From assembly GCA_024398615.1 (NCBI GenBank), contig JAKSIU010000011.1, positions 1-64,000 on the forward strand: a stretch of DNA of 64,000 nucleotides, written 5' to 3'. This document shows, in pieces, positions 1 through 64,000 of this stretch. A program made the translations under genes and the position numbers. Positions within the stretch are counted from its first letter, which is position 1; the number at the start of each line of letters is the position of its first letter. The notes beneath the pieces are model-generated. The model was not told where the DNA came from and did no database searches. It worked only from the letters and a program-made list of their open reading frames with translations. Source of the stretch: Bacteroidaceae bacterium. GTDB taxonomy: Bacteria; Bacteroidota; Bacteroidia; Bacteroidales; Bacteroidaceae.

Positions 1-75
1 GTCATCGACACTGCAATGACGTTTCTCCCAGATTATGCCCATTATGGGTTGTTCTCTTTCAGATAATGCCTTCAT
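1..75 (-). CDS. BlaI/MecI-type transcriptional repressor, N-terminal part only
   Basis: Reading the minus strand from an ATG at 75 gives 25 open codons to the window edge, starting MKALSEREQPIMGIIWEK. This fits the start of the BlaI/MecI/CopY winged helix (L-T/S-x-x-E-x-x-I-M-x-x-x-W). Family members bind operator dyads and are released by cleavage or by signalling from an M56 membrane peptidase. The gene starts 4 bp after the stop of the M56 gene, so the two are surely cotranscribed. The order is peptidase first, repressor second; the repressor more often comes first. Only the first helices are visible, so the identification rests on the motif and the neighbour. Confidence 0.7.
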   Translation of the reverse strand, partial: MKALSEREQPIMGIIWEKRHCSVDD

Positions 76-79
76 AACT

Positions 80-2155
80 TCACTCGATATGTGTGGGACT
101 CAGATACAGTCTCTTGGTAAAGGTAGTTATCCAGCCTTCCATCTTGGTGAGAATCTTATCCAGGTATTCAACTGGAACCGACTCGTCTTTAGGAAGTTCA
201 AACAGCACAATTGCGTTTCTTTCATTTCCGTCAGGACAGTTCTCCTTGAAGTATGGTACCAGCTGGTCAAACGCTATCGGTGCAAGCTTTGATGCGTCAT
301 TGCCCTTGCATACGCACAGCTTTCCGCCAATGAATCCCATCCTGAAGAAATTGTCCTTGTCCTTGTTCTCGTTGTACCATTTCATGTCCTTGACGTGACG
401 GATACGGCCCGATGGAGACCCATATTTTCCCAATATGATGTAGTCAATTGAATCCTTATGCGTCATATTTGCAGGTCCTCGATTGTAAGGCGCCCTAACG
501 TATCTGGAATTACGAAGCAAAGCCGCAATCGGTTCCTTGAGTCGAGTGGATGAATTGATGTCCGGTGTGAAAGCATACAGCACTTTTTCATTCTGATTCG
601 GGAACAGTTTGTCCAGCATATTTTTGACTTCATCAACTGTGCTTAGCGTGCGTTTTGTTTCCGGGACAATGCTGCCGTTTCCATCGGGGCTGCACCCATT
701 CCATGCTGTCAGCGTTATCCGATTATTACCGTCAATGTCAATATTGACATACTTGTCCTTCTCTTTATTCACATTGTATCCATATTCGGGAGTCATTGAA
801 GGAGTTGGTGCAAATTGGCGGAATAATGAATCCTTAAACACGCGAATATTATCAGTGGTATAACTTTTCTCAAGTATTTCCACCAGGTCAACGCACACCT
901 CCAAATGTGCAGGATTGCAGTATGTGACAAACACCATCTCAGGATTGACCCACTGGTAATCAGCACCATTTGTACGCTTACCAAATTCTGTCTCAAAGTT
1001 TGAAAGTGGTACATTATAAAATGAATGCTGACCGTCAACGGTTATGAAAATGGAACCGTCAGTCTGAACGTAGACAAACTTGTTCAACTCTTTCAATTTA
1101 AAGTCCTCAGACAAGCCATATTTGTCCAAAAAAGCCGCAGTGTCAAGCAATTCGGATTGCGTTGAGGCAGTCTCAATTGTACTCTCAATTGAGTTTTCTA
1201 AAATCTGGGGTTCTTCCATTGAAGTCTGTCTGGCATTCGGCTTGCTGGCCGATGCCAATGCAATTGCAAGCAAGGTGACGGGGAGCAGAAATAACACTCT
1301 CATCCGCACCCAAGGGGAAGACTGGTTTCTGTTCATCATATCTATACGTTTTTTGGTGGAACAATCGGCAAAGTTGCTGGTCACGCAGCAGACGCGGCGC
1401 TCCAGTGCGGCATGGATAAGGAACACCTGATACTGGTGGCCGTCATAACCTTCACGCAGGACGGCGGCATCGGCCTCATACTCGTGAATCTGCTTCAGGC
1501 TGCGCTTGAGCATCCAGGCGGCGGGGTTGAGCCACTGTACGGAGCACAGCAGGGAGGCAAGCAGCACGTCATGGGAATGATGGCAGTGAATGTGTGCCTG
1601 CTCGTGTGCGATTATCTGCTGCCCGTTCTCCTCATAGTCACGGCGGCTCATTATTATGGTGTGGCGCCAGCTTGTCGGCTGGCAGTCCGAGTCCGACAGG
1701 ACAAGGCGCACTCCGTCAGACAAGGTACGCGGACTTCGGCGGCTTACTGACTCGGCACGCGCTACACCCAGCAGCAAGCGCAGCAGGAATACTGCGGCAC
1801 CGGCAAGCCAGATGGCCGCAATGATACCGCTCCAGTTGATCTTTCTGGCGGGAGTGTATTCAGTTTCCGTTACGGGCACAACAGGCGCAACGGCATCAAC
1901 CGGATTGGCATCAGCTATATTTTCCGGCATGATGTACTCAAAAGGAGCCATCAGATATTCCGACACCGGAGCAGGTATTGCATCGGCCTGCTTTTCGGGC
2001 AGTGTCACACGAATCAGCGGCAGAACGGCCGACAACGCCATAATCACAAGAAGTATGCAGCGGTTGAACCCGTGCAGTGTAGTGCGGCTCAGTGTCAGTT
2101 CATAGACCGCCACAAGAAGAGCCAACGTAATACCCTGAATGATAATGTAATTCAT
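80..2155 (-). CDS. M56 family membrane peptidase (BlaR1/MecR1-like sensor)
   Basis: A 691-aa inner-membrane protein. Hydrophobic segments lie at about residues 3-20, 32-50, 108-130 and 285-303. The zinc site is visible as HEQAH (184-188), with the downstream EYEAD (225-229) supplying the third ligand, as in M56 peptidases. The region after residue 310 (about 380 aa) lies beyond the last membrane segment and is not a recognisable penicillin-binding sensor domain; it is probably extracytoplasmic and of unknown function. Its partner is the BlaI-type repressor that follows 4 bp later. The family relays an envelope signal by inactivating the repressor. The ligand cannot be told from sequence. Confidence 0.85.
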   Translation of the reverse strand: MNYIIIQGITLALLVAVYELTLSRTTLHGFNRCILLVIMALSAVLPLIRVTLPEKQADAIPAPVSEYLMAPFEYIMPENIADANPVDAVAPVVPVTETEYTPARKINWSGIIAAIWLAGAAVFLLRLLLGVARAESVSRRSPRTLSDGVRLVLSDSDCQPTSWRHTIIMSRRDYEENGQQIIAHEQAHIHCHHSHDVLLASLLCSVQWLNPAAWMLKRSLKQIHEYEADAAVLREGYDGHQYQVFLIHAALERRVCCVTSNFADCSTKKRIDMMNRNQSSPWVRMRVLFLLPVTLLAIALASASKPNARQTSMEEPQILENSIESTIETASTQSELLDTAAFLDKYGLSEDFKLKELNKFVYVQTDGSIFITVDGQHSFYNVPLSNFETEFGKRTNGADYQWVNPEMVFVTYCNPAHLEVCVDLVEILEKSYTTDNIRVFKDSLFRQFAPTPSMTPEYGYNVNKEKDKYVNIDIDGNNRITLTAWNGCSPDGNGSIVPETKRTLSTVDEVKNMLDKLFPNQNEKVLYAFTPDINSSTRLKEPIAALLRNSRYVRAPYNRGPANMTHKDSIDYIILGKYGSPSGRIRHVKDMKWYNENKDKDNFFRMGFIGGKLCVCKGNDASKLAPIAFDQLVPYFKENCPDGNERNAIVLFELPKDESVPVEYLDKILTKMEGWITTFTKRLYLSPTHIE

Positions 2156-2189
2156 AAGCCCTGAATGTTTGTTTGTGAAACCTTCTGGA

Positions 2190-2197
2190 CAAATGTA
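2190..2197 (-). promoter_or_regulatory. Bacteroides-type -7 box for the M56-BlaI operon
   Basis: The minus strand reads TACATTTG, a match to TAnnTTTG, 34 bp before the M56 start codon. No convincing -33 TTTG is seen at the usual spacing, so this is a partial match. Confidence 0.4.
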
Positions 2198-2342
2198 TTT
2201 ACTGCAGGTCCTTACTCCTAATGAATTAGTAAGTATTTCGCCTGTTTGTCTGATTTTTAACCTCTGTTATTAGTAGCAGGCGAAAAACTCATGTGGTTCC
2301 TCCTACCGGCATTCACCGTTCTGCTGGCCGCAACTATACGTT

Positions 2343-3068
2343 TCAAGTCGTAGGAATCCGCTCCCTGTATTTGCGGGAAACGGGCAGCACCTGACCGTCT
2401 GACAGTGTTACGGTCTCGGAATCGTTCTGGCTGATCTGCGAGCGGTTCACAAGATAAGAACGGTGAATTCTGACGAAATCCATGCCCAGCATGTTCTCCC
2501 ATTGGGATATTGCAGTCTTGTTGCGGTATTTCTGCCCGTCCAGAGAATGTATCCAGACCTCCGTGTCGTTGCTTTCCACAAAGAGGATATCGGACTGCAA
2601 AAGAGTGACAGGCTTGCGGTCACTGGTGAATGTAATGCTTTGCGGTTTCTGACGCAGATGCTCTTCCAGAAACCGTTCCAGCAGATAGTCCCCACCACTG
2701 AACACCAGCAGCAGCAATGTCAGAAAGACAGGATTGACCATAATATCCGGAATCTGCGTCCCTGGGAACTCCCCACCCATTCTGTACAGCTCATGCCTGA
2801 TATTCAGCAGGATTCCATGACCGATGAAGACCAGCAGTACATCTATGACCAGAGCAGTAAGAAGCAGAAGCAGGATTTTCCTGACTCTTGTCTTTGCCGG
2901 TTCAGCCAGAATTCTGGGCAGCATGAACTTGATAACAATGCCTCCCGGAAGCAGAAGACTTGCCAGAAGACAGGATTCGCTGAAAGAATACGAAAGGCTG
3001 GACAGTATAATTGCCGTCAGCAGTACCATAAGGCACCAGTATGAAATAATGATAGCCGTTCGTTTCAT
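2343..3068 (-). CDS. Membrane-anchored LytTR transcriptional regulator
   Basis: About 241 aa. The N-terminal half holds four hydrophobic helices. The C-terminal ~95 residues form a LytTR DNA-binding domain: ILFVESNDTEVWIHSLDGQ, then FVRIHRSYLVNRSQI and VLPVSRKYRERI, the typical beta-rich LytTR pattern. It has no receiver domain, so signalling probably goes directly through the membrane part. An in-frame ATG at 3110 would add 14 residues; 3068 is preferred because it puts MKRT just before the first membrane helix. It lies between the M56 operon (same strand, 187 bp away) and the divergent ExbB-like genes. Its target is unknown; such genes often control a neighbour. Confidence 0.82.
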   Translation of the reverse strand: MKRTAIIISYWCLMVLLTAIILSSLSYSFSESCLLASLLLPGGIVIKFMLPRILAEPAKTRVRKILLLLLTALVIDVLLVFIGHGILLNIRHELYRMGGEFPGTQIPDIMVNPVFLTLLLLVFSGGDYLLERFLEEHLRQKPQSITFTSDRKPVTLLQSDILFVESNDTEVWIHSLDGQKYRNKTAISQWENMLGMDFVRIHRSYLVNRSQISQNDSETVTLSDGQVLPVSRKYRERIPTT

Positions 3069-3276
3069 GTCACTGGCGAAGTTAAGCAATAATCCATTTT
3101 CAAATCCCATTCTGCACGTGCAATAACCCTTTCGGGTGGGTTTTGACAGCCGTTCAGTGGGTTTTATTTTTGGTCCGCTTGCTCAAATGGACTAACTATG
3201 CAGTCGGAAAATCCCGGTGTCAGGCTCGAGACGGCACAGGACTGCAAAATAATGTTTCACTAAATTTCAAAAAACT

Positions 3277-3597
3277 ATGAACGGATTATTCAGATTGTAT
3301 GTTGAAGGCTCGGTAGGCTGGATGACGCTTGTCACCCTTGCCTTGGTGGCAGTTCTAATTGCCGCATGGAAGGCTCCCAATTGGGTTAGGGAACTTGGCC
3401 TTATAGGTCTTGCAATAGGCATGCTCGGCACATTAAGCGGGCTTTGTCAGGCGAGTGCCGAGATTATTAAAGTCGGTGACATTGCGCCCTCAGTACTTTG
3501 TGGTGGAATGAAAGTAGTGTTGATTACCACAATGTACGGAGTGATAGTATGCCTTATCTCTGTTGTAATTGACTTGCTGCATAGAGCACGAAACTGA
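3277..3597 (+). CDS. Miniature MotA/TolQ/ExbB-like membrane protein
   Basis: 106 aa with hydrophobic segments at about 14-31, 40-58 and 78-98. The second and third resemble the core of the MotA/TolQ/ExbB proton channel: LGLIGLAIGMLGTLSG, a GD-I-A-P-S-V link, then GMKVVLITTMYGVIVCL, which parallels the family's GTV-x-GM and A-L-x-T-T-x-G-L signatures. Normal ExbB is about 200 aa or more and sits beside ExbD; no ExbD is here. A shorter relative follows 24 bp downstream, sharing AAWKAxxWVR and the last helix. The function is unknown and the family link is inferred from pattern only. Confidence 0.6.
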   Translation: MNGLFRLYVEGSVGWMTLVTLALVAVLIAAWKAPNWVRELGLIGLAIGMLGTLSGLCQASAEIIKVGDIAPSVLCGGMKVVLITTMYGVIVCLISVVIDLLHRARN

Positions 3598-3621
3598 TTA
3601 TCAACTTAATAGATTATTCTT

Positions 3622-4002
3622 ATGGAAACGATGAAAGATTATGTAATGAATGGCTTTGAATTTACGACATATTTGAAGGCCTGTTTCAACCCGACAGTCG
3701 TACACTATACCATAATTCTGATTCTCCTGGCTGTCGCATTGGGCCTGGCCGCATGGAAGGCAAGGAAATGGGTCCGTCCAATCGGCCGCATTGTCATGAC
3801 ATTGAATGCTTTTATACTTCTTGACGGATTCAGGCAGCTGTGTGATTGTGCACAATGGTTTGGAGCCGGAGTTCCTGAGGGAGAATGGAGTAATCTGTAT
3901 ATGGCACAGGGAATGCGTCCTTTCCTATTCGTTGCAGTGTCTGGCGTTATCATTTACCTTATTTCACTGCTTGTAAGCATTGCACAGAAGCCCAGAATCT
4001 AG
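3622..4002 (+). CDS. Small membrane protein, paralogue of the preceding ExbB-like gene
   Basis: 126 aa with hydrophobic segments at about 28-44, 55-68 and 100-118. It shares AAWKARKWVR and the closing GVIIYLISLLVSI with the gene just upstream (AAWKAPNWVR, GVIVCLISVVID), so the two look like a tandem duplication that has diverged. The ExbB-like GT-x-x-GM motif is lost here. It starts 24 bp after the upstream stop and is probably cotranscribed. A 54-bp palindrome begins 14 bp past its stop. The function is unknown. Confidence 0.6.
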   Translation: METMKDYVMNGFEFTTYLKACFNPTVVHYTIILILLAVALGLAAWKARKWVRPIGRIVMTLNAFILLDGFRQLCDCAQWFGAGVPEGEWSNLYMAQGMRPFLFVAVSGVIIYLISLLVSIAQKPRI

Positions 4003-4015
4003 CTAACTGGGGATA

Positions 4016-4069
4016 TCGAACAGGGGACAGGTTCCGTTCAAGCTTGAACGGAACCTGTCCCCTGTTCGA
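4016..4069. repeat. 54-bp perfect palindrome, REP-like copy 1
   Basis: Every base from 4016 to 4042 pairs with 4043 to 4069, with no loop (centre AAG|CTT). The core CAGGGGACAGGTTCCGTTC is shared with copies at 7376-7435 and 39956-40011. It lies between two convergent genes, 14 bp past one stop and 17 bp from the other. No T run follows on either strand, so a classical intrinsic terminator is unlikely. Confidence 0.9.
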
Positions 4070-4085
4070 CGATAATCGCTAGCGT

Positions 4086-6080
4086 TTACTGCTCCTTGCG
4101 CCTGATTACGCTGCGTACGAACCATACTATCAGCGCGATGTACATTACCAGCGACAGCCATTCAGCTGCGTGACCGCCAGTCCATGCCGGTGACATCATC
4201 AGGTCAAGACCGGCAAATCTCAAGGCTGCGCTTACGACACCCATCAGGGCACCGCCTGCAATGAAGCCCGATGCCAGCAGCGTGCCGTGCTCGACGCGGT
4301 TCTTGTTGACAGTCTCGTCCTTGGAACGGCTGCCCACGTACCAGTTGATTGCACCGCCTACTACCAGTGGAATATTCAGGTTGAAAGGTATGAACATACC
4401 CAGAGCGAATGCCAGAGCAGGAACATGACAGAAATTCATAATCAGTGCTATGACTGCACCAACGGCATATAGCCACCATGGAGCGCCCGTGCCTGACATG
4501 AGCGGATCGATGACAGCAGCCATTGCATTGGCCTGAGGAGCCACCAGAGCATTCTCGCCTACAAAGCCGTAGGTCTTGTTCAGGATTATGAGCACACCGC
4601 CAACCGTCAGGGCTGATACCAGAGTGCCCAGGAACTTCCAACTTTCCTGCACCTTCGGAGTGGTTCCAAGCCAGTAGCCAATCTTTAGGTCGGTTATGAA
4701 ACCGCCGGCCATTGACAGGGCCGTGCAGACCACGCCGCCCATGATAAGGGCCGATACAATGCCTGCCGAACCTTTCAGACCCACAGCCACCATTATGACC
4801 GATGCAAGAATCAGAGTCATCAGAGTCATGCCCGATACAGGGTTGGTCCCCACAATGGCAATTGCATTGGCAGCAACTGTTGTGAACAGGAAAGCTATGA
4901 TTCCGACGACAAGAATGCCTACTACAGCATGAAGCAGATTGAAATCCATCACGCCAAAGAAGAAGAATGCGAATACCGTCAGCAGTGCAACGATTACACC
5001 AATGATGACAATCTTCATGGGAAGATCCTTCTGCGTGCGTTCAACGGCAGCGCCCTGTGACGATGCGCCTTTCAGTTCGCGGCCGGCCAGACCGACTGCG
5101 CTCTTGATGACAGGCCATGATTTGATGATGCCCAGAATACCGGCCATTGCTATGCCACCTATTCCTATATGACGTGCATAGCTGGTGAAAATCTGCTCGG
5201 GCTCCATGCCGGCAATGGCATCGGTCACAGCAGGATTGATTGACTGCAGGAATGCATCGCCCAACATAGGCAGAATGGGAACTATCACGAACCATACAAG
5301 AGCCGAACCGGCGGCAATGATGCATGCATATTTCAGACCTACAATATATCCAAGTCCCAGAACTGCGGCACCGGTATTGATGCTGAACACCAGCTTGGCC
5401 TTGCTGGCCAGAGCAGCGCCCCACTTGCAGACGCGTGTCGAGAACACCTCGGTCCAGGTTCCGAATGTGGCAACAATGAAATCGTACAGACCGCCAATGA
5501 TACCGGAAACGATCAGAGGCTTAGCCTGGCCGGCACCCTTTTCACCCGAAATGAGAACCTGGGTGGTTGCCGTTGCTTCAGGGAAAGGATACTTTCCGTG
5601 CATATCCTTGACGAAATACTTGCGGAAAGGTATCAGGAACAGGATTCCCAGCACACCGCCCAGCAGTGAGCTGATGAACACCTGCATGAAATTGACCGTC
5701 ATGTCTGGATACTTGGCCTGCAGGATGTACAGGGCGGGAAGTGTGAATATGGCACCGGCCACAATCACGCCCGAGCATGAGCCTATTGACTGGATTATGA
5801 CATTCTCGGCAAGCGCGTTCTTTCTCTTTGCGACCGATGACACACCTACGGCAATGATTGCAATGGGAATGGCGGCTTCAAAGACCTGACCGACCTTGAG
5901 TCCCAGGTAAGCGGCGGCAGCTGAGAACAGCACAGCCATGAGAAGTCCCCACCCGACAGACCACAGATTAGCTTCAGGCACGACCTTGCCGGCCGGCATT
6001 ATGGGCTTGTACTCTTCGCCCTCCTTCAGTTCGCGGAACGCGTTTTCCGGCAGTTCAACCGGTTTCTTTTCTTCTTCCAT
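4086..6080 (-). CDS. OPT family oligopeptide/metal-chelate transporter
   Basis: A 664-aa polytopic inner-membrane protein with about 15 hydrophobic segments. Family features: the first membrane segments read SAAAAYLGLKVGQVFEAAIP followed by ENVIIQSIGS and a FPEATATTQVLISGEKG loop, all typical of the bacterial OPT branch. OPT proteins are secondary, proton-coupled importers of peptides or peptide-like metal chelates. The acidic N-terminal 35 residues are cytoplasmic. It stands alone, convergent with the ExbB-like pair and divergent from the secreted hydrolase. The substrate cannot be predicted. Confidence 0.93.
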   Translation of the reverse strand: MEEEKKPVELPENAFRELKEGEEYKPIMPAGKVVPEANLWSVGWGLLMAVLFSAAAAYLGLKVGQVFEAAIPIAIIAVGVSSVAKRKNALAENVIIQSIGSCSGVIVAGAIFTLPALYILQAKYPDMTVNFMQVFISSLLGGVLGILFLIPFRKYFVKDMHGKYPFPEATATTQVLISGEKGAGQAKPLIVSGIIGGLYDFIVATFGTWTEVFSTRVCKWGAALASKAKLVFSINTGAAVLGLGYIVGLKYACIIAAGSALVWFVIVPILPMLGDAFLQSINPAVTDAIAGMEPEQIFTSYARHIGIGGIAMAGILGIIKSWPVIKSAVGLAGRELKGASSQGAAVERTQKDLPMKIVIIGVIVALLTVFAFFFFGVMDFNLLHAVVGILVVGIIAFLFTTVAANAIAIVGTNPVSGMTLMTLILASVIMVAVGLKGSAGIVSALIMGGVVCTALSMAGGFITDLKIGYWLGTTPKVQESWKFLGTLVSALTVGGVLIILNKTYGFVGENALVAPQANAMAAVIDPLMSGTGAPWWLYAVGAVIALIMNFCHVPALAFALGMFIPFNLNIPLVVGGAINWYVGSRSKDETVNKNRVEHGTLLASGFIAGGALMGVVSAALRFAGLDLMMSPAWTGGHAAEWLSLVMYIALIVWFVRSVIRRKEQ

Positions 6081-6177
6081 ATAATAATAGGTATTTCAGT
6101 TTGTTTGCTGATTGATGATTCGATTTGCGAAAATAGCATTTTAATTTGGAAAAGTGACATTTTCTGAAAAAGCGAAG

Positions 6178-6185
6178 TATCTTTG
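6178..6185 (+). promoter_or_regulatory. -7 box TATCTTTG before the secreted hydrolase
   Basis: A match to TAnnTTTG, 40 bp before the ATG at 6226, leaving a short A-rich leader. No -33 TTTG is seen at normal spacing. Confidence 0.45.
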
Positions 6186-6225
6186 AAGTGTGGAATAACC
6201 AATTAACAACCAAATAAAAACAATT

Positions 6226-7350
6226 ATGAAGAAATTATTCGTTCTCGCAACTGTTGCTGCACTGGCAATGTCAGCACATGCACAGGAGTCCAGAGTCATT
6301 GAAGACGGCGGCACAGGCCCGTTCAAGGCTATCATGACCCAGGACGCAAGTCTTTCAACACACACCATCATCCGCCCGGAAGACATGAGCAAGTTCGGCA
6401 AGGGCAACCTCATTCCCGTATTGCTTTGGGGTAACGGAGGCTGCGCCAAGTCATGCAGCGGCCATGTCAATTTCCTGAGCGAAGTTGCATCACAGGGCTT
6501 CTTCATTGTAGCCATAGGTCCGATGCCTGCAGCAGGTGCAGGTCCGATGGCCGGCCAGACCGGTGGCGGAATGCCGCAAATGGGTGGCGGTGGTATGCCT
6601 CCTATGGGCGGTGGATTCCCGGGCGGCGGAATGCCACAGATGGGCGGTCAGCGTCCGCAGGGTGCTCCTCAGGGAGGTCAGCCCGGTCAGGGTGGCCAGC
6701 GTCCTCAGCGTCCTCAGGGTGCTCCTCAGGGTGGTCAGCGTCCTATGGGCGGTGGATTCCCCGGTGGTGGAATGCCCCAGATGGGTGGTGGTGCCGGAAT
6801 GGGCGGCGGAATGTCAATGGGTGACCCCGCTGACCTGATCAAGGCTCTGGAATGGGTCATTGCCCAGAATGCTGACAAGAACAGCCCTTACTACGGCAAG
6901 CTCGACATTGACAACATTGCAGCAGCAGGTATGTCATGCGGTGGTCTGGAAGCTCTCCACATGTCAAATGACGCCCGCATCAAGACCATCATGGTAATGA
7001 ACAGCGGTTACATCGGCCAGGGCGGAGCAGACAAGGAAAGCCTCAATTCAATGAAGACAAAGTCTGTCATCTGGATTCTGGGCGGTTCAACCGACATTGC
7101 ATACGAAAACGGCACCGATGACTTTGCCCAGCTCAAGAACGAGATGCCGGCATTCTGGTCTAGCCTTGACGGAATAGGTCATGGCGGCACCTACATGCAG
7201 CCTCACGGCGGCGACTACGCAAAGGTTGCCGGAGCATGGCTCAAGTGGCAGCTCAAGGGCGACAAGGAAGCCAGCACAATGTTCACAGGTACCGAACCTG
7301 CAATCTCAAAGATGGCCGGCTGGTCATTCGAGCGCAAGAACATCAAGTAA
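6226..7350 (+). CDS. Secreted alpha/beta-hydrolase with Gly/Met/Pro/Gln-rich insert
   Basis: 374 aa with a signal peptide (1-19, cut after AHA). The rest is an alpha/beta-hydrolase-like fold: PVLLWGNGGCAKSC (64-77) resembles the oxyanion-hole strand, GMSCGG (235-240) is a nucleophile elbow with Ser237, D290 lies in GGSTD and H319 in GIGHG, giving a plausible triad. Residues 103-199 are a low-complexity block of GGGMPQMGG, QRPQGAPQGG and related units placed inside the fold, between the early strands and the nucleophile. Relatives that I recognise (chlorophyllase/PET-hydrolase-like) lack such an insert. It has a single-gene layout with its own promoter box; a palindromic repeat follows 26 bp after the stop. 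The substrate is unknown. Confidence 0.75.
   Translation: MKKLFVLATVAALAMSAHAQESRVIEDGGTGPFKAIMTQDASLSTHTIIRPEDMSKFGKGNLIPVLLWGNGGCAKSCSGHVNFLSEVASQGFFIVAIGPMPAAGAGPMAGQTGGGMPQMGGGGMPPMGGGFPGGGMPQMGGQRPQGAPQGGQPGQGGQRPQRPQGAPQGGQRPMGGGFPGGGMPQMGGGAGMGGGMSMGDPADLIKALEWVIAQNADKNSPYYGKLDIDNIAAAGMSCGGLEALHMSNDARIKTIMVMNSGYIGQGGADKESLNSMKTKSVIWILGGSTDIAYENGTDDFAQLKNEMPAFWSSLDGIGHGGTYMQPHGGDYAKVAGAWLKWQLKGDKEASTMFTGTEPAISKMAGWSFERKNIK
6532..6822 (+). repeat. In-gene repeat block coding a GMPQ-rich insert
   Basis: Imperfect direct repeats within the hydrolase gene. The unit coding PMGGGFPGGGMPQMGG occurs twice (residues 126-141 and 173-188) and QRPQGAPQGG twice (142-151 and 161-170 region), with shorter GGMPQMGG units. 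The reading frame stays open throughout. It probably grew by slippage or unequal exchange. Confidence 0.8.
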
Positions 7351-7375
7351 TAAAACCAACCAGCAAAACAAGGCT

Positions 7376-7435
7376 GGTGAACAGGGGACAGGTTCCGTTC
7401 GCGTATTTGCGAACGGAACCTGTCCCCTGTTCACC
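7376..7435. repeat. 60-bp palindrome, REP-like copy 2
   Basis: 27-bp perfect arms (7376-7402 and 7409-7435) with a 6-nt loop. It has the same core as copies 1 and 3. It lies 26 bp after the hydrolase stop and 58 bp before the next start, between two genes on the same strand. Confidence 0.9.
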
Positions 7436-7493
7436 TTGCAGAATACGGCAAAAAACATTATGTTTGCATTCGCAACTGACCATTCCGAAGAAT

Positions 7494-9398
7494 ATGATTT
7501 CAGCACCGATAGGTTTCCAGCTTCTGTTGCTGGTACTGATACTGGCATACATTGTCTTTCTCATCAAATCAAGACTCCGTCCCAAAGTAATACGTAGAGC
7601 AGCACTGGCCATACTCATAGCCGGAACAGCACTCAATATGTACGGACTCTCTTTAGAAGAGTTCTCCGAAGGTGGAATCACACTCTTCTTCAGATCGCTG
7701 TATCTGACAATAATGATGTTTGTATATGACGGTGACCTGATTGATCTGACTACCGGGCAATATACCTACATGTTTCTGGAACTCTATTTCTTCATCTTCT
7801 ATGCCGCAATGCTGACCAGCCTCTCGGCCATTCTCATGCTTTTCGGGAAAAGGATCACAACGGCAATGACACTGACCTTCAGAAGGAAAAAGTTCCGCCA
7901 CGTCTTCATCGGCATCAACAGACGGTCCGAAATGATTGCCAAGGGTATTGATGACAGGGAGATTGCATTCATCGAGTTTCCATCAGACAACAAGGAAAAT
8001 TCCTTTTCCATGAACCAGCTCATCAGCGGAATGGTCAGGGATGAGGGAAGTGACGGCTACAGCGGCAATCAGGGTATTTCATACCTTATGGCCAAACGCA
8101 GACTCAAGGCCGGAATCGGGCAGAAGAACATTTTTGCCACCATCGGTCTGGAAGGACTCAGGAAACTGACGGACAAGGATACAGCCTATTACATTCTGTC
8201 TGAGGACGCGGACCGGAATCTGGAGGACCTCATGGCACTGCTCAGCGATGGGAATCTGATAAGCAACACCATTCACGTCTGCCTGTCCAGAGAAGGTGTC
8301 GCGCGCTATTACAAGACCACGATGAAAGGTACCGGTGTCCATTTCATTTACCCGTCTTCACTGTCAGTAGTGGAACTCATGAAAACGCCCGAATGCCATC
8401 CGGCAAGCCTGTTCAAACCACAATTCGATGCAAACGGAAAAGCCACAGGAACAGTGTCCGGACCATTCAATGCAATGGTCATAGGCTTCGGTGAAACCGG
8501 TCAGGCTGTGACCAAGTTCCTGTATGAATTCTCATCGGCAGTCAATGCCGATGGCTTGCCTATACCGGCCACCATTACTGTCTGCGATGACAACATTGAC
8601 CTTCTGAAAGGATTGTTCCTGTTCGACAATCCCGACATGGCCGGTTCCGACATTCTGCATTATGACAACAAGGGAACGGAATCCAGCGAGTTCTGGGACG
8701 GTATCATGGAACGGTTGGACCGTCTCAATTATATCGCCATATCACTGAATGACGATGCCGCCAGCCTTGAACTTGCCTGCACGATATTCATGTATGCAAT
8801 GAAGAAGAGGCAAAACGGTCTTGACGGGCTCAAAATAGTTGTCAGAAAGAAATGCACGTTACCCCACGAAAGAAAACTGGTGGAGAGAATGAATGAGAAA
8901 GCCGGGCATGAGGTCATTATCTGCTATGGTGAATATGAGAAGATATTTACACCGGACATGATTGTCTCCAAACAGAGTAACGGAATTAACAGGAATGCCA
9001 CGGAGCTTGCCGACCTGATTGCAGCTGAATACAAAAAGGTTTCCGGCCATGACATCCTGCAGGAGTCCGATAGCAGCGAATCGTTCCATATCAAGAACCG
9101 TAACAGGATGGAAATGCATCAGCTTATTTCCCGTGCAAACTTCACGCCATCCATACTGTTCTGCACCGGCGGCCAGACAGACCTGTCCGATACAGCCCTT
9201 GAGAATTTGGCCCGCATGGAACACCTGCGCTACCAGCGTTATCTGGTTGCACATGGCTACTCATTCGCACAGACTGACGATGACGTGTTCAAGACCAGCC
9301 ACCACATCTGCACCTGGGAGAACCTTACTGATGAGGACAGACAGTACCATAGGGATATGGTAAAGGCCCAGCTCTCCAGCGTAATTGCAGCACAGTGA
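7494..9398 (+). CDS. Membrane protein with two Rossmann-like domains and a C-terminal RyR domain
   Basis: 634 aa from the ATG at 7494, chosen because the open frame upstream runs through the palindrome and the preceding gene, and because a membrane helix starts right after it. Four hydrophobic helices lie at about 6-24, 35-52, 62-78 and 92-118. A first nucleotide-binding-like region begins at 136 (HVFIGINRR). A second, clearer Rossmann fold has VIGFGETGQAVTKF (329-342), as in TrkA-N/RCK domains. The C-terminus (about 570-630) matches the RyR domain: LARMEHLRYQRYLVAHGY and TWENLTDEDRQYHRD. The layout suggests a channel or membrane sensor gated by a nucleotide-type ligand; this is inference. 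Confidence 0.75.
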   Translation: MISAPIGFQLLLLVLILAYIVFLIKSRLRPKVIRRAALAILIAGTALNMYGLSLEEFSEGGITLFFRSLYLTIMMFVYDGDLIDLTTGQYTYMFLELYFFIFYAAMLTSLSAILMLFGKRITTAMTLTFRRKKFRHVFIGINRRSEMIAKGIDDREIAFIEFPSDNKENSFSMNQLISGMVRDEGSDGYSGNQGISYLMAKRRLKAGIGQKNIFATIGLEGLRKLTDKDTAYYILSEDADRNLEDLMALLSDGNLISNTIHVCLSREGVARYYKTTMKGTGVHFIYPSSLSVVELMKTPECHPASLFKPQFDANGKATGTVSGPFNAMVIGFGETGQAVTKFLYEFSSAVNADGLPIPATITVCDDNIDLLKGLFLFDNPDMAGSDILHYDNKGTESSEFWDGIMERLDRLNYIAISLNDDAASLELACTIFMYAMKKRQNGLDGLKIVVRKKCTLPHERKLVERMNEKAGHEVIICYGEYEKIFTPDMIVSKQSNGINRNATELADLIAAEYKKVSGHDILQESDSSESFHIKNRNRMEMHQLISRANFTPSILFCTGGQTDLSDTALENLARMEHLRYQRYLVAHGYSFAQTDDDVFKTSHHICTWENLTDEDRQYHRDMVKAQLSSVIAAQ

Positions 9399-9441
9399 TA
9401 CTTCCACCGTACCCTGTCTCACACAATCTGTACCTTTTTAT

Positions 9442-9449
9442 TATTTTTG
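9442..9449 (+). promoter_or_regulatory. -7 box TATTTTTG before the PP2C phosphatase gene
   Basis: A match to TAnnTTTG, 34 bp before the ATG at 9484; no -33 element at standard spacing. The region is AT-rich, so a chance match is possible. Confidence 0.35.
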
Positions 9450-9483
9450 TGCAATTTTTCAATTGGGCAAACATTAACCTCAC

Positions 9484-11298
9484 ATGAATAAAGTACATAA
9501 AACCAAATTGTTCGCCAACTTCACCCTGTGGATTGTCCTGATAGGAACAATAGTATTCACTGCCGGATTCGGACTAAGTCTTATTATAGCAAGACATGAA
9601 GTCATGTCTGAGGTCGACCGAAAGGTTCAAAGGGATATCGATTACCTGAATTCGTTTATAGATGGCAACCTGCAAAGAATAGAAGATGCAGGCTACTCAT
9701 TCTCCAGTCTGGTTTTCGGTGATGTGATTCTGGACGAAAACGGCCACGGCCATATTGAATTGAACGACACGGACCTGAGTCACAAGCCATCACGTGAAGC
9801 GCTCTTTGATGAAATGGAGAAATTCATGCGTGCTACCCCGATAATTTGTGGAATAGCCATAGAATTCGAGCCATACGTATATCCTGAAATCAAAAGTCAG
9901 TACGGTTTCACCCCATACGTTACCAATGTCAGCGGTCAGTACGAACGTCTGGACCTTGGTGAAATCACCAACAGCTTCGAATGGGAATGGTACATCGCAG
10001 CCAACCAGCTTGGAAAAGGACACTGGAACAAGCCTTTTCAGGACTCAAGCATAGGACACGTCATTGCCTGCTACTCAATTCCCGTTCTGAAGGACGGCCA
10101 GCCCTTCGCTGTAATCGCAGTCGATATTGACACAGAAGCATTCAGCAACAAAAGTGCTGAAATCTCTCCGTACCCCGGAGCCCAGGTCACTATTCTCGAC
10201 CATGACTTTACCATCATCTCGAATCCTGACAAGAGCTACCTGATGAAGAATGCATCGGAACTGGAAGGTATCACCTACTCCGTCACCAACAATGACATGA
10301 AAGCCCTTATGTATTCCGGGCAGGGCGGACAGTTTCAAATGCAGTCCCACGACACCGATTATATGATGTACTTCTCGCCCGTTGCCAGAACCGGTTGGAC
10401 CATTACCATCCAATGTCCTGAAGACGAAGTCTATGGAGGAGTTGACAGAATGAAACGCAGCACAACCACCATATCTCTGATCAGCATTCTGGTCATGTCG
10501 CTTATGCTGATGGTGATATTCCGTCGTTTCCACAACATCAGCATGAAAGAGGCCGGAATAGAAAAGGAACTTGATGTCGCCTCAGGAATACAGTCCGGTA
10601 TGCTTCCACAGGCTCTCAATCTGCCGGAAAGCGTGAAACGTCTGGACGTATTCGGTTTTCAAAAGCCTGCAAAATCAGTCGGAGGCGACTTGTTCGACTA
10701 TTTCGTTGAAGGCAACAAACTGTATTTCTGCATGGGAGATGTCTCAGGCAAAGGTGTTCCCGCATCACTGTATATGGTAGTCATTCTGGCCCTGTTCCGC
10801 AACATTGCCAGAAAGGAGAGCGACCCAAGCAAGATAGCCATTGAACTGAACAACGCACTCATCTCCAGCAACAACTACTCCATGTTCTGCACCATGTTCA
10901 TAGGAGTTCTTGATATGGACACATGGAAACTGGAATACTGCAATGCCGGACACAACAGACCCATGATCTGCCGCAAAGGCGAAGCCGAAGTCTCATACAA
11001 GGAGATTCTCCCGAATCTGGTTCTCGGCATAATGGATGATTTCCAATACGTCAAAGAAGAAACAGACATACAGCCGGGCGATTCCATTTTCCTATATACC
11101 GATGGTCTTACAGAAGCTGAGAATGAGGAGAAAATTCTGTTCGGTGACGATGCAGCACTGGCAGCATTCAACGAAAGCGTGAAATGTGACGATTCAGAGA
11201 AATGCGTCCACGGCGTTTTCGAGTCAGTCCTGAAGCACACCAAAGGTGCAGAACAGAATGACGACATCACCATGCTGACAATCCGGCTGAAGAAATAA
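9484..11298 (+). CDS. Cache-domain sensor with SpoIIE-type PP2C serine phosphatase
   Basis: 604 aa. Membrane helices at about 13-34 and 328-346 flank a ~290-residue extracytoplasmic region of the dCache type (FEWEWYIAANQLGKGHW; YSIPVLKDGQPFAVIAVDID). The cytoplasmic part (360-604) is a SpoIIE/RsbU-like PP2C domain with metal-binding acids in GGDLFD (D402), GDVSGKG (D419), YTDGLTEA (D540) and NDDITML (D593/D594). LDVASGIQSGMLPQ is the usual entry helix of RsbU-like domains. No clear HAMP lies between membrane and phosphatase. Such proteins dephosphorylate an anti-sigma-factor antagonist in partner-switching; no antagonist gene is in this window. Confidence 0.9.
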   Translation: MNKVHKTKLFANFTLWIVLIGTIVFTAGFGLSLIIARHEVMSEVDRKVQRDIDYLNSFIDGNLQRIEDAGYSFSSLVFGDVILDENGHGHIELNDTDLSHKPSREALFDEMEKFMRATPIICGIAIEFEPYVYPEIKSQYGFTPYVTNVSGQYERLDLGEITNSFEWEWYIAANQLGKGHWNKPFQDSSIGHVIACYSIPVLKDGQPFAVIAVDIDTEAFSNKSAEISPYPGAQVTILDHDFTIISNPDKSYLMKNASELEGITYSVTNNDMKALMYSGQGGQFQMQSHDTDYMMYFSPVARTGWTITIQCPEDEVYGGVDRMKRSTTTISLISILVMSLMLMVIFRRFHNISMKEAGIEKELDVASGIQSGMLPQALNLPESVKRLDVFGFQKPAKSVGGDLFDYFVEGNKLYFCMGDVSGKGVPASLYMVVILALFRNIARKESDPSKIAIELNNALISSNNYSMFCTMFIGVLDMDTWKLEYCNAGHNRPMICRKGEAEVSYKEILPNLVLGIMDDFQYVKEETDIQPGDSIFLYTDGLTEAENEEKILFGDDAALAAFNESVKCDDSEKCVHGVFESVLKHTKGAEQNDDITMLTIRLKK

Positions 11299-11347
11299 TA
11301 ACGGCTGAGTCCTATATTTCGACTGAGCCCAGAAAAGAGTACCAAAT

Positions 11348-11375
11348 AAAAAAGGGTTCACCATGAAGTGAACCC
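11348..11375 (-). terminator. Intrinsic terminator of the tRNA operon
   Basis: An 8-bp stem GGGTTCAC/GTGAACCC (11354-11361 with 11368-11375) with a 6-nt loop, followed on the minus strand by six T (11353-11348). It begins 2 bp past the CCA of the last tRNA. Confidence 0.85.
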
Positions 11376-11377
11376 TC

Positions 11378-11453
<76 letters not shown>

Positions 11454-11483
11454 AAATTTTCTTTGAAAATTTGTGCGATTGAC

Positions 11484-11570
11484 TGGTGAAGAGAATGAGA
11501 CTCGAACTCACACGGGACAACTCCCACTACCCCCTCAAAGTAGCGCGTCTACCAATTCCGCCATCTCTCC
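11484..11570 (-). tRNA. tRNA-Leu (anticodon GAG)
   Basis: An 87-nt class II tRNA with a long variable arm. The acceptor GGAGAGA pairs with TCTCTTC (one G-T). The anticodon stem CTACT/GGTAG encloses TTGAGGG, giving GAG. CCA is encoded at 11486-11484. Spacing to the next tRNA-Leu is 9 bp. Confidence 0.93.
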
Positions 11571-11579
11571 ATAAAGAAG

Positions 11580-11661
11580 TGCCCAGCACAGGACTCGAAC
11601 CTGCACACCTCTCGGCACACGCACCTGAAACGTGCGCGTCTACCAATTCCGCCAGCTGGGC
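11580..11661 (-). tRNA. tRNA-Leu (anticodon CAG)
   Basis: An 82-nt class II tRNA without encoded CCA. The acceptor is GCCCAGC/GCTGGGC with discriminator A. The anticodon stem CACGT/GCGTG holds TTCAGGT, giving CAG. The variable arm GTGTGCCGAGAGGTGTGC is typical of Leu. CCA must be added after transcription, unlike in its neighbour tRNA-Leu(GAG). Confidence 0.93.
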
Positions 11662-11691
11662 AATTCATTTCATCCATTCAAAGAACGTGAG

Positions 11692-11764
<73 letters not shown>

Positions 11765-11893
11765 AAATTTTCTCTGAAAATTTGCGCGATTGGCTTCGCG
11801 CCTCGGCAAAACGAAAGCGGACTTTCCTTTTGCTCTCGGCTTGGCGCCAATTGCCGCATCACATCAAAGAACTGCTTTCCGTTGAAAGCGGTG

Positions 11894-11923
11894 CAAAGGT
11901 AAGGCTTTTCTGACATTCTCAAA
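11894..11923 (-). promoter_or_regulatory. Promoter of the tRNA operon
   Basis: On the minus strand TTTG (11923-11920), an 18-bp spacer, then TACCTTTG (11901-11894): a near-ideal Bacteroides -33/-7 pair (TTTG-N19-TAnnTTTG). Initiation would fall near 11887, leaving a leader of about 120 nt before the first tRNA. The leader (11765-11887) holds no gene. Confidence 0.7.
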
Positions 11924-11958
11924 ACTTTTAGGCACATTTTTTTCTAGAAAAAATAGAC

Positions 11959-11966
11959 TACCTTTG
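11959..11966 (+). promoter_or_regulatory. -7 box TACCTTTG before the kinase gene
   Basis: An exact TAnnTTTG match, 20 bp before the ATG at 11987, preceded by a T tract where -33 would be. It is divergent from the tRNA promoter, 36 bp away. Confidence 0.5.
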
Positions 11967-11986
11967 CCACGGAAAAGCAAATATGC

Positions 11987-12847
11987 ATGAAACGGATTGA
12001 TTTGAATGAATGGAAGCAGATTGGTGCCGGAGGAAACGGAAAGACATACATTCCAAAGGACGGCAGTCATAAAGCCATTTTAAAAGTATGCAACGGAAAA
12101 GGCAATACGTTGGAATCTGTGCGTCTTGAATTTGAATCGGCCATGGAATGCTTCAAATCCGGCATCCCCACCCCTGAACCGTTTGAAATTGTCCGTGTAG
12201 GAAAAGGATATGGGACATTAAGTCAGTTTATCAAGAACAAACGTTCGTTATGCAGAGTCTGTGCTGACAATCCGGAACGGATTGGCGAAATGGCAGCACT
12301 CATGGCGGCAAAGGGCAACGAACTGCACTCTGAAGAATACACCGGCACTCTTTTCCAACCTGCATCGTTTCACATAAGGCGCGGACTGAAAATCTTCCAT
12401 CCTTTCCTGACAAGAAATGAAATTGCCGTTATCGAACAGTGGATTGACAGCCTGCCTGACTCGCGCACCCTTCTGCATGGAGACTTCAACCCCGGAAATC
12501 TGATTGTCTCCGACAGCGGGACATACTGGATTGACACAGGCCGCATGTTTTATGGTGACCCATTGATCGACATTGCACACCTGTATTATTTCGCTGCAGC
12601 AATGTCAAGAACCGTGATAGTCCAGCATCTGTCCCATATGTCCAGAATCCAGCTTGTCACGTTCTGGCGGGAGTTCCTGAAATCCATGGGCATAGAGTCT
12701 GAGTCCGATGTCAGTGCCTACGAGGCAGGATTGAAGAAATACGTAGTACTTGACATTATTCTCAGGCACAGTTTCAAGCCCAGCAGACTGCTTGTCTTTC
12801 TGTTGTCCTTTCAAGTCCGAAAAATCATCAAAACCCAACTGCATTGA
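11987..12847 (+). CDS. APH/choline-kinase-like small-molecule kinase
   Basis: 286 aa, protein-kinase-like fold of the aminoglycoside phosphotransferase superfamily. GAGGNGKTY near the start is a nucleotide loop, and AILKV carries the ATP-binding lysine. LLHGDFNPGNLIV is the catalytic Brenner motif and YWIDTGRMFYGDPLIDIA holds the metal-binding acid (normally D-F/W-E; here D-T-G). The substrate is unknown: a sugar, an amino alcohol or an antibiotic are all possible, and nothing points to resistance. Its stop overlaps the TTG start of the transporter gene by 4 bp, so translation is probably coupled. Confidence 0.8.
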   Translation: MKRIDLNEWKQIGAGGNGKTYIPKDGSHKAILKVCNGKGNTLESVRLEFESAMECFKSGIPTPEPFEIVRVGKGYGTLSQFIKNKRSLCRVCADNPERIGEMAALMAAKGNELHSEEYTGTLFQPASFHIRRGLKIFHPFLTRNEIAVIEQWIDSLPDSRTLLHGDFNPGNLIVSDSGTYWIDTGRMFYGDPLIDIAHLYYFAAAMSRTVIVQHLSHMSRIQLVTFWREFLKSMGIESESDVSAYEAGLKKYVVLDIILRHSFKPSRLLVFLLSFQVRKIIKTQLH

Positions 12848-13524
12848 ACGAGTTTCTCTTTTTCATAACGATAATAGTCTCATTCTTCGGAGTGATTCTG
12901 GCTTTCCGTCTGTGGGACAGGCGCGGCCTGTTCGTCTGGGTAGGCTTCGCAACTATCATTGCAAACATAGAGGTGTCCAAATGCGTGGACATATTCGGAA
13001 TGTCCATGACATTGGGAAACGTGGTCTACGGAAGCACTTTCCTCTGTACTGACATAATAAGCGAACTGTACGGAGGAAAGGAAAGCAGGAAGGCCGTCAA
13101 AATGGGGTTCTTTGCGCTGGTCACATTCGTTGTCCTCTCGCAGTTCTCACTGCTTTTCAGACCAAACGAATATGATCAGGTATCAGGCGCCATGCATACT
13201 CTGCTGTCAAGCACTCCTAGAATCTGCCTCGCCAGCCTCACCGCATATTTCATATCCAACACCATGGACACATACCTGTACGATTGGATAGGCAAGCACA
13301 CCAGACGTATCTGGATAAAGAACAATGCAAGCACATTCACAAGCCAGCTGGTTGACTCCATACTGTTCACCGAACTGGCTTTTGCCGGAACATTCCCGCA
13401 GAATGTGGTGCTGGAGCTGATTGTCACCACATACGCGGCAAAAGGCATTGTCGCCATCTGCGACACCCCGTTCGTATATTGGGCCACAAGTATCCACTCT
13501 AAAAGCAGTACGAATCAGTCATGA
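12844..13524 (+). CDS. yhhQ: Queuosine precursor transporter (YhhQ/VUT family)
   Basis: 226 aa, about six membrane helices. Family marks: ATIIANIEVSKCVDIFGMSMTLGNVVYGSTFLCTDIISELYG, with the TDIISE-YG motif, and later KNNASTFTSQLVDSILFT, both typical of VUT/YhhQ proteins that import queuine or preQ0/preQ1. The start is taken as TTG at 12844, overlapping the kinase stop (TTGA); no ATG fits the family's N-terminus. The 3' end overlaps the convergent acyltransferase gene by 10 bp. Confidence 0.87.
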   Translation: MNEFLFFITIIVSFFGVILAFRLWDRRGLFVWVGFATIIANIEVSKCVDIFGMSMTLGNVVYGSTFLCTDIISELYGGKESRKAVKMGFFALVTFVVLSQFSLLFRPNEYDQVSGAMHTLLSSTPRICLASLTAYFISNTMDTYLYDWIGKHTRRIWIKNNASTFTSQLVDSILFTELAFAGTFPQNVVLELIVTTYAAKGIVAICDTPFVYWATSIHSKSSTNQS

Positions 13525-14753
13525 GCCGTCACGATTGGACTCAATCCTATACAACGGAGTTCATCAAGAAACAGATGCAACAGGGTTTCATCCTTGAATT
13601 TCTGCATCCACGTAAGGAAGAATCGGCCCGATGCGACATTAATCTCGACCTGAAGCATAGCCCATACCGTCTGCAATAGTGCCTGCGTCCTGACAATGTG
13701 AGAGTTTATCACATCTCCGAATGGGAAAACGCCCACATAACTTACCAGAGCAGTCGAACGGCTGTGAGTGAGTTCATGTCGGTGATGGTAAAAACAATCT
13801 TTTTCCTCAAACGTGGACAATTGATTTGCTTCTGCTATGGTCTGTCCTATCCTTGATGCCTGCAGGCGCAGGGTGTCGACATCGGACTCAAGGAACAGCC
13901 TGCCGCGCATTATGGTACACTGGGAAGTGAAATCCAAGCCTTCCATGCGTTCATCAAAGAGCAGATGAAGGTCTGCTATTGTATTCCAGTGAGTGTTGAC
14001 GTTTCCCAGACATGGACGCAAATCGGCTGACATATTGATGACAGGCACTTTGCCAAGAGTTCCGCTCCACTTTTGGAAACGTCTGATAGCACGGCAAAGC
14101 AGAACCGTCATGGCAACATTCGGCGTTCCGTCACTGCTTTTGCACTTTCTCATGAATTCCTTTTCATCAAGTTCAATGCAGTGATATTGGAAATTCCCGG
14201 TTTCCTCCAGTCCTCCATCATCAACCAGCGAATATGCATCGGGGGCGGCAGGAAGGTAAAACGCGTCATTTTCCGACAGTACAGGATTCAGTTGCGGGTC
14301 AGCAAGCGCATCATCGGTCCCCAGCCAGTTCTCATGCCCTTCAGACGGTTGGCCATAATAGCAGGCAAAGACAAGGTGCAGAAAGGGACTGCTACCCCGT
14401 CCGTCCATCAGTGCATGCGAGAACTTGAACGATATGACATTGTCATGCCATGTCACAACCAGCAGATGTCCATTTGTCAGATCCGATGGCACTGCAACAT
14501 CATCACTTGTATTCAGCACCGCGACCGGAGCATCATCAGATACCCAGTACAGGCCGTCAGCGCGACGTTCTATCTTCAACTTAAGAAAATCGAAATCCGA
14601 TGAAGCCTTGCTGACTGCCTCTTTCAAGGCATCCTCATTGACAGGACCATCCAACGTGAACACGACTGTTGCACATCCCTGATCACCAGAAGTCCTACCA
14701 TACAGGAACTCGCTGCCTGACTGTACAGGACAGGCTCTACCAATTGGTTTCAC
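13515..14753 (-). CDS. Condensation-domain-like acyltransferase
   Basis: 412 aa, cytoplasmic. VISFKFSHALMDGRGSSPF holds HALMDG, a version of the H-x-x-x-D-G motif of condensation domains, chloramphenicol acetyltransferases and alcohol O-acetyltransferases. DLRPCLGN and the spacing before the C-terminal half are also consistent. It starts 3 bp after the CE6-GH51 gene and ends the run uvrD-mgtC-GH51-acyltransferase. No carrier-protein or NRPS gene is next to it, so it probably transfers an acyl group to a small acceptor such as an alcohol. The exact role is unknown. Confidence 0.65.
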   Translation of the reverse strand: MKPIGRACPVQSGSEFLYGRTSGDQGCATVVFTLDGPVNEDALKEAVSKASSDFDFLKLKIERRADGLYWVSDDAPVAVLNTSDDVAVPSDLTNGHLLVVTWHDNVISFKFSHALMDGRGSSPFLHLVFACYYGQPSEGHENWLGTDDALADPQLNPVLSENDAFYLPAAPDAYSLVDDGGLEETGNFQYHCIELDEKEFMRKCKSSDGTPNVAMTVLLCRAIRRFQKWSGTLGKVPVINMSADLRPCLGNVNTHWNTIADLHLLFDERMEGLDFTSQCTIMRGRLFLESDVDTLRLQASRIGQTIAEANQLSTFEEKDCFYHHRHELTHSRSTALVSYVGVFPFGDVINSHIVRTQALLQTVWAMLQVEINVASGRFFLTWMQKFKDETLLHLFLDELRCIGLSPIVTAHD

Positions 14754-14756
14754 CTA

Positions 14757-17750
14757 TCACTTCTTTACTGGAACAAGGCGTATTATTCCGACTGAATTCT
14801 CAGGCATTGTCATTGTAAACGACTTCTTCACGACTCCAAGTTCAGTGGTATGGGGAACAACCTTTTCAGTATATGACACACGGCGTGCCTCCGGACTTCC
14901 GGCATAGTAGTTCTGCTCGCCCTGATTCTTGACCTTTGTGTCAGGCGATGTGATGAACTCGACCTTTGCCACATATTTCCTGCGGTTCTGGCCCTTGCCC
15001 ATGTTGATGGTCAGATTCTTGTTCACGGCCTCGGAATTCACGAACTTGATGAAGATCTCACCCGTTTCAGTGTCAACTGTCGGTGAAGTATAGACGGTGG
15101 CATCGGCCTCCGTGCCGTCCATTACGTCAGTCATTTCAAAGGCGCGGTTGCCTGCAACCGAGAACAGCTGCTGGTAATAGTAGTTGGTGGTGCGCCACAT
15201 GCCGCGGTTGTCAAACCATATAAGGTTCGAGTTCCACTTGTTGAAGCCCTTCTTGCAGAACAGCGGAGCGTATGCTGCCATCACGACCATATCGGAATTG
15301 CGTTCCAGACTGGTCCAATAGGCGGCTTCAGCCATTGCGCTGGCATAGTCGTTATTGCTGGAATTGTTGGCGAATTCACCCACGAACACGCGTGTGGGAC
15401 GCTGACGGTCGTATGTCAGACCATCGGCTCCACGGACCTTGTCGGCATTGTAGCGGTCACGGTTGTCGTAGAACCACTTGTTGTTGCGGTAATAATGCTC
15501 GTCAACCACTGTATTCTGATACTTGGTATCAATCTCGTGCATGTTGTCGTTGAATTCACGGCCATCGGCAGCTGAACCGGCAGTCGAGACAATGATGATG
15601 TCGGGATACTTTGCTGTCACCTCATTGTATATAATGTCAAAGCGTTCCCAGAATTCCGGTCCCTTGTTCTCGTTGCCAATGCCAAGATACTTCAGGTTGA
15701 ACGGTTCCGGATGTCCCATTTCGGCACGCAGTGCACCCCACTCCGTATCGGTTCCGCCATTGCAGAACTCAATGAAATCCAGAGCGTCATCAACGAAAAT
15801 GTCGTGGAAACGCTTGCGGTCAGCCTCGGTCTCCAACGGAGCTATGTACTGATGGCCGGCAAACTGGCAGGTCACACCGTTGTTGAGAACCGGCAGCGGT
15901 GTAGCTCCAAGCGATTCGGCCATAAGCAGATACTCATAGAAGCCCACGTACTGCGAAGTCCAGTAACCCCAATGGTTGCGGAATCCGATGCGTTCCTCTT
16001 CAGGACCTACTGAATTCTTCCAGAACGGCTGTCCGAAATAGTTGGTACCCTCGCTGGCGCAACCGCCGGGGAAGCGCATGAATGTGGGATGGAGATCTGC
16101 AAGCGCCTGCATCAGATCCTTGCGGAACGGACCGTCCTTGCCATCGTTCCAGAGCTTTGAAGCTTCGGGGAGCAGAGTCACGTAGTCAAGGAAGAAAGTG
16201 CCTGCCGCATCGGCCATGATGGCAAGACGGCTGTCAACCGAGCGCTCGGCCTTGAGCTGGCCGGTATATTTCTGCCAGTCGTTCTTGAGACCGGAGATTG
16301 TAATCACGTTTGAATTGGTTTTTCCGTTTGCATCCTCAAGACATACTGTAACCTTGCCGGGATACTGCTGGCCCTGCAGATACATGGTCAGGTCGTAGCT
16401 CACGCCCTGCTCCACCGGAATGGAAGCCACCTGGGTGTTATTGGAATAGTAGTTGCCCTGACGTTCGTTTCCATACTTTGCAATACCGTATCCGTTGGCA
16501 GCAATGCCGAAGCCCTGTCCCGGATCCTCAATGTCAAAACGTACGCAGTACTGTGCATAGCGAAGTTCATCATCGTACTTGTCAGCCGGATCAAAGTCAT
16601 AGTGACGCTTCAGGTCCTTGACCAGAGGATGGTCGCTGACTGCATGAGCCTGACCGATGGCATCGCCACGGCCCATGACGGTCCATCCGAAGAACACGGT
16701 ATCGGACTTTGAGAATTCCTTTGCATTGGGAGCGTCCGGTACGTTATATGCCTGGAAGGAATGGTTCTGAATGAGCTGGGCGCATATACCGCCGTCAAGT
16801 GACTGGTTGATATCCTCAAAGAAGATACCGGCCAGCGTGGGGCTTACCTCTATGCCCTTGTTCTTGAGATTAAGGGTGACGGTGCGGTTCTCAGGCTGCT
16901 TGAAGCCCTGCAGTTCCAGCATCTTTTCGGCCATACGGTAGCCCATAAGGCGCATGCCCTCAGTTGAGAAATGGAACTGGTCTCCGGTCGATTCGCAACC
17001 TATTGATGAAATCACATATCCGTTCTTCATGACCTTGGGAAGGTTGGCAAGCACCACCTGATTGAAGGCTGCGCACACGCCGCCCTCCTCGGCCTGTTTC
17101 AGTTCACCGGCAAGAATAGGAACCTGGTCCGGATCTATGCCAAGATCATGACACAGATCATCGTGGATCTTCTTGAGACGGCCGCACCACAGGGAATCAT
17201 CGGGATTCGATTCGCCCTGATGAACCAGCATGCCCTTGATGACACCTGACTTCTGCGCGATCTTTGCCATGTCCAGCAGACGCTGATACGGACTCATGTC
17301 ATACTCCTTGGCCATATTGACCAGCCATGAACGGCTGGGGTCGGCGGCCTCCATGGCAAGATACTCTTCGCATGCATCCTTGTCCCAGAGTTCCAGCTTG
17401 GCTCCGGCTACAGAGACGTTGATGACACCCACCCTATACTGCTCGGGCAGATTCTCAATCATCTTTCGTCCAAAAAAGTCAACCGGTCCCATGTTGTTGC
17501 TCTGACGGCAGATTGGCGGGATGGCTGTGTACCAGTTGCCCATCTTGCGGTCATAACGCGGCATATCAACGGCTGCCATGAACTGGAAGCGTGGATCATT
17601 GAAGTCCTTGTCCTGGTCGGCCGGACGTGCACCTGCCTCCATATTGGACTGACCGAAACACAGATAGATGAAGAAATTGGGGTCCTGCTGGGCCTTTGCC
17701 GGCAACACGAACAGTATCGCAGCCAGAATGAATGAAAAGCGGAATCTCAT
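14757..17750 (-). CDS. Secreted bifunctional CE6 acetylesterase / GH51 alpha-L-arabinofuranosidase
   Basis: 997 aa with a signal peptide (1-20). Residues 22-285 form a SGNH/CE6 esterase: FGQSNMEAG (Ser35), LVHQGESN and DQFHFS (D257, H260). Residues 290-997 are a GH51 arabinofuranosidase: LAGIFFEDINQSLDGG, MRFPGG, acid/base Glu694 in GIGNENKG and nucleophile Glu751 in VDEHYY. A carbohydrate-binding-like stretch (about 430-530) lies inside the GH51 part. The enzyme would deacetylate and remove arabinose from arabinoxylan or pectic side chains. No SusC/SusD pair is adjacent, so it is not in a standard utilization locus here. Confidence 0.92.
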   Translation of the reverse strand: MRFRFSFILAAILFVLPAKAQQDPNFFIYLCFGQSNMEAGARPADQDKDFNDPRFQFMAAVDMPRYDRKMGNWYTAIPPICRQSNNMGPVDFFGRKMIENLPEQYRVGVINVSVAGAKLELWDKDACEEYLAMEAADPSRSWLVNMAKEYDMSPYQRLLDMAKIAQKSGVIKGMLVHQGESNPDDSLWCGRLKKIHDDLCHDLGIDPDQVPILAGELKQAEEGGVCAAFNQVVLANLPKVMKNGYVISSIGCESTGDQFHFSTEGMRLMGYRMAEKMLELQGFKQPENRTVTLNLKNKGIEVSPTLAGIFFEDINQSLDGGICAQLIQNHSFQAYNVPDAPNAKEFSKSDTVFFGWTVMGRGDAIGQAHAVSDHPLVKDLKRHYDFDPADKYDDELRYAQYCVRFDIEDPGQGFGIAANGYGIAKYGNERQGNYYSNNTQVASIPVEQGVSYDLTMYLQGQQYPGKVTVCLEDANGKTNSNVITISGLKNDWQKYTGQLKAERSVDSRLAIMADAAGTFFLDYVTLLPEASKLWNDGKDGPFRKDLMQALADLHPTFMRFPGGCASEGTNYFGQPFWKNSVGPEEERIGFRNHWGYWTSQYVGFYEYLLMAESLGATPLPVLNNGVTCQFAGHQYIAPLETEADRKRFHDIFVDDALDFIEFCNGGTDTEWGALRAEMGHPEPFNLKYLGIGNENKGPEFWERFDIIYNEVTAKYPDIIIVSTAGSAADGREFNDNMHEIDTKYQNTVVDEHYYRNNKWFYDNRDRYNADKVRGADGLTYDRQRPTRVFVGEFANNSSNNDYASAMAEAAYWTSLERNSDMVVMAAYAPLFCKKGFNKWNSNLIWFDNRGMWRTTNYYYQQLFSVAGNRAFEMTDVMDGTEADATVYTSPTVDTETGEIFIKFVNSEAVNKNLTINMGKGQNRRKYVAKVEFITSPDTKVKNQGEQNYYAGSPEARRVSYTEKVVPHTTELGVVKKSFTMTMPENSVGIIRLVPVKK

Positions 17751-17753
17751 AAG

Positions 17754-18209
17754 TTAGAACAGTTTCTTATTGTTTTGTTTGTTTTTCCTTTCGCTGTTGT
17801 GGAACAGGAATGACGAGAACAGAATTACTACGACTACCACCGTAACGACTGTCGCAGTCAGCAGCATGCCCACACCGACAGCAATGCCGATGGCAGCCGT
17901 CACGAAAATGCCTGCCGCAGTAGTAAGTCCCGAAATGTCATTGTTGTTCTTGAGAATAAGTCCGGCTCCTATGAATCCTATTCCGGTCAGTACCTGGGCG
18001 GCTATACGCCCCGGGTCACCGTTAATCAGATTCATGTTGGTCTGGCAGATCCAGATTGACGCCAATGTGGCCAGCGTCGAGCCCAAACAGATAAGCATGA
18101 ACGTACGCACCCCCGCAGGATGCTTGTGGACGTATCTCTCAATGCCTATCAAGCCGCCAAGCAGGAAGCTTACAGCCAGTCTTGTCAATGCTACAGTTTC
18201 AGTTATCAT
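17754..18209 (-). CDS. MgtC/SapB family membrane protein
   Basis: 151 aa, four to five membrane helices. GGLIGIERYVHKHPAGVRTFMLICLGS and RIAAQVLTGIGFIGAGLIL followed by GLTTAAGIFVTAAIG are the family signatures. Only the N-terminal membrane domain is present; the ACT-like C-terminal domain of full MgtC is missing, with a short basic tail instead. Family members affect magnesium or acid tolerance. It lies 30 bp after uvrD and 3 bp before the GH51 gene. Confidence 0.9.
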   Translation of the reverse strand: MITETVALTRLAVSFLLGGLIGIERYVHKHPAGVRTFMLICLGSTLATLASIWICQTNMNLINGDPGRIAAQVLTGIGFIGAGLILKNNNDISGLTTAAGIFVTAAIGIAVGVGMLLTATVVTVVVVVILFSSFLFHNSERKNKQNNKKLF

Positions 18210-18239
18210 AAGCGCTTTATGTGCAAAAGTAATGGAAAA

Positions 18240-20582
18240 TCACTTGATTACCTTATATCTGGCGAATTTCAGCAGCAAAGTCTTCTCACCTACATTCAGA
18301 AATCTGATTCTGGCCTTTGCGTTGTCACCGGTACCCTCGACCGACAGCACGCTGCCTATTCCGAAACGTTCATGTTCAATCACATTTCCTTCATGCAGAC
18401 AATCCGATGCCTGGCTCGCGGTATGGCTGGCCAGCATTTCAGGCGTCACCACCTGCATCTTTCCCCTCTGCCACGGTTTCTGTTCCGGCTTTGGCTGAAG
18501 TTGCGGTCTGGGCCTTTCCGGCATGGATTGCATGGGCTGTCTCCGCTGGAAAACGGGACGCGAGCTTGAATCGCCATACATGGACGGTCTGGGATTCCAA
18601 GCCTGCTGGAAATCGGTCTTCGGAACCTGCAGATAACTGCCGTCAATCTCCTTGAGGAAACGGCTCGGTTCACAGAAATCGGTGCTGCCGTAACGGAACC
18701 GGCTTGTCGCGTATGACAGTGACAGATATTTTCTGGCGCGGGTCATGGCTACATAGAACAGACGGCGCTCCTCCTCAATCTGACGTTCGTCATCGCCGCT
18801 CATATCACTGGGAAAGAGATTTTCCTCCAGACCGGTTATGCATACCGAATCGAATTCCAGGCCCTTGGCGGCATGCACTGTCATCAGGGTTACCTTCTCG
18901 ATATCCTCTTCCGTATCGCTGTCCTGATCGGTCATGAGAGCCACGTCATTCAGATAATCGGTCATGTGGATATTCTCATTGCCCTCCTCTACGCGTTCAT
19001 TCACGAAACTGTCAATTCCAGAAATCAGCTCATCGACATTCTGACGACGGCTCTCGCCTTCCACTGTGTTATCGGCCTTGAGTTCCTTCATTATTCCGGT
19101 TCCGTCGATTATTGCGTTGGAGAGGTCACGGACCGATGCTGTGGAAGCCTGAGCCATGAATGACTCCATCAGTTCCACGAATGAATCCAGACGGGCGCGT
19201 ATGCCGCTGTTCACGTCAAGCTGATAGATATCGGGATGTGAAACCACATTCCACATACTGGTCATCCCGTCTGCAGCCGCCTGGGCTATACGTCCTATTG
19301 TGGTCTGTCCTATTCCACGTGCAGGATAATTGATTATGCGCTTGAACGCCTCCTCGTCATCGGGATTGACGGTCATCCGGAAATAAGCGATTACGTCCTT
19401 GATCTCCTTGCGCTGATAGAATGACAGCGAGCCGTATATCTTGTACGGAAGTCCACGTTTGCGCAGAGCCTCTTCAAGCGGACGGGACTGCGCGTTGGTT
19501 CTGTACAGTATGGCCATTTCCCTCCAGGGAACGTCATTGAAAGTATGAAGGTCAAGCAGGCGGTTCACTGTGGATTCACTTTCCTCAATGTCCGAATGCG
19601 TACGCATGACCTTGATCCTGTCACCCTGCTCATTCTCCGAGAACACGTTCTTTTTTATCTGGGCATGGTTGTGGTCAATCAGACTGCCGGCCGCATTGAC
19701 GATTGTCTGTGTGGAACGGTAGTTCTGTTCCAGCTTGAACATGACCGCACCCGGATACATTTTCTGGAACTTGAGCATGTTGTCAATGTTGGCTCCGCGG
19801 AACGAATAAATGCTCTGCGCATCGTCACCCACCACTGTCAGCATGGCTCCATGGCGTGTAAGCTGCCACACTATGCAATGCTGGGCATAGTTGGTATCCT
19901 GATATTCATCGACAAGAATATGGCGGTACTGTGAAGCGTACTTCTCCAGAATATCCGGATTGTCACGGAACAGCATGAAGGTCTGCATGAGCAGATCGTC
20001 AAAGTCCATGGCATTGGCCTGACGACAGCGTTGGGCATACCTCTCATAAACCTTTCCAGCCATGGGAATGCGCTTGAACTGGTCGTTTCGGTATATCTCC
20101 TGACTGGCCAGATATGCCTGGTCTGTCATAAGCCGGTTCTTGGCATTGGAAATGCGGTTCAAGACCACGCCGGGCTTGTATGCCTTTTCATCCAGCTGCA
20201 TTTCCTTGATTATGGAACGCACCAGATTCTGGCTGTCGGCCTGATCATAAATGGTAAAGTCATGTGTGTAACCTATATGCTCGGCCTCGGTCCTGAGAAT
20301 GCGTGAGAAAATGCTGTGGAATGTTCCCATCCAGAGCATGCGTGCCTTCCTTTCGCCGACCATCCGGGCAATACGTTCCTTCATTTCCCCTGCCGCCTTG
20401 TTGGTGAAGGTAAGCGCCAGAATGTTCCATGGTTCGATGCCCGATTCAAGCAGATGCGCAATTCTGTATGTGAGTACACGTGTTTTTCCTGATCCGGCCC
20501 CCGCAATCACCATGCTGTGCCCATTATCATACAATACGGCATCGCACTGGCTGGGGTTCAATTCCTTCTCGTAGTCAATCAT
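18240..20582 (-). CDS. uvrD: UvrD/PcrA-type superfamily 1A DNA helicase
   Basis: 780 aa with all SF1A motifs: Q-motif LNPSQCDAV, Walker A GAGSGKT (28-34), TFTNKAAGEM, Walker B LVDEYQDTNYAQ, QNYRSTQTI, and VTLMTVHAAKGLEFDSV near the end of the core, then YVAMTRARKYLSLSYA. The C-terminal tail ends in a Tudor-like strand set (GIGSVLSVEGTGDNAKARIRF), as in PcrA. It unwinds DNA in excision and mismatch repair and removes RecA. The linker at about 650-720 is rich in Gln/Arg/Pro. It heads the minus-strand run with mgtC, GH51 and the acyltransferase. Confidence 0.95.
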   Translation of the reverse strand: MIDYEKELNPSQCDAVLYDNGHSMVIAGAGSGKTRVLTYRIAHLLESGIEPWNILALTFTNKAAGEMKERIARMVGERKARMLWMGTFHSIFSRILRTEAEHIGYTHDFTIYDQADSQNLVRSIIKEMQLDEKAYKPGVVLNRISNAKNRLMTDQAYLASQEIYRNDQFKRIPMAGKVYERYAQRCRQANAMDFDDLLMQTFMLFRDNPDILEKYASQYRHILVDEYQDTNYAQHCIVWQLTRHGAMLTVVGDDAQSIYSFRGANIDNMLKFQKMYPGAVMFKLEQNYRSTQTIVNAAGSLIDHNHAQIKKNVFSENEQGDRIKVMRTHSDIEESESTVNRLLDLHTFNDVPWREMAILYRTNAQSRPLEEALRKRGLPYKIYGSLSFYQRKEIKDVIAYFRMTVNPDDEEAFKRIINYPARGIGQTTIGRIAQAAADGMTSMWNVVSHPDIYQLDVNSGIRARLDSFVELMESFMAQASTASVRDLSNAIIDGTGIMKELKADNTVEGESRRQNVDELISGIDSFVNERVEEGNENIHMTDYLNDVALMTDQDSDTEEDIEKVTLMTVHAAKGLEFDSVCITGLEENLFPSDMSGDDERQIEEERRLFYVAMTRARKYLSLSYATSRFRYGSTDFCEPSRFLKEIDGSYLQVPKTDFQQAWNPRPSMYGDSSSRPVFQRRQPMQSMPERPRPQLQPKPEQKPWQRGKMQVVTPEMLASHTASQASDCLHEGNVIEHERFGIGSVLSVEGTGDNAKARIRFLNVGEKTLLLKFARYKVIK

Positions 20583-20649
20583 CAGTATTCCGTCCTATTC
20601 AATTTATGCAGTGCGAATTTACAAAATAAGGAATTATGGCTAACTTTAC

Positions 20650-22713
20650 ATGCCCATTTTTAAAAGCATGTTTTTTCAACAGATGCTCCCCATTGACAAT
20701 CCGGTCTGGAAAACGGCACTTATACTCGCTGTCATCCTGATTATACCAGACCTGTGCCGCCGTCTGCGTTTTCCGCAGATTGCAGGCCTCATCGTAGCCG
20801 GAGTCATTCTTGGGCCGGGACTTGCAGGCATCATGGAATCCGATGCCACCATGACCTACGCAAGCCGCATAGGACTGCTGTTCATAATGTTCTTCGCAGG
20901 CATTCAGATTGATCTGGAAGAAATGAAACGGAACAGAGTGACAGGCGTCATTTTCGGTCTTCTTACATTCTTCCTGCCATTCGGAATGTGTCTGTGGACA
21001 GGATTGTCCATATTGGGACTTGACATCAAGGAGGCCACGGTCATAGGTTGCATTATGGGTTCGCACACACTTGTGTCGTTCCCTGTCATAAGCCGTTTCG
21101 GACTGGACCGGCGCCAGAGTGTAACCATTTCACTGACAGGCGCATTGGTTGCCATACTGCTTGGTCTGGTACTCTATTCCATAACGGTATCAGTAAGCGG
21201 AACGGGATCTGTATCGGCTCTCATGCTGCTTCTCAGACTTGTCATCTACATAGCGGCAATAACTGTCATCTACCCGTTTGCAAGCAGACGTTTCTTCCAG
21301 CGTGCAAGCAGTCATTTCTCACATTTCCTGTTCGTGATGCTGCTTCTGGCCATTGCCTGCGGCCTTGCCCAGGCCATTGGGATTGACTCCATCCTGGGTG
21401 CTTTCCTGACCGGACTTCTGATAAACCGTTTCGTGCCCAACACTTCACCGCTCATGCACCGCATGGACTTTATCGGCAATGCCCTGTTCATCCCCGTATT
21501 CCTGTTCTCGACAGGTATGCTCATTGACATTCACAGCGTCTCCGGAGACTGGAACACACTCTGGCTTTTCTTCATGATATTCCTGGCCGGCTCCATTGCC
21601 AAATGGCTCGCCGCGTTCATATCACAGAAAACCGTCCGGCTTGAGCGTGACGACCGTCTTCTCATGTTCGGGCTCAGCGAATCACATGCGGCAGGAGCGC
21701 TGGCCATCACCACAGGAGCTTACTCATACGGCCTCATCGGACTGCCTGTCCTCAGCGCAACAGTGCTCATTGTACTGTTCTCATGCATTCTGAGCAATAT
21801 TGTCACAGAACGCTCGGCCAACCGCATCTTCACGAAAGGACGCGGCACGGAACCTGTTCCATACGAGCGACTCATGGTCATGCTGACCGGTTCAAACACG
21901 CTGCAGGCACTCATGGACACGGCCATGACCATACGTCCAAAGGATGGTCCGGAAATGGTGGGACTCTATGTGACTGTAGGTGGAGAGCACGCGCCCAAAT
22001 ACATGCAGGACGGCAAGGGACGACTCAATGAGGCCTCAGCCATAGCTGCAGGGGCCGATGTTCCGTTCGTTACCCATAACCGTTTGGGAAACAACATCAT
22101 TGAGAGCATTGTCCATGCCACCAAGGAGTTCGATGTCACCACACTGATCATGGGCATGCCTCTCAGACGTAGCATTACATCGTACTATTACGAAAACATT
22201 GTAAGTCCGCTCATCAGCAGCGTTTCAGGACAGATTGTACTACAGCGCATGACATCGCCCCTGAATACCATCAGACACATTGTCGTGCTTGTTCCGGGGC
22301 CGGTGCTTCAGGACGAAGCTTTCGCCGAAAGCATCCGAACGGTATTCAAAATCAGTTCTGCGACTGCCTGTCCGACGGTATTTTACGGCAAAGCCCAGGC
22401 AATCGATGCTGTCCGCGGTATAGGACAGAATCCGGAAATAGGAAGAGCATCAATGATTGAAGTGAATGAGACTGTCGATATGGACTGGGCCATCAACGAA
22501 CTGCACAATGATCATCTGCTCATCATGGTAGGTCCCCGAAATACCGAAAGCCACGCTGCACGTTCGTTCCACCACCTGTACGAGCACATACATCTCAAGG
22601 AGAACGATTTCAGCACCATGCTGATATTCCCATCGGCACGGATTGAAGACGGGACAGGCCGCGAAACCGGTGCCCGCACCAGCCGCGACCTGCTCAAAAT
22701 GCTTAGAATCTGA
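20650..22713 (+). CDS. CPA2 family cation:proton antiporter with C-terminal USP-like region
   Basis: 687 aa. The first 400 residues are a Na+/H+ exchanger-type membrane domain: LRFPQIAGLIVAGVILGPG, RIGLLFIMFFAGIQIDLEEM, GSHTLVSFPVI and SILGAFLTGLLINRF. The cytoplasmic half (about 415-687) has two universal-stress-like stretches (LMVMLTGSNTLQALMDTAM; IVVLVPGPVL). No TrkA-N domain is seen, unlike KefB/KefC. It probably exchanges Na+ or K+ for protons. It is divergent from uvrD, and its stop abuts the stop of the convergent amidohydrolase gene. Confidence 0.9.
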   Translation: MPIFKSMFFQQMLPIDNPVWKTALILAVILIIPDLCRRLRFPQIAGLIVAGVILGPGLAGIMESDATMTYASRIGLLFIMFFAGIQIDLEEMKRNRVTGVIFGLLTFFLPFGMCLWTGLSILGLDIKEATVIGCIMGSHTLVSFPVISRFGLDRRQSVTISLTGALVAILLGLVLYSITVSVSGTGSVSALMLLLRLVIYIAAITVIYPFASRRFFQRASSHFSHFLFVMLLLAIACGLAQAIGIDSILGAFLTGLLINRFVPNTSPLMHRMDFIGNALFIPVFLFSTGMLIDIHSVSGDWNTLWLFFMIFLAGSIAKWLAAFISQKTVRLERDDRLLMFGLSESHAAGALAITTGAYSYGLIGLPVLSATVLIVLFSCILSNIVTERSANRIFTKGRGTEPVPYERLMVMLTGSNTLQALMDTAMTIRPKDGPEMVGLYVTVGGEHAPKYMQDGKGRLNEASAIAAGADVPFVTHNRLGNNIIESIVHATKEFDVTTLIMGMPLRRSITSYYYENIVSPLISSVSGQIVLQRMTSPLNTIRHIVVLVPGPVLQDEAFAESIRTVFKISSATACPTVFYGKAQAIDAVRGIGQNPEIGRASMIEVNETVDMDWAINELHNDHLLIMVGPRNTESHAARSFHHLYEHIHLKENDFSTMLIFPSARIEDGTGRETGARTSRDLLKMLRI

Positions 22714-24018
22714 TTATTCCGAAATCAGAAGGTCTATATCATGTTGTGCCGTGCCACACACTTCCTTTTCGTCCATGGTAAGGCACTTGCGTCCTTCAAC
22801 CACAATCTGTCCGTTGACAATGACGGTTTCAACGTCAGCGGCATTTGAGCTGTACACAAGCTCGGACACCAGATTCGTATGCGGATACATGTGAGGCTTC
22901 TCAATGTCAACCAGTATGATATCTGCAAGTGCGCCTTCGGCAATTACGCCGAGTTCACCTTCACGACCTATAGCCTTGGCTCCGTTGACGGTAGCCATCT
23001 TCAGAGCGGAATAGGCCGGGACGGCACAAGGATCACCGGTCGAAACCTTCTGCAGAAGCGATGCCGTACGCATCTCCTCCCACATGTCAAGGTCATTGTT
23101 TGACGATGCTCCGTCTGTACCCAGAGCCACATTGACACCGGCATCAATCATCTTCTTGACGGGAGCGATTCCCGAAGCCAGTTTCATATTGCTCTGAGGG
23201 TTATGTGCGACCGATGCGCCATGTCTTGCAAGAATCTCAATGTCATGGTCCGACATGACCACGCAGTGTGCGGCAAGAACCCTACGGTCAAACAGTCCCT
23301 GCTTTTCCAGATATTCAACAGGACTCATACCATGTGCCTTCATGCAGTCATCTACCTCACCCTGAGTCTCTGATACATGGATATGATACATGCAGTCCAG
23401 TTCTTCAGCCAACTGAATGGTACGCTTCAGATTCTCTTCGCTGAGCGTATAGATGGCGTGAGGTCCCATTATCATTGAAACGGTACGGCTGTTCCGGAAA
23501 CGGTTATGGATGTTTCGCCAGTCCTGCTCGAAATGAGCCATACGGAAATCCATGGAACATGGACTCACGACAGCACGGATACCGGCACTTTCAGCGGCTT
23601 CGGCTACAGCTTCGTTGTAGGGATACATGTCAACCATGGTGGTAGTACCGCCAAGAAGCATCTCAAGCATACCCAGACGGGAACCGTCATAGACATCCTT
23701 GTATGCCATCCTGCCCTCAATGGGCCAGATATGGTCGTTGAGCCATTCCATGAGAGGCATGTCATCGGCAACACCACGCAGAATTGCCATAGCCACATGT
23801 GTATGGGTATTGATAAGACCCGGCATCACGACCTTGCCACGGGCATCAATGACTGTCGCATCACTATGCTCTGACAGGAAACGCTCCTCCTGTGACTTGT
23901 CATCAGACACCATCACAATACGTTCACCCACAATGCCGACACTGCCGGTAAAATACAGCCGGTCACCGTCTTCACGATTCATCGGAAGAATGGTGCCGCC
24001 TTTGATGAGAATATTCAT
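22714..24018 (-). CDS. mtaD: Amidohydrolase, MTA/SAH deaminase type
   Basis: 434 aa, TRZ/ATZ branch of the amidohydrolase superfamily. Metal and substrate residues are visible: GLINTHTHVAM, HIHVSETQGEVDDC, LAAHCVVMSD and VALGTDGASSNNDLDMWEEM. It deaminates S-adenosylhomocysteine, methylthioadenosine or a related adenosine compound. Exact substrate choice within the family is uncertain. It lies 9 bp after the last glycosyltransferase of the polysaccharide operon, so it is probably cotranscribed although its job is metabolic. Confidence 0.88.
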   Translation of the reverse strand: MNILIKGGTILPMNREDGDRLYFTGSVGIVGERIVMVSDDKSQEERFLSEHSDATVIDARGKVVMPGLINTHTHVAMAILRGVADDMPLMEWLNDHIWPIEGRMAYKDVYDGSRLGMLEMLLGGTTTMVDMYPYNEAVAEAAESAGIRAVVSPCSMDFRMAHFEQDWRNIHNRFRNSRTVSMIMGPHAIYTLSEENLKRTIQLAEELDCMYHIHVSETQGEVDDCMKAHGMSPVEYLEKQGLFDRRVLAAHCVVMSDHDIEILARHGASVAHNPQSNMKLASGIAPVKKMIDAGVNVALGTDGASSNNDLDMWEEMRTASLLQKVSTGDPCAVPAYSALKMATVNGAKAIGREGELGVIAEGALADIILVDIEKPHMYPHTNLVSELVYSSNAADVETVIVNGQIVVEGRKCLTMDEKEVCGTAQHDIDLLISE

Positions 24019-24027
24019 AAGCGGAAA

Positions 24028-24864
24028 TTATTTATCAGATTTTCTTGAGGAAAGCAGTTTCCTTATATCCATACCCTTTACCGGCAGGAAGAATGTCTTC
24101 ACAAAATTGATAAGCTTCTTACCGGAATAGAATGGCAGGAATATGAAGAAGAATACCAGGATCGCAATTGGCATGGGATATCCAAGCACCTGGTTGTATA
24201 TTCCGATGTTGTACTTGACAAGCGATATCTTATCCCTTGACACAGAACCGGTCCTGACTCTATACACTGCCAAAGGATCCTTTGTATAACCGTATGCTAC
24301 ACGGCACTTCTTAAGCACAGCCATATTCAGAGCCCAGTCCTGACGCTTGCGGATTTCGGGGAGAAGCATTGTACCGCACTTGGCGCGATCGTACATCATG
24401 GTCAGGAACCCTACCACATTATCGCAGACCATGCGCCAGTATCTGACATGATGACGACACTTGACCATACCCGTCACGATATTGTCTTCATTACAGGTCA
24501 GATAACTTGAATAAACCATGGCACAACCGGTCTGAGACATCAGTTCAAGCTGCAGTTGCAACTTGTCCGGCATCCATATGTCATCACTGTCAAGGAATGC
24601 GATGTAACGGCCATTGGCGTTCAGAATGGAATTGTTCCTTGAGACTCCAGGTCCCGAATTGGCATCCAGCTGAAGCAATCTGATTCTGGGATCGCTGGCG
24701 GCATAACTGCGTACAATGTCCGGGCCGTCATCGGTGGAACAGTCATCGGTTATGACCATTTCCCAATTGGTATAAGTCTGCGCCTGCACAGACTCAATGG
24801 CCTTTGCAATGTAGTTGCCTGAATTGTATGTTGAGGTTATAATGGAAACCAGGCCGTCAGTCAT
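24028..24864 (-). CDS. Glycosyltransferase family 2 of the surface-polysaccharide operon
   Basis: 278 aa. The GT-A fold starts at VSIITSTYNSGNYIAKAIES, with DDCSTDD and the metal site DSDDIWMPDK. RKRQDWALNM is the acceptor-side motif of this subgroup. The last 60 residues are hydrophobic and basic, so the protein is probably attached to the inner membrane. It adds one sugar to the lipid-linked repeat unit. The 71-bp gap to the gene before it is the largest in the operon. Confidence 0.9.
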   Translation of the reverse strand: MTDGLVSIITSTYNSGNYIAKAIESVQAQTYTNWEMVITDDCSTDDGPDIVRSYAASDPRIRLLQLDANSGPGVSRNNSILNANGRYIAFLDSDDIWMPDKLQLQLELMSQTGCAMVYSSYLTCNEDNIVTGMVKCRHHVRYWRMVCDNVVGFLTMMYDRAKCGTMLLPEIRKRQDWALNMAVLKKCRVAYGYTKDPLAVYRVRTGSVSRDKISLVKYNIGIYNQVLGYPMPIAILVFFFIFLPFYSGKKLINFVKTFFLPVKGMDIRKLLSSRKSDK

Positions 24865-24935
24865 TTATTGGTTCGTTTTGCAAAACGGCCGTAAAATTAG
24901 GAAAAAAGTGAATACCAGACAAATGTATATGCATT

Positions 24936-25829
24936 TCACTGATCCAAATTGATCATTGAACCGGTCATCTCAAGAAAATCATCGGTATAGAAGTCCATAT
25001 AACCTCCAAGTGAAGTGAATGTCATTTCACCGAAATAGACTTTTCCTGCAACATTGTACAGATCGACCCGGACGACAGGAAAAGGTCTGGCTAACGTCTC
25101 GGCAATCTCCAGCATCCTGTCAAGATTGGCGGGTTTGGGAATCACGGTTCCACGCATGTAATGCTTTGTGAACACCGAGTATTCGGGATGAACGTTCCAA
25201 TCGGTATCATAGAGAAGTACCTTTGCACCCTCACGGCTACGGTCCGTACACGCCCAGATATAATACGCCTTGCCGTTGAAACACCACACCTTATAGTCTA
25301 TCAGCGACGATGAATGGACCGCACTTTCCGCGTCATTCTCTACAAGTGATTCAGCCACGACTGACGGCACGATACGTGAATAGTGGATATTGCCTTCGCT
25401 CAGTCCATAGCAGGTATCCAGAGCCGACTGCATTTCACGGACAATCCCCTCCCTGTCACACCGTGACTTGTCTCGGACAATGATGCAGTCTCCTGAACCA
25501 TGTGTGCATTTGAGAACGAATTTCGAAGGCAGAGAGTCGAAATCAATGTCACACGCCCTGCTCCAATGCCCCAACAGAGGAACCAGAGTATCTTCCAGAC
25601 CACATCTGCGTATGTATCCCCGCACCTTGAACTTGTCTGTGAGTTCGGTCCAGAGCGAAGTGTCGGTCTTCAGGGACAGATACTGTATCTTCTCGTTAAG
25701 ATCCTTCGGATGCCTCAGGTTCGGGAATCTGTGAAAACGCAGCAGGAATCTTATCCTGACCACCAGTCCCGGACATTTACGGCCTAAGACCGATGCAATG
25801 GATTTGACTATGGACTTGACGGATGACAT
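24936..25829 (-). CDS. TupA-like ATP-grasp protein of the polysaccharide operon
   Basis: 297 aa. Marks of the TupA-like ATP-grasp family: NLRHPKDLNEKIQYLSL, TDKFKVRGYIRRCG, FVLKCTHGSGDCIIVRDKS (ATP-binding lysine and loop), YKVWCFNGKAYYIW and VVRVDLYNVAGKVYFGEMTF at the metal-binding end. Such proteins occur in capsule and exopolysaccharide loci and may join an amino-acid or amide group to a sugar; some are annotated as glycosyltransferases. It is 12 bp after the GT4 gene. The true reaction is unknown. Confidence 0.82.
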   Translation of the reverse strand: MSSVKSIVKSIASVLGRKCPGLVVRIRFLLRFHRFPNLRHPKDLNEKIQYLSLKTDTSLWTELTDKFKVRGYIRRCGLEDTLVPLLGHWSRACDIDFDSLPSKFVLKCTHGSGDCIIVRDKSRCDREGIVREMQSALDTCYGLSEGNIHYSRIVPSVVAESLVENDAESAVHSSSLIDYKVWCFNGKAYYIWACTDRSREGAKVLLYDTDWNVHPEYSVFTKHYMRGTVIPKPANLDRMLEIAETLARPFPVVRVDLYNVAGKVYFGEMTFTSLGGYMDFYTDDFLEMTGSMINLDQ

Positions 25830-25841
25830 CTTGAATATGTG

Positions 25842-26891
25842 TTATCTGACAGGTTTGTCCATGCCCAGATCGGAAATCAGAGCGTCATTCAGGACTGCGG
25901 ATACATCATACATGACGGAACGTTCAAGAGCCCTTTTCCTGTATGGCTCCAGCATATCCCTATTCTCGATAATCTGACGCATTATCTCCGTCAGGGCCTT
26001 ATTGTCACCTGTCGGGAACAGGATGCCGCAGCCGCACCGTCCGAGAATCTCTTCAGCATAATTCCAGTCCGATGCCACCACAGGAAGTGCCGATATTGCC
26101 GCATCGGCAATCACTCCGGGGAAGCCCTCTGTCACATGCATGGTCGGGAACAGCATGGCATCGTACGATGACAATGTTTCATATCCGGCGGCATCCAACT
26201 CAAGGAAGCCCTTATATGACACATTGGCAATGCCATCGGTACCGGCCAGGAACTTGGATTTCTCGCTTTCATCTATACGGCCATAGAAATCGACCGAGAA
26301 CCGTTCCCCATATCCCCGATCATTGAGTTCACGGGCCGACTCAAGAATGTGATATATCCCCTTCAGACGTGTCAGTCTGGACAGGAACACAAATCGGACC
26401 TTACCGCTATGGGCAACCGATATATCCGGGCGGAACAATACAGGCTTGAAATTATACAGCCGGTACGTATTGTCCAAACCTACTTCATGATACATGTCAC
26501 TGACCTTATCGGCCTCAACTATGATCCTCTCCAGCTTTCTGAACGGTTCAGCACTGTATATCCCGTCTTTGATCTTGACCGGAGTATAGCCACCTATCAT
26601 GAAATAGTATATGCGGCTTTTCAGATGCATGGATGTAGTAAGTCTGACGAGACGATAGGCCGATACGTTGGATGTGGAAATGACAATATTGTCAAAACGC
26701 CTGAACAACAGGTTCCACATGACTTTTGCCAGGACAAGAGGATTGCGTTTCCAACGTTGGGTATCAACATAACGGACATTTCCAAGGCTCTTTTGGAAGA
26801 ACGACAGAAGCAGGCGGTTCTTGACCGCATCGCCCGCCTGTGGCTGATTGGGATAATCAAGGGCACCGATAAAGAAAAGCCGCTGTCTCAT
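25842..26891 (-). CDS. Glycosyltransferase family 4 of the polysaccharide operon
   Basis: 349 aa, GT-B fold. The C-terminal donor domain starts near VRFVFLSRLTRLKGIYHILE, and the nucleotide-sugar motif is EGFPGVIADAAISALPVVAS (E-x7-E replaced by E-x6-D-A pattern). The N-terminal acceptor half is less conserved, as usual. Cytoplasmic or membrane-associated; transfers a sugar to the growing undecaprenyl-linked unit. 31 bp follow the flippase gene. Confidence 0.9.
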   Translation of the reverse strand: MRQRLFFIGALDYPNQPQAGDAVKNRLLLSFFQKSLGNVRYVDTQRWKRNPLVLAKVMWNLLFRRFDNIVISTSNVSAYRLVRLTTSMHLKSRIYYFMIGGYTPVKIKDGIYSAEPFRKLERIIVEADKVSDMYHEVGLDNTYRLYNFKPVLFRPDISVAHSGKVRFVFLSRLTRLKGIYHILESARELNDRGYGERFSVDFYGRIDESEKSKFLAGTDGIANVSYKGFLELDAAGYETLSSYDAMLFPTMHVTEGFPGVIADAAISALPVVASDWNYAEEILGRCGCGILFPTGDNKALTEIMRQIIENRDMLEPYRKRALERSVMYDVSAVLNDALISDLGMDKPVR

Positions 26892-26922
26892 GCTCCGTTA
26901 ATGTTTGAATCGCGAAATTACT

Positions 26923-28131
26923 TCAATTACTCCGAATATAACGCCTGTATGAAACCAAAAGTGACAATGCATATACCACAGAACTCAGAACAATGGTCAG
27001 GATCGCACCATTGATATCCCAAAGGTATACGAAAAGGAACGACCCCGTAATCTTAACGGCGCCACATGCAAAGCTGCAGTTTCTTATGGAACGTCCTTCT
27101 CCGTGTGAACCCAGATAACGGTTAATCATATCACCTATTCCGTGTATGCAGAATCCGAATGCGAGCGGAGCGGCATACAAGGCTACCGGCGCATAAGATT
27201 CCTTATACAGACAGACTACGGGTTTTACAAGAATCAGGAATCCAATGAATGAGACCAGACTTATAAGCAATGTTATCTTCAGGACCTTTGACGGAATACG
27301 GTCCTCATGGACGAAGCGCTTGAAATAGGTTGTACCCACTATTCCCGGAAGATACGAAAGTGGCTGTGAAAGTGAAAGTGCGAGCGAGTAGAATCCCACC
27401 AAAGTATTGTCGTCGTTCATCCATCCCAGTGTCACGCCGGCAAGATAATTGGTTGCCACCATTACAAGAGACCCGTAATACAATTCAATTCCATATTCAC
27501 GGTTTTCCTTTCGAAGTTCCTGGAATACAGGCTTCAGATTGGTGAATCTGGGTCTTGTTGAAATGATTATGGCTATCAGTACAAGCGAACAGGTACCCCA
27601 ATGCATCAGCAGTACCGTATTGGATGACACTTCTATTCGGGGATAAATCAGTATGGCAAGCACAAGATAGCAGGTAACCGGAAGCGCTCTGGCAAGAGCA
27701 AGTCTGCCTATGAAATTATCTCCCTGCGCCGTTGTATTCATATAATTGGTAAGCAACGGATAGATACAAACAGGAAGTGAGCAGAAGAACAGAGTCATAA
27801 TGCCCCCTTTACACCAATGCGCCAGTCCTATGGAAAATGAAATGAAGACAAGCAGAAGCGACGATACCACAAGGCAAAGCACTACAGCGCCACGGATCCT
27901 GGCACTTTTCTCCTTATTGTCAGACAAGGCGAGCAGACGGCTGCCGGACATGAACCATCCGAACAGGACCACCCACGACACGAGCTGGATTACTGTCTGC
28001 ACATAAGTCACATCACCATATTCGGCAATAGCCAGATGATCGGTATTGATCTTGGAAGCTATGAAATTCAGTATCGCCCCAAGGAAAGTTGCAGCATACA
28101 GAATCAGTACCTGATATTTTGGATTCTTCAT
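26923..28131 (-). CDS. Wzx-type lipid-linked oligosaccharide flippase
   Basis: 402 aa, about 12 hydrophobic helices, MOP/polysaccharide-transport pattern. The N-terminus YAATFLGAILNFIASKINTD and the GxYSLALSLSQPL-like stretch in the middle fit the family. It moves the finished repeat unit on undecaprenyl diphosphate across the inner membrane. It overlaps the previous gene by 4 bp (ATGA) and is followed by GT4. It sits beside polymerase and chain-length genes, which supports a Wzx/Wzy-dependent pathway. Confidence 0.88.
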   Translation of the reverse strand: MKNPKYQVLILYAATFLGAILNFIASKINTDHLAIAEYGDVTYVQTVIQLVSWVVLFGWFMSGSRLLALSDNKEKSARIRGAVVLCLVVSSLLLVFISFSIGLAHWCKGGIMTLFFCSLPVCIYPLLTNYMNTTAQGDNFIGRLALARALPVTCYLVLAILIYPRIEVSSNTVLLMHWGTCSLVLIAIIISTRPRFTNLKPVFQELRKENREYGIELYYGSLVMVATNYLAGVTLGWMNDDNTLVGFYSLALSLSQPLSYLPGIVGTTYFKRFVHEDRIPSKVLKITLLISLVSFIGFLILVKPVVCLYKESYAPVALYAAPLAFGFCIHGIGDMINRYLGSHGEGRSIRNCSFACGAVKITGSFLFVYLWDINGAILTIVLSSVVYALSLLVSYRRYIRSN

Positions 28132-29093
28132 TCTGCTGCAGTATTCAGGAAATCGAAATACGTCCCATCAATCATTATGGAACGGAACAAATCATACCCT
28201 ATCGCATCCAAAGACAATGCATCGGACTTGAGTCGTCGAATCAGGATACCGGCCTGTCTGCGGTCCAGTCCTGAAGCGGAAAAGTACCTGCCACATCTCA
28301 AACCGGTCAGGAACAGGATGGCTCTGAACGAAAGCATCGGATAATAGCCCTTTGCCGCGATAAGACGTCCAAGATAGTACAGGTAGTTCCTTCCAAGTAC
28401 CACCTTGCCGGTCATATTACGGGCCGAAGATCCCACCTTATGATATATGACAGACTTTGGAACAATCATCATCTTCTCGCCACGGTTTCTCATACGCAGC
28501 GCGAATTCATAATCCTCCTCACCGAAGAAAAAGCGTTCTGACAGAAGAATGCCGTCATTACCGACCAGACTTGAACGTACGAACAGGGCACAGCCCGATA
28601 TGAATGAGACCGGAATTGCATCTCTGTCAGGCAAATCTGAAACACGTGTGTCTTTCAGAGGTGCCTTGCGTGAACCGAATGTCAGATATCCCCCGGCCGA
28701 CCATATCCGGTCTCTGTCAGAATGAAGACAGATAAGTGGACCGAGTATTCCTATTTTGGGATTTGAATATGCAAATTCCTGCAGTTCGGCTACTGAATCA
28801 GGTTCCACGACAGTATCATTGTTCAGGAGAAGAAATGAATCAGGACTGTACTGCATGGCATAGGAGACAGCACGGTTGTTGCCTGCCGCAAAACCCAGAT
28901 TGCTGCCAAGAGGCAATATGTCTATTTTGACAGGGCTTGCCGATGCATACTGTTCCAACAGTTCCACGCTGTTGTCAGTGGAACCATTATCCGCCACAAT
29001 GACACGGAAATCACCTCCTGCCTTCTCCAAAGAAGCCAGACAGTCCAGCGTATCCCGGGCTCCGTTCCAGTTCAAAAGGATGATTGCCGTCAT
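28128..29093 (-). CDS. Glycosyltransferase family 2, rhamnosyltransferase-like (WbbL type)
   Basis: 321 aa. IILLNWNGARDTLDCLASL with ADNGSTDNS, FLLLNNDTVVEPD (metal-binding aspartates) and FGEEDYEFALRMRNRGEKM are the WbbL-like signatures. The C-terminal part is basic and may be membrane-associated. It overlaps the polymerase gene by 4 bp upstream and the flippase gene by 4 bp downstream, so the three are translationally coupled. The donor sugar is not certain. Confidence 0.9.
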   Translation of the reverse strand: MTAIILLNWNGARDTLDCLASLEKAGGDFRVIVADNGSTDNSVELLEQYASASPVKIDILPLGSNLGFAAGNNRAVSYAMQYSPDSFLLLNNDTVVEPDSVAELQEFAYSNPKIGILGPLICLHSDRDRIWSAGGYLTFGSRKAPLKDTRVSDLPDRDAIPVSFISGCALFVRSSLVGNDGILLSERFFFGEEDYEFALRMRNRGEKMMIVPKSVIYHKVGSSARNMTGKVVLGRNYLYYLGRLIAAKGYYPMLSFRAILFLTGLRCGRYFSASGLDRRQAGILIRRLKSDALSLDAIGYDLFRSIMIDGTYFDFLNTAAE

Positions 29094-30334
29094 GCCGTTT
29101 CCAATAATGGATCAGAGAATTTGCGGCCAAGGAATATCCAGTCCGCCAGATGAAGAATCACTATCATTGCAGGAATCTCTATCACATCCAGATGGAAGAA
29201 ATAGAATTCGAACCACCCCATTGCCAGAAGTCCGCAGAAATAGAAATAGACCGTATCGGTATATACGTTTCGGAATTTCATGGAAACCACCTTCATGAAA
29301 TAGCAGAATGCGCTCAATCCCATAGTATAGAGACAGAACTGAACGTAGTTCGTGTAAATGAAAAGAGTCCCGAACAGCGTGCGGACATTTGTAAGACTGA
29401 TGCCGGTAAAATGGAACAGCGGATTGACCGGAGACAGGATCTCACCGCTTCCGTTCAACTGATTGACTATGTTTATGAACGGTGTCCAGATTGTCTGGAA
29501 GTCTCCACTGTCGGGAAAGCCAAGTTGCATGTCCACGCTCAACCCCAGCGTACCGCTTGTGAAATAATGGGCATAGCGTTCGAAAATCCATCCCATGATC
29601 TTGCCGGTCACCTCCATCTTGTTCACCACCAGGATGGCCAGAAGGAACACTAGGAAGAACACTGCCACGGAACAGATAAGCAATATGGTCACAAAACGTG
29701 CCGTAATCTTCATCTTGCCCGATGCCAGCCTCATCATGACACCTACCACACAAGGAATGATCATCGTACCCTTGACCATGTTGATGACATTGACTCCGCA
29801 AAGGACAACAATGAAAATCCACAGCCATTTTCTGTTTCTGTCAACATAGTAGATGTAGAGCATCAGCATGACCACGCCGAACCTTTTCAGATGTCCCCAG
29901 AAGCCGAAACCGGCAAAGTCCTCGGCAAACTCATCAGATCCGATAATGAACTGCGAACTGCCAAGTGTGGTTTTCAGTCTATAAGCGAACAACAGGACCA
30001 GAGCAATACCTATGTAAGTGAACATACGGGGCATGTGGTCATCGGTCATACGATTTTCAGGAACGGACTGGACGAACCGGTCTCCCACATACGTTGCTAT
30101 GGCAAAATCAGGAATTGCAAACAGGAACAGTCCTGCCATCCAGATAATAATGCTAGGATAGAAGAAGTCTACAAAGCCGAAATGTCCCGCAACCGCGACA
30201 GATACGAAAAGTACCGCAAGATACGGGAGCATCAGGAAATTGAGCGGAGTGTAGATGGTCTTCCAGGCTCTCTTTTCCAGAAAGAACAGAACCGTGCACT
30301 CAACGACCAGTGCAAAGACCATCAGAAATCCCAT
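29090..30334 (-). CDS. Wzy-like polysaccharide repeat-unit polymerase
   Basis: 414 aa, 10-12 hydrophobic helices with a loop of about 60 residues after the eighth (around GTLGLSVDMQLGFPDSGDF), as in Wzy. No motif is conserved across Wzy proteins, so the call rests on topology and on position between chain-length and transferase genes. It would polymerise repeat units on the periplasmic side. 16 bp after the Wzz-like gene. Confidence 0.75.
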   Translation of the reverse strand: MGFLMVFALVVECTVLFFLEKRAWKTIYTPLNFLMLPYLAVLFVSVAVAGHFGFVDFFYPSIIIWMAGLFLFAIPDFAIATYVGDRFVQSVPENRMTDDHMPRMFTYIGIALVLLFAYRLKTTLGSSQFIIGSDEFAEDFAGFGFWGHLKRFGVVMLMLYIYYVDRNRKWLWIFIVVLCGVNVINMVKGTMIIPCVVGVMMRLASGKMKITARFVTILLICSVAVFFLVFLLAILVVNKMEVTGKIMGWIFERYAHYFTSGTLGLSVDMQLGFPDSGDFQTIWTPFINIVNQLNGSGEILSPVNPLFHFTGISLTNVRTLFGTLFIYTNYVQFCLYTMGLSAFCYFMKVVSMKFRNVYTDTVYFYFCGLLAMGWFEFYFFHLDVIEIPAMIVILHLADWIFLGRKFSDPLLETA

Positions 30335-30350
30335 ATCAATCAGTTGAAAG

Positions 30351-31415
30351 TCATTTTGGCTGTGAACATTCCTTCAGTATATACCACGCCGCAGTACCGA
30401 AGAATGCCAGGAATACATAGAGAAGACCTATGAGCATCTTCTTGGGAGACGAAGCCTTGTATGGCACTAGAGCAGGCTGTATTGTCACGCAGACGGGGGT
30501 CTGTTCAAGAACCTTGGCACGTGCCATCTCCATCTGTGAAGCAAGCTGATTATAGACATTGAAAGCCAGATCCTGCTCATTGGAAAGACGGTCAAGTTCA
30601 ATCTGATTACTCATTCTTGAGATGTTCAGATGCTGGTCACTGTACTTGGCATAGCGGCTCTGAGCCTCATAGTATTTTGCCTTGGCATCATCGAAGACGA
30701 CCTGCATGGACTCCAGATCCTGTCGGGCTTTGGCCGAACGGTAATTGCAGATGTATTTCTGGAGGTTTGCCGAAACCTGCTCGGCAACATCGGCGGCAAT
30801 GCGCGGATCCTGCATGGTGACCTTGATGCTTATGGCACTGGTGTTCTTGTCAAGCACGACCGAAGTTTTCTTCTTCAGCGCCTTCAGGGTAAGCTGCTGG
30901 CGGCGTGACAGGAAACGGCTGTCGGAATCAGATTCAGGAACAATCTTATCCTGAGCTGTGGCATTGCGCTTAGCCTTAATTCTATTAGGAGTACCAAGAA
31001 TCCAATCCCACCATGTGACTCTCTGGTTGTTCTGAAGATAGCTGTACAATGTGGTATGTATGGAATCGCCCTTGAACTGGCCGTCGACCTGCATGGACAT
31101 CAGTTCACAAAGGAATGGCGTCGATTCAACCAGTTGGGGATACAGTTCCGGATACAGGGCATCGCCTCCATCGGAAAGGTCCAGATTGACACCAGCCAGC
31201 GACGCGAGACTTCCTATACTCCCGCCAAGAGACGTAGAACTCGCGAATTCAGGAGCCACAATAACCTCGGAAGTATATTCTTTCGGTATACTGTATGCAA
31301 TGACAATGGCAAGCACTCCGGCATAAAAGCAGTTAAGAATGAGTCTTTTTCTTTTACCCCAAAGAAGTTTCAGTATCCCTATCAGGTCAATGGTATCTTT
31401 ATTTGAATCAGCCAT
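30351..31415 (-). CDS. Wzz-type chain-length determinant
   Basis: 354 aa. IDLIGILKLLWGKRKRLI leads into the first membrane helix (about 24-44), followed by YTSEVIVAPE; a long helical periplasmic part (220-300) is followed by a second helix (about 330-346) preceded by the usual proline region VPYKASSPKK. No cytoplasmic tyrosine kinase domain follows, so it is the Wzz rather than the Wzc form. It sets polymer length together with Wzy. 7 bp after the export gene. Confidence 0.9.
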   Translation of the reverse strand: MADSNKDTIDLIGILKLLWGKRKRLILNCFYAGVLAIVIAYSIPKEYTSEVIVAPEFASSTSLGGSIGSLASLAGVNLDLSDGGDALYPELYPQLVESTPFLCELMSMQVDGQFKGDSIHTTLYSYLQNNQRVTWWDWILGTPNRIKAKRNATAQDKIVPESDSDSRFLSRRQQLTLKALKKKTSVVLDKNTSAISIKVTMQDPRIAADVAEQVSANLQKYICNYRSAKARQDLESMQVVFDDAKAKYYEAQSRYAKYSDQHLNISRMSNQIELDRLSNEQDLAFNVYNQLASQMEMARAKVLEQTPVCVTIQPALVPYKASSPKKMLIGLLYVFLAFFGTAAWYILKECSQPK

Positions 31416-31422
31416 AACTATT

Positions 31423-33915
31423 TTACTTGATTAGGTTGATAAGAGCCAGGACCACGGTAGCCAGTGATGCTGATGTCGAACTCAGACTAAGTATTTCAGA
31501 TGTAGTCATACCATCTCTGGGCATCTTGGTGGGAACAATGATTTCGCAACCCGGCTGAATTGCGCTGGCTCTACGCCGGCCACGTTCAACAGTACCGTTC
31601 ATGTACATGACGTAGACATTCTTCTTCTTGGCATTCTGAGCAAAACCGCCAGCCTTGTCAATATAGTAATTCAAGCCCTTACCTTTAATATACGGTATGG
31701 TATTCGAGTACATGACAGCTCCGTTGATCTTGACCGTAGCATTCATCTGAGGCACGATTATGCGGTCACCGTCACGCAGCTGGATGTCATACTCGCCATG
31801 GGGATCTTCCATAGCCTCGGCCAGATTGATACCTACATCAAATTTCGTCTCCTCCTGAAGTTTTTCAAGAGTCTTTGCCATGGTCAGAGAATCATTGGCA
31901 GAAAGTGTTTCCACCATCTTGGTTATACGCTGACGGTCAGCAGCCGTCATCTTGCGTTCCAGACGTGCGCCTTCCGGATATGCCTCGCTTGTGAACATTC
32001 CGGCTCGATTGATCACGTCACTCAAAGTCTCGTTAACCGTAGACAATGAATAATAACCGGGGAACAGCACCTCGCCTTCAATCTGGACCTTACGGTTTTC
32101 AGACGAACCGGGACTGCGGCGGATATAGATTTCATCATAAGGCTGAAGCACGAATCCGTTCTCCTGAATCTTCAAATCCTCATCTATACTGAAAGTGAAT
32201 ACGTTGGCAATAGTATCACCTTTGAGAACAGCCTTCTTGTCACTGCTACGGCGAACAACATCGACCTTTGCAACCGATGCATTGACTTTAAGGCCACCTG
32301 CCTGAAGCACCAGATCCTCAATGCCGGTATTATCGGCATAATGATATTCACCCGGGAACATCACTTCACCGAAAATGCTCAAGGTCTTGACCTCGCCCAT
32401 ATCGAAATGGCTCGGTATGAAAAGGACATCGTTGTTACGGATTTCAATATCCGGATTCCTTCCTTCCAGGATACCTATTATATCCACGGCCTGATTGACA
32501 AGGGTCTTGTCCGGATTGGTCCGGCTCAGGAGGGAACGTGTCGGGAAAGCATCCTCACGCAATCCACCGGCAGCCTTTACCAGTTCCGATATGGTTCTGA
32601 TGGTTCCATCAGTCTGAAACTGCCCCGGACGGAAAACCGCACCGCGCACCTCAGCCATATTGGCAAAAGTGACCTGAGTCGAATCGACATATATGGAGTC
32701 TCCGTCCATAAGGCGGAAATCGGACTGACTATCTGTAGGAACGGTATAGATGCGACGCTGGACATCGCCCATACGGATCACACGCACATCATTTCTGTAA
32801 GCGTTCGATGCAAGACCGCCGGCAAAGTCAATCAGATTGGCAAGGGACTCATCTGACTTGACCTCATAGAACATGGGGCGGCGTATGCTTCCGTCAATGC
32901 AGACCAGATTCGAGACCGATGGCACCATAACCACATCATTGTCCTGAAGAGTGATATCGCCAGGAAGCGTGCCATTGAAAAGATAGTCGTACACATCCAG
33001 GACCGCGGTCTGCTTGCCACCGCGATACAGTCTGACATTACGGAGTGAACCTATTTCCGTAGGACCGCCAGCCATATACAGGGCATTGAACATGCTTGCA
33101 AATGAAGACAGGGTGTAGGTTCCGGGATTCTCGACCTCACCAAGAACGTTTACCAGAATGGAACGGTTCTGACCCAGGGAAAGACTAATACCGGATTCAC
33201 CGCCATTGTCATCAAGACCTGAATATATCTGACTGAAGACCCTCTTGATATACTTGTCAGCCTTATCCACGGTCATTCCGTTCAGATATACCGGACCGAG
33301 TCCTTCAACCATAATGTTTCCGTCAGGTGAAATGATTTCACGCACCGTTGACTGGGAACCGCCCCAGATGTCTATGATCACTTCATCACCCGGACCGAGA
33401 AGGTATGAACGCGGTGTAGCCAGATTAGTACTGGGCTCAAACGTCAGTTCCTTGCCGTTGAACATGTCATGACCGAATATCTGTTTCTTCTCCATGAAAC
33501 TCAGTCTCAGGAGTTCAATCGAGTCAACGAACAGGAACATGGATTCGTCATACATGGACTGCAACATCATCTTGTTGGCCGTTTCCCTGTCATATGACTG
33601 AAGATCAGGCTGTCCGTCATTCACATCAAGTGACTGTTGGGCGGTCCTGATACGTGGCTGGGCAGTTTCGCCGATTACGGTATTTCCCATAATTCCTGTC
33701 ATCTGGCCCTTCTCGTACTTGGAACGCATCTGCTGAAGCTGCTGCAGAGTAACGCCCCTGCGACTCAGTTCCAAAACAATCTCTTCCTGGGACAGTCCCT
33801 TTTCCTGCTGTTCAAGGATGAACTGCGCAATCTTGTCTTCTGACATCTGAGCCGTGGCAGGAATAACGCCAAGCATCAGAAACAGTAAGGCAATGAGAGT
33901 CGTTTTCTTTGCCAT
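31423..33915 (-). CDS. SLBB-rich polysaccharide export protein (Wza-like)
   Basis: 830 aa, more than twice the length of E. coli Wza. A signal peptide (1-22) is followed by a helical segment, then the export domain (about 165-245, YLLGPGDEVIIDIWGGSQ and ISPDGNIMVEGLGPVYLNG). About six SLBB-like repeats follow (near 253, 336, 422, 512, 610 and 728), each opening with a phrase like VNVLGEVENPGTY, AEVRGAVFRPGQF or LSIFGEVMFPGEY. There is no lipobox Cys. A hydrophobic stretch ends the protein. It probably forms the outer-membrane/periplasmic conduit for the polymer. 9 bp after the priming transferase gene. Confidence 0.93.
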   Translation of the reverse strand: MAKKTTLIALLFLMLGVIPATAQMSEDKIAQFILEQQEKGLSQEEIVLELSRRGVTLQQLQQMRSKYEKGQMTGIMGNTVIGETAQPRIRTAQQSLDVNDGQPDLQSYDRETANKMMLQSMYDESMFLFVDSIELLRLSFMEKKQIFGHDMFNGKELTFEPSTNLATPRSYLLGPGDEVIIDIWGGSQSTVREIISPDGNIMVEGLGPVYLNGMTVDKADKYIKRVFSQIYSGLDDNGGESGISLSLGQNRSILVNVLGEVENPGTYTLSSFASMFNALYMAGGPTEIGSLRNVRLYRGGKQTAVLDVYDYLFNGTLPGDITLQDNDVVMVPSVSNLVCIDGSIRRPMFYEVKSDESLANLIDFAGGLASNAYRNDVRVIRMGDVQRRIYTVPTDSQSDFRLMDGDSIYVDSTQVTFANMAEVRGAVFRPGQFQTDGTIRTISELVKAAGGLREDAFPTRSLLSRTNPDKTLVNQAVDIIGILEGRNPDIEIRNNDVLFIPSHFDMGEVKTLSIFGEVMFPGEYHYADNTGIEDLVLQAGGLKVNASVAKVDVVRRSSDKKAVLKGDTIANVFTFSIDEDLKIQENGFVLQPYDEIYIRRSPGSSENRKVQIEGEVLFPGYYSLSTVNETLSDVINRAGMFTSEAYPEGARLERKMTAADRQRITKMVETLSANDSLTMAKTLEKLQEETKFDVGINLAEAMEDPHGEYDIQLRDGDRIIVPQMNATVKINGAVMYSNTIPYIKGKGLNYYIDKAGGFAQNAKKKNVYVMYMNGTVERGRRRASAIQPGCEIIVPTKMPRDGMTTSEILSLSSTSASLATVVLALINLIK

Positions 33916-33924
33916 ATTGTAGTT

Positions 33925-34572
33925 TTAGAATTTTTTACCGCTGGATACGGAGAAGAATGTATTGAATATGATCTTCACGTCAGTCAGAAGATTCCTATGA
34001 TCCAGATAGTCAATATCAAGTTCCAGACGTTTGAGCATTTTCTCCATCGTATCGGTATAACCGTTATGGATGGTTGCGTACGATGTCACTCCCGGACGCA
34101 TCATGTAAATGTACTTGTAATCGTCAGTGTACTCGTTTATCTGGTCAATGAAGAACTGACGTTCCGGACGGGGACCGACGAATGACATATCACCCTTGAG
34201 AACGTTCCAGAGCTGGGGTATCTCATCCAGATGATGGGCACGCATGAAACTGCCGAACTTTGTCATATGCTTCTCCCTGTCAGCTTCAAGACGCGGAATT
34301 CCGTTCGATTCGGCATCGGGATGCATTGAGCGGAATTTATAGATGGTAAACGGACGTCCCTTATACCCTATCCTCTCCTGTTTGTAAATCACAGGACCGT
34401 CATCGAACAGGAGTATCACAGTAAAGACCAGAATAATCGGCGACAGGACAATGATGCCTATGAATGAGAAGAAAAAGTCACAGAATCTTTTGACTGAACG
34501 CTGGAAAGGTCCCATTGCATCCTTGTGTTCTACAGGAGCGGCATCGGCCTTGATTATATTGTTTTCTGACAT
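33925..34572 (-). CDS. Undecaprenyl-phosphate sugar-1-phosphate transferase (priming)
   Basis: 215 aa. A single N-terminal membrane segment (about 34-56) is followed by the bacterial sugar transferase core: YKQERIGYKGRPFTIYKFRSM, the D/E pair in HHLDEIPQLWNVLKGDMSFVGPRPE and RPGVTSYATI. Short PglC-like monotopic form rather than the long WcaJ form. It starts repeat-unit assembly. First gene of the operon; the divergent fabD begins 154 bp away. Confidence 0.93.
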   Translation of the reverse strand: MSENNIIKADAAPVEHKDAMGPFQRSVKRFCDFFFSFIGIIVLSPIILVFTVILLFDDGPVIYKQERIGYKGRPFTIYKFRSMHPDAESNGIPRLEADREKHMTKFGSFMRAHHLDEIPQLWNVLKGDMSFVGPRPERQFFIDQINEYTDDYKYIYMMRPGVTSYATIHNGYTDTMEKMLKRLELDIDYLDHRNLLTDVKIIFNTFFSVSSGKKF

Positions 34573-34662
34573 TTATGCGGATTTATTTTCTAATAAACGT
34601 GTACATGCGCGATTAATTGTGCGGATACAGGAAAAAATTCAGCAGAAAAGAGTCAAAATGAC

Positions 34663-34670
34663 TACTTTTG
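34663..34670 (+). promoter_or_regulatory. -7 box TACTTTTG before fabD
   Basis: A match to TAnnTTTG, 56 bp before the fabD ATG. No TTTG at the -33 position. The intergenic stretch 34573-34726 must also hold the divergent polysaccharide promoter, for which I see no clear match. Confidence 0.4.
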
Positions 34671-34726
34671 CAGCTGAAACCTCATGGTACGCACAAAATC
34701 CTGCAAAAATAATAAAAAATATAAAT

Positions 34727-35590
34727 ATGAAGGCATTCGTTTTTCCTGGTCAGGGAGCCCAGTTCTCAGGTATGGGCAAAGATTTGTATAACGACAGTCA
34801 GGAGGCAAGACTACTGTTTGACAAAGCCGATGAGATTCTCGGATTCAAACTGTCAGAAATCATGTTCTCCGGAACCGATGAAGACCTGCGCCGTACGGAT
34901 ATCACCCAACCGGCAGTCTTCCTTCATTCCGTTGCCGTGAGTCTTGCCATGGGTGACGCATTCCAGCCGGACATGGTTGCAGGACATTCGCTCGGTGAAT
35001 TCTCTGCACTTGTTGCCTGCGGAGCCCTTTCATTTGAAGACGGACTGCTTCTGGTAGCTGCAAGAGCGCGCGCCATGCAGAAGGCCTGCATTGCGAATCC
35101 GGGTACAATGGCAGCCGTCATAGGACTGGCCGACGACAAGGTGATTGAAGTATGTGAAAACGTTGCCAGTCAAGGACATACGGTTGTAGCCGCCAACTTC
35201 AACAGTCCCGGTCAGATTGTCATTTCAGGGAGCACCGAAGGCATTGAAGCAGCCTGTCCGCTCATGAAGGAAGTCGGTGCCAGACGTGCGCTTCCGCTCT
35301 CAGTCGGAGGTGCTTTCCATTCACCGCTCATGACCCCGGCAAAGGAAGAACTTGCAAAGGCCATATCAGCGACACGTTTCAATACCCCACGCTGTCCCAT
35401 CTATCAGAATGCCGATGCCCTTCCACACGTTGACACCGACGAAATCCGTGCCAATCTGGTATGCCAGCTGGATTCACCTGTCCTCTGGACGAAGACCGTA
35501 TTGAACATGCATGCCGATGGAGCATCGGAATTCACCGAATGCGGTCCAGGAACCGTTCTCACCGGCCTGATAGGCAGAATACTGAAGTAA
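34727..35590 (+). CDS. fabD: Malonyl-CoA:ACP transacylase
   Basis: 287 aa from the ATG at 34727 (MKAFVFPGQGAQFSGMG). An open frame runs further upstream but crosses the promoter region and lacks homology. Active-site serine in VAGHSLGEFSAL; arginine in ARARAMQ; histidine in GGAFHSPLMTPA; GQIVISGS is also typical. It loads malonate onto ACP for fatty-acid synthesis, and could also serve the ketosynthase cluster at 46-64 kb, which has no transacylase of its own in this window. GH13 follows 17 bp later. Confidence 0.96.
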   Translation: MKAFVFPGQGAQFSGMGKDLYNDSQEARLLFDKADEILGFKLSEIMFSGTDEDLRRTDITQPAVFLHSVAVSLAMGDAFQPDMVAGHSLGEFSALVACGALSFEDGLLLVAARARAMQKACIANPGTMAAVIGLADDKVIEVCENVASQGHTVVAANFNSPGQIVISGSTEGIEAACPLMKEVGARRALPLSVGGAFHSPLMTPAKEELAKAISATRFNTPRCPIYQNADALPHVDTDEIRANLVCQLDSPVLWTKTVLNMHADGASEFTECGPGTVLTGLIGRILK

Positions 35591-35607
35591 CCTCAAACCA
35601 TTCGACA

Positions 35608-37278
35608 ATGAAGAAGAGAACCATATACCAGATACTCGCCAGGGTTTTCAACAATCCTGTTTCGGCAAATATCCCGAACGGAAGCATTCAGGAAAACGGA
35701 TGCGGAAAGATGGAATCCTTCACGCCGGCCGTACTGAATGAGATCAAGGAAAACGGTTATACGGATATATGGTTCACCGGTCTCCTTGCCCATGCAAGCC
35801 GTACCGGCTACTCCGGATTCGGGATTCCACAGTCACACCCGGCAACAGTCAAAGGGCATGCAGGATCACCATACGCCATACGTGATTATTACGACATAGA
35901 TCCCGACCTTGCTGTAAACATTTCTAACCGCATGGATGAATTTGCCAGCCTTGTAGGAAGAGTTCATGAAGCAGGACTGGGATTCATTATGGATTTCGTT
36001 CCAAATCATGTTGCAAGACAGTATCACTCCATCAGCACTCCCAAAGGGAAATACGGATTAGGCGAATCCGACAACCCCATGGAACCATTCTCCACGTCAA
36101 ATAATTTTTACTATTTTCCAGGACAGTCCCTAGGCGGGGGCATAGACTGGCAAGGCTATGTGGAGAATCCTGCAAAAGCAACCGGAAACGACCGGTTCAG
36201 CCCATGGCCGTCTGAATGTGACTGGTATGAAACCGTCAAGCTGAACTACGGCATCGACTACCGTAACGGGGACCGTCATTTCGACCCCATACCTGACACT
36301 TGGATCAAAATGACTGACATCCTTCTGTTCTGGGCCTCTAAAGGCGTTGACGCTTTCCGCTGCGACATGGCCGAAATGGTACCTGTCGAATTCTGGCATT
36401 ATGCCATAGCCAAGGTCAAGTCCAAATATAAAAAGGTAGAATTCATTGCCGAAATCTACAACCCCGGTTCGTATTCCAGTTACGTTGAATACGGCGGTTT
36501 TGACTGGCTTTATGACAAGGTGGGACTATACGATACGTTGCGTGCCATCGTCGAGGGACGGGAGTCGGCAACCGCCATTACACGATGCTGGCAGAACACA
36601 GGACAGATGGGGCCGCACATGCTGCATTTCATGGAGAACCATGACGAACAGCGAATTGCATCGGACTTTTTCGCAGGCAATCCAGAGAAGGCTCTGCCGG
36701 CCATGGTTGTTTCGGCCCTCATGGACTCCTGTCCTGTCATGGTATACGCCGGACAGGAACTTGGCGAACGCGGGATGGACACAGAGGGATTCTCAGGCAG
36801 GGACGGACGCACCACCATTTTCGACTACTGGTCACCCGACACGCTGCACCGTCTCTACTCTGACGGACATTTCGGAGACTCCCGCCTCACTGAACAGGAA
36901 AAGCAGTTGCGCAGTTTCTATTCGCGGCTCATGAACATTGCCCGCTCTGAGAGATGCGTCTCGAACGGTCGTTTCTTCGACCTCATGTACGTCAATCCCG
37001 TTTCCGGACAGTTCAATCCGCACAGGACATACGCATTCATGCGTGCCGACAGCCATCATGCCATGCTGACAGTCGCCAATTTTGACGGGATGGCCGTGAA
37101 TGCCGCCGTCAACATACCACAGCACGCATTCGATTACATGCAGCTGACCGCCAGAAACGCCTGTCTGCTCACTGACCTCATCTCAGGCAACACCCAGCGT
37201 TCCGACATCAGTCCGGAACGTCCTGTCAGAGTCAGCATTCCACCCTATTCCGCCGCAGTTCTACGCTGGAAAATCTGA
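35608..37278 (+). CDS. Cytoplasmic GH13 alpha-amylase-family enzyme
   Basis: 556 aa from the ATG at 35608, which follows fabD by 17 bp; the longer frame overlaps fabD and is not used. No signal peptide. Catalytic set: Asp253 in GVDAFRCDMAEMV, Glu282 in EFIAEIYNPG, Asp346 in FMENHDEQRI; substrate-side motif FVPNHV at 130-135. The C-terminal beta domain ends in SIPPYSAAVLRWKI. It probably works on intracellular glycogen or malto-oligosaccharides; the exact subfamily cannot be settled by eye. Pairing with fabD looks incidental. Confidence 0.9.
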   Translation: MKKRTIYQILARVFNNPVSANIPNGSIQENGCGKMESFTPAVLNEIKENGYTDIWFTGLLAHASRTGYSGFGIPQSHPATVKGHAGSPYAIRDYYDIDPDLAVNISNRMDEFASLVGRVHEAGLGFIMDFVPNHVARQYHSISTPKGKYGLGESDNPMEPFSTSNNFYYFPGQSLGGGIDWQGYVENPAKATGNDRFSPWPSECDWYETVKLNYGIDYRNGDRHFDPIPDTWIKMTDILLFWASKGVDAFRCDMAEMVPVEFWHYAIAKVKSKYKKVEFIAEIYNPGSYSSYVEYGGFDWLYDKVGLYDTLRAIVEGRESATAITRCWQNTGQMGPHMLHFMENHDEQRIASDFFAGNPEKALPAMVVSALMDSCPVMVYAGQELGERGMDTEGFSGRDGRTTIFDYWSPDTLHRLYSDGHFGDSRLTEQEKQLRSFYSRLMNIARSERCVSNGRFFDLMYVNPVSGQFNPHRTYAFMRADSHHAMLTVANFDGMAVNAAVNIPQHAFDYMQLTARNACLLTDLISGNTQRSDISPERPVRVSIPPYSAAVLRWKI

Positions 37279-37288
37279 GAATAATTCG

Positions 37289-37296
37289 TATGTTTG
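37289..37296 (+). promoter_or_regulatory. -7 box TATGTTTG before the GH3 gene
   Basis: An exact TAnnTTTG match, 17 bp before the ATG at 37313, in the 34-bp gap after the GH13 gene. It suggests that the GH3 gene can be transcribed alone. Confidence 0.4.
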
Positions 37297-37312
37297 CAGA
37301 AAACAACACGTT

Positions 37313-39676
37313 ATGAGCAGACATACAACACTTTACATTATCTGCACAGCTGTTATGCTTACGGCATGCAATGGTTCAGAAAGCAACGGATCCGACAAGG
37401 AAATGATCAGGCAGACCGATGCCCTGTATGACAGGATGTCGCCGCAGGAACGTGTCGCGCAGCTGCGCAGCATGTATATGGACGACCTTTTTGACACAGA
37501 AGGCAATCTTGACACGGCAGCATGCCGCCGTCTAATCCCCAACGGCATAGGTCATTTCTCACAATATGCCAGCCAGAAGCCGCTACCGGCCGATGTGCTC
37601 CGTGACCGTGTGGCAGCAGTCCAGAACTGGCTAATCAACAACACTCCCAACGGCATTCCGGCACTTTTCCACGAAGAGGTCCTGTCGGGCATCAACACTC
37701 TGGATGCCACCATATACCCTCAGCAGATAGGTCAGGCGGGATCATTCAACACCGAACTGGCCGAACTCAAGACCCTTCAGACCGGCATCGGAATGAGAAA
37801 GATGGGCGGCATACTGTCACTTTCACCAATGGTCGATGTCTGCCGCACCCCGAGCTTCAACCGTCTTGAAGAATCATACGGTGAGGACGCATACCTGTCG
37901 GCTGCCATGGGCACAGCCTTCGTACGCGGCCTGCAGCAGGGCGATTTGAAGAAAGGCGTAGGAACCTGCTCGAAGCACTACCTGGGCTATGGCGGAGGCG
38001 GCGATGCCGATGAGAAGGAACTCATGGAAGAAATCCTGCTTCCTCATGAAACGATGATACGTCTGGCCGGAAGCAAGGCCGTCATGCCGGGCTACCACAG
38101 CGTCCACGGCACGAAATGCGTTGCAAACAGTGAAATCCTCATCGACATTCTGCGTGAATACGTAGGCTTTGACGGCATGGTCGTGAGCGACTACACAGCC
38201 GTCAGCCAGGTTCCAGGAAAGGATCATGTCGAAAAGGCTGCAGCTGCAATCAACGGAGGAAACGATGTCGATTTTCCGTCGGGCGACAGCTACGCACACC
38301 TGCTTGAAGCCATTGGACAGGGTCTTGTCAGCGAAGAGACATTCGCACGTGCCGTCAAGGACGTTCTGAAATACAAGTACCGTGCCGGACTGTTTGACAA
38401 CAACGCCTACCTGTATGCCGAAGGTCATATAGAGCTTGACACGCCAAAGGAGCGTCAGACCTCATATCAGATTGCCACACAGTCAGTTGTACTGCTTGAA
38501 AACAACGGCATCCTGCCGCTGGCAAAAGACAGCCGGATACTGCTGACCGGACCGAATGCGTCGTCCATGTGGGCCATGTGCGGAGACTATTCCTTCCCGG
38601 CCATGACATACTTCTGGAAACGCACCGACATCGGTTCCGAGAATCCGCATATCGTAACCCTTCTCGAAGGCCTGAAATCACGTCTGGAGGCCGGAAGCAC
38701 CCTGGAATACACACGCGGCTGCGACTGGACGGAGTCCGATGTCACCAGAATAAGCCAGAGCGGTGACCCGCGTGCATGGCAGCGGAGATCCGGCCAGAGA
38801 CGTGTCGATTCCGGTGAGAAAGCCGACCGCGACGAAGCCCTCAAGCTTGCCGGCAATGCCGACATCATAATAGCCGCCATGGGTGAAAACGTGCTGCTTT
38901 GCGGCGAAAACCGTGACCGTGACGGCCTGCGTCTGCCCGGCGACCAGGAACAGTTCGTACGCGACCTTATTGCTACAGGAAAACCTGTCATCCTGATTAT
39001 GTTCGGCGGAAGGGCACAGGTAATTGGCGACCTTGCTGACAGGTGTGCGGCAGTCATCCAGGCCTGGTACCCCGGCGAGGAAGGCGGCAATGCCGTAGCC
39101 GACATTCTGGTAGGCAACATCTCACCATCGGCCAAGCTCAGCGTAAGCTACCCCAATGTTGAACTTGACGAGCCCATCTGCTACAACTACTCAGCGACAC
39201 AGGATCCACGCATCCGCTGGCCTTTCGGATACGGTCTGAGCTACACCACATTCGAATACAGCGACATGAAGCTTGACAGCGAAAGCATCGGAACGGACAA
39301 GCTGAGCATAGGTCTTGAATTCACTGTTAAGAACATTGGAAAGATGAAGTCCGATGAAATTGTCCAGCTCTACCTGTCACCGACCAGTGCAGACCAGCCA
39401 ATACGCCCAATCCAACTGCAGGGTTTTACCCGCGTAAGCCTCGAGCCCGGAGAATCCAAGACCGTCCGCGCCCAGCTGTTCACCGACCAGTTCGGTTACT
39501 ACACCAACATTGACGGCAACCGCAGCTGGAACATTGCCCCTGGCACCTACACCATCCGCATAGGCGCCTCGTCAGCCGACCTTCGCCTTGAGCATAACGT
39601 AACCCTGACAGGCAAGCCCGTCACCAAACCCCTGCGCGACAACTACTTCTCAAAAATGGAGACAGTACCCGTCTGA
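37313..39676 (+). CDS. GH3 beta-glycosidase lipoprotein
   Basis: 787 aa. A type II signal peptide ends in the lipobox LTAC (Cys19), so the protein is lipid-anchored. The N-terminal TIM-barrel holds the nucleophile Asp293 in GFDGMVVSDYTAV and the KH-Y substrate motif SKHYLGYG. The second alpha/beta domain has VVLLENNGILPL and a C-terminal fibronectin-III-like domain (about 660-760) follows. Similar enzymes are beta-glucosidases or beta-xylosidases; FGYGLSYTTFEYS closes the second domain. Together with the CE6-GH51 enzyme it points to plant hemicellulose use. Confidence 0.93.
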   Translation: MSRHTTLYIICTAVMLTACNGSESNGSDKEMIRQTDALYDRMSPQERVAQLRSMYMDDLFDTEGNLDTAACRRLIPNGIGHFSQYASQKPLPADVLRDRVAAVQNWLINNTPNGIPALFHEEVLSGINTLDATIYPQQIGQAGSFNTELAELKTLQTGIGMRKMGGILSLSPMVDVCRTPSFNRLEESYGEDAYLSAAMGTAFVRGLQQGDLKKGVGTCSKHYLGYGGGGDADEKELMEEILLPHETMIRLAGSKAVMPGYHSVHGTKCVANSEILIDILREYVGFDGMVVSDYTAVSQVPGKDHVEKAAAAINGGNDVDFPSGDSYAHLLEAIGQGLVSEETFARAVKDVLKYKYRAGLFDNNAYLYAEGHIELDTPKERQTSYQIATQSVVLLENNGILPLAKDSRILLTGPNASSMWAMCGDYSFPAMTYFWKRTDIGSENPHIVTLLEGLKSRLEAGSTLEYTRGCDWTESDVTRISQSGDPRAWQRRSGQRRVDSGEKADRDEALKLAGNADIIIAAMGENVLLCGENRDRDGLRLPGDQEQFVRDLIATGKPVILIMFGGRAQVIGDLADRCAAVIQAWYPGEEGGNAVADILVGNISPSAKLSVSYPNVELDEPICYNYSATQDPRIRWPFGYGLSYTTFEYSDMKLDSESIGTDKLSIGLEFTVKNIGKMKSDEIVQLYLSPTSADQPIRPIQLQGFTRVSLEPGESKTVRAQLFTDQFGYYTNIDGNRSWNIAPGTYTIRIGASSADLRLEHNVTLTGKPVTKPLRDNYFSKMETVPV

Positions 39677-39955
39677 CAGCAATTCCACAGCGCATCTGCC
39701 AAAAATAGGTGTCATTAGAATGCCTTCAAATAGCATTTTACGCACCCTATGCCTGAAAAAAGGCTATTGGGTGACACCAAGTGGCTTGTAGCTCCGATTT
39801 TGTCCACCCATTTTTGGCGAAATGGAATATGAGGCCGACTAAAAAGGTTTGCAACCTCTCTGAGAATTTCCATTCCGTAAGCGAAACGGGGCCGTCCACT
39901 CACCGCGGCTTTCCAAATGGTTCTCTGCGTGAATCCCACGGGATTGCTTACCGCG
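39677..39955. other. Gene-free stretch between convergent GH3 and carB genes
   Basis: No supported gene. It contains a stem-loop candidate at 39743-39774 (CACCC-tat-GCC paired with GGC-tatt-GGGTG) and a 7-bp inverted repeat GGTGTCA/TGACACC (39708-39714 and 39772-39778). Short open frames on both strands look like chance. The stretch ends in palindrome copy 3, and could be a decayed mobile or repeat-associated sequence, but nothing recognisable remains. Confidence 0.5.
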
Positions 39956-40011
39956 CGAACAGGGGACAGGTTCCGTTCGTAAACTTGCGAACGGAACCTG
40001 TCCCCTGTTCG
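39956..40011. repeat. 56-bp palindrome, REP-like copy 3
   Basis: 24-bp perfect arms (39956-39979 and 39988-40011) around an 8-nt centre. Same core as copies 1 and 2. Its end lies 17 bp from the carB stop codon on the opposite strand. Confidence 0.9.
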
Positions 40012-40027
40012 GATAGACTGCTGCGGC

Positions 40028-43000
40028 TTATTTGAAGCCGTCCCAGCTCTTGATTGGAATATCGTCAACGTCGACCGTGCAGAACGCGTTGATGAACGAG
40101 CTTGCAAGACGGGCGTTGGTAATAAGAGGAATGTTCAGGTCAATGGCGGCACGACGGATCTTGTATCCGTTGGTCAACTCGTGCTGTGTCAGATCCTTGG
40201 GAATGTTGACCACCATGTCTATTTCCTTGTTATGAAGCATGTCAAGAGCCTGCGGCTGCTGTCCTTCCTCACTTGGCCAGTAAACGCGCGTATTGGCAAT
40301 GCCGTTCTCTTCCAGATACTTGGCCGTGCCGCCGGTTGCATAGAGATTGTAACCCTTTGAAACCAGCATTCTGGCAGCATCCAGCATAGCGGCCTTCTGC
40401 TTTGCCGTACCGGTTGAGAGCAGAATGTTCTTCTGCGGAATCCTATGTCCTACAGACAACATGGACTCAAGGATTGCGTAGCGCTGGTCATCGCCCAGAC
40501 AGCCAACCTCACCGGTCGATGCCATATCGACACCCAGAACCGGGTCAGCCTTCTGCAGACGGTTGAATGAGAACTGCGATGCCTTGATTCCCACGTAGTC
40601 AATATCGAACAGACTCTTTTCAGGAGCGCTGACAGGAATGCCCAGCATTATCTTAGTGGCAATCTCAATCAGATTGATCTTGAGGACCTTGCTCACGAAC
40701 GGGAACGAACGGGATGCGCGCAGGTTGCACTCGATCACCTTGATGTCGTTCTCACGGGCCAGATACTGTATGTTGAAAGGACCGCTTATGTGCAGCTCCT
40801 TTGCAATCTGACGGCTTATGCGCTTGATACGCTTGACTGTCTCGACATAAAGCTTCTGCGGCGGGAACTGGATTGTTGCATCACCTGAATGCACGCCGGC
40901 AAACTCAATATGTTCGCTGATAGCGTATGCTATGATCTCGCCGTCCTTTGCAACGGCATCCATCTCGACTTCCTTGGCGTTCTCGATGAAACGGCTCACG
41001 ACCACCGGATGTTCCTTGGAGACATCGGCTGCAAGCTGCAGGAAACGTTCCAGTTCGTCCTGGTTGCTGCACACATTCATGGCAGCACCTGACAGCACGT
41101 ATGACGGACGCACCAGTACCGGGAAGCCCACACGGTCAATGAACTTGCCAATCTCCTTCATCGATGTCAGTTCACTCCATTCGGGCTGATCGACTCCGAT
41201 GCGGTCAAGCATGGCTGAGAACTTCTCACGGTCCTCGGCATTGTCAATATCCTTGGCACTGGTACCCAGAATAGGAACGTTCTGTGCATCGAGCTTCATT
41301 GCCAGATTGTTAGGAATCTGTCCGCCGGTCGATACAATCACACCGTAAGGATTCTCCAGATCTATCACATCCATGACACGTTCGAATGTCAGTTCGTCAA
41401 AGAACAGGCGGTCAGTGACATCGTAGTCAGTACTTACGGTCTCCGGATTGCAGTTGATCATGATGTTGCGGTAGCCCTCACGACGGATCGTGTTCAGTGC
41501 CTGAACGCCGCACCAGTCGAATTCAACGGAAGAACCGATTCTGTATGCGCCTGAACCTATTACGATAATCGACTTGTGATCATTATAGAATTCAATATCA
41601 TGAGCACAGCCGTTGTATGTCATGTACAGGTAATTGGCACGGGCCTGATATTCACCGCCCAGAGTATCAATCTGCTTCACGAACGGAACAATGCCAAGAC
41701 TCTTGCGCAGGTTCCTCACGGCCAGAAGTCCTTCCTGTGAGCCCGGCTTCTTTTCAAGACCGAGTGCACGTGAAATCTGGAAGTCCGAGAAGCCCATCTT
41801 CTTGGCTTTGCGCAGAAGAGTCTCTGAAAGCTTCTCTATACCCTTGACCTTATGCAGTTCCTCTGAAACCTTGTAGATTCCCATCAGACGGTTCAGGAAC
41901 CACTTGTCAATCTTGGTCAGTTCCCAGACACGGTCAATGCTGTATCCCTCCTGGAATGCCTGGCTGATGGCGAACAGTCTCTTGTCCGTAGGTTCCTTCA
42001 GGGCCTTGTCCAGATCGGCGAACTTCATGCTCTTGTTTTCAACGAAACCGTGCATGCCCTGACCTATCATGCGGATACCCTTCTGGATGACTTCCTCGAA
42101 GCTGCGGCCTATAGACATAACCTCGCCCACCGACTTCATGCTCGAACCTATCTCACGGTCAACGCCATGGAATTTGGAGAGGTCCCAACGCGGAATCTTG
42201 CAGACCACGTAATCGACTGACGGCTCAAAGAAGTCTGTAGTAGTCTTTGTTATGGAGTTCTTGAGCTCATAAAGATTGTAGCCCAGTCCCAGCTTACATG
42301 CAACGAATGCCAGAGGATAGCCGGTAGCCTTCGATGCCAGGGCCGATGAACGGCTCAGACGTGCATTCACCTCAATGACACGGTACTCTTCAGACTGCGG
42401 GTCGAATGCAAACTGTATGTTGCACTCACCTACGATACCCACATGGCGGGCTATGCGTATGGTTATTTCCTCAAGTTTCTGCACCTCGTGCTGTGTCAGG
42501 GTCTGTGTAGGAGCGACCACAATGCTCTCGCCGGTATGTATGCCCAGCGGGTCAAAGTTCTCCATTGAGCAGACAATGATTGAGTTGCCGCTCTTGTCGT
42601 TGACACATTCGAATTCAATCTCCTTCCATCCCTTGAGACTCTTCTCAACCAGGATCTGCGGTGAGAATGAGAATGACTTTTCAGCCAGACGGTTCAGTTC
42701 CTCCTCATTGTCGCAGAAACCCGAACCCAGACCGCCAAGTGCATATGCCGAACGGATGATGACCGGATAGCCCAGTTCCAGAGCTGCGGCACGTGCGTCC
42801 TCCATGGTTTCAACGGCATGGCTCTTGATTGTCTGAACTCCGATCTCATCAAGACGCTGGATAAAGAGTTCACGGTCTTCAGTGTCCATGATAGCCTTGA
42901 CCTGAGTACCCAGAACCTTGACCTTGTACTTATCCAGAACACCGCTCTGATACAGTGCGACACCGCAGTTCAGCGCTGTCTGACCGCCAAATGCCAGCAG

Positions 43001-43255
43001 TATTGCATCGGGACGTTCCTTGGCAATCACCTTCTCGACGAAGAACGGAGTTACCGGATAGAAATATACCTTGTCTGCAACGCCTTCACTGGTCTGTACC
43101 GTTGCAATGTTAGGATTAATCAGAATGGTTTCAATATTCTCTTCCTTCAATGCCTTCAGTGCCTGCGATCCGGAGTAGTCGAATTCACCGGCCTCACCGA
43201 TTTTGAGAGCACCTGAACCAAGCAGCAGAACTTTCTTATATTTTTTCAATGCCAT
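40028..43255 (-). CDS. carB: Carbamoyl-phosphate synthase large subunit, animal CPS-like
   Basis: 1075 aa with two ATP-grasp halves (IRSAYALGGLGSG; VRPSYVLSGAAMNV), the oligomerisation middle and an MGS-like allosteric C-terminus (LYATGGTAKYLEENGI). It makes carbamoyl phosphate for pyrimidine and arginine synthesis. The N-terminal half reads more like eukaryotic CPS (CAD/CPS1) than E. coli CarB: IGEAGEFDYSGSQALKALKE, GWKEIEFE and NARLSRSSALASKATGYPLA. Starts 11 bp after carA in the purF-carA-carB operon. Its ammonia source is in question because the small subunit lacks the nucleophile. Confidence 0.96.
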   Translation of the reverse strand: MALKKYKKVLLLGSGALKIGEAGEFDYSGSQALKALKEENIETILINPNIATVQTSEGVADKVYFYPVTPFFVEKVIAKERPDAILLAFGGQTALNCGVALYQSGVLDKYKVKVLGTQVKAIMDTEDRELFIQRLDEIGVQTIKSHAVETMEDARAAALELGYPVIIRSAYALGGLGSGFCDNEEELNRLAEKSFSFSPQILVEKSLKGWKEIEFECVNDKSGNSIIVCSMENFDPLGIHTGESIVVAPTQTLTQHEVQKLEEITIRIARHVGIVGECNIQFAFDPQSEEYRVIEVNARLSRSSALASKATGYPLAFVACKLGLGYNLYELKNSITKTTTDFFEPSVDYVVCKIPRWDLSKFHGVDREIGSSMKSVGEVMSIGRSFEEVIQKGIRMIGQGMHGFVENKSMKFADLDKALKEPTDKRLFAISQAFQEGYSIDRVWELTKIDKWFLNRLMGIYKVSEELHKVKGIEKLSETLLRKAKKMGFSDFQISRALGLEKKPGSQEGLLAVRNLRKSLGIVPFVKQIDTLGGEYQARANYLYMTYNGCAHDIEFYNDHKSIIVIGSGAYRIGSSVEFDWCGVQALNTIRREGYRNIMINCNPETVSTDYDVTDRLFFDELTFERVMDVIDLENPYGVIVSTGGQIPNNLAMKLDAQNVPILGTSAKDIDNAEDREKFSAMLDRIGVDQPEWSELTSMKEIGKFIDRVGFPVLVRPSYVLSGAAMNVCSNQDELERFLQLAADVSKEHPVVVSRFIENAKEVEMDAVAKDGEIIAYAISEHIEFAGVHSGDATIQFPPQKLYVETVKRIKRISRQIAKELHISGPFNIQYLARENDIKVIECNLRASRSFPFVSKVLKINLIEIATKIMLGIPVSAPEKSLFDIDYVGIKASQFSFNRLQKADPVLGVDMASTGEVGCLGDDQRYAILESMLSVGHRIPQKNILLSTGTAKQKAAMLDAARMLVSKGYNLYATGGTAKYLEENGIANTRVYWPSEEGQQPQALDMLHNKEIDMVVNIPKDLTQHELTNGYKIRRAAIDLNIPLITNARLASSFINAFCTVDVDDIPIKSWDGFK

Positions 43256-43266
43256 AATTCCGCGTG

Positions 43267-44328
43267 TTAGAGTTTTGAAATGAAATCCGTGTAAATGAAC
43301 TCGGTATCAGTGGGAATGCTGTCCGATTCCGAATGGAACATGACTCCGACCCACGGATGACGTGTATTGAAGATTCCCTCGACAGATCCGTCGTTCAGGT
43401 TCTTCAGATACACCTTCCACTGGCCTACCACCGATTCCTCACGGATGGCGTAGTTGTGGTTCTGTGCAGTTATGAAGCAGCGGTCGGTACCCTCCAGTCT
43501 GACCGGCTGGTTGTGGGTATGATGACCGAACTTGAGCTTGTATGTGTCCATACCGCCGGCAAGACCCAGCAACAGGCATCCCATACCGATGCCAAGGACG
43601 GGAACATCAGACTTTGACATGAACTTCTGCAGACGGGTCACGACCTCGCTGCAATAGCTCGGATTGCCGGGACCGTCTGAAATGACCAGTCCGTCAAACT
43701 TCATCTTCGAGTAGTCACAGTTCCAGGGAACGCGGACCACTTCAAGGTCTTCGTTGACAAGACAGCGTATCATGCCGGCCTTGACGCCGCAATCCACCAG
43801 GACGATTCTCTTTCCGGCACCTTCATTGTAAGTGATGGGCTGCTTGCATGAAACCTCGGGAAGCATGTTGGTGTATGAAAATTCCTCGGGCTTCTTCTTA
43901 CCGTCGAACATTATCCTGGCGGTCATGCTGCCATGCTCACGGATGTGCTTTGTGAGTTCGCGTGTGTCAATGCCGCTAATGCCTGCAACCTTCTCACGCT
44001 TCATCCACTCCTCGAGTGATTCCTTTGCGTTCCAATGGCTGTAGAAATCGCTGTAGTCACTTACTATCAGGGCTCTGGCATGTGCCTCAAAACTTTCGGC
44101 ATTGGTGGGAAGTCCCATCTCATCGGCCTCTATGGGCTGTATGCCGTAATTACCTATGACGGGATAGGTCATCACAAGCAGCTGTCCGCGCGAAGCGGGA
44201 TCTGTGAGAATCTCAGGATAACCTGTCATGGCGGTATTGAACACGAGTTCTCCGCTTACAGGCTGCTGAAAACCGAATGATTCACCCTTGAAGCAGGTGC
44301 CATCGGCAAGAATCAGTGATACGGTCAT
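43267..44328 (-). CDS. carA: CarA-like small subunit with the glutaminase cysteine missing
   Basis: 353 aa. The N-terminal CPSase domain is normal (FNTAMTGYPEILTDPASRGQ). In the class I amidotransferase domain, the nucleophile elbow GICLGHQ reads GIGMGCLLLGLAGG, so Gly stands where the catalytic Cys should be and a Cys stands three residues later. The DNA supports this (ggc atc ggt atg gga tgc). The triad His and Glu are kept in FHSESD. Downstream, TYKLKFGHHTHNQPV and FITAQNHNYAI resemble the domain of animal CPS1, which has also lost the Cys. Its first base overlaps the purF stop (TAATG), so the two are coupled. Confidence 0.93.
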   Translation of the reverse strand: MTVSLILADGTCFKGESFGFQQPVSGELVFNTAMTGYPEILTDPASRGQLLVMTYPVIGNYGIQPIEADEMGLPTNAESFEAHARALIVSDYSDFYSHWNAKESLEEWMKREKVAGISGIDTRELTKHIREHGSMTARIMFDGKKKPEEFSYTNMLPEVSCKQPITYNEGAGKRIVLVDCGVKAGMIRCLVNEDLEVVRVPWNCDYSKMKFDGLVISDGPGNPSYCSEVVTRLQKFMSKSDVPVLGIGMGCLLLGLAGGMDTYKLKFGHHTHNQPVRLEGTDRCFITAQNHNYAIREESVVGQWKVYLKNLNDGSVEGIFNTRHPWVGVMFHSESDSIPTDTEFIYTDFISKL

Positions 44329-46208
44329 TATTTGTAGTATTTTTCGTAATAATCTATGAATGCCTTGTTAACCAGCAGGGTACCACCAGGTGTCGGGAAG
44401 TCTCCGCTGAAATACCAATCGCCAGGAGTCTTGGGACATGCTGCATGCAGACCGTCCAGGGTCTGATACACGATCTTGACCTCGGCCTTTACTGTAGGAG
44501 CCGTCAGCATTTCCTGGATCTTTGCGGAAATCTCCTCTTCAGTGAAAGGAGCGTAAATTTCCTTGACGCAGTTGACGCGTTCATCAGCCGGTTTGGACAG
44601 CTGTTCCCGGCACTTGCAATACACATCGGTCACCACATTCCACATTCCGCGTTCCTCAAGCAGAGCAAGAGCGGCCTTGAATGCGATGAAATGGTCAAGT
44701 GACGACATGTCAATTCCGTAGTAGTCAGGATAACGCACCTGAGGCGATGAACTAACAATGACAATGCGTTTGGGATTCAGACGGTCCAGTATCTTGAGAA
44801 TCTGTTCCCTGAGAGTGGTGCCGCGTACAATGCTGTCATCAATGACGACCAGATTGTCGACACCTGGTTCAATCACACCGTATGTAATGTCATACACATG
44901 GGCAGCCAGGGCATTGCGGCTCTCGCCTGCTGTGATGAACGTTCTCAGCTTGATGTCCTTCCATGCTATCTTCTCGTTACGGACCCGACGTGACAGGATC
45001 TTCTCAAGCTGTTCAGGTGTGGCATCAGGTCCGAGAGCCTTTATCTGTTCCAGTTTCTGCCTGTTCAGATAATTCTCGAATCCCTCGACAAGACCGTACG
45101 ATGCCACCTCGGCCGTATTCGGAATGAACGAGAACACAGTATGGTCGATATCTCCGTCAACAGCCTTGAGAACCGGTCCCACAAGCTCGCTTCCCAGCTG
45201 CTTGCGCTCGCGGTAGATGTCCACATCATTGCCGCGGCTGAAATAGACGCGCTCGAACGAGCAGGACATATTGGCCTTCTTTTCAATGATCTGAACCAGA
45301 TTCATCTGTCCCTTCTTATTGATGACCAGAGCCTGACCTGGTTCCAGTTCATGGACCTTGTCATCGGTCACATTGAGAGCGGTCTGAATGGCCGGACGTT
45401 CCGATGCCACGGTGATTATCTCGTCATCGGCATACCAGAACGCTGTACGGATACCCCACGGGTCACGGATTACGAACGATTCACCGCTGCCGGTTATTCC
45501 GCCGACCACATATCCGCCATCCCAGATGGGGGCCGATGTGCGCATCACGTTGGCAATATCCATGTTATCCTCGATGTACTGGGTGATTCCCAGACCCTGA
45601 AGTCCCATATCTTCGGCCTGACGGAACACACGCTCCACCTCGCGGTCAAGACGGTGTCCCATCTGCTCCAGCATGAAGTAGGTCGATGCGTTGTTCCTGG
45701 GGTGCTGTCCCTTGGATACTATCTCCTTGAACACCTCATCATTGTTGGTAATGGTAAAGTTGCCGCATATGGCCAGGTTCTTGGCTCTCCAGTTGTTCCG
45801 GCGCAGAAGAGGATGAACCTCGCTGACACTCTTTGTTCCACCCGACGAGTAACGCAGGTGTCCCAGATACAGTTCGCCAAGGAAAGGCATTGACTTTGAA
45901 AGGTAGTGGTCATCGGCCAGCTGTTCCTTAGTGCACTTGCCCAACTCTGCCTGAACACGGTCAAACACTTCGGTAATGGCTCCTGAACCCAGAGCACGGT
46001 CACGGAACATATAGTCTTCACCGGGATTGGCCTTCAGTTTGACACATGCTATTCCGGCACCCTCCTGTCCACGGTTCTTCTGCTTCTCCATCATCAGATA
46101 GAGGCGTGACAGACCATACTGGAAATTGCTGTACTTGCGACGGTAATATGACATGGGCTTGAGCAGCCTGACCATTACCATACCACACTCATGATTCAAA
46201 GGTTCCAT
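44328..46208 (-). CDS. purF: Amidophosphoribosyltransferase, long Bacteroidota form
   Basis: 626 aa, longer than the usual ~470-510 because of insertions. Class II glutaminase N-terminus with the nucleophile Cys8 after a short propeptide (MEPLNHECGM) and EKQKNRGQEGAGI. The phosphoribosyltransferase half holds the PRPP loop LVVIDDSIVRGTTLREQ. It makes phosphoribosylamine, the first step of purine synthesis. Here the glutaminase looks intact, unlike that of CarA next door. First gene of the purF-carA-carB operon, with a structured leader upstream. Confidence 0.9.
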   Translation of the reverse strand: MEPLNHECGMVMVRLLKPMSYYRRKYSNFQYGLSRLYLMMEKQKNRGQEGAGIACVKLKANPGEDYMFRDRALGSGAITEVFDRVQAELGKCTKEQLADDHYLSKSMPFLGELYLGHLRYSSGGTKSVSEVHPLLRRNNWRAKNLAICGNFTITNNDEVFKEIVSKGQHPRNNASTYFMLEQMGHRLDREVERVFRQAEDMGLQGLGITQYIEDNMDIANVMRTSAPIWDGGYVVGGITGSGESFVIRDPWGIRTAFWYADDEIITVASERPAIQTALNVTDDKVHELEPGQALVINKKGQMNLVQIIEKKANMSCSFERVYFSRGNDVDIYRERKQLGSELVGPVLKAVDGDIDHTVFSFIPNTAEVASYGLVEGFENYLNRQKLEQIKALGPDATPEQLEKILSRRVRNEKIAWKDIKLRTFITAGESRNALAAHVYDITYGVIEPGVDNLVVIDDSIVRGTTLREQILKILDRLNPKRIVIVSSSPQVRYPDYYGIDMSSLDHFIAFKAALALLEERGMWNVVTDVYCKCREQLSKPADERVNCVKEIYAPFTEEEISAKIQEMLTAPTVKAEVKIVYQTLDGLHAACPKTPGDWYFSGDFPTPGGTLLVNKAFIDYYEKYYK

Positions 46209-46234
46209 CTATTTTATGTTTAATTACTGTTCAA

Positions 46235-46286
46235 TAAAAAAGAAAAAGGGAGAATATGACTTGCACACTCCCCCTTTTCATATTCT
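46235..46286 (-). promoter_or_regulatory. Leader hairpin with T-rich tail before purF (attenuator candidate)
   Basis: On the minus strand AGAATATGA (46286-46278) pairs with TCATATTCT (46259-46251) around an 18-nt loop, followed directly by CCCTTTTTCTTTTTTAT (46250-46234). In the loop AAAAGGGGGAG can pair instead with the CCCTTTTT tail, which would break the first stem. Such mutually exclusive pairing suggests transcription attenuation of purF-carA-carB. It lies between a -7 box at 46321 and the ATG at 46208. Confidence 0.5.
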
Positions 46287-46320
46287 GCGAACTATTTTCT
46301 CTCTTTTCACTTTCATGCTG

Positions 46321-46328
46321 CAAAGTTA
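46321..46328 (-). promoter_or_regulatory. -7 box TAACTTTG for purF-carA-carB
   Basis: The minus strand reads TAACTTTG, matching TAnnTTTG. Initiation near 46314 would give a leader of about 105 nt that contains the hairpin. No TTTG at -33. Confidence 0.5.
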
Positions 46329-46407
46329 CATCTTTCCAAAAGAACCTTCACGCGCGCGAGACATTTTTTTGGGAAAAATGATATTAAAAAATGTAACATA
46401 CGAATAG

Positions 46408-47553
46408 TTATACAGTCTGTACGCACGGACAGGCAATGGGATTGCAGTAGATACCCAGGAAAATGTCTCTGAGAGCGTCCATATCATCTGTCCCGAATCC
46501 CGACAATCCATCGAGACGGGCCTTGAACGCGGCGGCCTGATCTGCGGAATATTCGGCATTGTACCTTGATGTCCCATACCTCATGTCGTATGCGATGTAC
46601 GCATTGGGGAACAGATGGTATCCGCCGCAGATGCGCCTGTCAATGAGTTCCGCGACACAACGGTGGAACCTGACGTCCGGAACCTGGCCGAAAGCCTCAA
46701 GGTCAGCGGCTGTAACGGGATCACATATCTGGAAATGCAGCCGTCCCTTGTCCTGGGTAATACCTGTCAATATGCTGTTCAGGTCCTCGCCCGGCTTCTT
46801 CACATACTGTCCATTTCTTGCGGTCTCATACAGTTCACGCGCTTTCAGCATATCGCACGGCTCCCATTCGTACGATACTGACACCGGCACTATGTTCAAC
46901 TCGGCAAGCCTGCTCACCCTGTCGCCGCTGCCGCTCATTGAGAACATCTTGATTATGCCCTGAGCCGTACGGTCAATACCATCCTTGGTCCGGCCGTTAC
47001 GCTGTGCAATCCAAACCGACTGTTTCCTTTCGGTCAGGACATATCGGATGTATTCAGACAGATGAATGCTGCTGTTATACATCTCTCGGGGACTGCCGGC
47101 ACGCTCTACACGGAACATCTTGTTGCTCTTGCCTATATCAATGAGCAGCTGGCCCTGCATAAGATTGGAGCCGAATGTAATTTCGCCCGAATCCAGCCCG
47201 TAACACTTATAAAGAGAGGACATGAGAAGGCATGAATCCAAAACGATGTCACGGTGATTGCTCACGAACAGATACTGTTTTGAAGTGTCCAGTTTCTCTG
47301 CTCCTCCGATTGTCAGCCCGGCAGTCGTGCAGTCAATGATACGCTGGCTGGCTGCTGCCATGACATGATACTGGAAATCATAAACGCTTTTGAACGAGCA
47401 GACGAGTTCATGCACTTCATCCACCGTCCGCTCTGGAAAAATGAAACTCGCCAGCATTGGGAATGACCGATGCCCGGCAATACGCCTCATGGCAGCCGGT
47501 ATCTCAGCATCACGGTACGGACGTATGTCATCGAATCTGGATTCGTCAGTCAT
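46408..47553 (-). CDS. PlsC-like glycerolipid acyltransferase, last gene of the lipid operon
   Basis: 381 aa. FVSNHRDIVLDSCLL (about 97-110) is the acyltransferase box in a variant form in which the Asp is one residue further than in NH-x4-D. VERAGSPREM and VWIAQRNGRTKDG are the later blocks of glycerol-3-phosphate acyltransferases. It probably moves an acyl chain to a glycerolipid or to the pathway's product. Overlaps the AMP-ligase gene by 4 bp, which puts it in the same transcript. An AT-rich inverted repeat (ACATTTTTT/AAAAAATGT, about 46361-46394) just past its stop may act as a weak terminator. Confidence 0.82.
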   Translation of the reverse strand: MTDESRFDDIRPYRDAEIPAAMRRIAGHRSFPMLASFIFPERTVDEVHELVCSFKSVYDFQYHVMAAASQRIIDCTTAGLTIGGAEKLDTSKQYLFVSNHRDIVLDSCLLMSSLYKCYGLDSGEITFGSNLMQGQLLIDIGKSNKMFRVERAGSPREMYNSSIHLSEYIRYVLTERKQSVWIAQRNGRTKDGIDRTAQGIIKMFSMSGSGDRVSRLAELNIVPVSVSYEWEPCDMLKARELYETARNGQYVKKPGEDLNSILTGITQDKGRLHFQICDPVTAADLEAFGQVPDVRFHRCVAELIDRRICGGYHLFPNAYIAYDMRYGTSRYNAEYSADQAAAFKARLDGLSGFGTDDMDALRDIFLGIYCNPIACPCVQTV

Positions 47554-48845
47554 CGGCGCTCATCTATGAATTTGACCGGTTTGCGGCCTGTCGGAGGAAA
47601 ATTGACCTTCCTTATATCATCCGCCGGACATATCTCGATTTCAGGAGCCACACGGATACGCGAACGGAAGCTGTCCTTGAGTTCCTTCACAACGTCAAAA
47701 TCCTGTTCCGTCTTCAGCCCCACCTTTACCAGGACATCATCGGTCCCGGCGGCACTGTTGCGGACAATCACCACATAATTCTCAATGTAGTCGGTATTGT
47801 CAAGCACATCGTTTATTGCAGGCGGATAAAGAGTCGTGCCCTTGAGCTTGATCATGTTGTTCTTGCGTCCAAGCAGCGGAGACAGACGGTATGACCAGCG
47901 TCCGCAACGGCACTGCTCCACATGCTTGCAGGCAATGTCACCGGTACGGAACCTGAGCAGAGGCATACCCTCAACACCAAGGGTAGTCACGACCACCTCA
48001 CCGGGCTGACCGTCAGCTACAGGCATTCCGTCATCCCCTATTATCTCGACTATAATCAGTTCCGGATGTACGTGACCGCCCATGCCGTATTCGCATTCGC
48101 TGAACGTAGCCCCCATTTCGGTCGATGAATAAGTGGCGAAAAGTTTCACTTCGGGCCATCTCTCATGAATCTGACGGCCAAGCAGATTGTATTCGAAGTT
48201 CTGGTCGCGCAGTCCCTCACCTATTCCTATTATGCGGCGGATGCTGCTGCCACGGTAATCTATTCCATGTGCCTCAGCATAGTCTATCAGTTTCAGGATG
48301 AACGAAGGAACGCACATTATGGCATCGGGCTGGAAACGGCGTATGGTATCCCACTGCAGTTCCGGTATTCCGTTACCCACGCGTATCACTCCGGCTCCCA
48401 TTTCCCTGAGTCCAAGGAAATACGCCATACCGGCCATGAAACGTTTGTCAAGCGTGGTCATGAGCTGCAGAACGCTTTCCTCACTGAGTCCGGCACAGGT
48501 GAACGACTTCTTCTCATTGTAGGCCAGACGCTGCAGGTCCTTCTCGGTACAGCCGAAAAGAACCGGGTCCCCCATGGTCCCGGATGTGGTTATATAGTCT
48601 ATTATTCTCTTCTTCGGTACACAGCAGAAATCGTCATTGTACAACTGCAGGTCCTTCTTTTCAGTGAATGGGATTCTGGTAAGGTCCTCAAGATGGAGGA
48701 TCTTCTCAGTATTGATGCCGTAGCTCTCGAACATACGGCGATAGTAAGGCGATCTCTCCTTCAGGTATGCCAGATGGTCACGAAGCAGTCCCTCCTGAAA
48801 TTCCTTGATCCGTTCAGGGCTCTCAAACTCAATATCCTTTTCCAT
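47550..48845 (-). CDS. Phenylacetate-CoA-ligase-like AMP-forming enzyme
   Basis: 431 aa, ANL superfamily, PaaK-like. P-loop ITTSGTMGDPVLF, ATYSSTEMG and LLRFRTGDIA, with the C-terminal hinge region LLGRKNNMIKLKGTTLYPP (PaaK signature). In aryl-polyene and flexirubin clusters a ligase of this kind activates an aromatic acid before loading onto ACP; that role is inferred here from position. It could equally activate a fatty acid or act alone. 15 bp after the esterase gene, 4-bp overlap with the acyltransferase gene. Confidence 0.85.
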   Translation of the reverse strand: MEKDIEFESPERIKEFQEGLLRDHLAYLKERSPYYRRMFESYGINTEKILHLEDLTRIPFTEKKDLQLYNDDFCCVPKKRIIDYITTSGTMGDPVLFGCTEKDLQRLAYNEKKSFTCAGLSEESVLQLMTTLDKRFMAGMAYFLGLREMGAGVIRVGNGIPELQWDTIRRFQPDAIMCVPSFILKLIDYAEAHGIDYRGSSIRRIIGIGEGLRDQNFEYNLLGRQIHERWPEVKLFATYSSTEMGATFSECEYGMGGHVHPELIIVEIIGDDGMPVADGQPGEVVVTTLGVEGMPLLRFRTGDIACKHVEQCRCGRWSYRLSPLLGRKNNMIKLKGTTLYPPAINDVLDNTDYIENYVVIVRNSAAGTDDVLVKVGLKTEQDFDVVKELKDSFRSRIRVAPEIEICPADDIRKVNFPPTGRKPVKFIDERR

Positions 48846-48860
48846 CTCTGCAAAAATATG

Positions 48861-49745
48861 TCATTTTATTCCTATTTCGTCAAGCCAGTCAAGAAAAGCG
48901 TATTTCCATTTCCTGGATTCTTCCGAACCGTATCTCTCACTCACTCCGAACCCGTGTCTGCCCTCCTTATACTGAATATACCGGTGGTCAATGCCATGAA
49001 CTGTCAGAGCGCTGTCCAGCAATACCGAATTGTGCCAGTCAACCACAGGGTCATCCTTGCAGTTCACAATGAATACCGGAGGACAGTCATCGGGAATATT
49101 GTCCTCAAGAGACATCATACGGCGCAGTTTCCGACTGCTTTTACCCCACTCTCCCAACAGTCCGCGACGCGAACGCCGATGGACGTATGGCGGTTTCATG
49201 GTCACTACCGGATATATCGAAGCAATGAAATCGGGACGTAGCGACACCGACGCACCGCCCTGCGGCAAACGGGTGAAATCCTGCATGTAGTAGCATCCGG
49301 AACTCATTACCAGATGTCCGCCTGCCGAAAAACCCATGACTCCCAAACGCTCCGGATCAATGCCATATTCATCGGCATTTTCCCTTAACAGTCTGATTGT
49401 TCTCTGCAGATCACAAAGCATGTCGGGATGTCGGTTACCACGTGCCACATAGCGGTAATGCGTGAAATATGCACCGAAACCGGCAGTCCTGTACTGGAGC
49501 AGGAATGCATTGATACCCTGTTCCTGCAGCCATTCCGCGACCTCAATACCCTCGCCCTTCACATCCAGCCAGCAATAGCTGCCGCCCGGACACACTATGA
49601 CCGTAGGGGCATCGGAACCTGCCTCGGTCATGTATGGTGTCAGCATGACTTCACCGGCACGGAAATCCACATCGGCCCATGGTGTCGTGGTCAGACGTGA
49701 AGGCGTAATGGTAAGAAAGGTGAAAAGCAGCAGTGATTCCAGCAT
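48861..49745 (-). CDS. Alpha/beta-hydrolase esterase in the lipid operon
   Basis: 294 aa with a hydrophobic start that may be a signal peptide or anchor. VIVCPGGSYCWLDVKGEG is the oxyanion-hole region of acetyl-esterase-like proteins, GFSAGGHLVM holds the nucleophile, NCKDDPVVDWHNS the Asp and KEGRHGFGVSE the His. It could trim an ester from the pathway product. It overlaps the preceding unknown gene by 1 bp. The substrate is unknown; similar proteins are often called lipase/esterase or xylan esterase. Confidence 0.85.
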   Translation of the reverse strand: MLESLLLFTFLTITPSRLTTTPWADVDFRAGEVMLTPYMTEAGSDAPTVIVCPGGSYCWLDVKGEGIEVAEWLQEQGINAFLLQYRTAGFGAYFTHYRYVARGNRHPDMLCDLQRTIRLLRENADEYGIDPERLGVMGFSAGGHLVMSSGCYYMQDFTRLPQGGASVSLRPDFIASIYPVVTMKPPYVHRRSRRGLLGEWGKSSRKLRRMMSLEDNIPDDCPPVFIVNCKDDPVVDWHNSVLLDSALTVHGIDHRYIQYKEGRHGFGVSERYGSEESRKWKYAFLDWLDEIGIK

Positions 49746-50107
49746 CAGTCTTTCAGCATTCCTTCAATTTCGGTTCTGTCCATCTGGCGGTAACGGTGCT
49801 GGATGTCGGCACTGAAATCCACCTGGAAATACTCCTCGTCGTAGAATGACAGCTTGGAGTTGGTGTCGGGATTGCATTCCACATACGTTATGGAAGCAAT
49901 GTCCAGCCCCTTGGCCTGACATATCTGCTCTGCCAGCTTCTGTCCGGCGTATGTGACTGACGTTCCGGGATTGTCCTGATACAGTTCAGTCACTATCACG
50001 AATATCCTTCCAGCCTTGCGGCGTATCTTCAGTCCGCAGGTCGACGGCATGTCCCATTCGCCCTTGAAACTGAATATCTCATCATAATAATCGGGTGATA
50101 CTCTCAT
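49745..50107 (-). CDS. Unknown 120-aa protein in the lipid operon
   Basis: 120 aa, no signal peptide or membrane segment. It reads as an alternating alpha/beta domain: a strand pair around CGLKIRRKAGRIFVIVTELY, a helix TYAGQKLAEQICQAKG, then ITYVECNP and the acidic YFQVDFSADIQHRYRQMDR. I do not recognise a family. It lies 1 bp after the radical SAM gene and overlaps the esterase gene by 1 bp, so tight coupling is likely. Cofactor-partner roles for the radical SAM enzyme are possible but without direct evidence. Confidence 0.75.
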   Translation of the reverse strand: MRVSPDYYDEIFSFKGEWDMPSTCGLKIRRKAGRIFVIVTELYQDNPGTSVTYAGQKLAEQICQAKGLDIASITYVECNPDTNSKLSFYDEEYFQVDFSADIQHRYRQMDRTEIEGMLKD

Positions 50108-50108
50108 T

Positions 50109-51398
50109 TCAGTTCTTCTTGATGTTTCTTACCACATCCTTGCCGAACGAGCGGTTGGCAAGACGACGGTCACGCGGGCGGTATGTGCCCTCCTTCATTT
50201 CACGCAGGGCCACGTTGCAGAACAGACGGAACATCTTCTGCTCCTGGCTTTCATCGGCATAGAAGCTCTTCCATGCGTACTCGTAGACATCCTGAAGTTC
50301 ATCAGGAGTCATCTTCTTGGGCTGGAACACAACCTGACCGGCATTGTAATGGTTCCAGTCAAAGTCGAATATGCGGCCCTGACGCAGCAGGTCGTCATAG
50401 ACCTTGGTGTGCGGGAACGGGGTCAGCACTGTGAATTCAGCCAGATCGAGGTCAATCTCGCCGAGAAAGTCAATCAGACGCTTGCAGTCATCGACAGTCT
50501 GGTTGTCAAGTCCAAGCAGAATGGTACCCTCGACACCTATTCCATAGTCATGATAACGCTTGACACGCTCCCTGATATAGTCCGATGTGTCATACACGGC
50601 CTGATACACATACCATGCGCCGGCCTTGGCGGCAAGATCAAGCACCTCGGGGTCATCCTCAATGGTGTGGCTTATCCACTTCTTTTTAAGCGGTGCAATG
50701 GCACGGAACAGTTCCTTCTCCCATTCCTTGTTCTGGGCAAGTGAATTGTCCACAATGAACAGGCGGTTGTTCTCAATGCCTGCCATGTCCTCGACCACCT
50801 TGTCGATGGGACGCGGACGGAAGCATCGGCCTCCAAGATACGATACTGCGCAGGGATAGCAGCTGAAACGGCAGCCACGGCTGGCATGGAACAGGTCCAC
50901 CATCTGAACGCCCTTGTGATTGTACAGCTCGCGCTTGTACAGGTCACGGCGGCAGGGACCTACCGACTCAATCGGGGGCAGATTGCCCATGAAGTTGTAC
51001 AGTTTCTTGAGTTCGCCACGGCTCCAGTCAAGCATCACCTGCTCCATGCGTCCCTCGCTCTCGCCCAGAAACACACTGTCCACGTGGTTCACCATCTCCT
51101 CGGCATGAAGCATGGTGGATATGCCTCCGGCAAAGACCAGTTTTCCGCGTTTGTGATACTCGTCGGCAATCTCCCAACCGCGCTTGACCTGGGTCGAAAG
51201 CATCATGGACAGGGCCACGCCGTCACACTCCTCGTCAAAGTCGATGGTATCGACATTCTCGTCACAGAATGACACGTCAACCCATTCAGGAAGGGTCGCA
51301 GCAAAGGCCACCGGTCCGTGAGGTGGCAGATTGAAGGTTGTCTGCCCTTTCAGCTTCTGCCACTTGGGATAAATCAGTTTAAGTTTGAAAGTGTTCAT
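50109..51398 (-). CDS. Radical SAM protein of the B12-binding type
   Basis: 429 aa. The 4Fe-4S motif is C-R-F-S-C-Y-P-C at residues 176-183 (ASRGCRFSCYPCAVSYLGG). The N-terminal ~130 residues look like a B12-binding Rossmann-type domain (FAGGISTMLHAEEM; VDSVFLGESEG), without the H of the DxHxxG motif. LLGLDNQTVDDCKRLIDFL and FTVLTPFPHTKVYDDLLRQG are typical of this branch (HpnP-, BchE-like). Such enzymes methylate or rearrange unreactive carbons. In this cluster it may tailor the polyene or its head group. 7 bp after the oxidoreductase gene. Confidence 0.88.
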   Translation of the reverse strand: MNTFKLKLIYPKWQKLKGQTTFNLPPHGPVAFAATLPEWVDVSFCDENVDTIDFDEECDGVALSMMLSTQVKRGWEIADEYHKRGKLVFAGGISTMLHAEEMVNHVDSVFLGESEGRMEQVMLDWSRGELKKLYNFMGNLPPIESVGPCRRDLYKRELYNHKGVQMVDLFHASRGCRFSCYPCAVSYLGGRCFRPRPIDKVVEDMAGIENNRLFIVDNSLAQNKEWEKELFRAIAPLKKKWISHTIEDDPEVLDLAAKAGAWYVYQAVYDTSDYIRERVKRYHDYGIGVEGTILLGLDNQTVDDCKRLIDFLGEIDLDLAEFTVLTPFPHTKVYDDLLRQGRIFDFDWNHYNAGQVVFQPKKMTPDELQDVYEYAWKSFYADESQEQKMFRLFCNVALREMKEGTYRPRDRRLANRSFGKDVVRNIKKN

Positions 51399-51405
51399 AA
51401 CTTGC

Positions 51406-52881
51406 TTATTTTGTTTGTATTATATCATTCAGAATCACATCGTTGCCGACAATCGCCTGAGCCGTCTCGATTGCCGTCATCGGGACGCCTCCTATGCCGT
51501 GCATGTTCACGTTCTGGCCAGTCAGCAGCAGATTGCCCACCTTGGTACGTATGGGCACCTGCGACAGCGCCGGACACTCCACATCCTTGGCGTATCCGAA
51601 AGCGCCCGCATGCGGGGCTCCCAGCCAGTCACGGAACGTAAGCGGGCTGGCAGCGAAAATGTCATCGGCCTGTTCCCTGATGTCAGGGAAGCGCTTCTCC
51701 ACCAGATCCATGACACGCTCAGTGCGTTCCTTCTTCCAGCATTCGTATCCGGCACCCCGATGCCCTGTACGTGTATCTGCCCATTGCTCCGTCTCAACGA
51801 AATCCATAAGCGAGAGAACGGTCATGTGCGTAGCCCAGCCGTCACCACCTCCGGCAAGGAAGCAGTTTGCCGTATGCGGCCATACGCCGTCACGCACCCA
51901 CACATTACGGAAACTGTCATTCACGGAAACCGGACAGCCGGGATGTCTCAGGACACCGGGCTTGAGTTTCACGAAGACCTTGAAGGCCGATGCCGTATCG
52001 GGAATCTCCATGAGCCGTCTCGAATACCCGGCATTGAAGGCCTTTCCGTCAATCATGGCAAGCAGTGCCTGCGGGTGAATGTCCGATATGTAATTGTCTG
52101 CAACGTATTCACGTCCATCACCGTCAGTCACCGAACAGACCTTCATGTCGCGCACTGTGACACGCTTCACCTCACGTCTGGTCAGCACCTGTCCCCCGCC
52201 CTGTTCGATGACACGTTGCAGGGCTTCGGCCAGACGGCCTGAACCGGCGCGGAACCAGCACGGACCTTCAATGAACATCTTGGATATCATGACATGCAGA
52301 TAGGCCGGCGAATGCCCCGGCACGCCTGCATAAAGAGGATTCACGAACGCCAGCAGCGCTTCGAGTTCAGGATCAGACACATACTGAGCAATGAACCTGT
52401 CGGCCGCCATCATGAACTCGTCACTATGCGGCTGGAAAATGCCATCTGACGGTTCCAGATAGAACAGTTTCTCCTCATGCGAGAGACGGTCGACAGCATC
52501 CAGATAACGTGCCAGTCCATCCGACTGTTCCGGGAAGCACTGCGACAGATACTCCTGAAAGGCCTTGCGTCCCACCGGAAGGTCAAAAGTACGTCCGGTA
52601 TCGGCGTATGTCACACTGGCCAGCCTGTCAGGGAACTCCAGCTCAAGACTGTCCATAATGCCTAGATACCGGCAGATACGGTTCATGTTCCCGCCGGGAG
52701 CAAAACCTGCCGCAATGTGCATTCCGGTCTCATACACTTCACCGCCGCGCACAAAGTTCTGCAGACCGCCTCCAATGACTGCGTTCTTTTCGAGTACAGT
52801 CACTCTTACGCCCTGCCTTGACAGCAGCGCCCCGGTAAAGAGACCGCCCATTCCTGCACCTATTATCAGCGTATCCGTCAT
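51406..52881 (-). CDS. CrtI-like FAD-dependent oxidoreductase
   Basis: 491 aa. The N-terminal FAD motif is IIGAGMGGLFTGALLSRQGV followed by VLEKN; GGGLQNFVRGG and the C-terminal LLLTGQNVNMHGIGGVPMTA are the phytoene-desaturase/retinol-saturase signature. It would saturate, desaturate or isomerise double bonds of a polyene-like chain. Overlaps the MMPL gene by 4 bp. It is not standard in the aryl-polyene clusters I recall, so it may mark a special product. Confidence 0.87.
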   Translation of the reverse strand: MTDTLIIGAGMGGLFTGALLSRQGVRVTVLEKNAVIGGGLQNFVRGGEVYETGMHIAAGFAPGGNMNRICRYLGIMDSLELEFPDRLASVTYADTGRTFDLPVGRKAFQEYLSQCFPEQSDGLARYLDAVDRLSHEEKLFYLEPSDGIFQPHSDEFMMAADRFIAQYVSDPELEALLAFVNPLYAGVPGHSPAYLHVMISKMFIEGPCWFRAGSGRLAEALQRVIEQGGGQVLTRREVKRVTVRDMKVCSVTDGDGREYVADNYISDIHPQALLAMIDGKAFNAGYSRRLMEIPDTASAFKVFVKLKPGVLRHPGCPVSVNDSFRNVWVRDGVWPHTANCFLAGGGDGWATHMTVLSLMDFVETEQWADTRTGHRGAGYECWKKERTERVMDLVEKRFPDIREQADDIFAASPLTFRDWLGAPHAGAFGYAKDVECPALSQVPIRTKVGNLLLTGQNVNMHGIGGVPMTAIETAQAIVGNDVILNDIIQTK

Positions 52882-55800
52882 TTCTCCAGTTCAAATTCAA
52901 GATTGTCAGGCTTGCCCGAAAGCGAACGCGCCAGACAGAGAGTCTCTTCATCACGAACATATCCCGTTACCCTGGCATCGGGATGAAGCAGTGCCTCAAG
53001 CATGCTCCTCTCGCCCTGTCCGGAATCACTGACGGCAATATGTCCGTCAGCATCGGCACCACACATATCAGCATCCATCAGAACGGCAAGCGTACGGCGG
53101 CAGTTCCTGTAAATCTCAAGTCCCTTGTACATGTACTGGTGCCTTACAAACGGTTTCCAGTATTCCGCATCCTCACACTCGCGGCACATCTGCGCATACC
53201 AGTCAATGTAGAAACGGTGGAATGTCCTGGTACGTTCGCGGGCATCGGTTCCCCAGTTCATATCATCGGCAGCCACGCGCTGTCCCACCCTAACCGTAAT
53301 ATGTCCGGGACGCAGCATCAGTTCAGGCTTCGGCAGGACATGACCCACGCCGTGAAGACATACCGGAACAATGTCCAGTCCCAGCTCATGTGCAATATGG
53401 AAAGCCCCTTTGTGGAAGCGCAGGATGCTGCAATCGGCCGAACGTGTGCCCTCGGGGAATACCACAATCGAGTATCCGCGCTCCACCAGACTGCACAGCT
53501 GTGGCATGTACCGTTCAACACCCTCGGCTGCCGGAATGAACTCGGCACGGCGTATCAGAGCGCCGTATATGGGATTCCTCCATACCCAGTCATTGGTTAT
53601 TACGACCAACTTCGGGTGGAGCATCAGCAGGCACATCAGATCCAGGTGCGACTGATGGTTGCTTATCACTACGGCCGGCTTTTCAAAGGTCTCGCCGACA
53701 CTGTTGTCAAGCGTGAAGCCCACAGCCGGAATACGTCGTATCACCAGATTCGAGAAGCGGTACAGGACCCTGTGAATCCAGCGTTCCTTACGTTCATTCC
53801 CGGGACCGATGAAACGAAGCAGAGCCACCGGAGTGACCACCAGCACGGCAAGAATCAGCACGGCAAAGGCAAGAACCGTACGTGCAAGACGCGCCAGTGT
53901 GACAGGCATGCTGCGCAGCTGTCCCTTCTTCATGGTAAGCCATTTGAACAGCCATTCAGGCAGGAAATGCGCCATGACCACCACGGCGAACATACCCAGT
54001 ATCGTTATCTCGGCCAGAGAACGCATGGCCGGATGTCTGGCTATGACAAGTGTCCCGATACCGATGAACATCAGAATGGCCGACAGTATCACGCTTCTGC
54101 GGCGGTCATCGAGCGTACGTACTCCGTAGGCGTATTCGTGCATCAGGCCCTCAGTAATGAAGATGGTGTAGTCATCGCCCTGGCCGAAAATGAACGTTGC
54201 CAGTATTATGCTCACAATGTTGAACTGTATGCCCAACAGGTTCATGAGACTGAGAATCCATATCCAGCCCACCGTCAGCGGCAGGAACGACAGAAGAGCC
54301 AGTTCCAGACGGCCGAACGATATCCACAGGAACACGAAGACAATGAATCCGCACATGAACAGCACCATGTTGAAATCATCGGACAGCGATTCCACAAGAG
54401 ATGCCATGATCCGGCTCATGCTCTCAGGCTCCAGGTCCTCTCTTGAAATGAGTTCGGGCTGTACTTTCACCGATTCCATGAAACTGTCAAAGGCCGATGC
54501 GGTGAATCCGTATTCCCTGCCCTTGACTGCCAGCTCCGCCACAATGTCGGCGTGAGCGTTCCAGAATTCCAGCCATCGGCCATCCATGGAGGCCTGAGCG
54601 GCAGAATCGGGCAGCAGTCCGGCCAGCACTGACAGACGGTCCATCGAAGCGGCATCCACACCGTCCGACAGCAGCTCAAGATCGGCCTTCTGTGCCTTGG
54701 TCATATAATTGATGTGATTCAGATTGGTGTCAAAGCCGGCCGTTCCACCCCAGATGAGCATGACAGCGGTCACTACAATCACAGCCCTTGAAATCCAACG
54801 GCCAGTCACATTGGTCTTCATGGTGACCCTTTCGCTGCCGTATCCGGCTGACGGCGGACCCTGAGGACGCACCAGTACCGGAAGGAATACCAGAGTGAAC
54901 AGGATAGTGCCCACCAGCATGAAGGACCCGAACAGAGCCAGGTCATGCATGGCCTGGGCCTTCAGGAAAATCAGACACAGAAAGGCACTGACCGTGGTAA
55001 TGTTACCTACCAACAGTGGAGTGACCATTTCCTTCAGTGTACGGCGGTTATCGCCGGTTTCAAGCAGAGAGTGCAGGAAATGAAGCGGGTAATTGGCCGC
55101 AATGCCCACAATAATCGAGCCAAGTCCAATTACGATTATTGAAATGCTGTCCTTGAACAGCCCTATGATTCCAAGCGAGAACACGGCTCCGAACAGAAGC
55201 GTGAACCCAATCCACAGCATGTACCCCACACGCCTGAAAGCGAACCTGAGCACCAGGAAAATGCCCGCTACAGCAAGCAGCACGGCCAGAATGCTGTCTG
55301 TCTTGATGCGTTTCGCGTTGGTCGCGGCAATGAGCGGTGCGCCCACTGCTGAAATGCTGATGTCCGTTCCGTCCGATGCAGCATCGGCCACTTTCCCGAC
55401 CAGGTCCTGCAAATCGGCATTACGCTTCGACTCGCTCTGACCGAACGGGGAATTGAAGAACAGGAAGCCAATGGGCTCAGTGGCATGCAGTATATGTCCG
55501 TCCTCCATACGGTATCCGCCGTTTCCGCCTGCATCGGCCAGTTTCAGCAAGATTGGCGAGAACAGGTTCAGCGGATCATGCGGAATGGTGTTCTGCGTGA
55601 AGCTGCCGGTCATCATCTGCAGCGAACGGCGGTCGGCCTCCAGCTGGCTGTCCACGTATCCCGGCTGTGCCAGCAGTGAATCCATACGGCTGTAATCGGC
55701 CTCTGTCAGGAAACTGGGAAAATGCTCCTGCACGAACCCGACAAGCTCCAGGGCCATGCTCTCATCGGCCACAGCGCTCATGTCTGGAACCATTTCAAGC

Positions 55801-56102
55801 GTATCGTATTCGAACCACAGTTCCTCAAAGCGGTCCATGGCTTCGATTATGGCGTCATCAGCACTGCCACTACCCGAATACCGGAAAATGACAGCCACCT
55901 GATCCTGTTCCGAAAGAGTCTCCATGAACCCGGTCTGACTGCTGTCATGCGTGTCTATGGGCAGGAAACGGGCAATGTCTTCCTCGTAGCCCAGATTCAG
56001 GATGGACACCGTACACAGCAGCATGAGTGCGGCAACCATTGCTGCAGCCAGACGCCTGCGCGTGCAGAGCCAGTCATATATTCCGAGAAAGAACTTCACC
56101 AT
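52878..56102 (-). CDS. MMPL exporter fused to lysophospholipid acyltransferase, with a methyltransferase remnant
   Basis: 1074 aa. Residues 1-780 are an RND/MMPL permease with two blocks of membrane helices and two large periplasmic loops; VIGLGSIIVGIAANYPLHF and FGQGDDYTIFITEG lie in the helices of the two halves. Residues about 800-980 are an acyltransferase: SNHQSHLDLM (near 814-823) and VFPEGTRS (near 881-888). The last ~80 residues (HIAVSDSGQGERSMLEALLHPDARV) look like motif I of a SAM methyltransferase and then stop. Trifunctional MMPL-acyltransferase-methyltransferase proteins are known in Bacteroidota flexirubin-type loci. It probably moves the acylated product across the inner membrane. 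4-bp overlap with the next gene. Confidence 0.92.
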   Translation of the reverse strand: MVKFFLGIYDWLCTRRRLAAAMVAALMLLCTVSILNLGYEEDIARFLPIDTHDSSQTGFMETLSEQDQVAVIFRYSGSGSADDAIIEAMDRFEELWFEYDTLEMVPDMSAVADESMALELVGFVQEHFPSFLTEADYSRMDSLLAQPGYVDSQLEADRRSLQMMTGSFTQNTIPHDPLNLFSPILLKLADAGGNGGYRMEDGHILHATEPIGFLFFNSPFGQSESKRNADLQDLVGKVADAASDGTDISISAVGAPLIAATNAKRIKTDSILAVLLAVAGIFLVLRFAFRRVGYMLWIGFTLLFGAVFSLGIIGLFKDSISIIVIGLGSIIVGIAANYPLHFLHSLLETGDNRRTLKEMVTPLLVGNITTVSAFLCLIFLKAQAMHDLALFGSFMLVGTILFTLVFLPVLVRPQGPPSAGYGSERVTMKTNVTGRWISRAVIVVTAVMLIWGGTAGFDTNLNHINYMTKAQKADLELLSDGVDAASMDRLSVLAGLLPDSAAQASMDGRWLEFWNAHADIVAELAVKGREYGFTASAFDSFMESVKVQPELISREDLEPESMSRIMASLVESLSDDFNMVLFMCGFIVFVFLWISFGRLELALLSFLPLTVGWIWILSLMNLLGIQFNIVSIILATFIFGQGDDYTIFITEGLMHEYAYGVRTLDDRRRSVILSAILMFIGIGTLVIARHPAMRSLAEITILGMFAVVVMAHFLPEWLFKWLTMKKGQLRSMPVTLARLARTVLAFAVLILAVLVVTPVALLRFIGPGNERKERWIHRVLYRFSNLVIRRIPAVGFTLDNSVGETFEKPAVVISNHQSHLDLMCLLMLHPKLVVITNDWVWRNPIYGALIRRAEFIPAAEGVERYMPQLCSLVERGYSIVVFPEGTRSADCSILRFHKGAFHIAHELGLDIVPVCLHGVGHVLPKPELMLRPGHITVRVGQRVAADDMNWGTDARERTRTFHRFYIDWYAQMCRECEDAEYWKPFVRHQYMYKGLEIYRNCRRTLAVLMDADMCGADADGHIAVSDSGQGERSMLEALLHPDARVTGYVRDEETLCLARSLSGKPDNLEFELEK

Positions 56103-56106
56103 GACC

Positions 56107-56835
56107 CTATCCTGCCATTTTCCGCCACAATGCCATAGGCAGGCCTATCACGACGGCCCCAAGGCAAAGCAGCGTATTGAGTACGCTTATTCTGAAAAAG
56201 TCCCTGAACGGGCGGAAATGTGACACACGTTCGCCTTCGGGAGCATACCACACACGCACGGGAACCCCGTTCATCCGCACCCCATGCCAGGCCGCGAACA
56301 CCATAAGTTCCAGCTCGGCCTCGTATCTTGAAGTGAGCAGACCAAGTCCATAGAGCCTGTCCAGCGGATAGATGCGGAAACCTGACTGCGTGTCAGCCAG
56401 CCGCTGGCCTGTCTGAAGGCGGAACCAGAAATTCGAGAAACGGTTGGCAAAGGTATTCTGACGCGGCATATTCTCACTGGTCAGATTACGAACACCTATT
56501 ATATAATCGCCCGGATTACGGTCCGATGCCTCCACCATACCAGGAATATCCTCGGGAAAATGCTGTCCGTCGGCATCGACCGTTACGGCATGGGTGAATC
56601 CGGCTTCGCGGGCAGCCTTGAACCCGGTCTTCAGGGCACATCCCTTGCCACGGTTATGTTCATGGCTCAGTACCCTGACATCCAGTCCTTTCAGTCCGGC
56701 TGCCGTATCGTCAGTACTGCCGTCATCGACCACAAACACATTCGGACAGACCGCCAGAGCACGGCGCGCCACCTCGGCCACCGTGCCGGCGTTGTTGTAT
56801 GTTGGAATTATGACGCAGTATCTGTTCATGTTCAA
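56107..56835 (-). CDS. Glycosyltransferase family 2, DPM-like, of the lipid operon
   Basis: 242 aa. CVIIPTYNNAGTVAEVARRA, VDDGSTDDT and TVDADGQHFPEDIPGM (the D-x-D metal site) are dolichol-phosphate-mannose-synthase-like signatures; DTQSGFRIYPL follows. The C-terminus is hydrophobic (LNTLLCLGAVVIGLPMALW) and probably anchors the protein. Genes like this are usual in aryl-polyene and flexirubin clusters, where the sugar could decorate the lipid. 4 bp after the dehydratase gene by overlap, 4 bp before MMPL. Confidence 0.92.
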   Translation of the reverse strand: MNMNRYCVIIPTYNNAGTVAEVARRALAVCPNVFVVDDGSTDDTAAGLKGLDVRVLSHEHNRGKGCALKTGFKAAREAGFTHAVTVDADGQHFPEDIPGMVEASDRNPGDYIIGVRNLTSENMPRQNTFANRFSNFWFRLQTGQRLADTQSGFRIYPLDRLYGLGLLTSRYEAELELMVFAAWHGVRMNGVPVRVWYAPEGERVSHFRPFRDFFRISVLNTLLCLGAVVIGLPMALWRKMAG

Positions 56836-57206
56836 AACGGGTTCCTCTCCATTACCAGCGACATTTTCGCAAAAACGCGGCTGTCGTCCGCATCAGCTGT
56901 AATGACGGCCTGGACCGACACCTGCGATCCATCGTCGGCCATACGTGTGATACATACGGCAACACGCTCATTCTCAAGCGGTGACACAATGTTCAGGAAC
57001 TTCACGTTACGGATTGTCCTTGTAAACAGCGGGCAACCGAGAGACTGTGAGAGCAGTTCCTGAACCATCTGCACCAGACATACGCCGGGAGTTACCGGAT
57101 GACCGGGGAAATGTGCCGCATAGATGTAATGCGCGGCGTTCAGTCTGACCACGAACCTGTTTTCCTGAACTGACTCCGGAAAGAAGAAATCACCACTCAG
57201 CCGCAT
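56832..57206 (-). CDS. FabZ-like hotdog dehydratase
   Basis: 124 aa. YAAHFPGHPVTPGVCLVQMVQE matches the FabZ active-site helix, with the catalytic His in HFPGHP. The Glu that is normally in PGVLIIEALAQ is Gln here (LVQMVQ), so activity may differ from FabZ. It would dehydrate 3-hydroxyacyl-ACP during polyene extension. Overlaps the LolA-like gene by 17 bp upstream and the GT2 gene by 4 bp downstream. Confidence 0.85.
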   Translation of the reverse strand: MRLSGDFFFPESVQENRFVVRLNAAHYIYAAHFPGHPVTPGVCLVQMVQELLSQSLGCPLFTRTIRNVKFLNIVSPLENERVAVCITRMADDGSQVSVQAVITADADDSRVFAKMSLVMERNPF

Positions 57207-57810
57207 AGTCTCCGTTAAGCTGTACGTTACTTATCTCAATGACAGTGCTTCCGCCGCCGGTTTCAATCATGTCTATCCTCTCAAGCAGACCTGTCGATGA
57301 ACTGAAACTCAGTGTGATCTGCTGGAACATCTTCTTCATGTCGCGTCGCACCGGAACCATGGCGGCAACCCAACGGCCGTCGGCATCGGACATGCTCACC
57401 TTGAACATGCGGCTGTCCTTGAGACACTGGCCCGACATGCAGCCCATCATGACACCGGCAATGCCCTGGAACATGCGGCTGCCTTCGCCACCGATCTCGC
57501 TGTGGCTGCCATCCGAATCGACTGTCAGGGTCTCACCATCGGCCCTGAAACTGTATGCAAACGGTTCGGTATAGGCCCACTTGAGACGTGACGGGCTGAA
57601 ATACAGCATATTGCCTTTTGAAATCTGATCACCCTCCATCAGCGGCACACGCTTGGTCTGGGTGAATTCGCACTTCATGGACTTCATGTCCCCGCAGGCA
57701 CGGATAATGGCCTCGATGCGGGCATCGTCACCATTCTGCTGTCCCTGTACGGGAAGCGTTCCCGCAAGGCAGAGGAGTATAGCGGCAAGTATCGTAACGG
57801 TCTTCTTCAT
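57190..57810 (-). CDS. LolA-like periplasmic lipid/lipoprotein carrier
   Basis: 206 aa with a signal peptide (MKKTVTILAAILLCLAG, cut near VQG-QQ). The rest fits the LolA beta-barrel family: MKCEFTQTKRVPLMEGDQISKGNMLYFSPSRLKW is the standard opening. A LolA homologue is a regular member of aryl-polyene clusters and is thought to carry the lipid across the periplasm to the outer membrane. This copy is not the housekeeping LolA, judging by position. 1 bp separates it from the EamA-like gene. Confidence 0.9.
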   Translation of the reverse strand: MKKTVTILAAILLCLAGTLPVQGQQNGDDARIEAIIRACGDMKSMKCEFTQTKRVPLMEGDQISKGNMLYFSPSRLKWAYTEPFAYSFRADGETLTVDSDGSHSEIGGEGSRMFQGIAGVMMGCMSGQCLKDSRMFKVSMSDADGRWVAAMVPVRRDMKKMFQQITLSFSSSTGLLERIDMIETGGGSTVIEISNVQLNGDYAAEW

Positions 57811-57811
57811 A

Positions 57812-58165
57812 TCATCGGCTTATGAATGCTGCGCCTACCAGGATAAGCCCTATGCCTATCCATCGGCCCAGCGGTATCTGTTCGCCCAGGAACAGCATGG
57901 CTCCAAGCATGCCGAACACAAAGCTCAGACAGCTCAGGGGATATGCAATACTGAACGGGAAATTCTTGATTATGTACAGCCACAGCACCGTAGCACCTCC
58001 CATGGTCAGGCCGCAGCCCAGCCACCAGAAATTCTGTACTTCCTTTCCCAGAAAACGCCACAGACCATCGTACGCGCTCATGTTGTTCATGGCGAACTTG
58101 AGCATGAGCTGTCCGGCAGCAAGCAGCAGACTCTGCAAAAGGGAAAAAGGTATTATCTTCCACAT
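57812..58165 (-). CDS. Small EamA/SMR-like membrane protein
   Basis: 117 aa from the ATG at 58165 (MWKIIPFSLLQSLLLAAGQL); the longer open frame runs into the ketosynthase-like gene and is less likely. Four membrane helices; FGMLGAMLFLGEQIPLGRWIGIGLILVGAAFI is an EamA/DMT half-transporter signature. It may work as a dimer to move a small substrate or lipid. Overlaps the upstream ketosynthase-like gene by 13 bp. Confidence 0.8.
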   Translation of the reverse strand: MWKIIPFSLLQSLLLAAGQLMLKFAMNNMSAYDGLWRFLGKEVQNFWWLGCGLTMGGATVLWLYIIKNFPFSIAYPLSCLSFVFGMLGAMLFLGEQIPLGRWIGIGLILVGAAFISR

Positions 58166-59142
58166 ATGGCCTTGAGCAGTACAAATGAATAATGACGTCC
58201 GCCCACCACGTTGACAAGCAGAATGCTGTTGCAGGGCACATCGCCCCTGCCGCCGTTCAGGACTGACGGAACATGTCCGGCCTTTAGACTGCATGCCGCA
58301 GCATAGAAGCCTATGGCCGATGACGAGAAGTTGACCCCGAACAGCGGCTTGTAGCTGCACTGAGGCACATCATCTCCAAGAAAATCATACAGGGCATCAT
58401 TCCCGGCATTGCCGCTGCGGCCGGTCATACAGACATCGGCCTTCATCTGCGACAGGACCTGCGACAGTTCCTCATTTGTGGGACGGTTCAGGATTCTGAC
58501 ATCCTCGAGCGTGCACATGGACGGTTTCGTACTGTCAGCCTCAAGCAGGACGGACACGGCCGCCTCGCTGCATGTTTCGCCCTGCATCACGTGTCCGGCC
58601 TTGGTCATGAAACCGGAAAAGACGGGCGACATCTCGTCATGAGCACCCACAAGCGCGTTCCCTATCTTACCCAGACGGAACTGGAGCCAGGCATCGTACA
58701 GGGCACTGTCAAACGAAAGTCCCTTCTGCGAATACGTGGAGTTGTAGCCATGACTCTTTGTGTTTATTCCAATGAGAGACGACGCGGTATTGTGCGTTGA
58801 CTGCATGAACTGCGTGGGTTTGAGCATCTGCTCCCCCTCACGCACCAGGGCATCCAGAAACAGCTCGGTGTTCTCAATGCTTCCGAATCCAGTACCGGTA
58901 ATAATGGCATCGGGATTACGTATTCCACCCTCTTCCAGGGCCGAAAGCGATGTGGCAAGAGCCCGTTTCAGGAGCTTGCCCAGACGGCGTGATTCGCCGG
59001 GTGTCACGAACTGTCGGAAATCCGGGTCCATGGCACGCACGAACTGTCCCGATGGCACGACAGGACTGGTCATCCACTCCTCACAGAGCGGCTGCTGTAT
59101 GGAAACCTGCTTGGCAGATATTATGTCAATTCTCTGATACAT
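58153..59142 (-). CDS. Ketosynthase-like protein without catalytic residues (chain-length-factor type)
   Basis: 329 aa. Ketosynthase fold relative: GTGFGSIENTELFLDALVRE, then QSTHNTASSLIG where other ketosynthases keep their Cys loop. No T-A-C-S-S/A-C-x-S-G motif and no K-x-x-x-GH pair: the C-terminal half has NFSSSAIGFYAAA at that place. It is probably a partner subunit (chain-length-factor-like) for one of the active enzymes. Overlaps the active ketosynthase gene by 17 bp, which favours equimolar synthesis. Confidence 0.82.
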   Translation of the reverse strand: MYQRIDIISAKQVSIQQPLCEEWMTSPVVPSGQFVRAMDPDFRQFVTPGESRRLGKLLKRALATSLSALEEGGIRNPDAIITGTGFGSIENTELFLDALVREGEQMLKPTQFMQSTHNTASSLIGINTKSHGYNSTYSQKGLSFDSALYDAWLQFRLGKIGNALVGAHDEMSPVFSGFMTKAGHVMQGETCSEAAVSVLLEADSTKPSMCTLEDVRILNRPTNEELSQVLSQMKADVCMTGRSGNAGNDALYDFLGDDVPQCSYKPLFGVNFSSSAIGFYAAACSLKAGHVPSVLNGGRGDVPCNSILLVNVVGGRHYSFVLLKAICGR

Positions 59143-60334
59143 TGCTGATTACCAGTGATGAATCATTTCCTCCGAAACCGAACGAATTGCACAGGACATG
59201 TCTGAGCGGTCTATCCGGTTCCAGTTTCATATTAGGTACTACCAGGCCCTCATCGGTATTCTCAAAGGCGTAGTTCACAGGAGTGAATCCGTTCTCGAGA
59301 GCCAGGATGCATATCACGGCTTCAATGGAGCCCGATGCGCTTGTGGTATGTCCGGTCAGCGACTTGGTCGATGACACCGGCGGCATGCAGTCCCCGAACA
59401 CACGTCTCATGGCCTGGCTCTCGCTCAGGTCATTGTTGGGTGTTCCCGTTCCATGGGCGTTGATGTAGTCAATGTCGGCAGGCTCGAGCCCGGCATCGGC
59501 AAGCGCCTTCATCATGGCCAGATAGGCCCCCTCGCCGTCGGGCGACGATGCCGTCTGGTGGAAGGCGTCACACGCATTCCCGTAACCCGACAGCTGTGCA
59601 ATGGGCTTCACACCTCGTCTCAAGGCCGATTCCCGTGACTCGAGCACCACATAAGCGGCACCCTCGCCAAGATTCAGTCCGGCCCTGTCGCGGTCAAACG
59701 GACGGCACTGCCCGTGGTCCAGGATCATAAGCGAATTGAAACCGTTCAGATGGAACTTGGTAATGCACTCGCTTCCTCCGGCCACAACAATATCGGCCTC
59801 ACCGAGACGTATCATGTCGGCTGCCAGCTCGATGGCGTTGGCGGCCGATGAGCATGCCGTCGATATGGTCGTGATGAACCTGAAACGCCCGAAACGGTCG
59901 GCAATCATTTCCGAGCACGAACCGCAGTCATGCGTTCCGATATACTCGTTGCGGCTGTCATTCCCGATGAAATCCAGATAGTACCGCTCGCTTTTGTCCA
60001 TGCCGCCCACCGTTGTTCCGTCCACGAAACCTGTCCGGGGCAGATCGGCAGCGGTAAGGCCCGCCTGGTCAAGTGCCTCACGCATGGCCATCATACCCAT
60101 CAGTGCGGTACGGGTGGTCGGAGTTCCCGGGGCTATGCCCATGGAACTCTCCATTTCGGCATCGGACATCTTGACCTCGCCTACCGGAAATTCGGTATGG
60201 CCGGTCTTAAGGTAGCGGAGCGGCCCCACACCCGTACGTGTGGCCAGCAGCGACTCCAGCACCTGTTTCCTGTCCTGGCCTATGGCGCAGATTATGCCAC
60301 AGCCCGTTATCAGCACTGAATCACGTCCGGCCAT
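59126..60334 (-). CDS. Beta-ketoacyl-ACP synthase, active type (first of two)
   Basis: 402 aa, FabF-like. Catalytic Cys in TISTACSSAANAI; His in INAHGTGTPNND and in KSLTGHTTSASGSIE; NSFGFGGNDSSL closes the fold. All catalytic residues are present. It would extend a growing ACP-bound chain by two carbons in the polyene pathway. 1 bp after the ACP gene, and overlapping its degenerate partner by 17 bp. Confidence 0.94.
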   Translation of the reverse strand: MAGRDSVLITGCGIICAIGQDRKQVLESLLATRTGVGPLRYLKTGHTEFPVGEVKMSDAEMESSMGIAPGTPTTRTALMGMMAMREALDQAGLTAADLPRTGFVDGTTVGGMDKSERYYLDFIGNDSRNEYIGTHDCGSCSEMIADRFGRFRFITTISTACSSAANAIELAADMIRLGEADIVVAGGSECITKFHLNGFNSLMILDHGQCRPFDRDRAGLNLGEGAAYVVLESRESALRRGVKPIAQLSGYGNACDAFHQTASSPDGEGAYLAMMKALADAGLEPADIDYINAHGTGTPNNDLSESQAMRRVFGDCMPPVSSTKSLTGHTTSASGSIEAVICILALENGFTPVNYAFENTDEGLVVPNMKLEPDRPLRHVLCNSFGFGGNDSSLVISNVSEN

Positions 60335-60335
60335 A

Positions 60336-60593
60336 TCACTTGGTACGGTTCTTCTGAATGTAGTCGGCCATCACATTGACTGACTTGAATATCTCCTTTC
60401 CCTTGGCAGGATCCTGCAGCTTGATGCCGTAATTCTTCTCCATGAGAACAATCAGCTCCAGTGCATCAATGGAGTCAAGTCCCAGACCTTCGCCGAACAG
60501 AGGTGCATCGTTGTTGATGTCATCGGGCTGCACGTCTTCAAGGTTGAGAACTTCAATAATTTCCTGCTTCAGTTTGAGAATCATTTCTTCCAT
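60336..60593 (-). CDS. Acyl carrier protein (first of two in the cluster)
   Basis: 85 aa. The phosphopantetheine serine is in GEGLGLDSIDALELIVLM. Helical, acidic, typical of dedicated ACPs of aryl-polyene clusters (LEDVQPDDINNDAPLFGEGLG). 6 bp after the ketosynthase-like gene and 1 bp before the active ketosynthase gene. Likely carries the growing chain. Confidence 0.95.
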   Translation of the reverse strand: MEEMILKLKQEIIEVLNLEDVQPDDINNDAPLFGEGLGLDSIDALELIVLMEKNYGIKLQDPAKGKEIFKSVNVMADYIQKNRTK

Positions 60594-60599
60594 AACGGT

Positions 60600-61229
60600 T
60601 CAAATATTTAAATTGTTCATTATTGTCCTTATCCTGTCTTCCAGTCCTTCCAGAGCACCCCTTTCCACAAGGGTGAAGAAAGTCTGGAAATCGTCATTCC
60701 TGCGGCTGTCCACCCATCCCGCCAGAACACTGTCCGTCACATCATCGTCAAAAGCACAGGCTATGTGGAAGGCCATCTGTGCGGCATCGGGCCTCTCAAC
60801 GACATAGAACGATGTCTCGCCACGGAAATGTCCGCGGATGGCAATCTCGCCCGTAACGATGTTCGGCAGAGTATATACGAACAGCGCCGGACTTGGATAA
60901 TAGTTGTCCCTGTCGCTGATCGTCTCCTGATAGTTGGTATCGGCACAGAGCGATGCCGTGGTTCCGAACAGCACCACAGCGCGGTGTGCGGTGAACTCGT
61001 CCTGACCGCAGCGCGTTTCGCCTGTCTCCTTGAACAGCAGTTCGCTGGCCACGAAACCGGCCTTGCTCAAAGTGTCCATCTTGAAGAACTTGGGCCAGTC
61101 GCCTATATGGGCACGGTACAGTTCGGCCAGCATGGCATTGCCGGTCTGCTCATGTTCCAGACTGCGTCCGTTCACTACGGCACGACCGCTGTCAAGTATC
61201 ACGTAACTGAATTCCTTTTCCATCACCAT
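60600..61229 (-). CDS. Short ketosynthase-like protein, no active site
   Basis: 209 aa. FKMDTLSKAGFVASELLF and YYPSPALFVYTLPNIVTGEIAIR resemble part of the ketosynthase fold, with GHFRGETSFYVV next to them, but no catalytic Cys or His motif is present. Similar proteins are annotated as 3-oxoacyl-ACP synthase in Bacteroidota and sit in the same kind of cluster. It is probably a structural partner. Overlaps the second active ketosynthase gene by 7 bp. Confidence 0.78.
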   Translation of the reverse strand: MVMEKEFSYVILDSGRAVVNGRSLEHEQTGNAMLAELYRAHIGDWPKFFKMDTLSKAGFVASELLFKETGETRCGQDEFTAHRAVVLFGTTASLCADTNYQETISDRDNYYPSPALFVYTLPNIVTGEIAIRGHFRGETSFYVVERPDAAQMAFHIACAFDDDVTDSVLAGWVDSRRNDDFQTFFTLVERGALEGLEDRIRTIMNNLNI

Positions 61230-62374
61230 AGGCCGTTAAGTCTGTACAACAGGGCGGCATTGCATCCGCCGAATCCGGACAGCAGCTTTATGAACTGGCG
61301 TCCGTCGGTCCTTCTCAGTTCGGGACTCACACTGACCGGGCACGATGTACCCTGACGTGCAAATCCACGGGTAGCCAGAACCGTATGGTCCTTGACCGCA
61401 TACATGGAAAGGACGCTCTCCATAATGCCGGCGGCACCCATCGTATGTCCGTAATAGCCCTTCAGTCCCGTTACCGGCACATCGCTCAGTCCGGCACGTG
61501 AAAGAGCTATCGATTCCATCTCGTCATTATAGGCCGTCGCCGTGCCGTGCACGTTCACGAAAGCCAGATCATCCGGCGTGCAGAAGCGCAGCATCTCCTT
61601 CAGGGCAAGGTAGCTGCCCTCACCCGTACGCGACGGACCCGAAATATGGTTCGCGTCATTGCGTATTGCGCCTGCCACCAGCTGCCAGCAGCCATCGGGC
61701 ACGCTGTCCGCAGCCTTGAGGACCACGGTAGCGGCACACTCACCCAGATTCAGGCCGCGCCGTTCACTGTCAAACGGCCGGCAGAAGTCATCACTTATGG
61801 CCTTGAATGACAGAAAGCCCGATATGATGAAAGGTGACTGTTCATCGGCCCCCACCACAACTGCGCAGTCATAACGTCCGCTCCTGATGGCACGCATGGC
61901 CTCAATCTGCGCACACACGCCCGAAATGCAGGCGTTGCATACCACCAGCGGGCTGTTGGGATTGCCGAAGTAGTCCGATACCTGACGCGCGGCCACACCA
62001 AGCAGCACACGCTCGCGTGGAAAGTCCTGCGCTTCGCCAAGCAGACTCACGTTGCCCTTGGTGGTCGATACCACGAACAGCACCCGCGGGCTGGAAGCGT
62101 CAATGCCGGCGTTCTCCACTGCCTGTACAGAGCTTGCCAGCAGCATCTTCTCAAAAAACGTATAACGGTCAGTGGGAATACCCAGACTGCGGCAGGCATC
62201 GTCCAGCACTCCACGGTCCATGCGGGACAGAGTGAACGGAGTGCGTACATTACCCATGCTCCCGTAACGTGACAGCCCGCTCTTTCCGGCCTTCACGCTC
62301 TCATAGTTCGCAGCCGAATCAAGTCCGAGCGGCGAAACCACGTTGTCTGCCATGCACTGTATGAGACGTTCCAT
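61223..62374 (-). CDS. Beta-ketoacyl-ACP synthase, active type (second of two)
   Basis: 383 aa. Catalytic Cys in VVCNACISGVCAQI; His in VNVHGTATAYNDEME and in LKGYYGHTMGAAGIME; LSGFGGCNAALL at the end. The CISG loop differs from the CSSA loop of the other enzyme, so the two probably use different substrates, e.g. starter and extension steps. 1 bp after the dehydratase-like gene. Confidence 0.93.
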   Translation of the reverse strand: MERLIQCMADNVVSPLGLDSAANYESVKAGKSGLSRYGSMGNVRTPFTLSRMDRGVLDDACRSLGIPTDRYTFFEKMLLASSVQAVENAGIDASSPRVLFVVSTTKGNVSLLGEAQDFPRERVLLGVAARQVSDYFGNPNSPLVVCNACISGVCAQIEAMRAIRSGRYDCAVVVGADEQSPFIISGFLSFKAISDDFCRPFDSERRGLNLGECAATVVLKAADSVPDGCWQLVAGAIRNDANHISGPSRTGEGSYLALKEMLRFCTPDDLAFVNVHGTATAYNDEMESIALSRAGLSDVPVTGLKGYYGHTMGAAGIMESVLSMYAVKDHTVLATRGFARQGTSCPVSVSPELRRTDGRQFIKLLSGFGGCNAALLYRLNGLW

Positions 62375-62375
62375 A

Positions 62376-62801
62376 TCAGTTCTCCAATGCTATCTTCAAA
62401 TCCGTTTCAGCAATCAGCTCGTCCCCCACATGTACCGTGGCATGGACAAGGGTTATCTGAAACACCTCCTCAATCACTTCAATCCTTGTCGTCAGCACCT
62501 CGCCCACAACAGGTGTGCGCAGAACATTGAAACCGTTCACCGCACCTATGAAACCCAGTTTCACCCTGCCATTCTCTGACAGGCTGATGTATCCCATCCT
62601 TGCCGCACAGGTTTGGGCGATGTTCTCGTTCAGTCCGGCTGTCGAGAAATGACCGTCATCGACAAAGATGTTGTCGGGAGTCACCTCAAGAGTACTCACG
62701 GTCACCACCGGGTCATAGTGGACCAGGCGGTCAATCATGACGAAAGGCCTGCGCTGCGGCAGCAGGTCAAGAACGTTGATGTCTTCAAGCCCAGAAGTCA
62801 T
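62376..62801 (-). CDS. ApeP-like hotdog dehydratase
   Basis: 141 aa. LLPQRRPFVMIDRLVHYDP is the family opening; DDGHFSTAGLNENIAQTCAARMGY is the active-site helix with His and Glu both kept, as in ApeP of aryl-polyene clusters. It would dehydrate the ACP-bound 3-hydroxy intermediate. It overlaps the acyltransferase gene by 17 bp. With the second hotdog protein at 57 kb this gives two dehydratases, as in known aryl-polyene loci. Confidence 0.87.
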   Translation of the reverse strand: MTSGLEDINVLDLLPQRRPFVMIDRLVHYDPVVTVSTLEVTPDNIFVDDGHFSTAGLNENIAQTCAARMGYISLSENGRVKLGFIGAVNGFNVLRTPVVGEVLTTRIEVIEEVFQITLVHATVHVGDELIAETDLKIALEN

Positions 62802-63666
62802 AATAGTTGAACCACTGTGTGGGATACTGTTTCACAATCTCTTCAAGTTCACTTGCAAAGCTCTGTGCCATGGCTGCCATACGGGCTCTCAGCGGCAGGT
62901 CATCATGAGACTCTATGCTGCGCACGAACACCCTGTAGCTGCGGGCGTTCTCACGCATGGCGAACATTGCCAGCATAGGGACATCCTTCTGGACAGCCAG
63001 GGCGAACGGTCCCATGGGGAAACGCGCCTCGGCACCCAGGAAACTGCATTTCAATGCCTTGGGCGAACCAAGCAGACGGTCACCGGTCATGCTCACTATC
63101 TCGCCGCGGTCCAGAGCCGCATTCATGGCGAAGATGTGCGACATGCTGCCATCGACCTCTATGAGTCCTATATTGTGGCTGGCAAGGATACGGCGGCGGA
63201 AATCCTTCATGACCTGGCTTTCGCCGGCAAACAGCAGTCCGTTGATGCGCTTGGCATGCGATGTCAGCCCGTAGCCCACCATCTCGAAACTGCCGGCGTG
63301 CGTACTCAGCTGAACGAATCCGCCCGGTGCCTGCATAAGTTCCAGAAATCGTTCGTTCCCTTCAACGGTATATGAGAAAGTCTTCCCCGCATAAGCCGCA
63401 TACCGGTCTATGATGACCTGTCCGAAACGGAAATGGTTGGCATAGACCTTGCAGAACGACTTCACGGGACCGTAATGGAAACGTTCGCGGAAGAACCGGT
63501 AGATGGCCAGATAGCCCTTATGGCTGAAAAGCATGTAGAAAGGCACTATGAATGCCATGAAACAGTAAATGACCCTGCGGTCAACCACTTTCATGACTGC
63601 CACCAGAGAACGGATCATCCACGGAAGCCCGTCTGTCCGTCCCTTCCACTCACGTTTTTCCGCCAT
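62785..63666 (-). CDS. LpxL/HtrB-like lysophospholipid acyltransferase
   Basis: 293 aa from the ATG at 63666 (MAEKREWKGR), 10 bp after the ACP stop; an upstream ATG at 63705 would overlap the ACP gene and is less likely. A membrane helix near 30-50 is followed by the LpxL pattern: LSTHAGSFEMVGYGL (H-x4-E) and later FPMGPFALAVQKDVPML. It uses acyl-ACP to acylate a lipid acceptor at the inner membrane. Aryl-polyene clusters carry an acyltransferase of this sort. Confidence 0.88.
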   Translation of the reverse strand: MAEKREWKGRTDGLPWMIRSLVAVMKVVDRRVIYCFMAFIVPFYMLFSHKGYLAIYRFFRERFHYGPVKSFCKVYANHFRFGQVIIDRYAAYAGKTFSYTVEGNERFLELMQAPGGFVQLSTHAGSFEMVGYGLTSHAKRINGLLFAGESQVMKDFRRRILASHNIGLIEVDGSMSHIFAMNAALDRGEIVSMTGDRLLGSPKALKCSFLGAEARFPMGPFALAVQKDVPMLAMFAMRENARSYRVFVRSIESHDDLPLRARMAAMAQSFASELEEIVKQYPTQWFNYYDFWA

Positions 63667-63676
63667 ATCTGCCGTA

Positions 63677-63919
63677 TTATCCCAGTTTTGCCTGCAGATA
63701 GTCACAGAATGCGCTGAATGTCTTTATTCCGGACATCTCCTCGCTCTTGATTCTCACTCCGAAAGTCTGCTCGACTATCACCACGATATCGACAAAATCC
63801 AGACTGTCTATGCCCAGATCCTGCTTGAGCAGTGCTTCAGGTGCAATCTTCTCTTCATCAATCTCAAGGTCCTCAATCATGAAATTGCGGACTTTAGCTT
63901 CAATTTCGCTTCTTTCCAT
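63677..63919 (-). CDS. Acyl carrier protein (second of two in the cluster)
   Basis: 80 aa. Phosphopantetheine site at KQDLGIDSLDFVDIVVIV. The sequence differs from the first ACP (DLGIDSLD versus GLGLDSID), suggesting division of work, e.g. starter unit versus chain. It starts 9 bp after the partial gene at the right edge. Confidence 0.95.
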   Translation of the reverse strand: MERSEIEAKVRNFMIEDLEIDEEKIAPEALLKQDLGIDSLDFVDIVVIVEQTFGVRIKSEEMSGIKTFSAFCDYLQAKLG

Positions 63920-63928
63920 ATTGTGATT

Positions 63929-64000
63929 CTATTCTTTAGTGCAAACCATAATGCTGTGACCACCCTGGCCCATGATGTCGAAGATCCTCTCCACCTTCAT
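63929..64000 (-). CDS. C-terminal end of a gene continuing past the right edge
   Basis: The minus strand is open from the edge to a TAG at 63931-63929, 9 bp before the ACP start. The last 23 residues include FDIMGQGGHSIMVCTKE. Ends of this kind are seen in SAM-dependent methyltransferases, which do occur in aryl-polyene loci, but the fragment is too short to be sure. The tight spacing puts it in the same operon. Confidence 0.6.
   Translation of the reverse strand: MKVERIFDIMGQGGHSIMVCTKE

Follow-up and report, generated by a model that had tools for sequence, protein, structure and literature searches.

A radical SAM protein (rSAM) and a 120-aa protein of no known family (p120), encoded side by side in a flexirubin-type aryl-polyene operon of a Bacteroidaceae bacterium, form a very conserved two-gene module that is apparently undescribed. 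The operon lies at the end of the window, the 64,000-nucleotide stretch of contig JAKSIU010000011.1 analysed here. Taken as a whole, the locus probably directs formation of a flexirubin-type polyene that is free of dialkylresorcinol, bound to the outer membrane and modified by the rSAM/p120 module.

A tightly packed operon extending beyond the window

The preliminary description had counted 20 consecutive minus-strand genes, and this was borne out: all frames are open, 19 genes being complete and the methyltransferase gene being cut at the window edge (Table 1). Gaps within the window are indeed at most 15 bp, the widest (15 bp) separating FlxY from the esterase. The ten overlaps it reported are obtained with a TTG start of the GT2 gene (56835), and nine with the ATG start (56829). 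Past the window the operon continues to fabG, giving 23 genes (contig 46408-67592); the 43 bp between the 188-aa gene and fabG form the sole gap wider than 15 bp. The transporter gene at 57812-58165 starts at an internal ATG within a longer ORF.

purF lies 199 bp downstream of the operon. Between the two, a minus-strand 16-pair stem followed by a T-run (46279-46243) is the longest among 16 terminator-like sites; shuffled sequences average barely fewer, 13.7 (sd 3.7). Counting against a single transcript, the two strands together gave 23 promoter-like sites of sigma-70 type versus 13.5 (sd 3.9) in shuffles. The sigma-70-type consensus differs from that known for Bacteroidales, and we therefore give this excess little weight; internal promoters within the operon may nevertheless exist. 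As read from the sequence, a transcript break near 52.9 kb, which had been named as evidence that would count against a single pathway, would find no intergenic room, since the CrtI-like and MMPL genes overlap there by 4 bp. Gene order is kept in relatives, and together with the tight packing this is in our judgement beyond chance.

Table 1. Genes of the operon, by position (window coordinates unless marked contig)
Product	Position	Strand	Family evidence
PlsC-like acyltransferase, operon's last gene	46408..47553	-	Pfam PF01553 at cut-off (23 bits)
FlxY, starter activator of 4-coumarate-CoA ligase type	47550..48845	-	NCBIfam NF053551 683.7 bits, cut-off 520
Alpha/beta esterase, BD-FAE type, probably exported	48861..49745	-	Pfam PF20434 71.2 bits, cut-off 26.8
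120-aa protein (p120), no known family, proposed rSAM partner	49745..50107	-	
B12-binding-type radical SAM protein (rSAM), CxxxCxxC	50109..51398	-	
CrtI/CrtD-like FAD oxidoreductase	51406..52881	-	PF01593 98 bits; TIGR02733 110.6 bits, sub-cut-off
MMPL/RND-type exporter-acyltransferase fusion	52878..56102	-	PF01553 at residues 807-916; TIGR00921 78.1 bits, sub-cut-off
GT2 glycosyltransferase, polyprenyl-phosphate sugar transferase type	56107..56829	-	PF00535 82.4 bits; TIGR04182, NF058614 sub-cut-off
FabA/FabZ-like hotdog dehydratase	56832..57206	-	PF07977 24.2 bits, cut-off 23
LolA2-type periplasmic carrier	57190..57810	-	NCBIfam NF053544 LolA2_flexi 160.9 bits, cut-off 125
117-aa EamA/ArnE-like membrane protein	57812..58165	-	PF00892 35.6 bits, cut-off 28.2; NF011625 53.4 bits, sub-cut-off
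Chain-length-factor-like ketosynthase	58153..59142	-	PF13723 37.2 bits; active-site Cys motif not found
FabF-type ketosynthase	59126..60334	-	PF00109/PF02801; C-H-H motifs
Acyl carrier protein 2	60336..60593	-	NF006617 88 bits, cut-off 70
209-aa protein, separated C-terminal domain of ketosynthase b	60600..61229	-	
Ketosynthase b	61223..62374	-	PF00109/PF02801
FabZ-like dehydratase	62376..62801	-	NF000582 41.1 bits, sub-cut-off; no Pfam match
LpxL-type acyltransferase	62785..63705	-	PF03279 47.9 bits, cut-off 22.3
Acyl carrier protein 1	63677..63919	-	PF00550 47.6 bits
O-methyltransferase-type enzyme	63929..64000 in window (contig 63929-65032)	-	PF21212 117.8 bits, PF00891 39.3 bits, above cut-off
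FabF-type ketosynthase, beyond window	contig 65029-66264	-	PF00109 118.3 bits, above cut-off
188-aa protein, beyond window	contig 66254-66820	-	no Pfam match
fabG, beyond window	contig 66864-67592	-	PF13561 201 bits, above cut-off

A flexirubin-like core pathway, probably without the dialkylresorcinol half

We class the operon as a flexirubin-type aryl-polyene operon, as the preliminary description had done, because its LolA protein and its ligase exceed the cut-offs set in the curated NCBIfam models of flexirubin LolA2 and of FlxY, respectively. The distal genes are part of it. A polyene assembly set is present, comprising a ketosynthase/chain-length-factor pair, acyl carrier proteins, FabG and dehydratases, the second dehydratase (62376-62801) being recognised by sub-cut-off FabZ matches alone. 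In 5/5 relatives tested, a fused protein of 566-596 aa has a C-terminal part that shares 33-49% identity with the 209-aa protein. Most of the operon is known chemistry.

The dialkylresorcinol half of the original assignment was not supported. No darA-like gene was detected in nine genus genomes with a Tannerella query protein, a putative DarA judging by its place before darB; this query has no NCBIfam match and just a sub-cut-off flavodoxin match in Pfam. DarA, DarB and DarH had no match within the locus, DarB being sought at the locus only. With no darA-like gene in the nine genus genomes, a complete flexirubin (polyene plus dialkylresorcinol) appears unlikely.

The ligase had been taken for an extra, PaaK-like tailoring gene. 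It is instead FlxY, the starter-activating ligase, and since it supplies the starter it is not an addition to the pathway; FlxY of Chitinophaga pinensis has been characterised as a 4-coumarate-CoA ligase (PMC3992019). With the flexirubin clusters of C. pinensis (flxA-flxY) and Flavobacterium johnsoniae, the operon has in common FlxY, LolA2, several ketosynthases, a reductase, dehydratases, an acyltransferase, a glycosyltransferase and an exporter; LolA2/LolB2 are treated for the flexirubin system in the accessible part of PMC11885536. Unlike those clusters, the window's system is without the ammonia-lyase FlxA and without a darA-like gene, and its EamA/ArnE-like gene occupies the spot of a polysaccharide deacetylase in two relatives (G032, G037). 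The rSAM/120-aa pair and the BD-FAE-like esterase are additions here, neither being named for the flexirubin cluster in what is accessible of PMC3992019. The apeA-R cluster of E. coli CFT073 shares type II FAS-like polyene assembly, a LolA-like chaperone and an RND-family exporter, and the predicted starter of its polyene is 4-hydroxybenzoate, used with ApeH; the accessible text names no radical SAM gene (PMC8253772). In contrast, the window uses FlxY, with 4-coumarate as the expected substrate.

rSAM and p120 form a linked pair within polyene clusters

The six distal genes had been proposed to belong together as an undescribed extension of the pathway. They do not travel as one block: among 23 family clusters, four of which are incomplete (some compared clusters end at contig ends), the CrtI-like gene was found in 20, PlsC in 18, FlxY in 14, the esterase in 13 and the rSAM and 120-aa genes in seven. 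What stands of the proposal is the rSAM/120-aa pair, which is accessory and undescribed in the searches made; it fails for FlxY, which is not extra, and for the PlsC and CrtI-like genes, given the counts above. The other 16 of the 23 clusters have no pair visible and presumably work without it.

Where the pair occurs, its linkage is strong. p120 follows rSAM at -6 to 427 bp in 75 of the 80 best GTDB loci, and rSAM lay inside the 1.5-kb flank of p120 in 19/19 loci of the order that were opened, from 23 other genomes with a match. Genome-wide profiles agree, both genes matching the same six of 22 genomes and both missing the same 16; as these genomes were picked from loci already seen, the informative cases are four Tannerella, in which p120 is unlinked, and the 16 from which it is absent. 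The surroundings are also kept: the cluster's MMPL gene is present in 60/67 and its CrtI-like gene in 59/67 GTDB loci with 8 kb upstream, FlxY in 54/68 and either FlxY or an alternative AMP ligase in 57/68 with 5 kb downstream, and other cluster genes adjoin the pair in all 21 order genomes fetched more widely. The pair even stays together at an altered position in the cluster, after a dehydratase (L199, L209, L214, L218). In three of the four Tannerella genomes p120 has an ammonia-lyase gene on one side and flxY on the other; in the fourth, where a contig begins, its neighbours are PlsC and flxY. The pair recurs across many families of one order and was nearly absent outside it in our sample. 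Either starter ligase can accompany it, and an ammonia-lyase may be present or absent, which gives no pointer to one particular substrate.

Properties of rSAM and p120

In each of six genomes compared, rSAM ranks first in conservation (77-89%) among the operon proteins recovered; in one of these genomes (G366) the distal genes alone were in reach, and in another (G326) fabG came near, with 78% along an incomplete sequence. Across 18 relatives, column identity averages 79%, and the CxxxCxxC motif (C176, C180, C183) is invariant in all 18. The relatives carry both PF02310 (B12-binding; best 1.1e-9) and PF04055 (Radical_SAM) in 18/18 cases at E<=0.01, the window's own protein scoring 21.9 and 23.6 bits, below the gathering scores. 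These domains suggest that rSAM binds cobalamin. It shares the domain order, B12-binding then radical SAM, and weak NCBIfam matches with HpnJ, BchE, HpnR, TIGR04013 and AprD4, and the nearest solved structure is AprD4 (6fd2, E 1.4e-5, across the radical SAM part). Unlike these named families, it is found together with a 120-aa partner inside polyene clusters. Assignment to HpnJ, BchE, HpnR or TIGR04013 was rejected, the best score being 52.6 of 251 bits, far below the NCBIfam cut-offs.

p120 had no Pfam or NCBIfam match at E<=0.001 and no PDB relative at E<=1; its 18 relatives gave just one-off weak Pfam matches.

Source of the aryl starter

An ammonia-lyase (FlxA, PF00221) had no match in the window's own genome, which is 82% complete, nor in any of nine genus genomes, seven of them at least 90% complete; the family was present in only three of 14 family genomes with FlxY above cut-off. 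A genus without ammonia-lyase suggests plant p-coumarate from the diet as the starter, freed by the putative BD-FAE-like esterase or taken up free and then activated by FlxY. The esterase exceeds the PF20434 cut-off, like the BD-FAE feruloyl/acetyl xylan esterase (PMC8165983); that published enzyme was, by the paper's title, found via polysaccharide utilisation loci, whereas the window's esterase sits in a pigment operon. Judged by eye among 40 sequences, many of its homologues start with signal-peptide-like leaders, that of the window's esterase being weak, and record titles place most of the nearest named genomes in rumen or herbivore faeces. On the other hand, the esterase may deacylate something else; moreover, esterase genes also occur in clusters holding an ammonia-lyase (G250, G333), the lyase-free G050, G088 and G326 are without one, and the absence of the lyase from the window's genome is subject to its incompleteness. 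We consider a dietary starter conceivable but doubtful. It is compatible with the overall reading of a polyene modified by the rSAM/p120 module. That the pair itself substitutes for tyrosine ammonia-lyase as the source of the starter would fit six genus genomes having the pair and no lyase match, but it is nearly refuted by the joint presence of the pair and an in-cluster lyase in at least G246, G250, G333, G346 and G430, by the adjacency of lyase and p120 in three Tannerella genomes, and by two genomes (G005, G150) with FlxY and neither pair nor lyase.

Proposed pathway and its alternatives

The data show gene content and order, the families to which FlxY and LolA2 belong, and that rSAM and p120 are linked and co-occur; each reaction of the following route, and its product, we infer. 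FlxY would activate a hydroxycinnamate-type acid, from which the FabF/chain-length-factor pair, two more ketosynthases, FabG and two dehydratases would build a polyene on the two carrier proteins. The methyltransferase would decorate it. Attachment to a lipid would fall to LpxL, PlsC and the acyltransferase fused to MMPL, and transport outwards, to the outer membrane, to MMPL together with LolA2. Radical SAM enzymes usually work without oxygen, and rSAM and p120 would act as a dedicated two-component module making one oxygen-independent change to the starter, the polyene or the head group. rSAM would most likely use cobalamin and SAM for C-methylation or other C-H functionalisation, with p120 most likely its substrate- or carrier-handling partner.

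The locus could instead be an ordinary aryl-polyene operon whose distal genes vary attachment or remodelling, the pair being minor, dispensable tailoring without new chemistry. Described counterparts do exist for FlxY and LolA2, as well as for the genes of polyene assembly and export, and the pair-free family clusters are in line with this; but conservation of rSAM above the other operon proteins found in six genomes, and spread of the pair through many families of the order, are unlike a dispensable extra, and we regard this alternative as unlikely. A modification of the dialkylresorcinol rather than the polyene is suggested by Tannerella L219 and L220, where rSAM lies among dar genes (followed by darA-, darB-, darG- and darH-like genes), apart from p120 and the polyene exporter, by L224, where it is followed by darG and darH only, and by darG- and darH-like genes in the fetched stretch of G196, G246, G249, G305, G346, G348 and G430. 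Six of the nine genus genomes devoid of a darA-like gene nevertheless have the pair, and such a target seems quite improbable. Of the polyene-modifying module we tentatively suggest a more specific version: a step private to anaerobic Bacteroidales and missing from other lineages of the phylum, as sampled, in which a B12-dependent rSAM and a partner of a new family carry out an undescribed modification, combined in this herbivore-gut genus, where no ammonia-lyase was detected, with a plant p-coumarate starter.

The very conserved rSAM and its small partner of no known family mark the point at which these bacteria should depart chemically from aerobic flexirubin producers; Tannerella forsythia and Caecibacteroides pullorum are among the named genomes in which to look. 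If the starter were indeed coumarate of plant origin, an outer-membrane lipid of a herbivore-gut bacterium would be supplied directly by the diet.

A flexirubin-type operon that extends past the window

The window covers bases 1-64000 of a contig that comprises 71,795 bases of a 2.46-Mb genome that is 82% complete. As first described from the sequence, 20 minus-strand genes run from 46408 to the window edge with gaps of at most 15 bp, and re-examination confirmed this, with 9 or 10 overlaps depending on the start codon chosen for the glycosyltransferase (GT2) gene. On the contig the operon comprises 23 genes and runs on to fabG; a terminator-like hairpin of 16 pairs lies at its end, before purF. 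The flexirubin-type assignment was borne out by two proteins that passed curated cut-offs, the starter activator FlxY (4-coumarate-CoA ligase type) and the periplasmic carrier LolA2. The operon further encodes FabF-type ketosynthases and a chain-length-factor-like protein without the active-site Cys, two ACPs, FabZ-like and FabA-like dehydratases, FabG, an O-methyltransferase type enzyme, LpxL, an MMPL-acyltransferase and a GT2, a set whose predicted functions fit polyene assembly, attachment and export. Open reading frames were called with a simple script, and counts that matter were redone by tblastn.

Features of the window, of its contig and of compared loci (L002 is the window's own contig past the window; other L-numbers are stretches of relatives' DNA)
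Feature	Coordinates	Strand	Remark
Four clustered tRNA genes	11378-11764	minus	Gly, Leu, Leu, Gly
Terminator-like hairpin	46279-46243		
Operon	46408-67592	minus	reaches fabG at 67592
FlxY	47550-48845	minus	passes cut-off of flexirubin-named family
LolA2	57190-57810	minus	passes cut-off of flexirubin-named family
EamA/ArnE-like gene	57812-58165		
Polysaccharide deacetylase of a relative	L042:458-1126		
Chain-length-factor/FabF fusion comparison	58153-60334; L083:16906-19155		
Ketosynthase b and 209-aa neighbour	60600-62374		
Fused counterparts in relatives	L071:15718-17418; L083:14851-16581		examples
1-bp gap	62374-62376		
Second BD-FAE-type esterase	L002:7932-8942 (contig 69932-70942)		
211-aa protein	L002:8993-9628 (contig 70993-71628)		
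Other AMP-dependent ligase	L084:12474-13787		cluster end
rSAM-p120 pair under a Clostridiales title	L208:10001-11278		
Tannerella locus with p120	L242:6265-10705		

Several genes vary in arrangement among relatives. Ketosynthase b and its 209-aa neighbour form a single fused protein in several of them. Of nine long FabF-type proteins, those of G110 (749 aa) and G250 (736 aa) include a relative of the chain-length-factor-like protein over its full length; the other seven, of 577-594 aa, include just half. Five genus relatives carry a thioesterase-like gene of 138-145 aa between dehydratase and ketosynthase b, with weak YbgC/MenI matches in the one copy tested; the window has a 1-bp gap there instead. 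The genes flanking the 117-aa EamA/ArnE-like gene enclose a polysaccharide deacetylase in G032 and G037, as if one replaced the other. Together with the neighbouring GT2 of the polyprenyl-phosphate-sugar type, the EamA/ArnE-like protein suggests a flipped sugar, by inference only.

We searched the nine genus genomes with a Tannerella darA-like protein, provisionally taken as DarA, which is followed immediately by a DarB-like gene; it has no name in NCBIfam, and Pfam gave only a sub-cut-off flavodoxin match. This query matched nothing in the nine genomes. The product is therefore probably an aryl polyene attached to a different anchor; a complete flexirubin, with its dialkylresorcinol (dar) part, is unlikely.

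The distal genes separate in relatives

The preliminary description had grouped the six distal genes (radical SAM protein, hereafter rSAM; CrtI-like; 120-aa protein, hereafter p120; esterase; PaaK-like ligase, here FlxY; PlsC-like) and proposed checking their linkage in relatives. That comparison rejects a single module: the six do not all travel together and their counts differ across 23 family clusters, so the block splits. CrtI-like genes were found in 20 clusters, PlsC in 18, FlxY in 14, the esterase in 13, another AMP-dependent ligase in 7, and rSAM and p120 in 7 each, always together. The seven pair-bearing clusters belong to six of the nine genus genomes and to G110. As for the other genus members, the clusters of G050 and G088 are diverged and lack the pair; in G070, no match to FlxY or LolA2 exceeds the cut-off.

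The 23 clusters derive from 26 family loci, the window's included, after removal of G053, G072 and G137, where neither FlxY nor LolA2 exceeded the cut-off and loci were distant or most cluster genes absent. G050 and G088, below the LolA2 cut-off and over that for FlxY, were kept; G090 and G106, with sub-cut-off matches on short stretches, also lie outside the 23. Absences in G066, G088, G114 and G122 are weak, because these clusters are broken or incomplete at contig ends.

FlxY of C. pinensis is a CoA ligase whose catalytic activity, according to the published report, is 121-fold higher on 4-coumarate than on cinnamate (PMC3992019). Where FlxY is absent, the other AMP-dependent ligase stands at the cluster end (in L072, after the MMPL gene); judged from gene content, two predicted starter-activation systems thus swap within the family. 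The aromatic ammonia-lyase family PF00221 had no match in the window's own genome or in any other of the nine genus genomes (seven at least 90% complete, one 89%, the window's 82%), and was present in only 3 of the 14 family genomes whose FlxY exceeded the cut-off (G003, G032, G037). Esterase and lyase presence followed no clean pattern among the clusters compared. A second BD-FAE-type esterase lies upstream of the operon (PF20434, 55.2 bits); it is 33% identical to the operon's esterase and has a glycine-rich C-terminal tail.

rSAM and p120 occur together

Within the order, named Bacteroidales here from the titles of relatives' records, p120 was detected in 24 of 295 genomes, the window's own included. 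rSAM lay inside the 1.5-kb flank of p120 at all 19 other loci opened, and wider stretches revealed other cluster genes near the pair in 21/21 genomes (of the 24, all but G432 were opened, G433 in its small locus only). Both profiles were run on 22 chosen genomes: 6 contained both proteins, and the other 16 gave no match to either. Among 296 sampled phylum genomes, whose listed rows show three family members and then other orders, p120 was found in the window's genome only, and rSAM there and weakly in one other (235 vs 879 bits).

At least 474 relatives were confirmed when GTDB species genomes were scanned, and the best 80 of them were read. Their context is uniform partly by choice, because they were selected by rSAM similarity. 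In 75 of these 80 loci p120 comes after rSAM at a distance of -6 to 427 bp; the remaining five are one contig end and four Tannerella. All 80 have Bacteroidales or other Bacteroidota titles except L208, titled as a Clostridiales MAG, in which the pair sits in an ordinary Bacteroidales-like cluster; as this cluster resembles the others, the title may be wrong, or the locus may have been transferred. The nearest by rSAM among the 80 was a Bacteroidaceae MAG from horse faeces (L146, 99%), the window's own record perhaps not being listed.

In the four Tannerella, p120 lies elsewhere in the genome, apart from rSAM. Three of them have it between ammonia-lyase and flxY, and one has it next to PlsC and flxY, at the start of a contig. 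One locus reads ammonia-lyase, p120, flxY, PlsC, on a contig that carries neither the polyene exporter gene nor rSAM. The exporter is also present in the Tannerella genomes, with a weaker or cut match in the fourth. The Tannerella pathway is distributed over several loci. In L219 and L220, genes resembling darA, darB, darG and darH come after rSAM; in L224 only darG and darH do, and in L225 the 9 kb examined contained no dar gene. In L219, DarH exceeded its cut-off, DarB scored 542.9 against a cut-off of 550 and exceeded that of the StlD/DarB subfamily, and DarG exceeded its subfamily cut-off only.

Conservation and possible role of the pair

rSAM is 77-89% identical to its counterparts in G110, G250, G333, G421, G326 and G366, a higher value than for any other operon protein detected in the same genome (distal genes only for G366; in G326, fabG reaches 78% over a 121-residue fragment vs 79% for rSAM). 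The CxxxCxxC motif is invariant in 18/18 relatives, all of which match the B12-binding and Radical_SAM domains. rSAM scored far below the cut-offs of named B12-binding radical SAM families, and AprD4 was its only solved chain at E<=0.01. For p120, no relative was found in Pfam, NCBIfam or PDB at the thresholds used; Pfam matches among its relatives were isolated, with nine families hit by a single one of the 18 members each. The 211-aa protein past the window matches PF02310 (103.2 bits) and PF02607 (75.7 bits), both B12-binding domains of corrinoid methyltransferase subunits, and on that ground the organism probably uses B12.

At the 58 loci with all four proteins within length limits, median pairwise identity was 87% for rSAM, 78% for FlxY, 71% for p120 and 51% for the esterase. 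The distance matrices of the four proteins are correlated (Spearman 0.76-0.87, reached by 0/999 permutations); shared species history also gives such a correlation, and we therefore claim neither transfer nor coupling from it. Transfer of the pair had been raised by the 86% rSAM identity to G110, and is not claimed, rSAM being uniformly slow. The idea that the pair replaces tyrosine ammonia-lyase was rejected: three Tannerella and at least five order genomes contain both.

Among the papers covered, our literature search found none joining radical SAM with flexirubin, nor one joining radical SAM, aryl polyene and cobalamin; some papers naming aryl polyene and radical SAM together used the terms in unrelated ways. 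Three observations argue for joint action of rSAM and p120 in the polyene pathway: their linkage, their co-occurrence where linkage is broken, and the starter and polyene genes that surround them. C-methylation would be a first guess at their reaction, only because it is common in the B12-type radical SAM class. Bacteroidales are largely anaerobes, and, given the generally known oxygen relations of radical enzymes, an oxygen-sensitive radical enzyme would be in keeping with a pair that is present in this order and nearly absent from the sampled genomes of other orders.
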